Positions 1-64,000 of a DNA stretch of 64,000 nt are shown one piece after another (the first letter of the stretch is position 1; each line of letters starts with the position of its first letter). The translations under genes were made by a program, and so were the position numbers. This stretch comes from Cliona cf. orientalis (Eukaryota; Porifera; Demospongiae; Clionaida; Clionaidae), in NCBI GenBank assembly GCA_963930775.1, contig OZ005690.1, positions 13,790,411 to 13,854,410 of the forward strand, given 5' to 3'. The notes beneath the pieces are model-generated. The model was not told where the DNA came from, searched no databases, and worked only from the letters and a program-made list of their open reading frames with translations.

Positions 1-1535
1 TTCACATTGGAATGTAAGCTGAGAGTCTTCCAGTGTGGAGCTATAGTTCAGACTGACATTACTGTTTACCGTAGGAACTCCACAGTCAACTGCAATAAAT
101 TTAACAGCTCTCCGATATAAATTCCCGGCTTTAGGTGTATTTTTTTAATTGAAAATATATACTGAGAAAAGTATATTATATCCATTATATTATTCTCGAT
201 ATATATAATATTATGGCCTATTATTCACATAATTACGTCTTCAGGGGGTCAAAGTTAGGTTGGCATCAAAAGAATTGTGGGTACAAATCAATGATAAGTA
301 TTAAGCTAGAGTTGCTGCAATGGCTAGTAATGCTAGCCGCATTATTCTAATTTACATGTATTACTCATCAAAAATAATATTATGCTGGCACAATAATTAG
401 CTAGCTACCTATCCCTATAGTGTGATCCCACCTTTACACTTCGTTTGTTCAAGGTCTGGTTCCCATTCTCCATTCTCCATACAAGTTGACATACTAGACC
501 CGGTGAGTGTCAGTCCAGTGGGACAGCTGAACATGACTGTAGTCCCCTCTAGGGCTGGATCACTGTATCCTGTTACTACTGGACTATTAATCATAATTTC
601 AGGGCATCTTACTGCAGGAATAATCAATGCAATGTCATTATAATGATAACTTAATTGAAACTTAGTCTAGAATCTTTATAACATTAACTTACCATATTAA
701 AAACTGCCCTGCTATTTCCACAGAGAGAGGCTACAACACTGATGTTGTATTTGGTATTGTAAGATACCACTATTTGAGCATTCTGCCTCCATGAGTAGCT
801 GACATTCACTTCAGGATCAACTCTGATGGCATAGGATACACCATTTGTGTGAGTCCATTCCAGAGCCACTCTCACTCTATCAGCTTCAAACTCTGAGACT
901 CTAGAAATATTCACGTTTGGAGAAGCTGTAAAAATGAATCGACATGGTGTTGTGTAATAAATTCGTACAATTATGCACGCCTACTATTCACACTTCCACT
1001 ATCGTTTCTGATCAAGATTATTTGGGTGCTTGCTGATGTGCCATCAGTGTCTATAAGAGATACGTACTCTGCGCAGGCTATCAAAATTCCGTTAAGATCA
1101 GCTGTTGCATTGTCAGTAAATATCTCTGAGACTAATGGAAAAGATCTTGTCAAAGACATATTGAGGATAGCTGAATTCACAGTTATTGTTTTAGCTGTTA
1201 CAGGATTATTTCCACGCTGAAATTAAATGATCTTGCATCAGTTTGAAGAGGATTGGAACCAGGAACTGTGACGTTCCATTCAAGCAGAACTGCTGCTGTG
1301 CTTGTGCTACATCTTATTCTCATCCCCCCTCCTATGCATACATACAGGTCCTCAGCTGGTTCCAGTAATAACTGTCCTGAAATGGCTGAATAAATGTGAT
1401 TATTGTCTTCACTGAGATTCGAGTCCCTGAACGATTATATCACTCACCACAGAAGTTGATAAGTACGCACAAGACACTGACACCTAGCTGCCACGGGTAG
1501 GCAATTTCTCCTCCAGGCCATTGTAATCCTTCCAT
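1..1535 (-). pseudogene. Subfamily A receptor (Ig-FN3-CCP-CCP...), broken and cut by window edge
   Basis: This is an inverted copy of the gene at 1857-6114. Exons read on the minus strand: 1448-1535 (start ATG at 1535, hydrophobic leader ending VLINFC), about 990-1376 (Ig-like, with LEWNVTVPG and TADLNG), 693-925 (FN3-like, RVALEW, YNISVVASLCG), 432-611 (CCP, RCPEIMI...CKG) and 1-89 (second CCP, cut by the window edge). Splice sites and phase-1 introns match the plus-strand copy. A 5-base insertion near 1219-1226 (AATTT relative to the paralogue) shifts the frame inside the Ig exon and gives a stop a few codons later. It is therefore probably a pseudogene. The insertion creates a TTTAATTTCAG string that could act as a new splice acceptor, so a rescued product cannot be excluded. 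Membrane and tail exons would lie to the left of the window. Confidence 0.7.
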
Positions 1536-1856
1536 ATGCATATACCGCATAGCTGTATCCAATATAGCCCTTCCTTCTTCTAAACTAGTATTTAATGTTT
1601 ACACGTCATCGGACACTTGTTTCTCGCGGAGATGAAGGGTGTGACTTGCGAGTGACCGCGAAAACGGCGCCGTGTAATAAAAATATTATTGAGACTCGAT
1701 TTGCTTGCATTCAGCACGTACGTACTGCATACGATGAACGCTCAATGTCAGTTTAAGCTTTAGGTTAATTGATGAAGATTGTCAGAGTCAAAGGTATCTC
1801 TAGTACATTAGACACAGTAGCTAGCTATGCGGTGTGCATATCCGGGAAGGATTACA
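1536..1856. promoter_or_regulatory. Shared intergenic spacer between divergent receptor genes
   Basis: This 321-bp spacer lies between two start codons pointing away from each other, so both promoters must lie here or within the first exons. It contains a CpG-containing stretch (1620-1675, with CTCGCGGAG and CGGCGCCG) followed by an AT-rich TAATAAAAATATTATT run. I recognise no known binding site; the promoter call rests on gene arrangement. Confidence 0.4.
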
Positions 1857-4800
1857 ATGGCCTGGAGGAGAAATTGCCTACCCGTGGCAGGTTTCAGTGT
1901 CTTATGCGTACTTATCAACTTCTGTGGTGAGTGATATAATCGTTCAGGGACTCGAATCTCAGTGAAGACAATAATCACATTTACTCAGCCATTTCAGGAC
2001 AGTTATTACTGGAACCAGCTGGGGACCTGTATGTATGCATAGGAGGAGGAATGAGAATAAGGTGTAGCACAAGCACAGCAGCAGTTCAGCTTGAATGGAA
2101 CGTCACAGTTCCTGGTTCCAATCCTTTTCAAACAGAGAAAAAATCATTTCAGCGTGGAAATAATCCTGTAACAGCTAAAGCAATAACTGTGAATTCAGCC
2201 ATCCTCAACATGTCTTTGACAAGATCTTTTCCACTAGTCTCAGAGATATTTACTGACAATGCAATAGCTGATCTTAATGGAGTTTTGATAACCTGCACAG
2301 AGTATGTATCTCATATAGACACTGATGGCACATCAGCAAGCACCCAAATAATCTTGATCAGAAACGATAGTGGAAGTGTGAATAGTAGGCGTGCATAATA
2401 AATTAAATTACAATAGTACAAATTATTCACACATATTGTTTTACAGTCACTCCAAATGTGAGTATTTCTAGAGAGTTTGAAGCTGACAGAGTGAGAGTAA
2501 CTCTGGAATGGACTCACAAAAATGGTGTATCCTATGCCATCAGAGTTGATCCCGAAGTGAATGTCAGCTACTCATGGAGGAAGAGTGCTCAACTAGTTTT
2601 GCCCTATAATAGCAAATACAACATCAGTGTTGTAGCCTCCCTCTGTGGAAATAGCAGCGCAGCTTTTATCATAATTAACTATGGTAAATTAATGTTAAAG
2701 ATTCTAGACTAAGTTTTAATAACCATTATTAAGTTATCATTATAATGACGTTGCATTGATTATTCCTGCAGCAAGGTGCCCTGAAGTGATGATTAATAGT
2801 CCCGTAAGAGTAACTGGTCACAGAGATCCAGCCCTAGAAGGGACTACTGTCATGTTCAGCTGTCCCACTGGACTGACACTCTCCGGGTCTAGTATGTCAA
2901 CTTGTATGGAAGATGGAGAATGGGAACCAGACCTTAAAGAAATAAAGTGTAAAGGTTGGTATCAGGATAGGGAGCTAAATCAATTATAGTGGGCCAACAT
3001 ATTTTTGTCACATTGCAAGTCATTAATGTAATTTTTTATGGCTTTACTATACATCATAGTGAAGTGATGATGACTTTAATGTATACAATATTATCCAATT
3101 GAATACATGTATCTCTTATATTGTAATAACTACAGTTTTCCACTACCACTTTTTTTTAATTTGCATGTTGCTTTTTGCTACTGCCATGGCACCCCTACTT
3201 GAAAATCTTTATGAGAATTATAATAATAACATGCATAGCTACATTGAGAATAGGAATGTATACATGGTCAATTTTGAGATTTATAATTGTCTATACCGGT
3301 ACCCCTAAAGTTGCATTATAGCTATAATTTTATTTATGGGCAAGACTTAGTGTCTTGGAGAGCTACTTATTAAATTCATTGCAGTTGACTGTGGAGTTCC
3401 TACGGTAAACAGTAATGTCAGTCTGAACTATAGCTCCACACTAGAAGACTCTCAGCTTACATTCCAATGTGAAGATGGACTCTTTCCAGATGGACTGTTT
3501 TCATCAAGGTGCTACCAGAATGGAAGCTGGATTCTTAATCCTTCTGGTCATGTATGTGCTACATCATCAGCAGGTAATTACTTTTAGTAGCTACATAATA
3601 ATTATTATACAAGTGATGCACATTAATTCAATTGCCCTTCTTATACTGCAGTAAACTGTGGTGATCCTCCCCCTCCCTCAGATGGTTATCTTGAACCTTA
3701 TACAAGCACTTCAGAGGGGGCTAGGGTCAACAGAGTTCACGTCTGCCAGACTGGACAAGTGGAAACTGAAGAAATTGTTTGTAATTCTGATGGACAGTGG
3801 GAAGTGTCCAGGAGCAATGTCTGCACCATAAAGCCAAGTATTATAATTATAAAAATTTCTATACCTATATTATTATTATAATAATATTATTATTATAAGG
3901 AGACATTTGTGCCAATTACCTGCCCATGGTTGTGTTACAAAGGCCTTAATACAATCTGGTTTAAGGCATGATAATGTGTCTGCATTGTATACTCACCTTC
4001 CTTGTCATCATGTTTTTTGATACTATAATTATACTAACAGGGGCTTATCAATTTAATGTGTTCCTTTCATATGGCAAATTCAATCGGTATAGCCTTTTTC
4101 ACCAGGCTTATCTGCTTGTAATATTGATTCAGAAACTCTGAGAGGACTTGTGAACAAGGCTATAAAATTTTATAATTATAGATTCTCTGAAGCCTGATAC
4201 TAATGTCATCATTGGTGCTTCACTGGGATCTTTATTGGGAGTAGTAGCATCATGCTGTGGTATCCTGATAGTATTTATCATCATAAAATGGAAAGGTCAG
4301 GAGTTCTAATCAATATAGGTATATTATGATTGGATAATTATTAAGTGCCAGTGCATCTATGGAATGATATCATATCCTTAGATTGTAAATGCAGAGTATC
4401 ATAACCCTTAATATTATATACATTGTGTATAAAAGCATAAAAATAATAATAATTATTATTATTATAATTATGCCATGCTGTAATCTAATCATGATCACAG
4501 GATTAAAACGAAGAAATATTCCTGTATCACAGAAGTACGTATATATTCATGGACTCTAATAAATAATAAATAAATAATCAATGTTCTCTGTACATAGCTA
4601 TACTATTAGGAGTACTGAAAGCACTGATCTTGATCAGGTATAATAAACTGAGGGTATCACTGTGATGATAATTAATTAACTATCAGACTAGTATATAATA
4701 TTATTTCAGGGAGAATACAGCTTACTTCAGCATTCTGCCCCAGTGATTACAGATAAGAAGAATAATTCAATTGTGAGCAAAATTTATTAATGATTCCATT

Positions 4801-6114
4801 GATACACTGTATATGTCATGCCATAATATTTAATTTATTGTTTGCTCTCATGCTGACATGTGCATGGTTATGCACAAGTGGTTGAATAATAATATTATTA
4901 TTATAATAATTATTATTTTTTGGCCCTGACAGTTACTGTAGCTTTGATCTACATCATAGTCTGCATGGTATACGTACTAGGTGGGATGTTTCCTCAACAA
5001 AATTTAATTCTAGGGTGAATATAGTTTGATTCAACTTTCTGACGTAGAAAAGCAATTGAAAACAAATTCAGAGGTGAGTTCCATGCTAACTTGAAATATT
5101 ATTATGTTACACTAAAATATTATGGTATCAAGTCCACAATATATAGCGAGTGTACTCGTTTTTGTTACACCAGCTCTGGCTTAGCTATTATTCTGCCAGT
5201 GTTGTATGCATGGTGTAAAAAGAATGAGTGCACTTGCTGTGCTGACTAGATCTATTACATAACCAAGAACCTCAACAACCTATGTATGGTTTATGCACCT
5301 CAGGACCAACCAACAACTCTTGTCTACGCAGATGTCATGTCTTTCAAGCAAAATTCCCATGTGCCTTTGTGTAATCCAACAGAAAATAGGGTAGAGTATG
5401 CTCAGTTGAAAGGATACACTGGAAAGCTGGATCTTGAATCACCAGACAAGACACATTCAATTGGTAGTTGAATAATAGCTAATTATCATCTCTAAACAGA
5501 TTTATGTTATGTGAATGGCAATAATAATATATATTATTTAGCAGTCGACGTGTGATAAATTTTATGCACACTATTGTTCTTATGACACAATGCCATCTGA
5601 TAATGCTACTAGATCAAACCATCAACCTTGATATTTTACTTATTCAACTGAAACCTGCTGTCACTGATATGTGGTATCAGTTTGGAGAGGCCATTGGTGT
5701 GAATAAGAAACTATTGGAAACGTGTACTAGATATCCATCCGATCAGAGTTTGGTAGAAATATTGGATAACTGGCTAAGAAACCACAGTGGCCAGCCAACG
5801 TGGAATGAAATTGCCGAAGCATTGACAGAAATTGGTTTAAAGGAACTGGCATACAAGATTGAACGTGTTTATGAAACAGGTACAAATAAAATTTTTCGCT
5901 GACAATCTGTCAGTGCCTCCAAGATATTCCCTTTTCATGGCCAGAATTTTAATACTGATAAATCCGTATACTTTGAGGCACTGATCTGTGATACTATTAT
6001 TAATCATTTTTAGGTAAACTACCCATAGAGGTTGACATGAATACACTACCTGAGGTACCATCACATGAGCCAGCAGAAGAGCCACCACCACCTATACCAC
6101 CTAGAGAGTATTAG
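1857..6114 (+). CDS. Ig-FN3-CCP3 receptor with ITIM-like motifs and death domain
   Basis: Single-pass receptor of about 690 residues built from 14 exons: 1857-1926 leader; 1998 to about 2369-2384 Ig-like (donor ambiguous, three in-phase choices); 2447-2683 FN3-like; 2772-2954, 3385-3573 and 3652-3837 three CCPs; 4182-4295 membrane helix; 4501-4534; 4598-4637; 4710-4772; 5014-5073; 5304-5463; 5613-5879 death domain; 6014-6114 tail. The cytoplasmic part has GEYSLL and GEYSLI in two similar phase-0 exons, then LVYADV and VEYAQL, which fit the ITIM consensus (I/V/L/S)xYxx(I/V/L). The death domain has WYQFGEAIG, LDNWLRNHSGQPTW and EALTEIGL. The end PPPPIPPREY fits a PxxPxR SH3 ligand. Known roles of these modules suggest ligand-dependent signalling through SH2 phosphatases and death-domain adaptors; the ligand is unknown. 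The upstream ATG used by the inverted paralogue is lost (ATATGG is ATATCCGG here), so the start is placed at the next ATG, which is in frame because of a compensating 4-base difference later in the exon. Confidence 0.88.
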
Positions 6115-6790
6115 TCTCGTGCACATAATAATGCTGCATGCATGCATAATCATACATTATTATAATAATATATTATTATTATACATCAAACCGCATGAGA
6201 CTGATTACTATGACATTGTATAGTTATTTTTCCTTTTACTCTGTATATTATATTATGGTATATATAATTGTACCAAGACTCATTCGTACCTTCATATACA
6301 TGTACACCTGCTGTCGATATCAAGAATATAAAATTAAAGTGAAGGATGAAGTAGGGATGATATAATAATATAATTTATTATATTAGCTATAGCTACGCTT
6401 GCTATTTGTGTCTCCCACAGCATTAGGCCACTGTTTGTTGTAAACGTGTTTCTGGTCACATCAGAGCTCACTTAGCCATGCGGGCGGCGGTTATCATTAT
6501 TCATTATTCCATTATTTTACCTCAGCATATCCTGTACAATTTGAACATTTCCTGGACAAACCACAGACAGGATGGTGACATTAATTTTGGTAATTGAACT
6601 GAGCATGCGCAGTGCCAAATAATGACAATAATGGCCAAAACAGGCGGCCTCCAAAATAGCATGCGGGCGGGTGACCAGAAACACGTTTACAACTAACACT
6701 GGCCTTATCTATGATTATTATTATGCAAGTCGACTTGCGCGCGCATTTCGGCCGGGCCCGGCCCATGGCCCATGCCCATGTAAAATAAAA
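6115..6790. other. Intergenic region, no gene seen
   Basis: AT-rich with TAATAATA runs up to 6400. A CpG-richer block follows (6480-6790), in which TTACAACTAACACTGG-type and GGTCACCCGCCCGCATGC-type sequences recur in inverted form (6439-6490 against 6655-6700), probably a small foldback element. The last part runs into the first exon of the next gene. Confidence 0.4.
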
Positions 6791-9116
6791 ATGGCGGCTA
6801 CGAGAACGGTGAGTCATGAATTGTGTTAGTAGATCCATGAATTGTGGGATCTCCTATAAAGAACGAAGATTGTTTGTCAGGGTTAGTCTCCAGGGCCGGG
6901 TCTGTATGGCAGGATTAGTCTCAAAGGTTTGATAGTCTCAGTCCAGGGTTGGCCACGGTTTGGTTTCAGTCGAGTGAGGGTAGTATGTTTGAAATTATCA
7001 TGAAGCTATGAACTTGATTTTTTTATGTTCTACCTTTTAACTACAGAATCTGATACCCCATCAAGGACTACAAAAAATTGTGACTTGCTGTTGGATTTCT
7101 ATCATTGTTGGTAGGTTATTGTCTGTTTTTCTCAAGGGATCTGTACTGACTCCCACAATTTATCACCGTCATGACAACTTCAGCTATCCCTGTGCTGCAT
7201 GAATAAATCACAGCAAAATGGCAAAACAAGGGATGGTTGATAGGCGTTATCACATCATTGCCAGCTACCATTTAATTTTTTAAGGTATCACTAAAATTCA
7301 TAGCCCTGAGCATTTCGTATTCATGGAGAAAACACTCGCGGGTGGCTTGTAAATCACAAAAGTCATGAAAGTTTTCTCCCTCCAAAGTTTCCTGCTATAT
7401 ATCAGTTGCTTGTGGGCATGTCCCAACCGTGCAAGTCCTGAGTGTGTGTTTATATAAATAACTATGGTTTCATTGCCTTCAATCGGGTGTGGCTTACAAG
7501 CCCACGCTTTGCTGGTAGGGCAGACAACAGGGACGTGGCAGTAGGTGGGTGTGTCCCTGATTCGGCATAACGTACATCTGATGCCTATCAATTGGCATCA
7601 CAGCCCAACTAAGCTAAGCATGAAGTACATGTACATAGGTTACATGTACATTACATATGTGTACATGTACATGTACATATTAATAGCTTCCATATTCAAA
7701 AGTACTTTCAGGGAAGTCGCTAAAGAGTGGTGTAGCACCGCTCTTTAATTTTATACATGTACATATCTCTTAGAAGGATGTGCAAAAAGTACATGAAATA
7801 GCTTAGTTACAGTGTTATGTGTTAGAAGATGAAGTCCTTGTATATTAATTACCAATTTTGTTGATCCGTATTTGTAGTGACTTCATCACCTGCTGTGTCA
7901 TCTCAGTTAGTAACAGTTACCAGTGACATATCTCCTGGAGATGTCCTGTGTCCAGGAACAGAAGTGAACTTTACTTGCACAACACGAAATACAGCAATCC
8001 TTATCTGGAGTAGTAATGAATATATTGGTAATCCATTAGAAGTTAATTCAAGAGATAATTTGGATCAAATACAAAGAGGTTCCATCGACTCAAACACGAC
8101 AGCTACACTTGTTAGTAGAAGTGTAGAAAATGATACCATACTAGTGCTGGTATCCCAACTTCGAATTACTGTTTCATCCATTTCCTTGAATCCTTCTGTG
8201 ACATGTATTCATGATGGTGATAATGTACCAGATGTCTTCTCTTTTCAAGTCCTAGGTATCTATGATTATACACAAAAATGTGGATCTTGATAATAATTGT
8301 TGATTGTTTTATTCCAGCTACTCCTGCTGTACCACAAGTAATTGCTGAGTACCCAATGGGATCATGTGAACTAAACATCTCTATGACTGCTCCAGACAAC
8401 ATCGCTGTCAATGATACTGATCGTTTTATGGTCGACATTGATGGGATGAATGTGAAAAACGACACTTCCTTATCTTTGAGTTATCCAGTGAGTAGCTGTG
8501 CTACCCGCAACGTCAGAGTCATTACTGTTGATCGCTGTGATCGTGAGAGTTCACCTGCTATGGTTGCTGTTGATCCAGGACAAGTTTGCGTATGTAGTGT
8601 GAATGCAGCTGTGGACAATAGTAAGTATACAATTATGTGTACGTGATATTTTATTCCCTATTACTTGTGTGTATGTCTCATTTTAAATTTAGCTGTTATT
8701 GTGGGAAGTGTGGTGGGATCAGTTGCTGGCCTGGCTATTGTGGCAGTTATTGTGGTTGTGATTATAGGACTTGTCTACAGATTCTACATAGAAAAGGGAA
8801 AGGTACATATTAATATAATGCAAGTCACATAGATCGAGACGTACCGTACAGCCTTTACATATTGGTTCTAAGTGTATCCTCTATAATAAAGGAGAGGAAA
8901 AAAGGAGCAAGAACTGCAAAGGTTTCACCAACAAAAACCAAAGAACCTTCTAAATCAGTAGGTGATAATTTCTCCTCTCCATGGTCACTTAAAATTAATA
9001 TAAAATGTTATGTACTTTGCAATTTGGGCCGCATGGGTGCTTACTGGGGATCAAAATTCCATACATTTATAGACAATGGCTCCTTGAAATGTGGTACATG
9101 GGCGCTTACCCGGTAA
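6791..9116 (+). CDS. Subfamily C receptor: Ig + FN3-like + membrane helix, basic tail
   Basis: Exons: 6791-6808 (MAATRT), 7047-7110 (hydrophobic leader, CCWISIIVG), 7878-8255 (Ig-like), 8318-8620 (FN3-like), 8693-8802 (membrane helix, VGSVVGSVAGLAIVAVIVVV), 8892-9116 or ending at a donor after 8957. Phases are consistent throughout and give about 365 residues if the last exon is read to its stop. The Ig exon shares the WSSNEYIG, PSVTCIH and FSFQVLG positions with the receptors at 36663-37040 and 56352-56729, which places it in subfamily C. The tail begins ERKKGARTAKVSPTKTK: strongly basic, with no ITIM-like tyrosine. The last 40 or so codons overlap a dispersed repeat (8995-9145), so the true C-terminus may be spliced elsewhere from the TCA|GTAGGT donor. 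The first, six-codon exon is the least certain part. Confidence 0.68.
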
Positions 9117-9145
9117 TTAATGGGCGCATATGCCCGGTATCTAAA
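8995..9145 (+). repeat. Dispersed repeat, copy 1
   Basis: It contains CCATACATTTATAGACAATG, CCTTGAAATG, GTACATGGGCGCTTACCCGG and a trailing GGGCGC...CCCGG. The same order of blocks recurs at about 19655-19815. It provides the 3' end of the open frame in the neighbouring receptor gene. Confidence 0.6.
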
Positions 9146-10241
9146 TTAAATTGACACACTGCATGTTAACATGTAACTGTATAACTTACATACTGAGGGC
9201 TGAAAAGCCCGATCGAGGCTATGTACATGTACCATGGGCTACAGGACCCTGACAATTATGCATCTATGGCCTAGCAACTACAACGCTTGATTGAGCCTTA
9301 AACCTTAAACCATCGTCGATCGAGTCGAGTTTTAGCTATAGAGGTGTGGCTTGTGAGGCTGCATGTGGGGTGGGCTATTAATAGAATACCTACTGCATAC
9401 TACTTGAGCAACAGTTGCACTTGGCTGGGTGGTTGGCAGGTTGACAGTTGGCTTGAAAAATCAAATAAAAGAAGATTGACTCATTCTTGACGATTGATAT
9501 GCATGCAAGTAGATTGAACATGTATGCACACGTACGTGAGATCGATCAAGAAGGCGTGCATGCATGTTTGTGATCGCGAGCACGCATGCTTAAGCATAGG
9601 GGTATAGAATATGGTCACACGTAATGTTATTCATTGCATATTCTTTTTTCTGTGATTCTTTTGATTGTGTCTAATATAATATAAGAACTCGATCATAATT
9701 GGCAATCAAAATAAATTATGTCACATTCAAAATTTGACCTACCAGTAGTTCCAATTGAATTTGAATTAATTTTCATAAATCTATATATTTAGGGATCAGA
9801 TACATGTACAAAACCCGGAACATAACTTTTTTTGCTTGGCTGAAGAATCAAGTCATCTTGTACGTATATTATATAATAGCTGTATACAGTTGTATAGTGA
9901 TTAATTTTTGTGTGTGTGCAAGCTAGGCTCTACTATATCAAATTTTGATTATATTTTGAGCTTAATACAAAATTAATCTGGCTCTGTATAATAATTAATA
10001 CGTGTATTATCTAGTGTCTACTAGCTGGACTGGCACTGATGTAAGCCTCCCATCTGGAAACCGTGATTAGAGCAGCACTCTATATACTTATAAGGCATAG
10101 GGAAAGTCCATTAACAGTGAATGTCCATGGTCTCTCCACCTGAACACCTGTGATATCTAGAGCTTCCTTATAGTGATATTATGTTGCTGTAGAGGGGTAT
10201 TACTAGTAAGCTATTGACCATATTTGATAATGATGTGATAC

Positions 10242-10316
10242 CATATCTAATAAGGGAATTTTGGGGTACTCTATTATTGCACCGATGCTTGGTCTAGAAG
10301 TCATTGACTCCACATC
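10242..10316 (-). other. Possible orphan exon with ITIM-like motif
   Basis: On the minus strand a TATTCCAG acceptor precedes a 75-base open stretch ending in a GATATG|GTATCA donor. It is phase 0 at both ends, like the tyrosine exons of the death-domain receptors, and its translation includes AIIEYPKIPLL, in which I-E-Y-P-K-I fits the ITIM consensus. No flanking exon with a matching phase was found, so it may be a relic or chance. Confidence 0.2.
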
Positions 10317-12208
10317 CTGGAATATTTTCACTAAGTACATGTATATATTAACATAAATAAGGCTATAATTATTATTGTGAGCCATCTGTTGAGTGCATGT
10401 ACATGTAGTACGTAGTACTTACATCCTTATATTATGGTTAATGGAGCCATAATGGTATTCGGCTTTAATTTTTGATAAAATAACTTCTTCTAGATCTCCA
10501 GCTTGTTTATTCCGAGTATGTAAATATTATAGGCATGTATATAGCTGTGTGTACACAAGCCATTTTATGTGTTAATGCAATGTGTACATATACCATCACA
10601 ATGCTTTCAATACTCAAGCAGTTTTGGTTTCAGGACGTACATGTGGGGACCCTAACCTTGATCATAATGGCATACATGTACATGTATACCCATAATATAC
10701 TGTGGCACATGTATGTATGATGCATACAGGGAAAGGGTATTATATACAATGTCATATACATGTACATGCACATGTAACTCAGACCATCAAGAGACCTGAG
10801 GATGTCATGATATCACCTACTAATCTTTTAAATCGCAATTCAGGCCAGCCTGTCTATCACTGCACATGTACACTGGTTCTAGATCTGGATCAAGGGTGTG
10901 GTATACAGCTACAGCTGAAAAAAGCTTATGTGTCAGCATATTTTTTTCTGAACTCCCATGGGGGATCGAGTCTTCAAAACACATGTTTTTACTGCTGTGG
11001 TCACACACGAGTACTAAGTACTGGTCAATCAACCATAACTTAACTGTACTGTCACACGAGCATAGCATGTGTAGCCCATTGTGTGTACGTAGTTCTCAAT
11101 GTAGGGGAGAATGTGGATATGGGTTCTGGCCCCGGTGGCTGCTGTCTACATGTAGCACATGTACACAAACCACAATACTATGACAATTAAGCAACAGCCA
11201 TACTACAATACATGTACAGCGGTACTATATTATATACACAATGTCATAGTAGCATTATAGAAGAATAAGACCCATTCAGCTACGTATTCACTATTCAGAC
11301 TCTCGATGAATAGACATGACACTATAATATGTAGAAGACGTACAAGTGTGTGCATTCCGGATGTTAATTGTGGCAGGGCATTCAATAAGAATGCACATCA
11401 AGACATAATATAGTCTCGATACCAGACCACTCCCACCGCAGCATTCAATTCTTTCAGGATGAACATACTAACACTGCCGTGGGAGCAATCTAGTTGGTAT
11501 CAAGACTAATAAGTACATGATCATCATGAGCTATAATAATAATTATATTATTACATTATAATATTTAGTCTGTAGCCTTATTATGCAGATGCATCACAGT
11601 TTCCGTCTAGAGTACCATTAGAGTGCATGTTGCTTCCTGCATGTGTAGCTATAGCTAGGCTTTCACTAAGGTTATGAAGTCATACTGAAACATCCATAAA
11701 CAGCGGGAGAGAAACCAGGTGTAGATCCTGTTTGTGACAATTATTTATACCTGTGATTTTAAAGCTAATTTTATTATTGTTCCTGAGCTAATTATGGGCC
11801 AAATTTAAAAACAATTGCCACCTAAGGATCTGGAGTTGGAGCCTACTCATATACATGTATATGCTCTTGGCAACATACCTCCTATTCTAAGGCCAAGAGT
11901 AGACAAGCTGACCCCAGGTATTGCCGGTCAAAATATTTACTCTTGGTGCCTGGCATCATTGTTAACGTTGGCTACAATAACTGTTTAGAGATCAACAAAG
12001 ATTCACTATTGATAATCTAAAAAAAATGGTTCAGTGCTCAGGTTGCTGATTCCGAGCGAAGCGAGGTCTCTACTCGGGATCGAAAGTTGTTTCGTATGGC
12101 TTCTGGGCGTATCTTTCGCGTGCGTCTAAATTTTCTCTCTTACTCTCTTCAGCGACTCAGGCCACGTCGCCATGTATTACTGAGTCAAAAGCTGTGGCCT
12201 CCCTCAAG

Positions 12209-12261
12209 ATGGTCATGCAAGGCCTACAAACTCTACTGTTCGGCTGGACTGTGCTTACCGG
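12209..12261 (+). other. Possible orphan signal-peptide exon
   Basis: The ATG at 12209 opens MVMQGLQTLLFGWTVLTG, a leader-like hydrophobic run, followed by a GG|GTAAAT donor. The donor would be phase 2, whereas the receptor leaders in this window all end in phase 1. No downstream exon was recognised. Confidence 0.18.
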
Positions 12262-15095
12262 GTAAATCAATTTTCGCACGGCCAAAATGATCGCACCTTC
12301 TTGGCCCAAAGTTGTTCGTCCTGTCGCTGATGGTAAAGTTGTTGCTAGCTGTGGCCTGTCAATTGATCTACTCTTGGCTTCGTTCTTCCAAGACTGACGA
12401 CATAATGGAGCTCCTTTTGTTGCTAATAGTTCAGCATAGACGAAAGAAACCACTCCCTTGTCACGTGATGTACATGTGCAACACAAATTTAATTTACTGG
12501 GCCATGGGCCCATGGGAAGGGAAACCCTAAAATGTTCAATACAGGATATTGGTTGGCATAGTGGCTCGCTGAGCGAGGACTGCTACACAAAGTGTAACTC
12601 TAGTATTTGGAATGTATGGATGACATATTTACATATACCTACTATCATGTTTTATTAATTTTAGAGATACGATATTATGGTAACCTCATGAGAATAATGT
12701 CATTATCTATGATAATATTATTATTATTAATAATAGTCTTCTGATGGCTTCCTTTTAAAGTTTTGTACGTGATATGTGGATGATAATGGTGAGACAGACA
12801 GACACCACAGTTCATTTAATATTTGGTATGCTGCTACTAAATAGGTTGATCATGGAAGATTGAGCACGTGTGCCGTGTATGCATGTATAACGTATTATTT
12901 GCTTTGCCAGCTAGTAGGTTAAAATTTAACGTATAAGTATTGACCCACTAGTTTTCGATGGTTGTATGCATGAATATTCTAATAGCGACATGTGCGTGTT
13001 CCCTTGCACCCTCAGGGCCCTATGTAGCACCCTATAGCTAAGGCCATGTGTGCACACCACTGACATTCTTCATGCATTTCTATCTATAATAGTGGTTTGC
13101 AATTGTGTAGTACACTGTCAGTTTTGTGCACCTGTGCGCTTTGCTTGCTCAAATGATCCATTTCAATTAGCCCACAAAAGGTAACTTGGAGTTTTACTCA
13201 CAACTTACAGCTTATATAAGTTAACATTTCACGTCCCTCCCTTGCTCACTCTAATGGTTCTTGATCACTTAGCTAGCCCCATGAGTATTACTGTAGGACA
13301 AGCTGATCAAAATCTACACATTGCTGTGTGCACCAGCTGCAGGTTAATTCCCACATGTAATTAACCCCCTTTCCTTGTGCAAATAGGTAAATCACTTTTG
13401 ATTAGCCCCATTGACTTCAATGGAGTATTAGAAATTAAATATTTATACCTCATTTTCAACCACTAATTAATTTGCCAATGTCTACATAATCAATATGATG
13501 GTGTTGAGACTTCCTTATAGCCACCTGTGAATGAACCAAGGCTTCAGTACGTTCTAACCTCAATAAAAGTTGGAAGCCATTCCATATCCTTTCTGATGGT
13601 AAACAGTTTAATTATTATGCATGTGGTATAGCCCCACAATTCAGCAAGACTAGCTGTAGACTCAAGTATTATGACTGTGTGTGTACAATTTCCTGGCTAA
13701 ATGTGTACAATTTCCTGGCTATATAAATGTGTATACCTTCAAGTTCTAATCTACAGTATAGATGGATTCGTCTGTTGCTTCAATAAACACTCAAGGCCTG
13801 TTAACACTCTCCATTCATGCATGTAACCAAAACTAGCACTTGGGCAATTTAATACCCAGGCCAGAAGTGGGCACTCAATTGGGACACTACAATAATATTA
13901 TTATTATACAAGTATACTCACCATTTCTGAATCAATGGCCTCCTACGTAGATTGTTTTGGTAATTTGAATGGTCCAGGGTTGACGTTAGCCTTATCATCA
14001 CCAACAGGTCAATGCCACTGGTACATGGCACTGGTGCACAAGCTAAGCTTACAACGGAACTAGATTTCACAGAACCTAGCTCATCACAACTGAAGATTTA
14101 ATTTTGTTCTAACAATCTTGTATCATGATCAATCCTCTTATATAAGATACCAGCTAGTGCAGGTTCCACTCCTCTTTTCTAGTACTCGTCATACATACGC
14201 ACATCACATGCTCTATTCCATGAATCTCAGATCGAATCCTCATAATATTTGCTTGCTACTAAGTGTATTTTAGTGAGTTTCATCAAATGTCATGATAATA
14301 ATAATAATAATGGTTATGGGCACATTTTTTCCGATACACCAGCCTAGCTACCCTCTGCCATATAGAAGCAAATCTGTGACATGAGTTATTCTCCATATAC
14401 AGGAAAGGTCATCTATGGCATCATAATATTATTATGATCAGGCTACTGATCGAGGTAGTTAAATTGAACGGCATTGTGTCATGCAGCAAACAAGTGCCAA
14501 GATTATATAATATAATATAGTATAATATATAGTCTTGCAAGTGCTGATTGATAGCTAATTAAAGCTGATCGAAGTGTAGTGAGCACTCATGGGTGTGCCA
14601 TGCAGATGGCTGCAGATGAACTTGTATATCAATTGATTCAACTCTGCCCACTAAGGCTGGCTGGGCATCCTATACATACAATTGCAACAGACTACTGTAA
14701 CAACATAATAATACCATACTATAATGGTCCCTAAATTTTCTCACAGCTGATAATTATGGCTTCTTACCAACCTGATGATCTGACACCACTCCAAGACTAA
14801 ATAGCAAGAAGAATGATTTTACAGAAAAATTATTTAGCACGTCATCCTTAATTATTGGACGTAAATTTAGATGGCATGAATAATACGGTATGTCAGCTTA
14901 AATACTTTTGACACCAGTGTATACACCTAGCGTACAGAAGCGATCATCCAGCAGTCATAAGCCATTGCTCAATCAAAATTATTGACTTACAGGTGCTATC
15001 AAGGTATGAAAAGTATCTCTATGAATTGATTCGGTAGCTTCTTTTGGGGTTGGGGGGGTGGTATTGTATTAATCATCTTGTCTCTCGTGTATTAG

Positions 15096-15290
15096 AATAT
15101 AGTTGTAACAAATACTGTGATCTGATTGGACACTCAGAGGTCTCTATTTCTCATAGAGACCTACAAGTTTCATAGAGACTTACAAGTATAGCCAAGGGCA
15201 AAGAAAGATGCACAGTGCAACAGTAGCCTAGTCCTCAGAAACCTTGTCTATGCTTTTAAGAGAATTTACCCAATCTTTTAGCTCTAAATT
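15096..15290 (+). repeat. Foldback MITE family, truncated copy
   Basis: It begins AGAATATAGTTGTAACAAAT and continues through CTGTGATCTGATTGGACACT with near identity to 61298-61440. It then diverges, so only the left half is present. Other family members are at 16771-17110, 37911-38240, 38503-38815 and 61298-61635. Confidence 0.7.
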
Positions 15291-16096
15291 AGACTAGTGT
15301 GTGTGTAGTTTCTGCAGTTTCCATGCATGTACATAGTAGATCGGGAGGATTAATATTATCTTTGGTCAGAACATTCTTCTATGGGTGTTCCTGTACACAC
15401 ACTGTAGGTTGTGTGTACACTTGTCAACCACAAACATGCAGGCTTCAGCTTGTATATATACCATATATGGTCATGATTCGATTTCAGCCACGTCAGTAGT
15501 AATGACATAGCCCGGGCCTGTATCGCAATATTTGTGTTCCATCGCAATTTTATTTGCTGTAGGGGAGAGTCCCTTATACATAATCTAGACTGCAGATGTA
15601 GCCCCAACACGAGCCACACTGCAGGTCATGGTTGATATGCCATTTAATCATCATCATGCATTGTCCTACTAGCACTGGGTTAATTATTGGCCCCTCCTAC
15701 GAATATTGCAATGATATGAAATGTGCATATAATATACGTATCCTGGGAAATAAGATAACTATAATAATTAATAAACTAGAACTTACATGGTTTTAATCAG
15801 CCAAGAACAGCATAATATCATGGATCATGTGGGATAGCATGAAATACACACCGATTGCCAAGACAGCATGGTGAAATGTCAGCATTCCTTGCTATTATGA
15901 TTATCTACGTACATGGGGGCTTGAACTGGTGGCAGCTTCTGGCGGCTATTAAATATCACGCGGTCGCGAATATAGTGCATTGATCCTAATTGTATGTATC
16001 AGGGACTGCGTGTACATTATACAGCTGGGCTTAAGTCAAGAACGATTACATTTGAGTTTAACTTTAGTATTGAATTCGATTCTTTTCAGGTCGATC

Positions 16097-17675
16097 ATGG
16101 AGCTTGAGGTACGTGTAAATGATACATGTATTGTATGAACCTATGAATCACTGCTGCCCATGTATAGGTTGTTCAGGCAGCGGTACAGACTGCAGTTGCT
16201 GTGTTTCTCCTCTTACACGGTAGGATTCTTATCCCCTAGATGGCTTCCTTATTAGAACCTTACTCTAAATTATTTTGTACGTACTTTGTAACTGATTGGT
16301 TTGGGATCGACAGAATATTATTGTCCAGGCATCATTGGGGGGGGGGGGGGGGGGGGAAGAGATTTATGGCTCTCTGACCAAAAGTTCTCATACTAGCTAG
16401 CAAGCAGAATATATTATTAATCATATAATATATAAGAGCTAGAATTCTGAGATTCATGAGTCCAGCTTAATTGTAATGTGTAATGTAACACTGTAGTCTA
16501 TCCATAAATTTGCACCATGTGAACTTCTTATCTACCACACAATAATATGGTAAACACGTGGTAGTTCAAATTACTCCTCTTTTTTTAGGTACACCTGCCA
16601 TAATGGTGCTTCTGGCCATAATTGTGGTCATTCTGCTGCTGAAGGTATGTCCAATTGACACGCATGTGAACTGCTTGTGGCTGCTGTACTGATTGATGTG
16701 CTAACGAAATTTTTGTTGTTAAAAATTTTTCGTTTTACACAAAATGACGAAATTTTTTTACATACGTAATAGTTAAGACACTGTTTGGGAGGTTTCTACA
16801 TGATTTTGAAGACCGAAGGGCTTTGTGTAGAATCCTGAGGCTGAGCGAAGTGAGGGTTCTACTGTGCCCTGAGGTCTTCCAAATCACGTAGAAACCGACT
16901 AAATAGTGTCTAACTACTTTAGATCCTAGCAACAATGCCCAACAGCTTTGTATATAAACAACTGCCTAGCAAACTAGCCATAGGCAAACAAGATTTACCA
17001 GGTTTTTATGGAGCTTACAAGTTTTTTATGGGGCTTACAAGGTTTTTTTATGAAGGATAGATACTGCAGTTCAACCAATCAGATCACTGTATTTGTTACA
17101 AATAGGATCTAAACGAAAATAGTTTACCTGTACTAATATATACAGCAAATATATGGCACACGCTTGAAATTCTTGAAATTGACGAAAATATTGTTAAACA
17201 AAAATTTCTAACACAAAAATTTTATGAAAGAAATTTACGGTAGATATTATATATATATACAATGCAGACCAGAGGTATTCAAGTTCTTATAGTAGTCATT
17301 ATTTGGCTTCTTGCCTTTCATGGTGAGTTGCACAATAATAATTAATAAATCTAACTGCATATGTGATGAGTGATTTTTTCTTAATTAATCAAGTTCGAAT
17401 TTTGACAGTACAACGTACATAATATTATATCCGATTATGGCTATAGATATATATGCTACGTTTTAATATGTAGGCCTACTCTAGCTGACAATGCATTCAT
17501 TGATCATGCATGACCATACTCTCGATCAGAGCTGATAAAGGCTCATGGTAGTATATAGCAGTACATACATGCAGATGATAATAGGGATCAAGAGAGACAA
17601 AATTTATTCATACTTCCTTTTTGAACTTATTTTACCACTGCAGTCACTCCGGTCGGTGATGACAGTCCTAATTGA
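16097..17675 (+). CDS. Tiny multi-exon hydrophobic membrane protein, copy 1
   Basis: Five exons spliced by good GT..AG sites: 16097-16108 (MELE), 16168-16219, 16589-16644, 17268-17322, 17644-17675. Their summed length is 207 bases, exactly 69 codons with the stop. The product of about 68 residues consists of three hydrophobic segments, one per middle exon (TAVAVFLLLHG, IMVLLAIIVVILLLK, VLIVVIIWLLAFHG), and a short polar end, VGDDSPN. Exon layout and phases (…1, 1-0, 0-1, 1-stop) match the gene at 19332-20610, and the third hydrophobic exon aligns with its counterpart (both follow ATGCAG and have a basic residue then VL.V.I..LL...G). Conservation of phase and hydrophobicity between two diverged copies argues for a real gene. 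I know no family for it; the first segment may be a signal peptide. Confidence 0.62.
16337..16356. repeat. Poly-G run in intron
   Basis: An uninterrupted run of about 20 G in the second intron of the small membrane-protein gene. Similar runs occur at 42700-42720 (C), 49613-49626 and 61781-61794 (G). Confidence 0.9.
16771..17110 (-). repeat. Foldback MITE in intron of small membrane-protein gene
   Basis: It begins AGTTAAGACACTGTTTGGGA and ends CAATCAGATCACTGTATTTG plus TTACAAATAG, the reverse complement of the left end of the 61298 copy. The inner part is an imperfect palindrome: GAGGTTTCTACATGATTT is answered by AAATCACGTAGAAACC, with GAGCGAAGTGAGGG at its centre. Confidence 0.7.
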
Positions 17676-19308
17676 CGTTGTGACACTTGAATAAATCTGT
17701 TCTATAGGTTTAATATTAATTTTACACATTCCTACAGGTTTATAGTTTAACATCTACACGTACATAATCAGTGATCAATTGTAAAACATCATCCACATCT
17801 ATGACACATGTATGCTCATCTTGCAGATGTACACCATTTTTTCATAAATCAGTTTCATGATTATATATATAGATTAATACCAGCAGTATACATACGTTTA
17901 ATTAGTACATGTATAACACATGTACACGTGCTCATGCAGTATTTTAGAAAAATATACTTAATACACCGCCCCTTGAGGATGCCCATCAATGACAAGCAGT
18001 TTTATGAAAATAGGTGTCAATTAATTAATTAACTAATAATAATAATTATTATAGTAACAGTTCTGAATCACCTGTTGACACGTACTCCTATGACATATTG
18101 TACAGCTACTGGGTCTATATGGATGAACGACTCCAAATTTTCGCGTTAGCGTGACAGGGTTTGGGTAATTTGTACATGTCATTGTCTGCTCAGTGGATCT
18201 GTATTATTGGTCTTCACGATCAATCGTGCCATGGCTTTATTAAAGTTTTTGAGTCGCAGCTACTAACAGAAACTCTCCAAGGCTCATGATCAGCTCAGGC
18301 TCGCCCCAAACAGGCCCTGCAATAATTGATCTAATCCCCAGAGTCCTTGTTTTGCAATAGCTAGGCAACATACATTGTAGATAGTCAATTATAGTATGTA
18401 TTATAGCAGGGGTGATCCCCACATCATGTAAGCATTGGAATGGGACTTTGTGTTGCACCATTGGAATGGGAATATTATCGGACATGCATACATGTATTAT
18501 GACTGCTACTAATTTTAGAACATTCCAAATTTGGATAAATCTATTTTTATAATATAAAATTATTAAAGGGACAGCTGGCCAAACACTACAAGCCATATGA
18601 ACAGTGGGCCAGATCATGATCACAAAGTGTATTAATCAATCTATGGCTCCTACTTACCTACACCAAGTTGCTCCAATACTACGCACTGTCAATCATTAAC
18701 TAGAGCAACCAAACTAGGGCTTATTGGAGCAACTTGGTGTGGTATCATTACACAGCTACATGCATGCATCCAGCTATTGTACTTTACGTAGCTTGTGGGG
18801 CCGGGTACCATAAAGAGGAGATTCCCTTACACACTGCTGGGCGAGCGGGTTACAACCATCATCCTAGTAGTGATTTGAAGTGGATTGGCCCTTTATGATA
18901 TATATGTACATCGATCGTGGATCTTAATTGTGGGATCGATATATAGCTAGCATGAAATATACGCTAATTGCCAAGACAGCATATTCCTTGCTATTATGCA
19001 TGATTATTTACATGGGGGCTTCAATTCATGTATAACTACTTCCAATTAATATTATACTACCTATTATAATGTCGCGCAGCTAGTCGCGAATATAGCTGGT
19101 TGCTAGAATGCGTCAGTCGTATTATAATATTATACGACGTACACTCGACTGCGTTCGTGTGTATTTATAATATCAAGGCCGGGCAATTACACTTGGTAGT
19201 GTGTTTAGTGTATTTTAAACCAACTAATAAGAAGTTCAAGGTATGTGAGCTAGTGATACATGAATTTTTGTATGAATTTATACGAGTTAAAACATAATAT
19301 ATCTATAG
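17676..19308. other. Intergenic, contains an 18-bp perfect hairpin
   Basis: No gene recognised. CACCAAGTTGCTCCAATA at 18661-18678 is answered by its exact reverse complement at 18722-18739, with 43 bases between, so it is a probable small foldback element. An open frame around 18240-18623 on the minus strand shows no family features. The exon-1-like donor at 19230 (TTCAAG|GTATGTGAG) is homologous to the first donor of the gene at 16097 and may belong to the 5' UTR of the next gene. Confidence 0.4.
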
Positions 19309-19331
19309 GTACATCGATCATTACAGTTGGA

Positions 19332-20610
19332 ATGCATCGGGCAGCAATATTGACTGTTATTTTTCTATACGGTATGGTTTCTCGATCTCAACCAGCCCCC
19401 TAAGCTTTAATGGCTGCCTATATAGCTAACCTCGTATTGTAGCTATAATAGCTGCATGGCTATAGAACTAGAACTGATTTGGGAAATTGTCCATGCATGC
19501 TCATTAATTAGAAAATCATTATGGCTCCACCAAAATTCATATACTAGCAAGCGCAGATATAAAATTCAATTCATGGAATAGCAAATTGTGATACAACTAT
19601 GTATACACATGATATGATAGGTTATACAGTTACTGTAGGCTAGCTATAGTGTCCCGGGTATAAGCACCCATCCAATCCCAGTTTTGGCCTTCATGCATGC
19701 ATGGGCGCTTACCCAGGATATGACTTAATCCATACATTTATATAGAAGCTGCTACATAGACCCCTTGAAATGAGGTACGTACATGGGCGCTTACCCGGGA
19801 GTGGCCCGGCGCTTGTCTGGGACACTACGGTACTATAGCTGGTATAATAATTAATATGCACGTGCTAGAACTTAATTCTATACAAGACTAATTAAATTTG
19901 GAAAGTATAATACGTACTGTGCTGTATCATATTATTATTAATTATATATAATTATTATAATGTTGTGAATCGAACTATTGTTGCAATTAAGCTGTTGGTG
20001 GTGACGGGAGTGACCCTGTACCTAATGGACCACGCAGAAACAACCCTGGGCCAGGAGGCAGTAAGAAGGGTAAGTACCATCATTAGTATTAATTATGTTG
20101 ATTGATTTACCAATATTGTAGAATGGGCAATTTTGGCTAAGATTTCCGGCGTTAATTTGTGCCTTAATTTTGTACAATCATTACATTTTAGGGTCATCAA
20201 TGTACATGGCCATCCTGATGGTATTGATCATATTATTAACTGTGAGCACTCACAAGGTATAATTATGCATTAATATTAATATTATGCATGTGTCCCTAGC
20301 TATGATCGCTATAATTTATTATAATCTAAAATGCAGGGAAGAAGTCTTAAGGTTCTGGCTGTCATCATTTTGCTCCTCGTGGAGTTTGGTATGTAATTGT
20401 CATTTTCACCTTAATTTCTTATTAGTATTATGATTAGCACTCAGGGTACATTTAGTGGCCATGGGAGGTAACAGGATGTGACTATATATAGGCATAATTA
20501 GTGGATATCTGCAGGCACTCATAGTTTTCAATCTGTGATGCTCATTGAGTAATAATGTATTCACATTTTCTTATAATATTATTATTATACTAGTTGTTCC
20601 TGTCCAGTGA
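19332..20610 (+). CDS. Tiny multi-exon hydrophobic membrane protein, copy 2
   Basis: Coding exons: 19332-19371 (within an exon that begins at 19309), 19992-20069, 20192-20256, 20337-20388, 20594-20610. They sum to 252 bases, exactly 84 codons including the stop. The product of about 83 residues has a short hydrophobic leader (AAILTVIFLYG), a Gly/Pro/Asn-rich polar loop with GDGSDPVPNGPRRNNPGPGG, two membrane segments (MAILMVLIILLTVSTHK and VLAVIILLLVEFG) and the end VVPVQ. The last two membrane exons correspond in phase and sequence to those of the gene at 16097-17675; the polar-loop exon is extra. A 5' non-coding exon ending near 19230 is likely. Function unknown. The polar loop between leader and helices suggests a small secreted or membrane-anchored peptide. 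Confidence 0.65.
19655..19815 (+). repeat. Dispersed repeat, copy 2
   Basis: It lies in the first coding intron of the second small membrane-protein gene. ATGGGCGCTTACCCAGGATA, CATACATTTATATAGAAGC, CCTTGAAATG and ATGGGCGCTTACCCGGGAG repeat the block order of 8995-9145. The element is bracketed by CCCGGG/GTCCCGGGTA-like ends near 19650 and 19800-19830. Confidence 0.6.
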
Positions 20611-21484
20611 CCAATCAATCGATGTTCGATCTGAAGTCAAGTACTTTCAAGAATTAATTACATTGTATTAGGCCTAGTGTGTGATTCATTAGTTTTATGA
20701 CGTACAATAATATTATGACTGCTGTCCCAATTCCCAACTATAAGCCACTTGCTGTGTTTATGGTAAATCATTGGTTTCATCACAGATGTTCACTTATGCT
20801 GTTGTGTGTACATGTTTAGTATGTTTGTATAAACACTCACTGCATGACGTTGACAGTAAATTATCGATAATGGTACATTATCTGGATCTACAATATACAT
20901 AATTATATTGTAGATCCAGATCCATCTCTGAATGTACTTGTATTGCTTCTAATGTACACTCTTCTTCTTTCATAGTGTAATATGGACAGTATAATAATAA
21001 TATTATTTTTAGAAGCAATTAAGCTTGCCAAATTAATTAGTTGGATGAAGGTATATATAGCTATAGCAAGTTAAACCCTTCTAATGATTCGATCATTCCT
21101 ATAGCACTTGTGTACAAGTCCCAAGGTATTTTCTTTCCTGGAAAAGAAAATCTTGGGATTTGTAATGAGTGATGCTCTAGCAATTAATTAAGCTACCAAT
21201 TGCAAGCCCTTGGGAGCAAGCTGGTGGGGAGGAAAGGTATACAAGTGCTGGTTCTTGGTGCCCATTACGTCAGAAAGTAGCTTTTCTCTTATGGAACACA
21301 CCTGGCAGTGACAATGCTGTCACTGTGGCTCTTGGCTAGATACACTAGCCATCAGGCCCAGACTCATCAATGATACATTCCTATAGCACTTATAGTGACA
21401 GCATCGTCATGTTCCACATTAATTTTAAGAGAAAGTTACTTCCTTCTAACGCTGTATATGGCTTAACTTAATTATGTCACTAAA

Positions 21485-22010
21485 ATTAATGGGGATCCTA
21501 CCTTGCATAGAGGCTGAAACATTAATAGGGAAGACAATCAGTTGATAGGATGATATCCAGCTTGTGCCATAAGGTGTCGATCAGCATTATTTCTCAATCG
21601 TGTGCACTCTATCCTAAAAAAAAAACAGCCAAATTGAGTATGTTTAATTTTATAGCAGAAATTTACCTTAATTATTAGCTATTTTGTCCTATAGGTTTAG
21701 ATTAGAAACTAAGATAGTATCATCACTTGATTCAAGGTACGTTCACTGACCAGCAATAAGACAATTCTCGGTTTTATTCTAAAATCTTGAAGTTGAAGCG
21801 CGGCCTGAGGGTTTTTATAGTGTCCCCGTGGCCATATGTCTAACTTATATCTATTAAACCTGTGTGAAGATCCCAGAGCGGAAGTATCTACACTGTTTAG
21901 GATCTATTGTGGTCTGTACTGCTTAGTAACATGTTGAACGTTGTAAGCATTATGTAAAAAAAACTTGTTATTAATAACGTGAGCTAGTTTAAATTTCTGA
22001 ACATCTTAGA
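21485..22010 (+). repeat. Segment duplicated at 63070-63560
   Basis: Shared landmarks in order: GATCCTACCTTGCA, GCCATAAGGT.TC.ATCAGCAT, AATCTTGAAGTTGAAG followed by CTGAGGGTTT, GGCCATATGTC, AGAGCGGAAG, and GTGGTCT.T..T..TTA.TAACATG. The copies are diverged. This copy sits 3' of a small hydrophobic-protein gene and the other lies inside the inverted repeat at the right end of the window, which itself carries a hydrophobic exon. Confidence 0.6.
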
Positions 22011-25000
22011 TTAATTCCCTAACATAAGATAATCATAAGCATGGGTAGACATGTATAAAGGTTGATATTTCTATTTTAGGGGCTTATTAATTATTTTTAC
22101 TGATCTCCTTACAGATTGAAATTTCCATCACATAACCTTATAATTATTGCTTGAGGTGTAATATATACCAGCCCATAAAATAATACAAAGTGTGTATATA
22201 GCTATAGATCTACTAGCTAGACTAAGTGAAAGTTGAACTACATTAATTAATGGTACCATTATGATACTGAATGTCTGATAATATGTTGTTTTTTTTTCGA
22301 GCATCAGTATGAGCAACAACAGCAGCTGGCTAAAGCTGAGGTTTGTTCTTAATGAGTGACTGGACATACATAATATTATCACTAATACTGTGGTACTTTA
22401 GTATTTGTGTTGGCTTGTTTAGACCTAACCACATGCCTATGTAAACACTCAAATAATTTACAGTTTTTTTTGTGTGCATGGTGTTGTAACCACACACCCA
22501 CAAACCATACCATGCATGTGCACACAACAGTTATGGCTTAATGACAATTAAGTAAGTTAAGTGGGGACAACATTCATTGTGACAACTAATATACTACACA
22601 CCACAAGTATTCTTGCTATAATATATCAGATCAGCCCAGCTAAGCCTTGGTGTGGCTTACTTTTAATTAGTGCATAAGCACTAATTGGATGCTAAAAGCT
22701 AATTGCTCTTTGCATAAGCTAGGGTACATAGTTCCCTCCATCTGCCTACATGTATTCCCTCCCACTCTTCCTTGTGCAAGTAGACAATACTATATTGTTT
22801 TGAGTTGAATGGCCTATTGGCCAACAAAATTAATGTTATGAAACCACGCACACTCCTATCTGTATAACTACATGTACTATCCCAGTGCTAGCTAATGGTA
22901 GCCACCAGTAAGGGAACTATCAAGGGCTTATTGAATTGAATGCACGGTGTTGGCCAACAATCTGTAAGCTGTAAAATTATCCCAGTGCTAGCTAATTAGT
23001 GCATAGCCACCCTGTGAAGGAACTACATGTACCCTTTCAGTTCTAACCTCAGTGATAGAAAACTTCCTTTGTACATAATAGGATCAACACCACACCACAA
23101 GTATTGCCAGCCTTAATAAAAGTTTACACAAGTACAGTGTTCAATTAAGTTGCTTACTAATGTAAGTTTTAGGTGAAAATGCACAGCTGGCTATTGTATG
23201 TACCTGAATTCCCATCTCCATTAATTTTCCTTGTGTAAATAGATCATTATTAGCACCATTGACTAAATGGAGTGTTGGAGCAGATAATCATAAACCATTT
23301 TCAATCACTAGTTATGGCGATTGACCATCCCATTATCTGCACACTCATGTTGAATCAAGCATAGCCACCTGTGGAGGAGCTGTACCCTTTGTCTAACCTC
23401 AACAATTAAAAGTTGCTGTTGGAAGCCATTTCGTATCCTTTCTGATAAAAACACACAGTACTCCAACAGCAGCTGCCTATTCATCCATTAGACTATCATT
23501 ATGTGTGTACATGTCGATTTCCTGGCTTGGTACAGATGGATCCATCTGTTGTTCAAGAAACACTATCAACTCCAGTGTCACATGTACATTGAAGTTTTCC
23601 ATTACAGTACAGCTGGCCTCATAATTAGTTTATGATGTTTGTCCCATCTGAAAAGCACACAGTTTCTGTCGCATGTGCTTTCTTGCGCTGTCGATGTATT
23701 TGGTTGAGAAAACTTTATCTTAGGTTGTGCAAACGAGCATTCAAATGTATTCCATATGCTGCATTCTCTAAAGTAAAGCTTTACTCTTTGATGGATACAT
23801 AACACTCTGTTCAAATGTGCAATTTGGACAACATAATTTAAGGTTATTAATTCAGCACTGAAAGGCTAATTGTGTTTTGATAATATCCGACTAACAAGGT
23901 CCCAAGACTCTGTGAAGAAACGCGATCCTTCAAAGCACACGGTGAACCTCTTTCTAAACATGTTTATCAAAAATTGTACAGAAATATCAAAATGGGATTA
24001 TTGTTATTTTGTATTTATCAAAAAAAACTACGATATGATCGACCAATAACATGTAGAATAAGTTTTATGTTTGACGCATTCAATATAAACGCAGATATTG
24101 TGTTATTATATCTAAGCAAAGGTGACTTTCAGGATGCTAGCCAGTGTTACAGTAACATATAGTAATACCTGTGGAAACCCTGTTTGTTGTTGCATCCATG
24201 TTTGTCAAACCTCACTGTGATGTTTGGAGGCTGCCCGGCGTCTGTTACTAATACAGTGATTCTCCACAGCCAAAACATTGTCTTCCGTGTATTGTGAACC
24301 TGGAATCTTGTTAGGTCAACTGTAGAGCTGATGTTTTTCCCACTAGATACCGTTCATTTCATCGTCAACAAGACAAATATTATAAGATAAAAAAAAAAAA
24401 AACTAGCTCAATGTATACTGCATGAAGTGCATGCATGTGTGCATACTATGTAGCAAATATGATGTGCATCATACATTAAAATTGTGTATGTACATGTGTA
24501 CCATAATTAATGTATATTGTTGGCAACAGGCCAGGACTACAGCATGCATGAGCAAGTGCAAGATGCTATCGCTATATACTCCTGAGTTGGTCTTTCAAGT
24601 TATGATTGTATGATTCCCATCATTGTAAGCCACAAAAATACGAAATACTTAATAATTTGGGTAGAGCACCCATTACATGGTAATGTAACTGAGTTAGTTT
24701 GGTACTGGTCGTCGTATGCACTTGTTAAGGTGAACAGCAATAAAAGTGGCTCACAGGCAAGGTTTTAGTGATAGCATTGGTAATGGTCGACAACGCGTGC
24801 GCATGCGCAGGAAACAGCTTCTATGTCGTCGTTTTATCATAGATCTATGGTTTTATCTCGAACACCAAACTTGCACCACAGGCTTCAGTAAAGATAGCAC
24901 TATACTGCGGCAGTCTCCAAAGTGTTGCGTTGTAACCACTTCCGGCATTGCAGGGCTTCAGGGAAACTTCATAAAAACCACATACTCAGCTACTATGGCA

Positions 25001-25524
25001 CACAAATATTGCTAATGGATAACTTCAACTTGCTCCATGTTGCTCACTTCTCCAGGGTATTTTATGCTTCTAGGGGTAACTCAAGGTGCTGATTTCAATT
25101 TTTTTAGTAGTTTCAACCATTTTTGAAGTGTTTGGTTGAAAAGAGCTCAATAAGCATTTTATTTTTGTGTAAAATAACATGACATATTATACATAATGTT
25201 ATATTGAAAATAATATGAAGAATGAAATTTTGGTTCAAACTACCCCTAACTAGACTATTTCTGTCAAAAAATATGATGCTTAATTCTAAAGAACTCAGGC
25301 TCGTCTTATACTCCACTAAGATTCCACTTCCGAGAAAGCAATATTAATACCGGTATGTGGATATGAGCATGTACACGAGTCTTCATTACAGTAACTATAT
25401 TGAAAGTGTGTATACACAGAAGGTAATTATACTTGTTATGAGATTTAGGTAGATTTGCCCCTGAGATGATCTACCCATACTAACTACAACATCTATTCTA
25501 CGCTTGTGTAGGGTAATGCAGTAG

Positions 25525-25773
25525 CAGTGGCGTAGCTAGAGCTAGGAGTCTGGTAGGGCACAAATATGGTAAATGGTCACTTGTAGCGCTAAGTTTGACC
25601 ACACCCCAAATTAACACTGCTGAATCTCAATCTTTAGCCCACAATCTCGATTATTTCTGCTCTATTCTCATAGAAGTGAAGGGCTGACACGATCAACGGT
25701 TAAGTAGTAAGCATTACTAGAACAAAGTTGGTCGGGCCTGGCCCTACTAGGCCCACCCCTGGCTACGCCACTG
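25525..25773. mobile_element. hAT-like MITE with 8-bp target duplication
   Basis: Terminal inverted repeats CAGTGGCGTAGCTAG and CTGGCTACGCCACTG flank a 249-bp element with no coding potential. The sequence TGCAGTAG is present immediately before (25517-25524) and after (25774-25781), an 8-bp target-site duplication typical of hAT transposition. Confidence 0.88.
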
Positions 25774-27259
25774 TGCAGTAGGATACCGTAGTTGTTTCAT
25801 ATGCAGTGTTGGAATTGGTCGTTAAGTTTGCAGGCTAGTGTGATTACAAACCACATGCACGTGGCAGATTTTAATTACTCAGCCGGGAAATTCCTTGCCC
25901 GTACACGTACAGTGCAACCAAGCAAGAGAGCAAAACTTTTTTATTTCAGAATTTGAGCCTATATATAATATTATATTTTGACTCATAAAATAAAATCTAC
26001 TATAGACAAGGGTTTGAAATTTGGTACCAATCTTCTTCAACATAAACTCTACATAGAATTTAAATTATGGGATGTAACCATGATTACTTCCATTTTTATG
26101 GCTTCCTAAGTTAACATGGCTCTCCAAAATATGTTAGGCACATTAAATGAGTATTGTTTTCGGTTAAGGGTGTGCGCTCTACCCAGTCATGCACATCCAT
26201 ATGAAGTTAATTGGACAGGAGTGTAGAGGCTGTGCAGTGCATTGCTAACCAGATATTGTCCTAAAATCCCTTTCGGAGGGCCAAATATGTTAGGCACATT
26301 TTTTCCCATTTGGTTCTAGTTAAGAAATTTCACTTGGTGGGCTGATAGCACTTGTAATAAAGTTACTAAATCCCAAATTTGAAGTCTTGACTCCTTACCA
26401 CTTCCAAGATATAGCCACTTTTATCCAAAATCAGTGAAAAATCTATGAAAACTGGCCCGCACATATGTGGCTTCTGTATTAGCTATATATGGGAAATTTG
26501 CAATTTCATAAAACACACTAAAAATGATTGTTGTGGCCATTTTGATATCAAGTAGGTCTTTGATGCTTTAAAGTTAATTGTACCATGGTTGTAAATTCTG
26601 ACCAATCAGATTTCTCCATATGGGGTTGATAAATCATATTAATAATATTATTATATGAACCCTTGACCATCTCCCCAGTAGCTGCATAGTGTAATGTGCA
26701 TGTGGTAAAAGGTCGTCAATAGAATGCGTACACATCGATCGATGCTCGCCCCAGAAATCATGGAGATGGCGTCTAAGATCGACTCTCATCCTTGACAGCG
26801 ACAAGTTTCGATGCTTCAATCACAGAGACGAACTCGACAGTACAGTATTCCTTCCGAACTTCAGGTTGGTCACGCTGCTGCAGTCGCGCGCGGGACAGCC
26901 CCTTGTGACAGTGCGTGCTATATATAGCGCAAGGCTAGCTTTATTTATCCACGGCATTACGTAAGCCAAGAAAACACGTGAAGTTCAACCAACAGTACTT
27001 CTCAGAGAAAGTAGCGCTCAGCTTGTAATGTATTCGCTGGATACACGCGTAAGATACTCTACATATTTACTGATTTTCAAGTCCCAGAAAGGCTCCAGCG
27101 AGGCCCTGAATTTTCTCATAATTACCTCATAGATTACCTAAGAGATTACACCATAGGTTTCATCATAATTACACCATAATTACCTCATAACCACAGAAAA
27201 GTAAATTGCTACTGGGGAGATAATTTTGTCAATTCATGTGTGACTACTATCAGCACACT

Positions 27260-28990
27260 CTACACACGTAGAGGAAGTGGACCATATGCAACATTCTCCA
27301 TCATTTCCATGTCTCTCTCTTGAGAATTTTCAACCTCAGTGTCGGTTTTCTGCTTCTGATTCTTACGGAATTTGGACAATAATATTATACCACAGACCAA
27401 TCCAAGTATGAAGAAAATGCATAGCAGTATTGTTGATGTGATCACAGCAGTTATTATCACCGTATTTATATTCCCACGTCCTGCATAATTATTGAGCAAT
27501 ATTATGTAATTAGTGCAACAAATCACAACAGCCGTGGCCACATATCTCAATTAAAAATGTCAACCACTCCCTCCCTCTCCCACCACTACCTGGTACCAAG
27601 GCTCTACATTTTCACACATGAACACTAAGCATCAATGTGCTATTATTAAGGTTTAATTTGGACTAACTAATTAACCTGAATTTTGTGCGATACAATGAGA
27701 CACTGGATCGGGATCCCAACTTCCACTCTTTTGGCATACCGCTACGAACGTTTGAGAATATATTTCTGAGGTCAAACAGAGAAATGTTAGCTCTGAGCCT
27801 TCCAAGGTGGAATTGTATTGGAAATCGATTGAAGTGCTGTTTATTAGTGGTCCACAGTTTGCTGCAGTATTAATAATATACATGTATACGCTGATATTAT
27901 GGGTGTGTGAGCCGCATTAGGTGCCAGCTGGTAATAACTTAGAAATTCAGTGCTAGGTTAATTAGCGTAACGATTCATCAATTTAGGACAAAGTCATAAT
28001 AATATTATTATCATCAATCTGTTAATTCATACCTTTGCACATGGCCTGGCTTGGGTCTGGTTCCCATTCCCCATTACCAGCACACACCGACTCATTAGGC
28101 CCAGTCAGCACCAATCCAGGAGATCTAGAGCAGCTGAATCTCACCTGTGTGCCTTCTAGAGCTGGGGCCACGTAATCCACGACTTGAATATTTGAACCAT
28201 CATGAGCTGATGGGTATGCACACTTAGCTGTCGTTAGCAAATTGATCACAATCAATATATCAATAGCTATAGCTATTGGGTGATTTAATTACATAGTTCA
28301 CTCACTTTGGCTAAGTTGGTTGAGAGTGGTTGTTGAAACAGTTAAACCACACTGAGTTACAGCTGCAATGGTGACACTGTGTGGAGTGTTGTAGAGCAGT
28401 GTCAGCTCAGCACTGGTGTTACTAACAAGTGCTGTGGCAATTGCTGGTAGGGAAATACTGACATTGTATAACAAATCAACCTCTTCAGTCCATTCTAGAG
28501 CAACTCTGAAGTTATCTATCCCACGAAAGTCCAAAGTCTTGCTCACATTGATGACCTGATTTGCACCTGTAGAGTTTGAACACTCATTATCATGTTCTTG
28601 AGATTTCAAATGACTCAACTTACCATGCCTGTGATTGTCATCAGTGACCAGTATCACGAATTGCTTATCCTCAGAATCGCTATTTGGGACACTATTGCAG
28701 CTGATATTTGTCCCATTGATATATACCTTTCGAGACATTTTCTACGAATATTGATGACACCAGTGGAGTTGTATTGTAATCGGAACGTCTTTGCATGTGA
28801 AATACGGTAACTGTTTGATTCACTATAATTGGAAAGATCTCTTCACTTTCTGCAACCTTTGTACTGGAGATTGCTCGAGTGATTGGATATGGTTCAACTG
28901 ATTCGGGAAATGTAAAAGTCCATCGCATTCTACCGTTGCTACCGTTGCAAGTCAGAGTTATGTCATTACCAGCGCACACAAATGAAGGTG
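27260..28990 (-). pseudogene. Subfamily B receptor (Ig-FN3-CCP2-TM, ENVAYGPL tail), frameshifted
   Basis: Exons on the minus strand: 28634-28990 Ig-like (CAGNDITLTCNG, NGTNISC), 28306-28566 FN3-like (VALEW, AELTLLYNT, TIAAVTQCG), 28033-28227 CCP (KCAYP...APALEGTQVRFSC...CKG), 27676-27861 second CCP (NCGPLIN...STLEGSELTFLC...HC), 27260-27480 membrane helix plus tail. The tail is short and ends MMENVAYGPLPLRV, with V-A-Y-G-P-L fitting the ITIM consensus. Inside the Ig exon the frame is lost near 28725-28735: one base too many around GAAAATGTCTCGAAAGG. I also found no leader exon in the 950 bp upstream. Either the gene is decayed or the assembly has an error at an A run; the other exons and splice sites are intact. 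Its divergent neighbour at 29941 is intact. Confidence 0.72.
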
Positions 28991-29940
28991 CTGATGATAG
29001 AATAAGCTTTATAGGTTACCTATACATAATATTATTATTACAACTGTTATGGTAAAAAAGTGTTTCTGATTCACTACTATACTCATTCTGAATTTGACAC
29101 CACCACTCCGTGACATTCATTTGACTACATTATAGTAATATCTGGCAGTATGTGAGGTATAGTCACCAGAGGATTGAATGACACGTATTCCAGCAATTTC
29201 CTCCTATAGGGAGGAAGTGACCCTTTTGAATTTGCTGTTTGTGTGTATATTGGGGGTGACTATCTATCAAAATAATTATAATATTATACTGCTGGTTTAT
29301 TTAATTTGCAAGAAAGAACAGTATGCAACTTGCATGGCTCAAAGGGACAGCCTCACTACAGTTTACACTAGCTGCTACACAACCACAGGACCACTGCATG
29401 GGTGTGTGGTTCTTGATGAAGCTATAAGTGGTTTGTCTGGCTCAAAGGGACTGTCGCTCGGGATTCTACACAGAGCCCTTCAGTCTTCTAAATCACGTAG
29501 AAACCTCCTAAACAGTGTCTAACTATTATGTAGCATTCATGTTTCTTAAAATAATAGCTGTTTTTGCCCTTGATCATAGATACTTGTTTAGTATAAATAC
29601 ACGTTCCTTATATAGCCCTGTAAATCTTATTGAAGAAAGCACATATGCATGCATAATTATTATTATAATCATTCCTGCCCACGATCTCCTTTCTGTGCAC
29701 GACATCTAATTTAGTAAATTATAGTCATCTATGAATAATCCACAATAGATTATTTACCATATTTATCAAGGAAATCCCAATACAATTACCATAGTGTGCA
29801 TGCATATGCACGGTGTGTACGGCTAGTTGCATACTAAAACAGAGTAGTAAAGGATAGGGAGGAAACTTCGATTAGAACTATAGGCTCTCAGAGGGAGAGC
29901 TACCTAGCTTAACTAAGATAATGTCTATTCTACTATCATA
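28991..29940. other. Spacer between divergent receptor genes, with repeat
   Basis: Includes a dispersed repeat (about 29330-29530) with TGGCTCAAAGGGACAG, a second GTTTGTCTGGCTCAAAGGGA, and the foldback end AAATCACGTAGAAACC...CAGTGTCTAACTATTA. The same CTCAAAGGGACA block recurs at 43110-43320 and 47020. No leader exon for the minus-strand receptor could be identified here. Confidence 0.5.
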
Positions 29941-31717
29941 ATGGTCATCTCAGCAACAACTTTGAGAGGAGCCAAGCTTGAGTGGATCGGAATTGTATGT
30001 ACGATATTTTTACTTATAGCACTAAAGACCAGCTCAACCGAACAAGGTATGTAATTAATGCATGTTTTAATTATGTTTAACTGAGTAGCCATACTGCATG
30101 CAATTGAAATTAATTCTCAGCACACATGTACAAAAATGAGACAGTCGTACCGTATAGACTTAGTCTATTAATTATTATTATTGTTCCAATGTTGATAGTA
30201 TGTTTGGGATCATCGTCTGTATCTATGGTATGCCGTGGAGATAATCTGACACTCTCCTGCTGCACAAATGGTTCTTCTCTACGATGGACTGTTAATATAT
30301 CTCTCACTCCACTGCATTTTAAAAGGAGGGAACTTGGAATCAGAACGATTAATCAACAAAGTCCAGAGATGGAGCAACCTCTCACTATTGATCAGACAAT
30401 AATTCATTTTTATAGAATATCAAGCTCACCATTGGTGTCAGTTTTAACCATCAACAATGTGACCACTGACTGGAATCAAACCATGATAGAGTGTGTTCGA
30501 AGTACCGAAGGAGTGTCATTAACAACCATTCGCATCAGTAAGACACCTAGCCATTCTAAAATTAGCTAGTCTCTGCTGCTTTTAGTTCAGGATAAGCACA
30601 TGTATCGAGACCATCAAATTTCTCACCACCTCAATTGCATGGGTGTACAATTTATTATACTGTAGCTGAAATGATTCCAGTGGACACTATTAGTGATGTA
30701 CAATTTGGAGCAAACAACGTTACAGTAACACTTGAGTGGTTCCAGAATGAAGTAGTCTTCAATAGTGTCCTTCCACCAGCATCTGTAAGATCACTGGGAA
30801 ACAGGAGTGTCCAACTGACCATCCCGTACAATACTGAGTACAATGTCAGTATTGCTATCTGTGGCCAACCATCACCAGAAGTCATTAAGCTATACTACAG
30901 TAAGCAAAATGATATTCTGGGTACTAATTCCTTTATTTTCTCAAATTCTGATCGATGCAGTTGCCTGTGATGAGCCAGTCAGTGATGACCTGATAGTAAT
31001 CAACTACACAGCTCCAGCACTGGAGGGTTCAGTCATCGCCATTGCCATTGAGTGTGACACACTCAATGGCATAGCCAATTATTATACTTCAACTTGTGTG
31101 GAGGGAAGGTGGGAGCCTAGCATTGACAAGTTATCGGCAAGGTGTGGAGGAGGTATGCTGTGAGGGCGTACAATATTATTATTAGGTCATAATGTACGTA
31201 ATATAATATTATATGGACCACCGGACCTTTTACAAGTCTAGAGCAATAAAATTATTATGAAAAGCATATATAATTATTATGAATATATTATTAGCTTAGT
31301 ACCAACATGTACCATGGATGGTGTAGCCACACTGTAACATAAATAATTATGATCTATTATTGTAGCCTGCCAGCTAACCAATAATTACAATAACTATTAT
31401 AATAACATGGTGAATTTTGTCATACAGGTCAAGGAGTCGTTACGTTAAACATGCCTACAGCCTCCAACAATAGCACACTCATTTCTACTGTCATTTCAGT
31501 AATAGTTTCAACATTCATTTTCTTCACTATTGGATTTGTCTGTGGCTGTGTGTGCCAGAAATATAAGCAGTCGATTTTGGTGCTGTGCAAAACTCAAACA
31601 GATCAACCCTCCTCTGATTTGAACATAAAGCATAAGAAAGAAGAGTCACAAATTTTAGAGATGACAGAAAATGTTGCCTATGGACCAGTGGGGGGATTAC
31701 AGGTAGCAACGGCGTAA
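29941..31717 (+). CDS. Subfamily B receptor: Ig-FN3-CCP-TM with short ITIM-like tail
   Basis: Five exons: 29941-30046 leader, 30199-30537 Ig-like, 30666-30899 FN3-like, 30961-31152 CCP, 31428-31717 membrane helix and tail. The total of 1161 bases is exactly 387 codons, which supports the splice choices. The leader has a basic start and the hydrophobic run IGIVCTIFLLIAL. The Ig exon has MVCRGDNLTLSCC, LRWTV and DWNQTMIEC; the CCP has ACDEP, APALEGSVIAI, CVEGRWEP and ARC. The helix (VISVIVSTFIFFTIGFVCG) is followed by Cys-rich CGCVCQK, a possible acylation site. The tail ends MTENVAYGPVGGLQVATA, with one ITIM-like VAYGPV. All introns are phase 1. It is divergent from the broken paralogue at 27260-28990. 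Family knowledge suggests an inhibitory-type surface receptor; the ligand is unknown. Confidence 0.9.
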
Positions 31718-32571
31718 TAATTTTGTAGCAGACAACTATTCCACACTGTACACTAGTTAGTATTACATTGTCAAATTATGTAAATATTGTTTCTCATTTT
31801 CAAGTAGACTATATAACTGCATCTTAAATGGAAAAAAATACTTATTGTTGCTGTATGCTTATGTAAACAATAGGTTACAGCTACACATATAGCTTAATTT
31901 GCTTGATTTAAATCTGTACCTACTGTGCAACGGACCATTGGCTTTTATACTACAACACATATTACAGCCCTCGAGCACCACTTCAGCCCCATAGCAATTG
32001 TACATATTGTATTGGAAGAGTAGATTTTTATCTATTTCAGAATAACGCATCCTAAGTAGTGAAATACATTGTGTATATATATGGTGAGAATAACACACAA
32101 TAGGGCTGGCCAATCGTAATTATTGAGATATCAAAACTGAATCGTCTTTAGCATCTCGTTGATGGCATTCTGATTAGCTGTGCACTTGTCATACATTAAT
32201 TTTTGCCTACTCTTATTATTGTTGTATATAGTAGCTGCTGACTACAAGCTAGGTGGCTTTGCCTATATAATTGTACTTGAATCTTGTAAAAAAATCTAAA
32301 TACATGTAAATAAACTTTCACAGCACCACTGGCAGTAAAAGAAAGCATCAAGGCAGGATTCGAACCAGTGTGCACATTTGACATTACTTGGAATTCGAAG
32401 TCACAGAGCTTAACCACTACACCATCTGGACAATCACATGGCTGTGGTAGGAAGTGCATACTTTATTGAATATAATATTATCATCACATCTTAAGCATAA
32501 TATATAATATTCATTAGCTAGAATACAAGCTTACGTATACAACAAGTAATCATTATGACCGAACACTACTA
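31718..32571. other. Intergenic, includes tRNA-like element
   Basis: AT-rich 3' flank of the receptor gene. Apart from the tRNA-like sequence at 32345-32432, no gene or strong repeat was seen. Confidence 0.4.
32345..32432 (-). other. tRNA-like sequence, probably tRNA-derived SINE or relic
   Basis: On the minus strand an A box TGGTGTAGTGG (32414-32424) is followed 47 bases later by a perfect B box, GGTTCGAATCC (32356-32366), the internal RNA polymerase III promoter. The T stem has mismatches and the acceptor stem does not close well, so a functional tRNA is unlikely. A tRNA-derived SINE head or decayed tRNA fits better. Confidence 0.45.
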
Positions 32572-33198
32572 ACGAGTGCCAGTTAGTACAGTGCGCATGC
32601 GCAGATGAAAGCAGCACCGTAGACCACACCCAAGAGTAGCTGCTCTAACCGTGTATAATGGCGACGTTCTCACTCCGCTCGAGGCTCGGTGGCCTGCCGA
32701 GCAGGCCTGTCGAAACGCGCGGCGCTTGCGCCGCTCGCTCGAGCTCGATAATGCATCTCTGTGGCCCCTAGGCCCTAGCTGGCAACCTGGAGAGCGCATC
32801 TTTTATGCCCTCCAGGTTAGGACACGGACTATATAAGAAAATTGATCGTCTGAAAAATATTTTTCGTTGTATATAGTATAACAATAATATTATAGCACAA
32901 TTGATTCACACTCAATAATCCAACTTGTACATGCAGTTATAGTTACAATAATTATAGCAAAGTGTACATAAATTTCAAAGCATTATACTAATAATTTAGT
33001 ATTAGTTTTCTCTGTCATCATCTCGGATTCGAAACTATAAATTTAAGAATATTAGTGTAAGTTCAATGAACTGCCAGCTAATAATATTATTAAACCCTAT
33101 TATTTACCAACATTTAGTTAGAGCAGCTACTCTTGGGTGTGGTCTACGGTGCTGCTTTCATCTGCGCATGCGCACTGTACTAACTGGCACTCGTTAGT
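32572..33198. repeat. Foldback element with ~80-bp inverted ends
   Basis: The left arm 32572-32652 (ACTAACGAGTGCCAGTTAGT onward, including GTGCGCATGCGCAGATGAAA) is the near-exact reverse complement of 33119-33198. The inner part (ATGGCGACGTTCTCACT, GGCCTGCCGAGCAGGCCTGT, CATCTCTGTGGCCCC) is GC-rich and has a diverged relative at 57440-58130. The retrotransposon begins at the right end with no gap. Confidence 0.8.
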
Positions 33199-35094
33199 CT
33201 ACCCTGGTTAACAAAACCCATCATTCAGCTGATGAGGAAAAGGAACACGCTATTTCGTGCCGCCAGCAAGACGAAGACGGAAGCTGCTGTAACAAAATAC
33301 AAATGTGTAAGAAACCGAGTTGTTGCCATGCTACGGACAAGTAAATCTAAATACTTTCGCAATCTAGGTCACTCGTCTCAAAAAGACTTTTGGAAAGCAG
33401 TCAAGCTAATCCGGAGACAAGAAAGCTCAATCCCGGCCCTGAAGAACGGACCGACTCTTGCGACCTCCAACTCGGACAAAGCGTTACTACTTAACGAATT
33501 CTTTTACAGTTGTTTCAACGACTCCTTCTGTCCTCTGACCGAACCAACCCGCCTCGATCCAAGCAAATGTCCCCCGCACCTCCTCTGCACTGAAGAAGAG
33601 GTCACGGACCTACTGCTGAGCCTCGATCCTGCAAAATCCACCGGACCCGATAAAATATCGGCCATTATGCTGCGGTCAACCGCTGTGCTTATCGCACCGA
33701 GTCTGACGAAACTATTCAACTTGTCGATCGCGAGCGGGCGCTTTCCGACGGACTGGAAGTGCGCTCGGATCACACCGATCTTCAAGTCTGGTGACTCCGC
33801 TTTAGCCTCTAACTATCGCCCAATTTCCATATTGCCCATCGTGAGTAAAGTGCTTGAACGCCATATCTATACACTTCTGTTCGATTTCCTGGCTACTAAC
33901 TCTCCAATATCCCTTCACCAATGGGGATTCATGCCCAACCGCTCAACTGTTTCTGCCCTCTGCACACTGATTCACGACTGTCTGAAGTCACTCGACGATG
34001 GTAATGAGATCTGTTCGGTGTATTTCGACCTCCGCAAAGCGTTTGACACTGTACCCCACGTTCCTCTTCTGAATAAGCTAACAAACCTTCAACTTGACAA
34101 ACACGTGCTAACATGGATTCAAAGCTATCTTGCGAACAGATCACAAGTTGTTGCTGTAGGAGGGGATCAATCTTCTAGCGTGCCAGTTATCTCAGGGGTA
34201 CCACAGGGGTCTGTCTTGGGACCCCTCCTCTTCCTCGTATACATCAACGATGTCACCTCTCTCATGTCTGCTCCTAGCAAACTAACGCTATTTGCAGACG
34301 ACATGACGCTCTACCGCACAATCTCCTCACCGGCAGACTACATCGTACTGCAGTCGGACATTACTGCCATTTCGACATGGGTGGCTGGCAACCACCTTCA
34401 ACTTAACTCCAACAAATGCTGCTTCATGTTAATATCTCGTAAGCGTTTTCGTTCTATCCCACCACCAACTCTCTATATCAATTCGAACACTAGTACTGCT
34501 TTAACACAAGTTAAGTCTGTCAAGTATCTGGGTATCCAACTAACATGTGATCTGTCGTGGTCATCTCATATAACCACCATTTGCTCTAAAACTCGCAGAC
34601 TCATAGGTCTCTTGTATCGCCAGTTTCATCTCTGTGCGCCTGAAACTGCACTCAGACTGTACAAGACTTTTATTCGACCTCACCTCGAGTACGCGTCTGT
34701 CGTATGGGACCCATACCTTGCCAAGGACATCCAGTCTCTCGAACAAACACAAAAATTTGCTCTGCGCATGTGCTTCAGAGATTGGTCCTGCCCTTACCAA
34801 CAGCTATTAGTTCAAGCAGAAACCCCATCACTTGCTGAGCGTCGTGAACAAGCAAAACTTTGCCATCTCTACAAAATCGTACATGGTTTGACAGATTGCC
34901 AGTCAGCTCCTGTCCAAGTCAAATCACCTGCCTACAACACTAGGCAGGTCACCGACTTCACATTAGAGAATATCAGAGCAAATACTTCTCAGTTTCTGTA
35001 CTCTTTCTTTCCTCACTCCATCTCTTTATGGAATTCTCAATCTACAAATACTCAAACTGCCCTGTCATTTTACACATTTAAACAGTTATTATAA
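33199..35094 (+). CDS. LINE reverse transcriptase (partial ORF2)
   Basis: Open for about 630 codons; the first ATG, at 33232, is internal to the ancestral protein. Counting from that ATG, the fingers/palm motifs are visible in order: LDPAKSTGPDKI, WKCARITPIFKSGD, NYRPISILPIVSKVLER, the palm aspartate in VYFDLRKAFDTVPH (D266), GVPQGSVLGPLLF (from residue 322) and the catalytic FADD (354-357). A Leu-rich thumb and a C-terminal region with LYKTFIRPHLEYASVVWDP follow. This order is that of CR1/Jockey-like non-LTR elements. The N-terminal endonuclease is absent by truncation. The reading frame is undamaged, which suggests a young insertion, although a truncated copy cannot be autonomous. Confidence 0.93.
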   Translation, partial: LPWLTKPIIQLMRKRNTLFRAASKTKTEAAVTKYKCVRNRVVAMLRTSKSKYFRNLGHSSQKDFWKAVKLIRRQESSIPALKNGPTLATSNSDKALLLNEFFYSCFNDSFCPLTEPTRLDPSKCPPHLLCTEEEVTDLLLSLDPAKSTGPDKISAIMLRSTAVLIAPSLTKLFNLSIASGRFPTDWKCARITPIFKSGDSALASNYRPISILPIVSKVLERHIYTLLFDFLATNSPISLHQWGFMPNRSTVSALCTLIHDCLKSLDDGNEICSVYFDLRKAFDTVPHVPLLNKLTNLQLDKHVLTWIQSYLANRSQVVAVGGDQSSSVPVISGVPQGSVLGPLLFLVYINDVTSLMSAPSKLTLFADDMTLYRTISSPADYIVLQSDITAISTWVAGNHLQLNSNKCCFMLISRKRFRSIPPPTLYINSNTSTALTQVKSVKYLGIQLTCDLSWSSHITTICSKTRRLIGLLYRQFHLCAPETALRLYKTFIRPHLEYASVVWDPYLAKDIQSLEQTQKFALRMCFRDWSCPYQQLLVQAETPSLAERREQAKLCHLYKIVHGLTDCQSAPVQVKSPAYNTRQVTDFTLENIRANTSQFLYSFFPHSISLWNSQSTNTQTALSFYTFKQLL

Positions 35095-35266
35095 CCCAAA
35101 CTTATTATTAATTTATGTTATTAATATAATATTATTTACCTTACTAGTTATTTGTATGGTGTCATGCCAGTATTAGCTTTAGCTATTCATGTACACCACT
35201 GATGTATATTTTTCAAGCATCAGAAAATATTATAGACAAAAAAAAAAAAAAAAAAAAAAAAAAAAC
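33199..35266 (+). mobile_element. 5'-truncated non-LTR retrotransposon with poly-A tail
   Basis: The element starts abruptly in coding sequence (frame open from 33199, reading PWLTKPIIQL) and ends in a 29-base A run at 35238-35266. Loss of the 5' part, including any endonuclease domain, and the A tail are typical of target-primed LINE insertion. It abuts the foldback at 32572-33198 and lies antisense to the receptor whose membrane exon ends at 35314. Confidence 0.9.
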
Positions 35267-35299
35267 ATTTGAAAAAATATTACGGTGCATACGATCTAA

Positions 35300-38200
35300 T
35301 TAAATTTGTATACCTGTAAATGTTTTATTCTTTTTGGTAGGAGTTGTTAAATTTATTGGTCGTTTCTGCAAAATTGCAAGTAACATTATTATAACAATGA
35401 TTAAAATGAGACATAGTGGACCCAAGACCACTGATACTCCAATTACAGCTCCCACGTGTGAGTCTATAAAAAAAGAAATTAACTGCAGTGAATGCTATTA
35501 AACAAGTCAATAGCTTTCTCGAGACAATAGTATATAATTATATTATATTATATTATATTATATACGAACTCGTCTTGCTTTGTTTGTCAAACCAAGAGCC
35601 AAGAGCTCAAAGTGTATGTGATTTCATTCTTCTATTACAAGCTAGTGGCTATTAGAAGATGTGCAGGTTGAAGCATTGCATAGGCATGCACGTTTTGAAT
35701 ATCACTTAATGTCTTCATCGTTCATGAGGCTGAAATAAAGGGTGATAACTACCCATTAATTTTATACAATTTTTAGTAAATTTTGTGCCTTTAATGTTAC
35801 TTACGCCATTAATGAAAAATTTATCGCATGCACAAAGGTCACGGTTGTGTGTATCTAATTAATACTTTCGATTTCGTTACTCTACATAACATTGCTAACA
35901 AGTGCTGTGCAGTACAGTGCACCAAGGATTTTACATGACAGCTTCTCAAGTAGTTATATATCATGCTCACCACAATTCTGAGCCATACTTTCACTGTCAG
36001 CAGTAGCAGCACCAGTTGTCGATGAACCTTCTGTAAAAGAATTTCCAAGATTTACATAGTCTCATAGCCAGGTCTTCCCATTAAAAGCATGGAAAGGACT
36101 GCTGGATATAATATTAATATATTTCATTGCACGGCTATCTCACACTATACAAAGTATTAATAAGGATCTCAGCACTTCTTATTAATTTTATTATACTGAT
36201 GATTATTAATATATGCAATTACCATCATTTGTACTCTGGGAAGGTGGTTCTGGCTCATCTATAAAGTGTGGTGGTGTTCGAGGAATGATATTAGAGACAA
36301 GAGGAGTCTGACCACAAGCATTAGAGGCGCTAACGCTGATTTCATATGCTCCACAAGTTATAAGAAAAAGTGCTGAGACTCTTGCCCCATTCACATTCCT
36401 GTCAATAACATCAGTATCAGCGGACATCCGAGTCCCATTAGCAAAGATTTCATACTGAGTCGCATCATAGTGATTTGGGCTGTTCCATACGGTATGTACA
36501 ACACAGTTGCCCTCAGAATGTTGTATTGCAACAGGAAAGACGTTCTCCAGTGAAGCAGGTGCATCTGGGTTGAAAAGTAACGATACAATTATGAAATTTG
36601 TTTATACTATGATACTAATAGCTGTCCAATATACACTATACTGCATTGAATACCCGACTTACCAATTACTTGAAAAGTGGTAGTATCTCTCTGCCCACTA
36701 TCAGTGTGTATGCATGTCACAGAAGTGTTTTGAGTATCTGGTATTGGATTGATACATAACGTGGACTCAAGTACTGTCTCTCCTTGATCTTCTTGTTCCC
36801 CGGTAAGTGTTGCAACTGTGTCCATTCTAGATACGCTAGTACGTATATCTCCTGTATCATCTAGCTCAGCTTCAAATACAAGTTGAGCACCATTAGGTCC
36901 GATGTATGCATCACTGGTCCAAGCAATTCCACTAGATCCTCTCGTCACACATGTGAAGTTGACCCTTGACTCACGACATGCAAATTGTCCATTTTCTAAT
37001 GTACTAGTCAGCGATTGAGCAACTACAACTGGTGAAATGGCTGCACAAAAAATGAGTATATACTGGTGGAGTGGCCGGATTATACACAAATCCCGTTTAC
37101 ACACACACACTGTCTCAATCTCACTATTGGTAGGGCTATAATGCTGTGATACACATGCTATGTGATACAAGTAGATCTAGATGCCTACAGGCAATATTAT
37201 ACCTGTACATGTGCATGTACATGTACATGTGTATGTAGCAGGTCAGAGGAAATACTACTGTACCTACAAGTAGTACATGTGTAGACACAGGAACCATTAT
37301 ACTTATAACTTATATGCCCGTAACATGCACAAATGTCCCATTATTGTTTTAGCATTCTACACTGGTTATGTTTACAAATAATTGGCAGATAACATGATCA
37401 GTGTGTGTATAGGCTTAGAATTATACACAATATAAGTGTGTATCCTGGACAAGCAAATTAGGGACTTCAAAACCATGCTCAATTAAGCTATATACAGTTA
37501 CATGTAGTCATAGTGTCATCATCCTTGCCACCACAAGCACAAAGGAGCAAAAAAAATGACAAAGCAATATTTAAATAATGCCAGGAGTACACAGGACAGG
37601 CTGTAGAGTGACTCCTGCCCTGCCCATGGATTTCTAAGTTTAGTAACCTTTTACATCATCCTACCGAGGCCCCCACATCAGAAATATTACCATATTGGGG
37701 CATGTTCACTGACAATGTGGTGACAATATTCATAGCCCCAAGAAACAGTTACATCACTTATTCATAACTGCTGGATAGTCCATCCATGTACCAATCCAAT
37801 TAAAATGAAACTGGTACAGTTAGGAGCAATATGTGCATGCACCCACCATCCCAACATCACTAGTGAAGTGCACGCATGTTCACCACAACATGACTCTATT
37901 ATATTTTAGACTCTAGTTGTAACAAATTCTGTCATTTGATTGGTTGGAATCAAGTATCTAAGTCACTTAGTAAGTCTATAACTTAGAAAGCTTACAACTT
38001 AGAATACTTACAACTTAGAAACCCAGTTTTTGATACCTAGGGCAACAACTTGCATCATGTTACTTAGCAACCTCATGCTAGAGTCTAAATAAGTTAGACA
38101 CTTCAGCCAATGGGATCTACAGTCTTTAGAATACTTCAGACACTTATAAAACCCTCAGGCTTCGCCTTCGGGATTTTATATCAGTGTTTTCAGTATTCTA

Positions 38201-38881
38201 AATCCTGTAGATCCCTTGGCTTCAGTGTCTAACTTATATATACTCCTATAGTATTTTGGGGACTTAGGGGATAGCTATTCAATAGGTACTCCCATCTCCA
38301 GAAAGTACACTAGTTAGATGTGATATGGGGTTAGGGGTGTCATTCAGTGCTTATTAGCTGTTTCATGAAGGGCCTATATAGCTATTATATATATTATTTA
38401 GGAGTCTATAAGCCCAGCTTGTTACTATAATATACTCACCTAGAATGGCCATAGCTAATCCAATCGCTCTCATCTGGAAAGCCAAACAATTATAAATAAT
38501 AATTAGACACTGAGGACAAGGGATCTACAGTACTTTGCATCCCGATGGCCCCTGAGCTGTGACACCCGAGCGTAGTGAGGGTGTTACTAAGGGGACAGAG
38601 GGATGCTAAATACTGTGGATCCCATAATTGGCTGATGCATGTGAGCTAAGGTATTTCGAGTTTTATAACTGTTGCAATAGTAGTACAGCTATTTTCCTTG
38701 GAGCTCTCATAATACCATGGATCCTATATTGGCCAAAATTTACAAGTAACTATAAGTAAAACCTAAGCTACTTAGTTACCTCCTATTGACCAATCAGATT
38801 GCAGGAAAGTGGCAGTAAAATTCTAATTATATAATTAATTTTCATGCATACTCTAGCTATAGCTACACCACTCACCTTCAT
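35300..38881 (-). CDS. Subfamily C receptor: Ig-FN3-TM, tail altered next to LINE
   Basis: Minus-strand exons: 38876-38881 (MK), 38440-38473 (leader MRAIGLAMAILG), 36663-37040 Ig-like, 36223-36564 FN3-like, 35971-36030 linker, 35314-35463 (or read on to a stop at 35300) membrane helix. The Ig exon has QFACRESRVNFTC, WTSDAYIG, SVTCIH and FQVIG. The FN3 exon has NCVVHTVWNSPNHYDATQYE, CGAYEISVSASNACG and PPHFIDE. Compared with the sister gene at 54553-59543, the membrane exon lacks 9 bases (the CCC stretch) and has one extra base near its end. The donor phase therefore changes from 0 to 1, and no equivalent of the sister's last exon is found. Read through, the product is about 327 residues and ends KTFTGIQI. 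The LINE poly-A starts only 34 bp beyond that stop. No tyrosine motif is present. The gene may be expressed with a shortened tail or be decaying. Confidence 0.75.
37911..38240 (+). repeat. Foldback MITE copy in leader intron
   Basis: It begins TAGACTCTAGTTGTAACAAA and TCATTTGATTGG, and ends GGCTTCAGTGTCTAACTTAT. The middle is palindromic around CCTCAGGCTTCGCCTTCGGG, with AGACACTT...AGTGTCTAA arms. It lies between the leader exon (38440) and the Ig exon (37040) of the receptor. Confidence 0.65.
38503..38815 (-). repeat. Foldback MITE copy in first intron
   Basis: It starts TTAGACACTGAGGACAAGGG, carries GACACCCGAGCGTAGTGAGG near its centre, and ends with ACCAATCAGATTGCAGG, the reverse complement of the family's left end. 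It lies between the first two coding exons of the receptor. Confidence 0.6.
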
Positions 38882-39264
38882 CTCTTTCTCTCTTCTTCTC
38901 TTGTCTTATTAGAATCTGACTATTCCAATTCTTAGACCACACACACTCAGCGAGCTGCAGAGCAAACCAGGGAGGGGGTCGTAATATGAGACTTGTGCAT
39001 GGATAGGTGCAGGTGTGCACGATCAGGGAATGGGAATGTATTGGAAACTTGCATTGAATATCACTCAAATCAGCTAATTCATGAAAATCTCCAAGCAACA
39101 TTAATATTCAAACTTCTAATGAATCCAATTTAATTTACTGTCAGAGTCTGATCTGCATGGTAAGCCGGCCGGCCTAAAGTCAAACAATTCGCAACTGATG
39201 GCATCTATATGCAATTATGTTAACATTGTTGTCTTAATGACTAGCACTGCGCAAAAACTGGAAT

Positions 39265-39650
39265 TTCCTATTAACCATGTTGGTAGGAAATCTGTAGTGG
39301 AGATAGCTATCAAATTTCCTACACAGAAATGTTGAATGAAAGGTGAACTTTCATGCAGATATCATTAAGTGCATAAAATTTCACGTGTCCTGTATAATTT
39401 CCTACACATGATCATTGAATGAAAGGTGAACTTTCATGCAGATATCATTAAGTGCATAAAATTTCGCGTGCCCTGTATAATTTCCTACACATGATCATTG
39501 AGTGAAAGGTGAACTTTCATACAGACTTCATGTGTCCTTCATAATTTCCTACACATGATCATTGAATGAAATGTAAGCTTTCATGCAGGTATCAAGTGTA
39601 TAAAACTTCATGTGTCCTTTAGGATTTCCTATACATGCTCATTGAATGAA
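39265..39650 (+). repeat. Subterminal tandem repeat, ~85-bp unit
   Basis: About four imperfect units, each with AATTTCCTACACATGATCAT, TGAATGAAAGGTGAACTTTC, ATGCAGATATCATTAAGTGC and ATAAAATTTC.CGTG. They lie just inside the left terminus of the CACTA-like element and probably serve as transposase-binding subterminal repeats. Confidence 0.75.
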
Positions 39651-39823
39651 ATGCAAATTTTATGAGTGTTTAATATATTATTATAATTATGTTGTACAAC
39701 ATCATGTATTACAATGTCATTAGTTTTTGATCAATGTGTATACAATAATTATTATGCATAATTATTATGAACGTGACAAGTCAGCAATAATAATTATATA
39801 TTCAACAGAATCTGACTATTATT

Positions 39824-41015
39824 TTAAACTACAGATGTGCTAGTGCTGCTTTGCTTCGCCATCAATATTTTATCTCCTCTAGATTGAGACTCCAGAACGG
39901 TTACGTTATTCTGCCAGAAATACCGAACCCCTTCTTTCTCGTTCTTTAGCTGTCTGCAGTGTTGCTCTAGCTCAGTGCAACTATCTCGGTAAAATCGTGC
40001 ATGAAATAGGGCATGGTTCTCCTTCTTCAGCATCTCTTGAAGTTGACTGGAGACAGACACTCTATCAATACCAGATAAGCTTTTTGGGAGGGTAAAGTTG
40101 AGGTTGTCATCAGAAAAACTGAGTTCTTCGTCATGAAATCCACCATACTTGTTATCAGGGAGCGTTACAGTAGTTGTTTGAATTTGAACTCGTTCCTTCT
40201 GTTTTTGTTTCTTTTTTTCTCTGTATTGTCTTCTTTTGTTCTTGATACTCTCTTGGGTACGAAATCTCTGTATAAAATTATAACAATTTTGTAAGGCTGG
40301 ACTACTAGACAACAATCCTAGCTACTCCCCTGACTCGAGCACATACAAGACTCAATAACAAGTTGCCGGTCAGGGGAGCACACATACACAACCACCCTGC
40401 CTACAAGACTCGATAACAAGTCGCCGGTCAGGGGAGCACACATACACAACCACCCTGCCTACAAGACTCGATAACAAGTCGCCGGTCAGGGGAGCACACA
40501 TACACAACCACCCTGCCTACAAGACTCGATAACAAGTCGCCGGTCAGGGGAGCACACATACACAACCACCCTGCCTACAAGACTCGATAACAAGTCGCCG
40601 GTCAGGGGAGCACACATACACAACCACCCTGCCTACAAGACTCGATAACAAGTCGCCGGTCAGGGGAGTACATGTACACATACACAACTTCCCTGCCTAC
40701 AAGACTCGATAACAAGTCGCCGGTCAGGGGAGCATCAATGAAACAAACACACAAGCACCAACACACATACACAAGTCGCACATAATTATTGTATGTATTA
40801 TACGTGACACACAGTAAAATATATTAAATTTCTCAGGCAAAGGTATACGGTTCCTGAGACTGTCCACAGCTAGCGTGGATTATGAACATAAATGCATGCG
40901 ATATTAATTAAATCACCTTTTTATTACAGCCAGTAACTAAGTCCTGGGGAGTTCTTGGAAGCTGATAACCAGTCGACTCTGCCTCTGTACTGTCACAAGA
41001 TGGAAGTGGCGCCAT
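39824..41015 (-). CDS. Basic / coiled-coil protein carried by CACTA-like element
   Basis: Two exons: 40917-41015 (33 codons, MAPLPSCDSTEAESTGYQL, ending in AAAAAG|GTGATT) and 39824-40267 (after a TTATACAG acceptor, phase 0). Together they give 181 codons with the stop. The second exon opens with a highly basic stretch (NKRRQYREKKKQKQKERV), likely nuclear-localising or nucleic-acid binding. It continues with an acidic/polar segment (YGGFHDEELSFSDDN) and a predicted helical, coiled-coil-like region (LQEMLKKENHALFHARFY, ELEQHCRQLKNEKEG), and ends SSTSTSVV. I do not recognise the family. Its place inside the transposon suggests an element-encoded accessory protein or a captured host gene. The intron holds the 58-bp minisatellite. 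Confidence 0.62.
40341..40735 (+). repeat. 58-bp minisatellite in intron
   Basis: About seven head-to-tail copies of a 58-bp unit (ACAAGACTCGATAACAAGTC, GCCGGTCAGGGGAGCACACA, then TACACAACCACCCTGCC). Copies 2-5 are essentially identical, the first is slightly diverged, and a copy near 40680 has a short ACATGTAC insertion. The array lies between the two exons of the element-borne gene. Confidence 0.95.
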
Positions 41016-41117
41016 TTGTCACGCGCGAGTCACGTGCAAGTACACGTGCACATGACTCAGCTATTTTTGAACTGGGCATGCAACAATCATTGCATTGGGA
41101 AGCTGTGAAAAAAATGA

Positions 41118-41318
41118 CACGGAAGCGCTGACTCCGACTTCGATGGAGGGGCGGCAGAGAGTTTGGACGCTGCTGCTGTCAAAGGGACCCTTATTCGAGT
41201 AGACGAAGTCTTCAGTGCCATGCCGCATCTTGACAAGCAATGTCGAAAAAGTAGTATGAAATCAGCCAGCAAGTCAAAAACAAGTTCGAGCCCGCCATAT
41301 GTATCGCACATTAGCTGA
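41118..41318 (+). other. Open frame without start inside the CACTA-like element
   Basis: Sixty-six open codons on the plus strand end at a TGA (41316-41318). The translation is polar, with a GSADSDFDGGAAESLD acidic start, VKGTLIRVDEVFSAMPHLDK, and a Ser/Lys-rich end (SMKSASKSKTSSSPPYV). It lacks an ATG and a clear acceptor. The composition looks protein-like, and it could be a 3' exon or a relic of the element's own gene. Confidence 0.3.
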
Positions 41319-42137
41319 TGAGGATGAGACCTTTAATACTGGGTTCAACATGGAACTTGGGTAAGTTAAGCAAGTGCGTGGATTGAAATTTTACCTGTAA
41401 CAGTGTAAGGTCATTGTCCTCAAGAATTTCCCATTCTGTGGCCAATGCTATCGTGTGGGTGTGCATGATTTAGAACTCAACTATTTTGTACTTATACTTA
41501 GCCACAATTTATTTACTCTAGCTGCAGCATATACAGTACTTATTGTCGATGTCTGTGTCAAGAATCATCCCTGACTGAAACAGGCTCATAGGAAACAGAC
41601 AAGAAGGGAACGTATAAATTAGGTAAATCAATGTCTCACATAATCACTGTTGCATATATATGCGTGTTTTAAGGATTTTAGTTGTAGGCTTTGTCTATCC
41701 ATTAATACATAGTATACCTTAAGAACACTTTTGGGATCAAGTGGCAAGAACCGCACCGTGAAAATTTTCAACCATCACAATAGCACGCGAAAACATGGGT
41801 GCCGTTTATGCCACTTGACCGCACTTTTGTTTGCGGGTACTAAATATAGGAATTTGCCCAGTTTCACTAAAATTTATACCCGCAAGTATTAAACTTTTAA
41901 TATTTTCGAATGTTACCTTTGAAAAATCCCTAAAATGAGTACCTGCTAAACACACTATTTCTGAAATCTACTAAAAGTTGTACCTGCAAATAATCGTAGC
42001 CCTGAGGTAGCTAGCGTCATCCCCAGACACATTCCAAAATTAACAAAATTTTCTTTTTACTTTACAGAAATTAAAGAATCGTGTGTTGGTGTTGCAGAAA
42101 TCTTGTATACACGTCTAACAAGCAACCATAGAGGGCT

Positions 42138-42278
42138 TCAAGATGAAGGACAGTCAGCAAGTACCCTCTCCTTGGTTTGCTTCTTAGCCTGATCGAGCCG
42201 ACTTGCCTTCTTCTGCTCTTGCTGATAATTGACTGATTGTGATTTTGAAATTGAACGTTCTTCATTCAGTATGTACTC
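42138..42278 (-). other. Possible terminal exon near right end of CACTA-like element
   Basis: After a GATGTAG acceptor the minus strand is open for 47 codons to a TGA: EYILNEERSISKSQSVNYQQ, EQKKASRLDQAKKQTKERV, ending LADCPSS. The Lys/Gln-rich composition resembles the helical part of the neighbouring element-borne protein. No upstream exon was found. Confidence 0.3.
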
Positions 42279-42663
42279 CTACATCTTAATACCCTGCTTA
42301 GCCTTATGTTTGTCATTGAATTTTTGGATATTTATATTATTACAAAAAATTAATGGCTATAATATATTATTATTATGGATAAAATAATATGCAGGAAATT
42401 TGTATGAAACATCATTTACTATATACCATAAATGTGTAGGAAACTTGTATAAAAGTAGTATTTACTGTACTTCAAAAATCTGTAGGAAATCTGGGTTTTC
42501 ATTCAGATATCCTCTACTGAAAATTACGCCCTATCATCTATAGGAAATTGTGCATGAAATTTCAAATATACTGCAAGGTGGAAATCTGCATGGCAGTCCA
42601 TCTTTCCTACTGAAAAACTGTATAAATCCTACAGTGGGAAATGTTACATTTGGCCCAGTGTAG

Positions 42664-44227
42664 GTGTACGCCCGCCATCATTTTAGTCACTGTCGTCCCC
42701 CCTCCCCCCCCCCCCCCCCCCACCTCCCTCCACAGTCTAAAGGTCAGTGCAAGGACAAACTCACAGGATCTGGGAATGACAACTGCACGTACTATAGTAC
42801 ATCAGTGAGTAGGCAAAAATTCTACAAAACATCAAAAATTATGATCAGATCTCTATGTAATTATTTTCATGATAATAATAATATGCTCCACTCACAAGCC
42901 ATGCATATCAGTCATGATCACAGTACATTTTGATATCATCAAGAGAATTATCACTTGATCATGCAGTGACACTCCATTAGCTCCTCACCATTTCAAATCA
43001 GTTTGGAAAATCTTGGAGCTCAACATCCAATCAATTGGCTCATAATTAATTTGAGTACAACTTTGAACAAGTAAGCTGCTAACCTCATTTCTGCTATATA
43101 GCTGCTGTGTACTGTGGTAACTGTGGTTTGTCTGGTTCAAAAGGACAGCCCCACTACAGTTTACACTGCTACACAACCACACCACCACTGCAGGGATGTG
43201 TGGTTCATAAGTGTTTGTCATGAAGCTGTGTTAACTGTATGTGCATGGTTTGTCTGGCTCAAAGGGACAGTCTCACCCCTGTTTACACTAGCTGCTACAC
43301 CCCCACTAATTAATATATAGCTTTATGCTTGTTTGAAGATAATTCATTGAGTGCCCGTGCACTGTTTCAACATCTGAATCATCAATGATCACGCACCTTA
43401 TTCCTACAACATAACCTTTAAATCACTCACTGCTTGTGTCTGAAGCTGACCCATGACCAATATCGATATCTGTCTTTGAAGCTTCTACAGTTTCCTAGCC
43501 TCATCCCCAGGCCACTTCCGTGCCAAGTTTCAATGTTACATGTGGCAGAAAAATTTTTCTGCGTGTATATAACATTGAAAACGTGGAAATAGCCTGGGGA
43601 CAATAAATTATTAAGGCTACAGTTTCCCACTTACTAGATTTTGAGGATGTGAAATAATATGAGAGCCACAATCGAGCCAGCTACAAGTTGCAAGAAGGAT
43701 CTGAAACGATCGAGTAGAGGACACCCATGCATTGTTGTCTGGAGAAAGAGGACCAAGCTAAGAGTGTCTGAAGTAGATACTTTATGACTCTGATCGACAG
43801 TAGTACTAGTGGAAGTGAGGCAGATGTATATGTTCATCTTCTGCTCTGGTACCTGATTTCAATTGAGTATTGATTCAGATGTTGATCATGAAACAGTGGG
43901 CATTCAATACTTGACAGTAATGACATAAATTAATCATTCATAGTTATCAGAATACATGCATGCAGTCATTTACTACCCGGTAAAGGTCATCATCATTGCT
44001 CATAGCATTATGATACGTAGAGGCACGTGCACAGGCAAGGAGTTTCACCACATATGAATCTTCACTGATAATTATTATAATTATGTATGTAGTAACAGAC
44101 TAGACCATGAAATAATATTATGCACACTCAACAACAGGAAAATTACAAACGTAACTGATCCAAATTGACAATGTAATAACAGCTAGTGTATGCATATTGG
44201 GGGATAGTTGTCTGTTACAAATAAGAA
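42664..44227. other. Intergenic: repeats and a diverged duplicated segment
   Basis: It contains a C run (42700-42720). A repeat at 43100-43320 has two tandem GTTTGTCTGG(T/C)TCAAA.GGACAG units, each followed by CAC...GTTTACACT...GCTACAC. A segment at 43430-43870 is duplicated at 46960-47460. On the minus strand, 43634-43740 encodes a leader-like run (LVAGSIVALILFHIL) before a TA|GTAAGT donor. The partner copy is disrupted, so I do not call a gene. Confidence 0.45.
43430..43870. repeat. Duplicated segment, partner at 46960-47460
   Basis: Shared blocks in order: TTGTGTCTGAAGCTGACCC, AGAAGCTTCTA, TTCCCACTTA..AGATT, ATATGAGA, GAGGACCAAGCTAAG followed by GGT/AGTGTCTGAAG, and TGGAAGTGAGGC. In the partner the plus strand reads acidic STDSDSSGSEADM; here the same frame hits a stop. 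Both copies lie next to minus-strand receptor genes, so they probably spread with receptor duplication. Confidence 0.6.
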
Positions 44228-46758
44228 TTAATTCACTGCTACATGTAGCTGTAGTCCCCCCACTGGTCCATAGGCAACATTTTCTGACATCTCTAAGCCT
44301 TGTAAATTCTGCTGCTCATGCTCAGCGGTGGGTTGATTTGTTTGAGTTTTGCACAGCGCCAAAATTGACTGCTTATATTTCTGGCATACACAGCCACAGA
44401 CAAATCCAATGGTGAAGAAAACGAATATTGAAACTATTACTGAAACAATCGTTAAAGTGAGTGTACTGTGGTCGGAGGATGCAATACTTCTTAGACCTAC
44501 AATAATAATTATGATAAAATTTCCCCTCATATAATCAATATATATATACCGTAATAATTGTGAATTTTGTATTTCCATCTTGTTAAATTTTGTGCTTGAG
44601 ATTGTCATACTTTTAGTAGCTTATAGCCAGTACTAATCATGGCATGGTGTTGGTACTCATGTTCACAGTACTTCAAATATCATTGTATTAATATTGAATA
44701 ACATGCATCAATATGATCCATGAATACTAGATCAATAAAAGTGGTCGACATGATCACACATTCTCTTTGGTGTAAACAGAGCTATCATTATACTAAGATT
44801 ATAGTTGTCCGTGCGTCCGTGCGTCCGTCCCAGCGGGAGGTGACCGGAAGTGATTTGACCCGAGCTAAAAATTTTTCTTTCTGGGCGTCACTGGACTTGG
44901 GACGATACAGCAGACAGCCCACTGATGGCGGCTGGCTATGGCCCAGCAGCCACTAAAGTGAGCTGCTTAAAAAAACCGGCAGGAGAGTATTAGACTGAAC
45001 TGTACACTTACATATGGCGGCCTGGAGAATGCGAAAGAGTGACATTCTTGAGTCCATGTTGCCCATAGGTGCTTTCCAGAGGGAGGCGATTCTATTCTAA
45101 GCGTCTTTTCTTGGGACCCCTTGCGAGCGAAGCTGCAAGACAAGTAATGAATGCTTTAGCTAGGTGATTGACTTAAAGTCACATGATTAGGCAGGATGTG
45201 CACGTGCGCTAGCTTGCTCTCTGCGCATGCGCACAAATACGTAGGTAAAGGTCGTCGACCACACATGCACAATATTAATAGTAGGAGTGAGCGAGCGAAG
45301 CGAGCTCACTCCTTGTATATACTAAAGCTATTACCCACAGTCTGTCAGCATACATACCTCCTCCACATGTACATCTTGTTGATATTTGACTGAGGTTAGG
45401 CTCCCACCTTCCCTCCACACAAATTGAAGTATAAGAGTTGGCATTGAGCGACCCACACTCAATGGCGATGACTGAACCTTCTAGTGCTGGAGCTGTGTAG
45501 TTGATTACTATCAGGTCATTGCTGGTTGGTTCATCACAGGCAACTGCATCAGAAATATAGGAAATATACATCAAACCAATGCACACATATGAATTGAGAT
45601 TTTCATTCATTTATTCATTAATGGAGGACAAAAAAATTAGACGGTATACCTCTAGTTAAATACTTATATAGTTACCATTATCAGTATTTGTACTTCGGGA
45701 AGTTGGTAGATCCACCTCATCTATAAAGTGCGGTGGTATTCGAGGAATGATATTAGAGACAAGAGGAGTCCGACCACAAGCATTAGAGGCACTAACACTA
45801 ATTTCATACACTCCACAACTGATGGGAAAAAGTGCTGAGATCCTTGTCCTATTCACATTCCTTTCAATAACATCAGTGTCAGCGGACATCAGTGTCCCAT
45901 TAGCAAAGAGTTCATACTGAGTCACATTGTAACGATTTGGGCTATTCCATACGGTATGAATAACACAGTTGCCCTCAGAATGCTCTATTGGAACAGGAAT
46001 GACATCCTCAGGTGTAGCAGGTGCATCTGGAAAAAAAGTAACGATAAGATTCTACCATATACTATACTACATTGATTAACATACCAATTACTTGAAAAGT
46101 GATAGTATCTCTCTGATCACTAGTAGTGTGTACACATGTCACGGAAGCGTTTTGAGGATTTAGTAATGGATTGATACTTAACGTAGACTCAAGTACTGTC
46201 TCTCCTTGATCTTCTTGTTCCCTGGTAAGTGTTGCAACTGTGTCCCCGTTAGATGAACTAGTCTGTATATCTCCTGGGCTATCAAAATCAGCTTCAAATC
46301 TGAGTTGAAAACCATTAGTTCCAATGTATGCATCACTGGTCCAAGCAATTCCACCAGATCCTCTTGTCACACATGTGAAGGCTACACTTGATCCAAGACA
46401 CGCAAATTGTCCATTTTCTAATGTACTCGTTAAGGATTGAGCAACTATAACTGGTGATTCAGAAATGGCTGCACAAAGAATGAATAAGAGAGATGAATGT
46501 GACTGGTGGATTACACACAATCCCCGTTTACATACGTACACACCAATCCAGCTAGTGATAAGGAGTTGGGGGTGCCATTCAGCGCACATATATAATATAT
46601 CAGCTTTCATGAAGGCCCCATATATAGCTATAATATATTATTATACTCACCAAGAATGGCAATAGCTAATCCAATTGCTCGAGATCTCATCTGGACAGCC
46701 TAAAGTTAATATTAATATTCACAGTATTATCCTCATGCTCTGGGTTTATGCTCACCAT
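44228..46758 (-). CDS. Chimeric receptor: C-type Ig/FN3 joined to B-type CCP/TM/ITIM tail
   Basis: Minus-strand exons: 46756-46758 (M), 46651-46690 leader (MRSRAIGLAIAILG), 46085-46468 Ig-like, 45676-46026 FN3-like, 45358-45543 CCP, 44228-44496 membrane helix and tail. The total of 1233 bases equals 411 codons exactly. The first four exons match subfamily C (ENGQFACLGSSVAFTC, WTSDAYIG, NCVIHTVWNSPNRYNVTQYE, CGVYEISVSASNACG, PPHFIDEV). The last two match subfamily B (ACDEP, APALEGSVIAIECG, FFTIGFVCGCVCQKYKQSIL and MSENVAYGPVGGL). The joint is a phase-1 intron of 132 bp, as expected from recombination between receptor genes. VAYGPV is the only ITIM-like motif. The last intron (44497-45357) carries repeats, including GTGAGCGAGCGAAGCGAGCT. 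Alternatively, two overlapping incomplete genes were read as one; the perfect frame argues against that. Confidence 0.85.
44560..45320. repeat. Repeats in last intron of the chimeric receptor
   Basis: A CpG-rich block (44800-45130, with CCGTGCGTCCGTGCGTCCGT, GGGAGGTGACCGGAAGTG and GTTTTTTTAAGCAGCTC-like ends) is followed by a perfect short palindrome, GAGTGAGCGAGCGAAGCGAG with CTCACTC (45284-45312). These look like non-autonomous elements that inserted at or near the recombination interval. Confidence 0.45.
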
Positions 46759-47848
46759 TGCGTCTTTTTCCTTTCAACCCGAGTATTGTGTCAGAATTCA
46801 AAAATCAATAAAAATATTACAGACCACGTACACTCCATAAACTCATGCACTCGTGCCTGGCACTGCCTGCCCTCACCATATGGGAAATCTCTACCATGCA
46901 ACATTCAATCCAGTATACATTATATCAATTAGCTCATCATCTAAACAACTTTGAACAGCTAGGCTGCAAACCACTTAATTAGTGGTCCAATTTCTGCAGC
47001 TGTGGCAACTGTGGTTAATTTGCCTGGCTCAAAGGGACATGCAGCCCTTACAACAGTAATGTTTACATTGCAGCTACTGCTTGTGTCTGAAGCTGACCCT
47101 ACATCTATCTCAGAAGCTTCTATATATATATAGTTCCCCACTTATCAGATTGTGAAATATGAGAACCGCAACTACGTACACTGTTCCTGGCCAATTAAGG
47201 TGTCAGTTTCATTATTATCATAGAGTCGGTAGACTCGACTCTATAAGTAGGGATGGCCCGGACACCTGTTGTCAGGGGAGGACCAAGCTAAGGGTATCTG
47301 AAGGAAGTACTGACTCTGACAGCAGTGGAAGTGAGGCGGACATGTCATGTTCCAGACTTGTGGAGCTCCATAAGGATTGGAGTACCTGGCCCATCTATGA
47401 TATCGACGAGGACCTATAATTGTATACAGTATGGACATGCATTGCTCTCAGGATTAGGTCCAGAACATCTAAAATTTAGATTCGGGCACTACCTCGTATT
47501 AGCTAAGTAGTTACCTGACTTCAAGTGTTGATTGATAATAATTATTGGGACAGTGACATGGGCACTTAATAATATTAAAATTGAATACGTCTTGAAGTTA
47601 CCTGGTAAAGGTCATCAACATTGTCAGGAGTGATATTGTGATATATAGAGGCACATGCACAGGCAAGGCATTTGCCACCAGATATAGAATCTTCACCGAT
47701 AATAATTATAATAGACTTTTTAGTATGTGTACATATTATAAGTGATAGACCACGAAGATAATATAATATATTATGTAATTAACACTATTAAAAATAACTG
47801 CAGCTATAGTGTACATATCAGAGGTAGAATAATAGTTGATAATGTCTG
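46759..47848. other. Intergenic, second copy of duplicated segment
   Basis: It holds the partner (46960-47460) of the segment at 43430-43870, including GTGGTTAATTTGCCTGGCTC and AAAGGGACATGCAGCCC. A plus-strand frame to 47419 contains RTKLRVSEGSTDSDSSGSE but has no clear start or splice partner. AT-rich 3' flank of the next receptor gene follows. Confidence 0.4.
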
Positions 47849-50202
47849 TTACAATAAAGCACAATTTAGCTCGTTGCTAGCTGAAATCCCCCCCACTGGT
47901 CCATAGGCAACATTTTCTGTCATCTCTAAATTTTGTGACTCTTCTTGCTTATGCTTTATGTTCAAATCAGTGGAGGGTTGGTCTCTTTGAGTTTTGCACA
48001 GTGCCAAAATCGATTGTTTATGTTTATGGCATAAGCAGCCACAGACAAATCCAGTGGTGAAGATAATAAATACTGCAACTATTACTGAAATGACAATTGA
48101 AATGAGTGTACTGTTGTTGGAGGCTGCAGCTGGTATGTTAACGACTCCTGGACCTGTATGATAAAATTACTCACATTATTAGTGACATATATAGTATAGC
48201 TAAGACCTACAGCATACCTCTACACCTTATTGATATTTGGCCAAGGTTAGGCTCCCACCTTCCCTCCACACAAGTTGAAGTATAAGAGTTGGCACTAAGT
48301 GCATCACAGTCAATGGCAATGACTGAACCTTCTAGTGCTGGAGCTGTGTAGTTGATTACTGTTAGATTCAGGTCATCGCTGGTTGGCTCATTACAGGCAA
48401 CTATACCAGAAAATAAAAGGAATTAGTACCAATGGTAGTATGCGTGATATGACTTACTGTAATATAGTTTAATTGCTTCAGGTGATGGTTTGCCACAGAT
48501 AGCAATGTTCACATTGTGTTCAATATTGTATGGGATGGTAAGTTGGACACTCCTGTTTCCCACCGATCTTACAGATGCTGGTGGAAGGACATGTACACTG
48601 TTGAAGACTACTTCATTCTGGAACCACTCACTGACAAGAGTTATTGTAACGTTCTGTTCTCCAAATTGTTCGTCACTGATAGCCATTGGAATCGTTGCAG
48701 CTGCTTGACAATAATATATTGAGTATATATGCATGTGCAAAGAAATATAAAGTTTGTAATAGTATGACTACAGTCACATTACCATAGGCAAGAGTACGGA
48801 TTACAGTTGTAATTATCCTCTGACTCTGTAATCAGTACTCCTGCTATAATATAGCCTAGGGAATATTATGGCAATTAATCATACACTAACTTTAATCCTC
48901 GTACAATTATAGGGCAGCAACAGTGCTCTTACGTGTACTCATACAGCCAAATAACACTTGTTATTGCTTGTGCTATATATTACTGACTGTACTTGTATGT
49001 ACGTATGTGAGTACTGACTGCCCTAATTGTACTTGGAAGTGTATGATTAATAATGCACACTTGCTGGCTTTTAATAGCTAAAGAACAGTCTCGATGCACG
49101 TTTCTCCTGATTAATACTGCAGAGGGGATGGTCTGCAAGGTATTTAGACTATAGCTAAACGCTGCTCTGGCAATCTTATTGGATACAAACCTTACTGTGA
49201 TCAATGATGTGAATGGTCGTTATTGATGTCCCTTCCATACTTCGAGTACACTGTATCTTGGTTTGATTCCAGTCAGTGATCACATTATCGACAGTCAAAA
49301 CTGACATCAATGGTGAGTTTGATATCTTAGAGAGGTGAAGTACTGTCTGATTAATAGTGAGAGGTTGTTCAGTCTCTGGACTTTCTTGATTAACTACTCT
49401 GACTGCTATTGCTGGGTCCAAATGCAGTGGAGTGAGTGATACATTAAAAATCCATCGTAGAGTAGAACCATTTGTGCAACAGAAGAGTGTCAGATTGTCT
49501 CCAGGGCATACCATAGATACAGACGATAATCCTGAACATACTACTAAAAGTCATAAAGAGCATAATATAATCAGTACTGCTATAGCCAATAGTAGCTTTA
49601 CAGGGGCTGATGGGGGGGGGGGGGGGATGAAATGGGTGGCTAGCCAGTACCCCCCTGATATTCAAAATTACAATGGTGAATTCTATAAAACTTATTCTGA
49701 AAACAAGCTTAGGTTGCCTTATTCTACAATCTGCCGTCACTTGAATATTGTGCCCAGCCACCCCCATTCAAAGAATCCTGGATCAGCCCCTGCTTCATAT
49801 TGCAATAATTTTATTATATTACTATAAATGTCAGATGAGTTTCTATGTGGAAGTGGGCGTGGAGTTATATATAATATGCACCATGGTCGGCCCTAATTCC
49901 TATTGATAATAATATGAATGATCATTTTTGGTGTCACTATTTCAAGTGATTAACTAGCTATAGCCAATGACTTTAATACAATTGTTTATCACTACAACAC
50001 CAAAATAATATATACGCTCCCTTCTTCATTACTCTCTCTCTCTCTCTCTCTCTCTTAATTTTAATTTCCTTTCATCCCCCCCCCTCCCCATACAGCCAAT
50101 GTTACCTTGTTCGTTTGAGCGTGATGCTTCAGATAATAATAATACAATTATTCCGATCCACGCGAGCTTGACGCCTCTCAAAGTTTCAGCGATGACCTGC
50201 AT
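47849..50202 (-). CDS. Subfamily B receptor: Ig-FN3-CCP-TM with short ITIM-like tail
   Basis: Minus-strand exons: 50106-50202 leader (MQVIAETLRGVKLAWIGIIV, then LLLS), 49196-49540 Ig-like, 48458-48700 FN3-like, 48218-48400 CCP, 47849-48153 membrane helix and tail. The total of 1173 bases is 391 codons exactly. The Ig exon has MVCPGDNLTLFCCTNGSTLRW and DWNQTKIQC; the FN3 exon has VSEWFQNEVVFNSV and QLTIPYN; the helix is VISVIVAVFIIFTTGFVCG. The tail has MTENVAYGPVGGISASN. A 7-G run at the motif's end changes the final residues relative to sister genes. Ig and FN3 exons are nearly identical to those of the divergent gene at 50635-54051, which instead has a death-domain tail. A MITE sits in the first intron. 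Confidence 0.9.
49601..49792. mobile_element. MITE with CAGGGGCTGAT inverted ends in receptor intron
   Basis: CAGGGGCTGATGGGGG at the left is answered by GGATCAGCCCCTG at the right, bounding 192 bp with no coding potential. A related left half occurs at 61771 onward (CAGGGGCTGATGGGGG and GGTGGCTAGCCA). It lies in the leader intron of the 47849-50202 gene. The target duplication is not clear. Confidence 0.6.
50031..50056. repeat. TC microsatellite in leader intron region
   Basis: About twelve TC units at 50031-50056, followed by an AT-rich patch and a C run, directly downstream (in gene orientation) of the leader exon of the minus-strand receptor. Confidence 0.9.
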
Positions 50203-50634
50203 AGTAGAACGACCAAAGCCTCATATATTATACCTATTTAATGAATGCAGATAATTGAAGTATAGATCTATAAATGCATCAAATCAGATTTGATGCATTT
50301 ATAGATCTATACTTCACCGACATTGAGTCAATTGATTCATCACTCCACCTATACTGATCGCGGTCATGAATTCTATCATAGATAATTTTTTTATCACTGC
50401 AGGTTAATCGATAGGAAATGGTCATCAAAACCATAAGTTTGGCAGTGAAGCAGTATGCTTTTGTATTGTGCTGGTGGTGATTGAATATAGCAGTATATTC
50501 GGGCGGAAATCAAGGGGGATGAGAAACAACTAATTGATTTGGATCCATCGCACTGCCTATATTATACTCAGATTTAGCTTGAGCGTTCACTGCAGGAGTA
50601 GATACCTACTAGTACTAGCTGCACGCAACCTACC
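50203..50634. promoter_or_regulatory. Divergent promoter region with a 29-bp perfect palindrome
   Basis: This 432-bp spacer separates the start codons of two divergent paired receptors. It holds a perfect inverted repeat, GAAGTATAGATCTATAAATG through CATCAAATC at 50257-50285, answered exactly at 50287-50315, with a single A between. Such a structure could be a small foldback insertion or a dyad binding site serving both genes. Regulatory function is inferred from position only. Confidence 0.5.
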
Positions 50635-53600
50635 ATGATTACCTCTGTATCTTTGAGAGTTACCAAGCTTGTGTGGATCATAAACGTATGCACGATATTG
50701 CTGTCTATAACATCGCTAAAGTGTTCTGAACAAGGTATATAGTAATCGATTTTCACTGTTTGTCGCCTGAGTTGTATGCAAGCAGGAACGTTAGATCTTA
50801 GATGCATGCATGGAATTCTGAGCATAATAAAGTGTATACCTGTAATTATATCATTGTGTACAGTGTGTTTGGGATTATCGTCTGTATCTATGGTATGCCC
50901 TGGAGACAATCTGACACTCTTCTGTTGCACAAATGGTTCTACTCTACGATGGATTTTTAATGTATCACTCACTCCACTGCATTTGGACCCAGGAAGAGCA
51001 GTCAGAGTAGTTAATCAAGAAAGTCCAGAGACTGAACAACCTTTCACTATTAATAATCAGACAGTACTTCACCTCTCTAAGATAGCAAACTCACCATTGA
51101 TGTCAGTTTTGACCGTCGATAATGTGATCACTGACTGGAATCAAACTAAGATAGAGTGTACTCGAAGTATGGAAGGGACATCAATAACAACCATTCACAT
51201 CATTGATCACAGTAAGGTTTGTATAGCATAAATTAAAGTTATATAGCCATAGTCTCAATACCATGCAGACCATCCCCTCTGCAGTATGTAGTCCTTTCAG
51301 GAGAAACGTACATCAAGACTATAGCCAGCAATGCCATGTGTGTATTATTACAAACTTTTTGCACATGCATATATACTCAATATATTATTGTCAAGCAGCT
51401 GCAACGATTCCAATGGCTATCAGTGACGAACAATTTGGAGAACAGAACGTTACAATAACTCTTGTCAGTGAGTGGTTCCAGAATGAAGTAGTCTTCAACA
51501 GTGTACATGTCCATCCACCAGCATCAGTAAGATCAGTGGGAAACAGTAGTGTCCAACTTACCATCCCATACAATACTGAGCACAATATCAGTGTTGCTAT
51601 CTGTGGCCAACCATTGCCTGAAGCAATCAAGCTATACTACAGTAAGTCATACGAGTCACGCATAATACCATTGGTACTAATTCCTTTTATTTGCTGATGC
51701 AGTTTCCTGTGATGAACCAACCAATGATGACCTGAATGTAACAGTAATCAACTACACAGCTCCAGCACTAGAGGGTTCAGTCATTGCCATTGACTGTGAT
51801 ACACTCATTACCAATAGCTACACTTCAACTTGTGTGGAGGGAATATGGAAGCCTAACCTTAAACAAATATCAATGAGGTGTAAAACAGGTATACCGGTAT
51901 CCAATTCTTATTTTTAATATCTATCTACATTATTACATCCTAAATAGGTTATTATAGGAAAAAATTACATCCTAAGTAGGTAGCGTAATCTAATGTAACT
52001 CAGCTCAGCCCCAGAACATGCTACAGACATAATTCGAAGATCAGTAGATGATGAAAGTGCATGCTATAGTATTTCTTCTACTTCTGTAAGCATTAATTCC
52101 TCTCCTTTTCAAATCACTGAAGTGTAATTCACTGAGCATAATGCTGAATCAGTTTACAATTAATTGTACTGCCACATGAGCACTCACAACTATAGGACTT
52201 GACATTCTAGATACTGATCATGCTGAATCGGACAGAAGTCTCATTCTCGGTGCTTCACTCAGTGCTTTTTTCTTAACTCTTGCTCTTGGAATTCTATTCA
52301 CAGTATTAATTGTCAGCATAAAAAAATGTGAGTAGTAATAATTAGCTACCATGATATTAAAAGTCTGTGGTACGAACAACGTCATATTTATTTTGGTAAC
52401 ACCTATATTTCTTTTACATCTTGCAATTGACCACATAGGACAGTGACCGTAACAATAATAACCTAGTATATAGTGGAGTGTGTGTTTTATAATATTATTA
52501 CAAAGCAGGTTCTGTATGCGTCCATAAATGTAATCCAAGCCTGTCGCTACAGTAAGTTCATGCAATCATCAATATTCATAATAATTACTATGTTCTCATA
52601 AAAGGAGTAATCAGCAAGAAAGACTTAGTAATGACAATTTAAGGAATCATTATCTGGTATGAACCAATCAATAATTATTACGATATGTTTGATACTTTCA
52701 TCTATTTGTATATATAGGGTGAATACAGTGAAATTACCCTTCAGTCGCAAAATAATGATATGGTAACTATCACAGGAAAATTTTTCAGTTCACTACCATT
52801 GTAATATCATCCAAATTTGATGTAAATTGACCAAAAATACAGTACTTTTACAATGCTAAATTCTAACAAAATTGTACCAATACAATGATTGTAATTTGGC
52901 ACAAGAGCTCTGAACATTGTAAAATTGTTGTAGTTTAAAACACATGGATTGTAGAGTCAATGTACAATCATTGTAAAATACGTGCAAGTTAGGATGTAAT
53001 CAGTGCTAATTGCCTATAGATTTCCCCAACTTTGTATTTTTATTGTATTTCAGAAATACATAGGTTGCAAAAAATTTCAAGGATTGCAAATTTGCTGTAA
53101 ATTTCTATATTACAATGGTTGTAAACACACTTTTTTTTCCTGTGTATAATATTATTATAACCGCTGTCATTGGCCATAATTATTGTTGAGTGGTTTATGA
53201 CAATTAAATTTAAGGCTATAGTATAATCCATAGCCATAATCATCGAGAGCTGGCTAGCTATGTACGCATAGCCAGCTATATAATAATTGTAACATTGCTA
53301 TTACAATGTACAGGATGAAACACAACCACGGACCGTTGTGTATGCTGATTTGGGTCCATTATCCTATGGAAAAAAGAAGCCATTTACTTCTGTGGCGACA
53401 ATCCTTGATGATGATCGCATTGAGTATGCTCAATTAAATACTAGAATATCAGCAAAATCACAAAAAGATGTGCAACAGACGTCAACATGTCCTGAAAGCT
53501 CATCTGGTATGCATGCTAGCAATAAATTGTATACTTGCATGCAGCTATATATTATACTTTCTATAGGAAATCCTCTAAATTTGGATAGCTTATTGATTCA

Positions 53601-54051
53601 GCTTCAACCTGAAGTTAATGAAAAGTGGTATCAATTTGGAGAAGCATTAGGAATAGAGAAGAGTATACTGGACAAATATTTATCATATCTTCCCGATCAG
53701 AACATAATCGAAGTGTGTGATTACTGGCTAAGAAATCATACTGGACAACCTTCTTGGAATGAAGTTGCAGCTGCTTTAAAACAAATTGGATTTCAGCAGC
53801 TTGGATATGGCATTGAAAGGGTGTATGAAACAGGTATAGCCAATGTACCCAACTACTATATACACTATCATTGAACATTATCTTATGTCACTATTCTTTT
53901 TTACGCTTACTACACTATAATATTAAATTTTATAATTATGATAGGGAGACTACCAAAAGAAGTCAATATGAATGCAGCAGTCAACATGGAGTCTGACATG
54001 TTTCTTGATGAGACTGAACAACCACCGCCAATACCACCTAGACTTACATAG
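50635..54051 (+). CDS. Subfamily B receptor: Ig-FN3-CCP-TM, ITIM-like motifs and death domain
   Basis: Eleven exons: 50635-50734 leader; 50864-51211 Ig-like; 51399-51641 FN3-like; 51703-51888 CCP; 52211-52327 membrane helix; 52509-52551; 52605-52656; 52718-52762; 53314-53506; 53567-53833 death domain; 53945-54051. The total of 1701 bases is exactly 567 codons, strong support for the model. Approximate residues: Ig 34-149, FN3 150-230, CCP 231-292, helix 303-327, GEYSEI (Y366), VVYADL (Y388), IEYAQL (Y416), death domain 443-531, proline-rich end 532-566 with QPPPIPPR (PxxPxR). The death domain has WYQFGEALGI, CDYWLRNHTGQPSWNEV and ALKQIGFQQLGY. Its cytoplasmic exons match the 1857-6114 gene one for one in phase, except that one GEYS exon is missing. 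The second and third tyrosines fit the ITIM consensus; GEYSEI does so only at +3. The likely role is ligand recognition coupled to phosphatase and death-adaptor signalling. Confidence 0.92.
52771..53144. mobile_element. MITE with CACAGGAAAA ends in receptor intron
   Basis: CACAGGAAAATTTTT on the left is answered by CACTTTTTTTTCCTGTG on the right, bounding 374 bp, with TAT on both outer sides (possible 3-bp target duplication). The inside is rich in TTGTAA/TTACAA motifs (TACAATGATTGTAATTTGG, CAATCATTGTAAAATACG). It occupies most of the intron between the GEYSEI and VVYADL exons. Confidence 0.68.
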
Positions 54052-54552
54052 ATGATCACAAAGATAATTATATTGGAAAAAGTGGTCTTATTGAACTTGT
54101 TAAATTATAGCTAGCTAAGTGTATACAGATTACAGCAGATCTAATTTTTGTGTTGTTATGTATCTATCACACCTTCGCACAACGAAACAATTCTTAGAAC
54201 ACATAGCTACTCGTGTCCAGTGTGTTGCATGTGTGTCCTGCTGTGGCAATGTCTTGTACTTGTGTGCATGAGCAGAAAGCATATTATCATAATATATATA
54301 CGTCACTTGTAGCTGTGCCAGATTGATACTGATAGGCGTGGCGTGTGACCAATATGTTTATCTCGTACTTCAGCCTGATGCACATATACATATCATTGAT
54401 ATCACTGTTTAATAACGCATACACCCAAGGATACATAAATAGCAAAGCGAATATAAGTACACATGTAAAACTTGGCGACCATTTCCTATTATTTTCATTC
54501 AGTTCTCGTTTCCAATTCTTCGTTTCCCCGTTCCTATGAAGCCAACAAGAAA
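54052..54552. other. Intergenic, no feature seen
   Basis: 3' flank of the death-domain receptor and 5' flank of the next receptor, both on the plus strand. No repeat or promoter motif was recognised. Confidence 0.4.
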
Positions 54553-57500
54553 ATGGTAAGCGTGTTGGTGGCTAGCCATTGAATACCCTTAGCTTGCCCT
54601 TAGCTATAGAGCATAGATAATTATTAAGATTGGACGGTTACGTAGTCCTATTATCTAAGCTTTGAGCATGCCTGAATGTTATTTTGTGATAATCTAGTGA
54701 TGTTTGACCTTTTAATAGGCTCTGGAGATCAGAACATTCGTTACTATCTTCCTTGGTGAGTTTGTAGGTTTTCTCGAGTTTATTAATAGTTGGTTTGATC
54801 AATGCAGCACATTTATGGTTCTCTATGAGAATAGCTTCATGCTACTGAGAACTAGTCTCGTGCCCAGCCCCCTTCATGCACGCGCGAGAAAGGGTCTGGT
54901 CAAAAGGGTCGCACTTACGCGTCCAGCTGGAATGCAATAATTGGCAATTCAGGTGTGCATACAATAGAAACTAACCGCCACTTCCATACCGTGTGCATAG
55001 ACTGAGCGCACGCACGTACATAATTATCACGCATAATTACATTCCACTAATGTCATGTGACCATGGTTCTGTAACCTGATTGGGCCGTAATATACGTACC
55101 TCGAGGACAAGGAAGTGCCTGGGCACGAGACTAACTGAGAACTTGGGTATCATGGGGGGGGGGGATCATGCATGTGTCCAGAGTTGCGACCAGGGTCAAA
55201 ATGCAGTCCAACAGTCAAGGTACTTCTTGGGGATTGGTCAAATGGCCGAGATTTTGCACATGCGCAGTGCTCAAAGATAGTCTCGTACCGTACCTAGCCC
55301 CAAATCCCGCGAGACTAGCTCAAACGAGAGTATTTACTCTTGCTCAAAGAACGACTTGAATTTGGAATAAAGTATGCTCAGGGTCTGGGAACGAGACTAG
55401 ACTAGACTACAATGTCATGTGATAGATAATGGATACACTTTGCCTGGTTCGGGATACTATCTCCATAGACTTGCAGAACCCTTAAAATGTGGCCACCTCG
55501 CTATTCCGTAAAGCAGACAGTTAGTTTGGCCCCAACAGTATCACTGCCCATACAAACTCTCATAGAGGATGCTTTGGCGGATAATATCAATAAGCAGGGG
55601 CTAAGCAATCACACCACATCCCCATAAAAAGAGAAATTATATTGCTACACATGTGTATGACATGTTTGAATATGTAAACTAGAAAGTAACTGGATGGAGC
55701 TCGAGCCGTTCAAAATGAACAAAGCTAAGGGCAAATTCCAACGGGTGCCGCTTCTCTGATGCCTAAGTTCTAAGCTAAAACGTTCAGTATTTCGACAAAC
55801 CTAGCTATATCTAAGTTGCCTGTGCATTCGAATTCTAGTTGATATGGAGTGAAAGTGGATTAAATTATAATTATCATTTTGAGCTGGATTGGTACATGCA
55901 TGGTGTGTGTTAACAGGGCTTTTGTATACCATAGAAACTGGTTGTTAAGCGCTGCTCGCTGTTAAGTGCATAGTTTTGTGCGAGCCTTACCGCTCTTTGT
56001 TAGGTGCATATGCCCAGCAGGCCACCTGAACGACGAGCGATCGGTTACATGAGCCCAGAAAGAAGGATAGAAGTATACTGGAGAAGAAAACGTCGAGAAT
56101 TACGCTCTGTGGTCGCTTCTTGGCCATCGTTGTAGGCCTTTCTACCCTTGACACATTCTTTATGCACGCTCCACCTACCGTGTTTTAGCACTTTTAATTA
56201 AGCGCATGCTTCCTGTTAAGCGCATGCTTTTTGTTAAGCACATATTTTCTTGCTGCCGTGTGTTATAAGCGCATGCGCTTAACAACCAGTTTCTACGGTA
56301 ATCCACCAGGCAGTCACATTTATCTCTCTTACTCAGGTATTCTTTGTGCAGCCATTTCACCAGTTGTATTAGGTCAGTCGTTGACCAGTACATTAGAAAA
56401 TGGACAATTTGCATGTCGTGGGTCAAGGGTCACCTTCACGTGTGTGACAAGAGGATCAGGTGAAATTTCTTGGACCAGTGATACATACATCGGACCTAAT
56501 GGTGCCCAGCTTATATTTGAAGCTGAATTTGATAACCCAGGAGATATCCGTACAAGTTTATCTAACGGGGACACAGTTGCAACACTTACCGGAGAACAAG
56601 AAGATCAAGAAGTGACAGTACTTGAGTCTACGTTGAGTATCAATCCATTACCAGATCCTCAAAATGCTTCCGTGACATGCATACACACTGATAGTGGGCA
56701 GAGAAGTACTATCACTTTTCAAGTAATTGGTAAGTTATTCTATGTAGCATAGAACATGTATAGTAGTATCAGTGGCAGATCTAGGATATGTTAAAGGGAG
56801 GTTCTGTTGTATTCTTGCGCGTGAAATTTTAGAAGCCACGCCCACTTTCGGCTAAAACCACGCCTATTTTCGATCGTTTTGAGAACAACTACCAGCCCAA
56901 TCGATGGATTTTTGAACGAATTTTCTGCTAAAGCATGCTAAGGTGAGCCATAACAGCAGTTTTCTTAGTTCTGTAGCCAGAGAGGGGGGTTCCATTTAGC
57001 CTATCATCAGTACTTCTTAGCACTAGGTGCAGCCCAAAGGGGGGTTCTGTCGAAACCTCCGAAACCCCCCTAAATCCACCACTGAGTATAAACAATTTCT
57101 TAATTATAACAAAAATGGAACTAAAGTGACAGCGTGCGCAGAACAAGATCCGTAGCTTAGCCTTATAAATGATGCTCTCTCTTATACGAGGCTATATCTC
57201 TGTTTATGCCACTAGTAAATCTCTCAAATTAATTCTTATGTGAAAGAGCTCAACGCCACCCTAAGCACATATCCACAGCACTCTGTTGACTTACATTGCA
57301 AGAATGTCACAAACCATGTTATCAACTGCCTAGCTGCGTGTCAAGATTACTGGTTAGTACAGTACACATGTGCAGACGACATCAACTCTAAGTTTGAACC
57401 TATTGTTGCACACAGCAGCTGCTTGAATTCACCACTGCAATGGCGACATTCTCACTGTGCTCAAAAATCGAATCTGCTACCAGACTATTGACATATCACA

Positions 57501-59543
57501 TAGGACAAACAATAGATACCGACTCACTTTGTTCGAGACTCAGTTACCTGCAGCAGGCCTCTTGAAACGCTTTGCACTGCTTGTTTGAAAGTGCGTCTCT
57601 ATGGCCACCCTTGTTTGTGCACATAGCACTACAATTCTGACCAATCATGAGGCATCCAGAGTTGTGGCAGAGCGCATATTTGTACCCTCAGACATGACAC
57701 TGACTATATATGACCTTCCATGATAATATTGTGCTGACAACCAATAGTTAGCTAAGGTCTCCATTACCAACTATAACCTTTGAACTATTACTCCTGCAAA
57801 TTTGAAGTCTCTAGCCCATGTAGTTATGGAGATATGTATATGAGCCAAAATGTAACTATTCAGATCATTCCATATCATGGACGATCAGTGTTAGCTACAC
57901 GGCCGACTTCCTTTGAGCACTAACTTGGTAAGTATAGCATTATAGAAGCTACGAAGCAGATTTTTGTGTAGAGGATGCCAAAAAGTGAAAATTGATAATT
58001 ATCACCTTGGGAACTATTTTGGACTATATATGAGATTGATATTCAGTGCAATAATATGGTTGGTTTTATCGTGGAATTGTCACTCTGAAAAATGTTATTC
58101 GTTGTATATAGCATAATAATATCATTATTTTTTATCTAGGTGCGCCTGGTACACTGCAGAATGTATTTCCTGTTCCAATAGAGCATTCTGAAGGAAACTG
58201 TGTTATTCATACCGTATGGAACAGCCTAAATCATTTTGATGCGACTCAGTATGAAATCTTGGCTAACGGGACGCTGATGTCCGCTGACACTGATGTTATT
58301 GACATAGATGTGAATGTGGCAAGAATCTCAGCACTTTTTCTTATAACTTGTGGAGTGTATAACATTAGCATTAGTGCCACTAACGCTTGTGGTCAGACTC
58401 CTCTTGTCTCTAATATCATTCCTCGAACACCACCACACTTCATAGATGAGCTGGATCTACCAACTTCCCAGAGTACTAATACTGATAATGGTAACTAAGT
58501 ATTGAACTTAAGGGTATACTGTGTGAAATTATCACCACGCAGGATAAAATTTTTACCAACTTTGCAACCTGCTCTCATTGGTGAAAATTTATCATGCAAA
58601 TTTTTTGTTAATATAGAATACATGGCATGGTGACCTTTACTGCATTGGTGAAAATTTCTACATGTACATTAAATTAAATTTTGTATGGTATTATTATACA
58701 ATAATTATTATCATTATTATACCTTAGCCTCATACATGTATATACCCAGGCCTTTCCACGATGAGAAGACCTGGGTATATGTGAGGCTAGTAGATAAAAT
58801 TATATTTTTTTATAGAAGGTTCATTGACAACTGGTCCTGCTATTGGTGTTGGTGAAACTGTTGCAATGGCTCAGAATTGTGGTGAGTATAATATGATATT
58901 AGCAATAGCAGTGTAGATTATGCCACTTCAACTTAATATTCAATTCCTTGAGCCCAACCAACCCTACTTTTGGAAAAAAGAGTATTAGAAGCTATCTGTC
59001 CATTCTTTACATGATGCAGTGGGGTGGGATTGCAGTTCTCTTGTGCATGCACCGAGTGTAAATTAATAACGCAAGTAATAAATTAAATTTGCGAAAAAAA
59101 ACTGATGAAAACAAAGAAGCTCCAACAAATTAAGCATCGTCTCTAATACACTATTGACCTGCATGTTTACGTTATTCCAGCACTGGCAGTTACTGTATGC
59201 TTTATTTTTCTTTTTATAGACTCATACATGGGAGCTATAATTGGAGTATCAGTGGTCTTGGGTCTACTGTGTCTCGGTTTAATCATTGTTGTAATAATAT
59301 TACTTGTAATTTTGTGCTGCTGTGAAAAACGACCAATAATTTCAGCAACTCCTATCAAAAAGAATAAAGATTTACAGGTATACAAATTTGATCGTATGTA
59401 CTGTAATATTTTTTCAAGGGTTGGTGATCGTGGTTTAATAATTATTAGTTGGCAGTTCATTGAACTTACACTAATAATATTATTCTTAAATTTATATATA
59501 GTTTAAAGAATCAGAGATGACAGAGAAAACTAATCATGACTGA
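54553..59543 (+). CDS. Subfamily C receptor: Ig-FN3-TM, tail without tyrosine motif
   Basis: Exons: 54553-54555 (M alone, before GTAAGC), 54719-54755 leader (ALEIRTFVTIFLG), 56352-56729 Ig-like, 58140-58490 FN3-like, 58816-58881 linker, 59220-59377 membrane helix, 59502-59543 tail. The total of 1035 bases is 345 codons. The Ig exon shows GQFACRGSRVTFTC, WTSDTYIG, SVTCIHTDSGQ and TFQVIG; the FN3 exon has NCVIHTVWNS, CGVYNISISATNACG and PPHFIDELD; the linker ends MAQNCG. The helix (GVSVVLGLLCLGLIIVVIIL) is followed by CCCEKRP, a likely acylation and basic anchor. The 34-residue tail ends KESEMTEKTNHD, with no tyrosine. A one-codon first exon looks odd but recurs in the sister genes at 46756 (M) and 38876 (MK). 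Introns are swollen by MITEs (55929-56298, 56770-57084, 57440-58130). Confidence 0.85.
54846..55405. repeat. Nested AGTCTCGT-ended repeats in leader intron
   Basis: CTAGTCTCGTGCCCAGCCCC at 54849 is answered by CCTGGGCACGAGACTAAC at 55118. A second set (ATAGTCTCGTACCGTACC near 55277, GGTCTGGGAACGAGACTAGA near 55382) overlaps it. The CpG-containing interior and CATGCGCAGTGC strings suggest nested non-autonomous elements. Confidence 0.55.
55929..56298. mobile_element. MITE with TA target site in leader intron
   Basis: CCATAGAAACTGGTTGTTAA on the left matches, in reverse complement, TTAACAACCAGTTTCTACGG on the right, with a TA dinucleotide on both outer sides. The interior repeats TTAAGCGCATGC-type motifs. 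A TA duplication suggests a Tc1/mariner-type helper. Confidence 0.78.
56770..57084. mobile_element. MITE with CAGTGGCAGATCTAGG ends
   Basis: CAGTGGCAGATCTAGGA on the left and CCTAAATCCACCACTG on the right are terminal inverted repeats. AGTAT lies directly outside both (56765-56769 and 57085-57089). The interior contains AAAGGGAGGTTCTG and GGGGGGTTCTGTCGAAACC. It lies just after the Ig exon. Confidence 0.7.
57440..58130 (+). repeat. Dispersed repeat related to foldback interior at 32655-32895
   Basis: Shared blocks: ATGGCGACRTTCTCACT, CAGCAGGCCTCTTGAAACGC against GAGCAGGCCTGTCGAAACGC, TCTCTATGGCCACC against TCTCTGTGGCCCC, CAGAGCGCATATTT against GAGAGCGCATCTTT, and at the end TCTGAAAAATGTTATTCGTT with GTATATAG. 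It occupies the end of the Ig-FN3 intron. Confidence 0.65.
58727..58793. repeat. Hairpin in FN3-linker intron
   Basis: TAGCCTCATACATGTATATA with CCCAGG is answered by CCTGGGTATATGTGAGGCTA, giving a 67-bp near-perfect foldback. Confidence 0.75.
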
Positions 59544-62500
59544 AAAATCAGTATAATAATGCTCTGAAATTCATGTACACATTGAATTACTATAATAATC
59601 ATAATTATAATTGCATGTTAGGCTATTGAGTGTGAGCTGCAAAATTCAGTTGTGCTATACTCGTATAATATTTTAGCTAATGATCATGAGTATGTGATGT
59701 AATGATAAGTGTAAATACTGGCCACATATTGGGAGCTCATCCCTATAGTTAGTCCTATACATGTGTATAAGTGCTCACCTGCCCAAAAGTGTATAATGTT
59801 GTATGTGTATGCACGATCGACTTTCCAAATATTTCAAATTTGGCGAGTCTTAAAGGAAATCACATGATTGTATACATAATCAAGGGCATCAATCTTAAAA
59901 TCTGCATGTTTTTACATCATGTGATTTATGTATCTATAGATGGTCCGGCCATTCATTATAGTTATGATAACGTGCATGCATTGAGTATGTATGTATTGGC
60001 TTTTCACAGCCATACACACTTGGCTGACCTGATACACTCTTATATGCATGACGTACGTTACATCTGCTCTAGAGCGACTTTGTATTTTGGACAATGACAG
60101 GATGCACATGCACAATAGCTATAACTCCCATTCGTTAAATTTGGTAGCCATGCATGCACAAACCACAAACTTAGTGGTCTATATAATATTATAGCCATGG
60201 TACCATCCTGATTGATAGTTCTTTTGAGCTCTGGAAATTAAATCTTGGGTGTACCAGAACCACCATTTCTGATTTTTGCCCCCGTATTTGATACTAGTAC
60301 GTACAGAAAACTGTGACACACTGTTTGTATGTCCCTGGGGACAAGGCAAATGCACTCATGCATGGAGAGGTACTAGTCTTATCAGATACACTGTACCACT
60401 GCTTATTTAAAGTTAGTACAGCCTGAACTAACCTGTGTACAACTTGTGTCCGTCACTCCCCATTGAGAATTACACACCCCCTATAAAGAAGCCACCTCGC
60501 AGTGATTTTGGATTATGGGTGTATGTACATAATTACATTGTAGCTACATATTTTACATACAAATTGGAGTCAAACTCACTGTTGTCCACTGAAGGGCGGG
60601 TCACATCGTCTAGATCTTGAGACACTAGCTGCTTTGCACACTGGGTGTCAATGTTTTATGGACCTATAACATTCATGTCCCGATTCCCGAACATAAAATA
60701 TCGATCTCCGTATTCACGTCTGACTCATTCCTAGCAATGCTCAGCATGTGATTTATGAATCTGATAATTAATTAACTATTACATTAGTGAATTAATTGGA
60801 GGAGATGGGGGTGATCCGGGTATGTGACTGTCACTGTGCTATATAGTGTGTGCATGATATATGTATCCACTGCATGCATGAGTCAGGCCTACAACATACA
60901 CAGCTACAGGTGTACTAATATGGTTGTCATGTAGTGGGCTATTCTAGAGTAAACATGTGTATGTAGGAAGTGTAATTGAGTAATCTAGTATACGTGGATT
61001 GCCTTACAACAACAAAGGTAGCCACATGATGTCCACGTGTACACAAACAGCTCTGTGCTGGTACTGGTTTGTGCGACACACCCAAAGCTGGCCATATATG
61101 AATATGATTATCATTCTTTTGGTACACGAAGTCACATTCTAGAACTGGAATGGAGTTTTCAGAAAACTCGTACGTGTAGCACAATAAGGACAATACTTTG
61201 CTACACTGACAGTTGCTTCAGGTCGATTCCGGGGCATCACCCTGGAGCTGCATATTAATTACTGTAGTACACTAGTCTAGAAGGTATATATATATGTTTA
61301 GAATATAGTTGTAACAAATACTGTGATCTGATTGGACACTCAGAGGTCTCTATTTCTCATAGAGACCTACAAGTTTCATAGAGACCTACAAGTATAGCCA
61401 AGGGCAAAGAAAGATGCACATTGCAACAGTAGCCTAGTCCTCAGGTCAACTACCACGGTTACAGTTGCTATATTCTAAATCAGTTAGAGACCTCGTCCAC
61501 TGGTCTCTACGCTTTTAAGAGACCCTCAGGCCCTTAGTAGCACCCTCGCTTTGCTCGGGATGCTACAGCCTCGGGCCTTTGGGTCTCTTAAAATGCGTAG
61601 AGACCTTGGACTTGGTCTCTAACTATTATATAGTGGATTAGCTCATGTCCAGCTCAAATTAGCACACTTCTGTGGTCAGCCAGTGTGAAATATTAACACC
61701 ATAGAAAACATAACAGCACAATTGCTGGAAGAACTTTAGTCTACAATAACCAAGAGTAACCATTCAATTTCAGGGGCTGATGGGGGGGGGGGGGGGATGG
61801 TTAGGGTGGCTAGCCACTCCCCACCTTCACTATACTTCTTATGCAACATATAGTATATCTAGGAGACGTCCACCATAACATTATCAATCAACCACCCCGG
61901 CCCCTTGCTCCAGTATAGTTTAATTACTATGGGTAGCCACCCACCTTCCATGGTATGCAAAACTCCTGCATTAGCACCTGTCAGTGAATTAATCCACCTT
62001 CCATAGAATATGCATGAAAATCAAAGCTGACTCGATCCACACACGAAATCCTCCACATGTATGTAACATGTAATGCAGCATGTTGCAAATAAGTGCACAT
62101 CTGATTCAGTATTTCAGTATGCATGTTGTATGCATGTCAAAATAGTAGTAGCATATTATAGTGCACGTAGCAGCCTGGAGTAAAAGGCAAATGAACATAT
62201 TTCACATATGCATACAACAACATACTTTTTCCCCATACTGAAACTGTTACATTGATGTGCATTATTATTAATACGTCAAATAGGAATTTGTTCTGTCAAC
62301 ATTTTGGCTATTGATCTGACTGGGTGTTTACGTTTACAGATTATTTTCTCAACTAAACATCACAACAAGCCAGTGAACATCTGGCAAAACTAATGACTGT
62401 CCATGTGGGAGGATAAACACAGCATGCATTTCTGCAAGTGCATATGGCTTAGAATAATAATGTTCAAGGAACTTGCAATTTGGAACACACTGTTAGGTAA

Positions 62501-62560
62501 ACTCTACATACAGAGACCCACAACAATTGCCCTATATACCAGGGGTGTTGATAACTTTTT
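59544..62560. other. Intergenic, repeats only
   Basis: No gene recognised. It holds the fullest foldback MITE of the family (61298-61635) and a CAGGGGCTGATGGGGG repeat at 61771-61930. Open frames here are short and overlap on both strands. Confidence 0.45.
61298..61635 (+). repeat. Foldback MITE family, fullest copy
   Basis: It begins TAGAATATAGTTGTAACAAA and ends GGTCTCTAACTATTATATAG. The second half is a palindrome: GAGACCTCGTCCACTGGTCT, CTACGCTTTTAAGAGACCCT, a GAGCCAAGCGAG-like centre, then GGGTCTCTTAAAATGCGTAG. The first half is nearly identical to 15096-15240. Confidence 0.75.
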
Positions 62561-64000
62561 GACCAGGGGGGGGCTGAACATTTCACATGACATTGTACGT
62601 AGTGGCTGCATCTATTTGATAACACTTTGCATGTGCGTGCAATTAAATTAAATATGCATAGCTAACTCTATACCATTCTTCCCAGGTGGCACAATCGGAA
62701 TGCTCCAGATTGTGGGATTAATTGGTAAGGATCGAGTTGTAGGGTGAGCTCAACAACAGCAATGGCTATCTGGGGGGAGGGTATATACGGATATAAAAAT
62801 TCAAGCTTGAATTAATTTTCTTCCAATAATCGATCGAAATATGCTCCATGATATATCCATGAGAAGAGAAGCAAAGCCAGTGCCAGGTGTACACGCACGT
62901 CTCTTAGAACAACTAGCTATATGGAAAATTCATGCATGCATGTATGCAAGGGAAAATTTAATTAGCAAGCTACATATTAAATTTGTAAACTTTTTACTAA
63001 TCATGGTAGCAGAATTAGATTATAAACAATAAGTTAATTATAATAACACATTCTCAGATCAGCTTGCTAAATGGTAATCCTACCTTGCAGTGCATGATAT
63101 TACTTTATAAGGAAGACCACCAGTTGCATCCCTATTCTTGTGTGCGTACCCGGTGCCATAAGGTATCAGCATCATCCATTGACTACAAGTACAGGCCGGT
63201 GTGCTTTCGATCCTCCTAATCAATATCCATAGCCAACTTGTGTCCTAGCTCCTTCTAAAAGATGTTATTTATATTCATATATATAGCACTAGTACTATTA
63301 TGCACTACATACTGAAGAATGAAGCAGTTCTCATGCAATTCTACTAAAATCTTGAAGTTGAAGTATCCTGAGGGTTTATATATTGTCTACAGCGGCCATA
63401 TGTCAAGCCTGTCCCCTACAAAGAGCGGAAGCCACACTACTAAAATTATAGCCAGTTGGTCTCTAATGTGGTCTATGTTACTTAATAACATGCTTGTATG
63501 TTATTGCAAGTGTTATTAGCTTCTGAACATCTTATACTAGCTCGAGCTCTCTCTCATCACTAACAATGAAAATTTTATATGCCTTGCAATAATATGAATT
63601 AATTAAGTAACACATTGAGGTAGACAACCATAATGCATGCTAATAAAGGTTGTCATAGACCAGTAGGCTATAAGTATACATGTGCACAATTATTAATTTC
63701 ATGCATACCAAGAAGGTATACCATACCATAATATACCATACGACATGCTTCCACTGTAAAAATCATCGACTGTGCAAAAGGAACTATAGCCACTGCTGTT
63801 GTTGAGCTCACCCTACAAGTCAATCCTTACCAGTTAATCCCACAATCAGGAGCATTCCGATTGTCCCACCTGGGAAGAATGGTATAGAGTTAGCTATGCA
63901 TATTAATTGCATGCATGCACACACACAAAGTGTCGTCAAATAGATGTGGCCGGCTACGTACAATTAATGTCATGTGAAATGTTCAGTCCCCCCCCCCCCC
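62560..64000. repeat. Inverted duplication at right end of window
   Basis: The left arm 62562-62785 is repeated in reverse complement at 63782-63998, about nine bases in ten alike. Shared: GGGGGGG.CTGAACATTTCAC, CTCTATACCATTCTTCCCAG and GTAGGGTGAGCTCAACAACA. The window ends in a C run inside the right arm. The spacer carries the duplicate of 21485-22010. Confidence 0.82.
62686..62724 (+). other. Possible hydrophobic exon, inverted copy at 63831-63869
   Basis: A TTCTTCCCAG acceptor, 39 bases in 1-1 phase reading GTIGMLQIVGLIG, and a GTAAGG donor. The mirror copy at 63869-63831 on the minus strand retains both splice sites and an open frame (L for Q). It resembles the small membrane-protein exons at 16-20 kb in size and hydrophobicity, but no other exon was found. 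Confidence 0.35.

Follow-up and report, generated by a model that had tools for sequence, protein, structure and literature searches.

Background

The ITIM consensus is (I/V/L/S)xYxx(I/V/L), and tandem ITIMs lie some 20-30 residues apart in PD-1, PECAM-1, LILR, KIR and SIRP; vertebrate paired receptors come as long- and short-tailed genes whose ectodomains are almost the same. To our knowledge, none of these vertebrate ITIM or paired receptors has a death domain. A death domain is not necessarily about death, as in the ankyrins, and we know of no large cluster of UNC5 receptors.

The FcoR proteins of the Botryllus fuhc locus are described as having V-Ig, sushi and C2-Ig ectodomains, one transmembrane segment and a long tail with an ITIM, a hemITAM or a lone YxxI/L/V, and the Alr genes of Hydractinia, candidate allorecognition genes of the histocompatibility locus, are described with ITIM/ITAM motifs (PMC12065747). 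In the same review ITIM motifs are reported on cnidarian and tunicate allorecognition candidates, and conservation between the proteins put forward for allorecognition in sponges, in cnidarians and in ascidians is said to be lacking. Among receptors with a death domain, Fas is reported to be phosphorylated by Src-family kinases, which turns apoptosis off, and YxxL peptides of death receptors to associate with SHP-1 (PMC4778973); UNC5C, whose domains include Ig and death domains, is described as recruiting SHP2 through a phosphotyrosine (PMC6080411). With these near-precedents, the original prediction that no described receptor combines a CCP/Ig ectodomain, ITIMs and a death domain has to be softened. 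In literature on sponges, Porifera or Amphimedon with ITIM, death domain or allorecognition no such receptor appears in titles or abstract openings, subscription journals mostly and bioRxiv preprints being outside that scope.

Genes A and B

The window, the whole stretch of 64,000 nucleotides of Cliona cf. orientalis DNA that was analysed, contains gene A (1857-6114) and gene B (50635-54051), both on the plus strand and both where they had been predicted. Via GT-AG junctions with phases matching throughout, the 14 exons of gene A give an uninterrupted protein of 693 aa and the 11 exons of gene B one of 573 aa.

Gene A begins with a signal peptide exon (1857-1926, by eye), followed by an Ig-like exon with a Cys...Trp...Cys pattern (1998-2375) and an FN3-like exon (2447-2683, by eye), both without a Pfam match, a CCP/Sushi exon (2772-2954) and two CCP-like exons (3385-3573 from the exon reading, 3652-3837 by eye). 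Two stretches of the protein pass as Pfam Sushi, with the position fixed for the best one only (residues 231-282, in the fourth exon). The transmembrane exon (4182-4295), recognised by eye from its hydrophobic stretch, leads into two small juxtamembrane exons (4501-4534 and 4598-4637, exon reading) and two tyrosine exons, GEYSLLQ (4710-4772, exon reading and motif search) and GEYSLIQL (5014-5073). The paired-ITIM exon (5304-5463) holds LVYADV (5319-5336) and VEYAQL (5391-5408), their tyrosines 24 residues apart, and is followed by the death-domain exon (5613-5879; Pfam Death at 26.3 bits against a cut-off of 22.6) and a last exon (6014-6114) in which exon reading and motif search place the SH3 ligand PPPIPPR at 6085-6105.

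Gene B is laid out in parallel, with a signal peptide exon (50635-50734, by eye), an Ig-like exon (50864-51211) without a Pfam match, an FN3-like exon (51396-51641, by eye), a single CCP-like exon (51703-51888) that is 44% identical to a gene A CCP exon and has no Pfam match, and a transmembrane exon (52196-52327, by eye). Two small juxtamembrane exons (52506-52551 and 52605-52656, exon reading) precede one tyrosine exon, GEYSEITL (52718-52762, exon reading and motif search), and the paired-ITIM exon (53314-53506) with VVYADL (53335-53352) and IEYAQL (53419-53436), here spaced by 28. The death-domain exon (53567-53833) and a last exon (53945-54051) with PPPIPPR at 54022-54042 (exon reading and motif search) complete the gene.

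The tail motifs are thus as predicted, VYADV and EYAQL in gene A and VYADL and EYAQL in gene B, as are death exons of exactly 267 bases and PPPIPPR in both last exons. The exon plan had been described as one-for-one, and the parallel layout holds but the strict correspondence does not: gene A has two GEYS exons and three CCP-type exons where gene B has one of each, and no second GEYS exon was seen by eye in 52780-53312. The CCP/Ig ectodomain likewise stands for Sushi in gene A, over the Pfam cut-off, but not for the Ig part, as no Pfam Ig family was over cut-off among the Ig-like exons scanned. Gene B has no Pfam family over cut-off at all, and its domains therefore rest on homology to gene A and on the predicted fold. 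When its tail (residues 370-573) was compared with the protein collection there were 0 homologues among 532 candidates, lengths being those of whole proteins, but exon-by-exon profiles did find homologues there, and the collection apparently contains mainly single-exon frames of such receptor genes.

A large family with tandem ITIMs

Genes A and B are not an isolated pair but belong to a large family of clustered one-pass receptors. In this family the tail runs from the transmembrane segment through a tandem ITIM exon and a death domain to PxxPx[R/K]. Two strict ITIMs are present in 26 of 28 family ITIM exons, where residue shuffling gives an expectation of 0.17 and a maximum of 3 in 2000 shuffles, and they fit the consensus in tails whose one-pass topology was judged by eye. 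At 27/30 family loci an ITIM pair precedes the death exon by no more than 1.5 kb, compared with 0/30 in the antisense control (2/30 with a looser pattern) and 0/8 at unrelated death loci, and the two tyrosines are 24-29 residues apart. As 25 family loci besides A and B carry the pair, the argument for conserved function first drawn from those two genes is strengthened. The reading of ITIMs, a death domain and an SH3 ligand in one receptor tail is supported.

The tail is not invariant. Three family loci (L029, L036 and L038) have no ITIM pair within 1.5 kb and none was seen in L073, a member on C13, whilst L071, an ITIM member on C10, leads into PPPLPPK without a death exon; the ITIM and death arms are therefore not obligatory partners. 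A PxxPx[R/K] tail was not found within 1.5 kb at 6/30 loci, and GEYS exons, searched as an exact pattern over the same distance, occur at 2/30, A and B only.

The death domain

Structure prediction gives the death exon a six-helix death fold, so that the objection of a different fold, which would have told against the original prediction, fails. With E 0.1 as the limit, Pfam PF00531 (Death) matches 13 of 14 family death exons, all but that of gene B. No Foldseek match to the predicted fold reached E 0.001, and a single-sequence query of the PDB returned nothing useful; a profile of 14 death exons gave 18 PDB matches, none better than E 0.06, that include Fas, CRADD and FADD. Phage_TAC_12 and DMP19 were each weakly matched in 4/14 family death exons and are taken as chance. 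As regards possible partners elsewhere in the genome, reading tandem-DED proteins at eight loci as caspases proved unsupported when judged by eye, and a FADD-like adaptor was likewise not established.

Short-tailed twins

Three head-to-head pairs of a long- and a short-tailed gene are found at and near the window, A/A', B/B' and C/C'. Gene A' (1-1554, minus strand) extends beyond the window and has the short tail NVAYGPL in L069; in its second exon (about 1374-1004), 5 bases inserted by comparison with gene A break the frame as assembled. Gene B' (47888-49532, minus strand), of which the first exon was not identified, has an Ig-like exon (49532-49197), an FN3-like exon (48701-48459), a CCP-like exon (48398-48219) and an exon with the transmembrane segment and the short tail ENVAYGPV (48124-47888). 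In all three pairs the genes are linked and their ectodomains near-identical but the transmembrane segments and tails differ, as expected of paired receptors; the short-tailed genes have no charged transmembrane residue, by eye, and carry a YGP(L/V) motif. Comparison of the ectodomains of twins gave no indication of diversifying selection; the A/A' E4 row, which matched a third copy lying more to the left, is left out of it. In the 8 kb upstream of gene D, at C2:12.7 Mb, there is no twin.

Proposed function and alternatives

We suggest, at a probability of about one half, that these are recognition receptors of immune or allorecognition type with a brake and a trigger in one protein. Ligand binding would cluster the receptor, a Src-type kinase docked on the SH3 ligand would phosphorylate both ITIMs, and the phosphotyrosine pair, 24-29 residues apart, could recruit a tandem-SH2 phosphatase of SHP type that keeps the cell non-reacting. 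The death domain would be the output arm, firing when phosphorylation is lost or clustering passes a threshold, and might then recruit death-domain adaptors, leading to cell death or NF-kB-type signalling. A short-tailed twin may bind the same ligand and, having no death arm, tune the response in the manner of vertebrate paired receptors.

It is very improbable that the death exon is part of a different, adjacent gene. The models of A and B rest on genomic DNA and not on cDNA, but a death exon follows on the same strand, 64-845 bases downstream, in 34/37 ITIM-exon matches of the genome, phases agree at every junction of both genes, and the public homologue P0059 has its ITIM, with Cys at -2 of the first motif, and its death domain in one open frame; it is on the same-strand pairing, and on one-frame public homologues such as P0059, that an artefact of this kind is rejected and the death exon assigned to the ITIM gene, as predicted. 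It would also seem unlikely that the tyrosine motifs are generic, non-inhibitory YxxPhi sites for sorting or adaptor docking, with the death domain as a scaffold. Endocytic sorting signals do fit YxxL/V/I. A precedent is offered by Fas, where phosphorylation of Y291 is reported to prime clathrin-dependent endocytosis (PMC4778973), but a tandem-SH2 ligand is the better match, given that the motifs have an aliphatic residue at -2 and usually Ala at +1, come as a fixed pair and vary little in spacing. SHP-type genes are present in the same genome, with an SHP tandem SH2 at C8:9936132-9938095.

A dependence or adhesion receptor like UNC5, which drives death when unbound, is switched off by ligand and tyrosine phosphorylation and serves tissue cohesion or cell sorting, is an improbable alternative, as neither ZU5 nor UPA nor TSP1 was matched when both genes were scanned with Pfam and so big a duplicated repertoire would be unusual for a guidance receptor. 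Somewhat more room is left for microbe sensing, possible though rather unlikely, in which the family would serve as a repertoire for innate pattern recognition comparable to the expanded sponge NLRs, its tail linking microbial binding to inflammation or death with no recognition of self. Sponge immune repertoires are described as rich in Death and NACHT genes (PMC12909245, PMC6208332), and at least 150 matches to Pfam Death occur in the present genome, among them frames that by eye combine a death domain with a stretch resembling NB-ARC and a hydrophobic segment; against this, clustered ITIM receptors and twins that share an ectodomain appear more typical of cell-cell recognition, as in Botryllus FcoR and Hydractinia Alr (PMC12065747).

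Within the preferred reading of recognition receptors with brake and trigger, allorecognition is only one option, given that no diversifying selection was seen between twins. A sponge-type self/non-self system is a doubtful, tentative version of it, in which a polymorphic paired cluster would bind self, keep ITIMs and SHP engaged and the death domain silent, and missing self would bring death to touching cells. Were it true, ITIM-gated recognition would lie at the base of the animals, with its brake and death trigger within a single protein. A death domain in the same tail would lead directly from recognition to the destruction of tissue, and a link between recognition and death is now testable on named genes and motifs and in one region of a chromosome, C2:11.0-13.9 Mb.

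Comparison with known systems

UNC5 receptors resemble the family in their Ig and death domains and, on the proposed model, in their SHP2-recruiting phosphotyrosine (PMC6080411), but Pfam gave no match to TSP1 or ZU5/UPA in either gene and one phosphotyrosine site is described where there is a tandem ITIM here. With Fas and the other TNFR-family death receptors the likeness is of a membrane receptor with a death domain and, on the proposed model, of tyrosine motifs that would bind an SHP-type phosphatase as the YxxL peptides of death receptors associate with SHP-1 (PMC4778973). In A and B, however, the tyrosine motifs are in their own exon outside the death domain, and cysteine-rich TNFR repeats are absent, the Pfam scan of both genes at E 1 giving only Sushi and Death over cut-off and no TNFR match. 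Vertebrate ITIM and paired receptors are similar in ITIM spacing and in having long and short genes that share near-identical ectodomains, and differ in that the short-tailed genes here lack a charged transmembrane residue and have YGP(L/V).

Hydractinia Alr is alike, by description, in the ITIM-type motifs of clustered recognition candidates, with no death domain mentioned in the account given of it (PMC12065747), and the term is absent from the main text of that review, which also covers Botryllus FcoR. In Botryllus, pairing is of FF with FcoR and not of twin ectodomains. FcoR resembles the sponge genes in the clustering of Ig- or Ig-like and sushi receptors with one transmembrane segment and a long ITIM-type tail (PMC12065747), a likeness by description and of layout, the Ig-like exon of the family having no Pfam match over cut-off. 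A sponge ITIM family that is large and clustered and has paired genes would extend this common signalling logic.

Long-tailed receptor genes A and B

The window was located at C2:13790411-13854410 in a genome of 216.8 Mb in 149 contigs. Hand splicing at GT-AG junctions gave two stop-free long-tailed receptor genes, gene A (1857-6114, +) of 693 aa from 14 exons and gene B (50635-54051, +) of 573 aa from 11 exons, with 38% identity from TM to C-terminus (283 residues aligned) and 30% between ectodomains (272 residues aligned). Both have a signal peptide, an Ig-like exon, an FN3-like exon, CCP-type exon(s) and a TM, followed by two small exons, GEYS tyrosine exon(s), a paired-ITIM exon, a 267-base death exon and a last exon with a terminal PPPIPPR. 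The paired ITIMs, death exon and PPPIPPR end of the original prediction are present in both hand-spliced genes; the exon plan, said to be one-for-one, is parallel, but A has one further GEYS exon and two further CCP exons. In gene A Pfam finds Sushi in two stretches (43.9 bits) and Death at 26.3 bits against a cut-off of 22.6; in gene B it finds no domain. No Ig or FN3 family exceeds the cut-off in the seven stretches scanned; the Ig-like and FN3-like labels are putative and reflect our own reading of the sequence.

Co-occurrence of ITIM and death exons

The death exon of B has at least 146 own-genome matches at E <=0.001 (identity 100-33%, 150 of 327 candidates scored), the best 114 being spread over ten contigs with 46 of them in C2:11.0-13.9 Mb. 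Its ITIM exon has 37 own-genome matches at E <=1, and 34 of these have a same-strand death exon, among the best 114, 64-845 bases downstream, where the chance expectation for a death exon within 3 kb is 0.08%; those with none downstream are at C2:14019724, C10:8958798 and C10:8966525. Starting from the death side, the top 30 loci, with A and B counted, comprise 27 with an ITIM pair and three (L029, L036 and L038) that have none within 1.5 kb; the antisense control gives 0/30 (2/30 with a looser pattern). None of the eight best Pfam Death loci outside the receptor family has an ITIM pair; some of these carry the death domain early in an NLR-like frame, which makes the set a control for chance rather than for receptor tails. 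At 24 of the 30 loci a PxxPx[R/K] tail lies within 1.5 kb downstream of the death exon, a count that has no control.

Members on other contigs vary in their tails. L072 on C1 has an ITIM pair, a death exon and PKLPPKP, in L073 on C13 an ectodomain, TM and death exon are seen and no ITIM pair, and in L071 (C10:8953500-8960500, minus) the ITIM pair runs straight into PPPLPPK in one frame with no death exon, which suggests that in this member the death arm was lost or was never present. The ITIM and death arms thus are usually, not always, together.

Each of four neighbouring genes at C2:2.95-3.00 Mb (L003, L004, L006 and L008) has, by eye, a single open frame in which a death domain is joined by an NB-ARC-like stretch and a hydrophobic segment; they are possibly membrane-bound NLR relatives. 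About 190 kb from the window (C2:14040350-14043550) a Pfam Death match adjoins a protein-kinase-like frame.

Tyrosine motifs

In an alignment of 17 ITIM exons the columns average 33% identity, and none but those of the two tyrosines is invariant. Two strict ITIMs, with tyrosines 24-29 residues apart, occur in 26 of 28 ITIM exons (shuffle expectation: mean 0.17, maximum 3), the remaining two departing from the consensus at position -2 of their first motif, which is Met or Cys. Of 144 candidates from public assemblies, 75 match the ITIM-exon profile, gene A's own exon (P0129) among them; all 75 keep the second motif, and 74 have the first tyrosine 23-31 residues ahead of it (P0185 has His there). 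Both motifs are strict in 57, and most of the remaining 18 are frames called from inside the first motif. Five share a 30-residue core, without mismatch, with one of 26 own-genome exons, and the others may come from other loci, individuals or species. With the death profile 7996 proteins were scored, and at least 771 matched at E 0.001; 120 of these are listed.

Proposed mechanism and candidate partners

The tyrosines are narrowly spaced and stand in (L/V/I)xYA-D/Q-(V/L/I) words, features that would suit a tandem-SH2 phosphatase. In Fas, Src-family phosphorylation is described as switching apoptosis off and SHP-1 as reversing this (PMC4778973). By analogy the phosphotyrosine state of the receptor tail may gate its death domain, with the SH3 ligand perhaps bringing in the kinase; the sign of this control, brake or trigger, is one that we infer.

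A human SHP2 query gave SH2, SH2 and PTP matches in order at C8:9936132-9938095 (51-77% identity). Two extra SHP-type copies with the same three matches lie at C4:7445033-7461013 and C4:7505662-7513703; in the second of these, two matched pieces contain in-frame stops. SHP2 homologues have been reported from Amphimedon (PMC7260276) and Spongilla (PMC10176882). The genome has 65 DED matches, among which no FADD was established; several are tandem DEDs in frames of about 600 aa that do not read as caspases by eye. This family, with two N-terminal DED matches and a long conserved C-terminal part that was not recognised, is found at C1:16.50-16.57 Mb, C12:8.06 Mb and C1:4.66 Mb.

Head-to-head twins and the surrounding cluster

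The original prediction concerned two genes, and the short-tailed twins described here go beyond it. Gene A faces an inverted copy, A', across 268 bases, with 1823-3001 matching 1554-381 at 87% and 3370-3876 matching a stretch from position 104 to 398 bases past the left edge of the window at 86%. Similarly, B 50862-51320 matches 49542-49087 (91%) and 51343-51882 matches 48764-48221 (89%) in B', where the first exon of B has no match, and a third long-tailed gene, C, lies at about C2:13878.7-13883.9 kb next to an inverted neighbour, C', that it matches at 97 and 95%. In all three pairs similarity extends over ectodomain exons and stops before the TM exon; the TMs of A', B' and C' differ from those of their partners and have, by eye, no charged residues. 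Their short tails end in NVAYGPL, ENVAYGPV or NAAYGPL, the first two each fitting the ITIM consensus once and the last, with Ala at -2, not at all. In the assembly a 5-base insertion in exon 2 breaks the frame of A'. The exons of B' and C' that were read are open, and dN < dS in every twin exon compared, on small counts. The 8 kb upstream of a fourth long-tailed gene, D (C2:12.71 Mb), contain no partner, therefore three of the four with upstream flank read are paired, the three pairs lying within about 92 kb.

Six further receptor-like genes of the cluster were read from the window sequence (7886-8800, +; 27275-28994, -; 30207-31696, +; 36278-37035, -; 44255-46457, -; 56357-59400, +). Those at 27275, 30207 and 44255 have short tails ending (E)NVAYGP(L/V), and others have Ig-like/FN3-like ectodomains of another type. 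Between receptor genes lies, by eye, an uninterrupted LINE-type reverse-transcriptase-like frame of 636 aa (33184-35094, +), and a tRNA-Arg (tcg) predicted by ARAGORN (32345-32432, -) could be a SINE remnant.

Comparison with known receptors

Parts of this architecture have precedents. UNC5C is described with an SHP2-binding phosphotyrosine besides its Ig and death domains (PMC6080411), death receptors with YxxL peptides that bind SHP-1 (PMC4778973) and Botryllus FcoRs with Ig, sushi, TM and ITIM joined (PMC12065747). Literature searches on sponge, Porifera or Amphimedon with ITIM, death domain or allorecognition gave no such receptor by title or abstract start. The claim that no such receptor has been described is softened by these near-precedents. 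None of the three systems, as the sources portray them, brings together tandem ITIMs, an SH3 ligand and a separate death domain.
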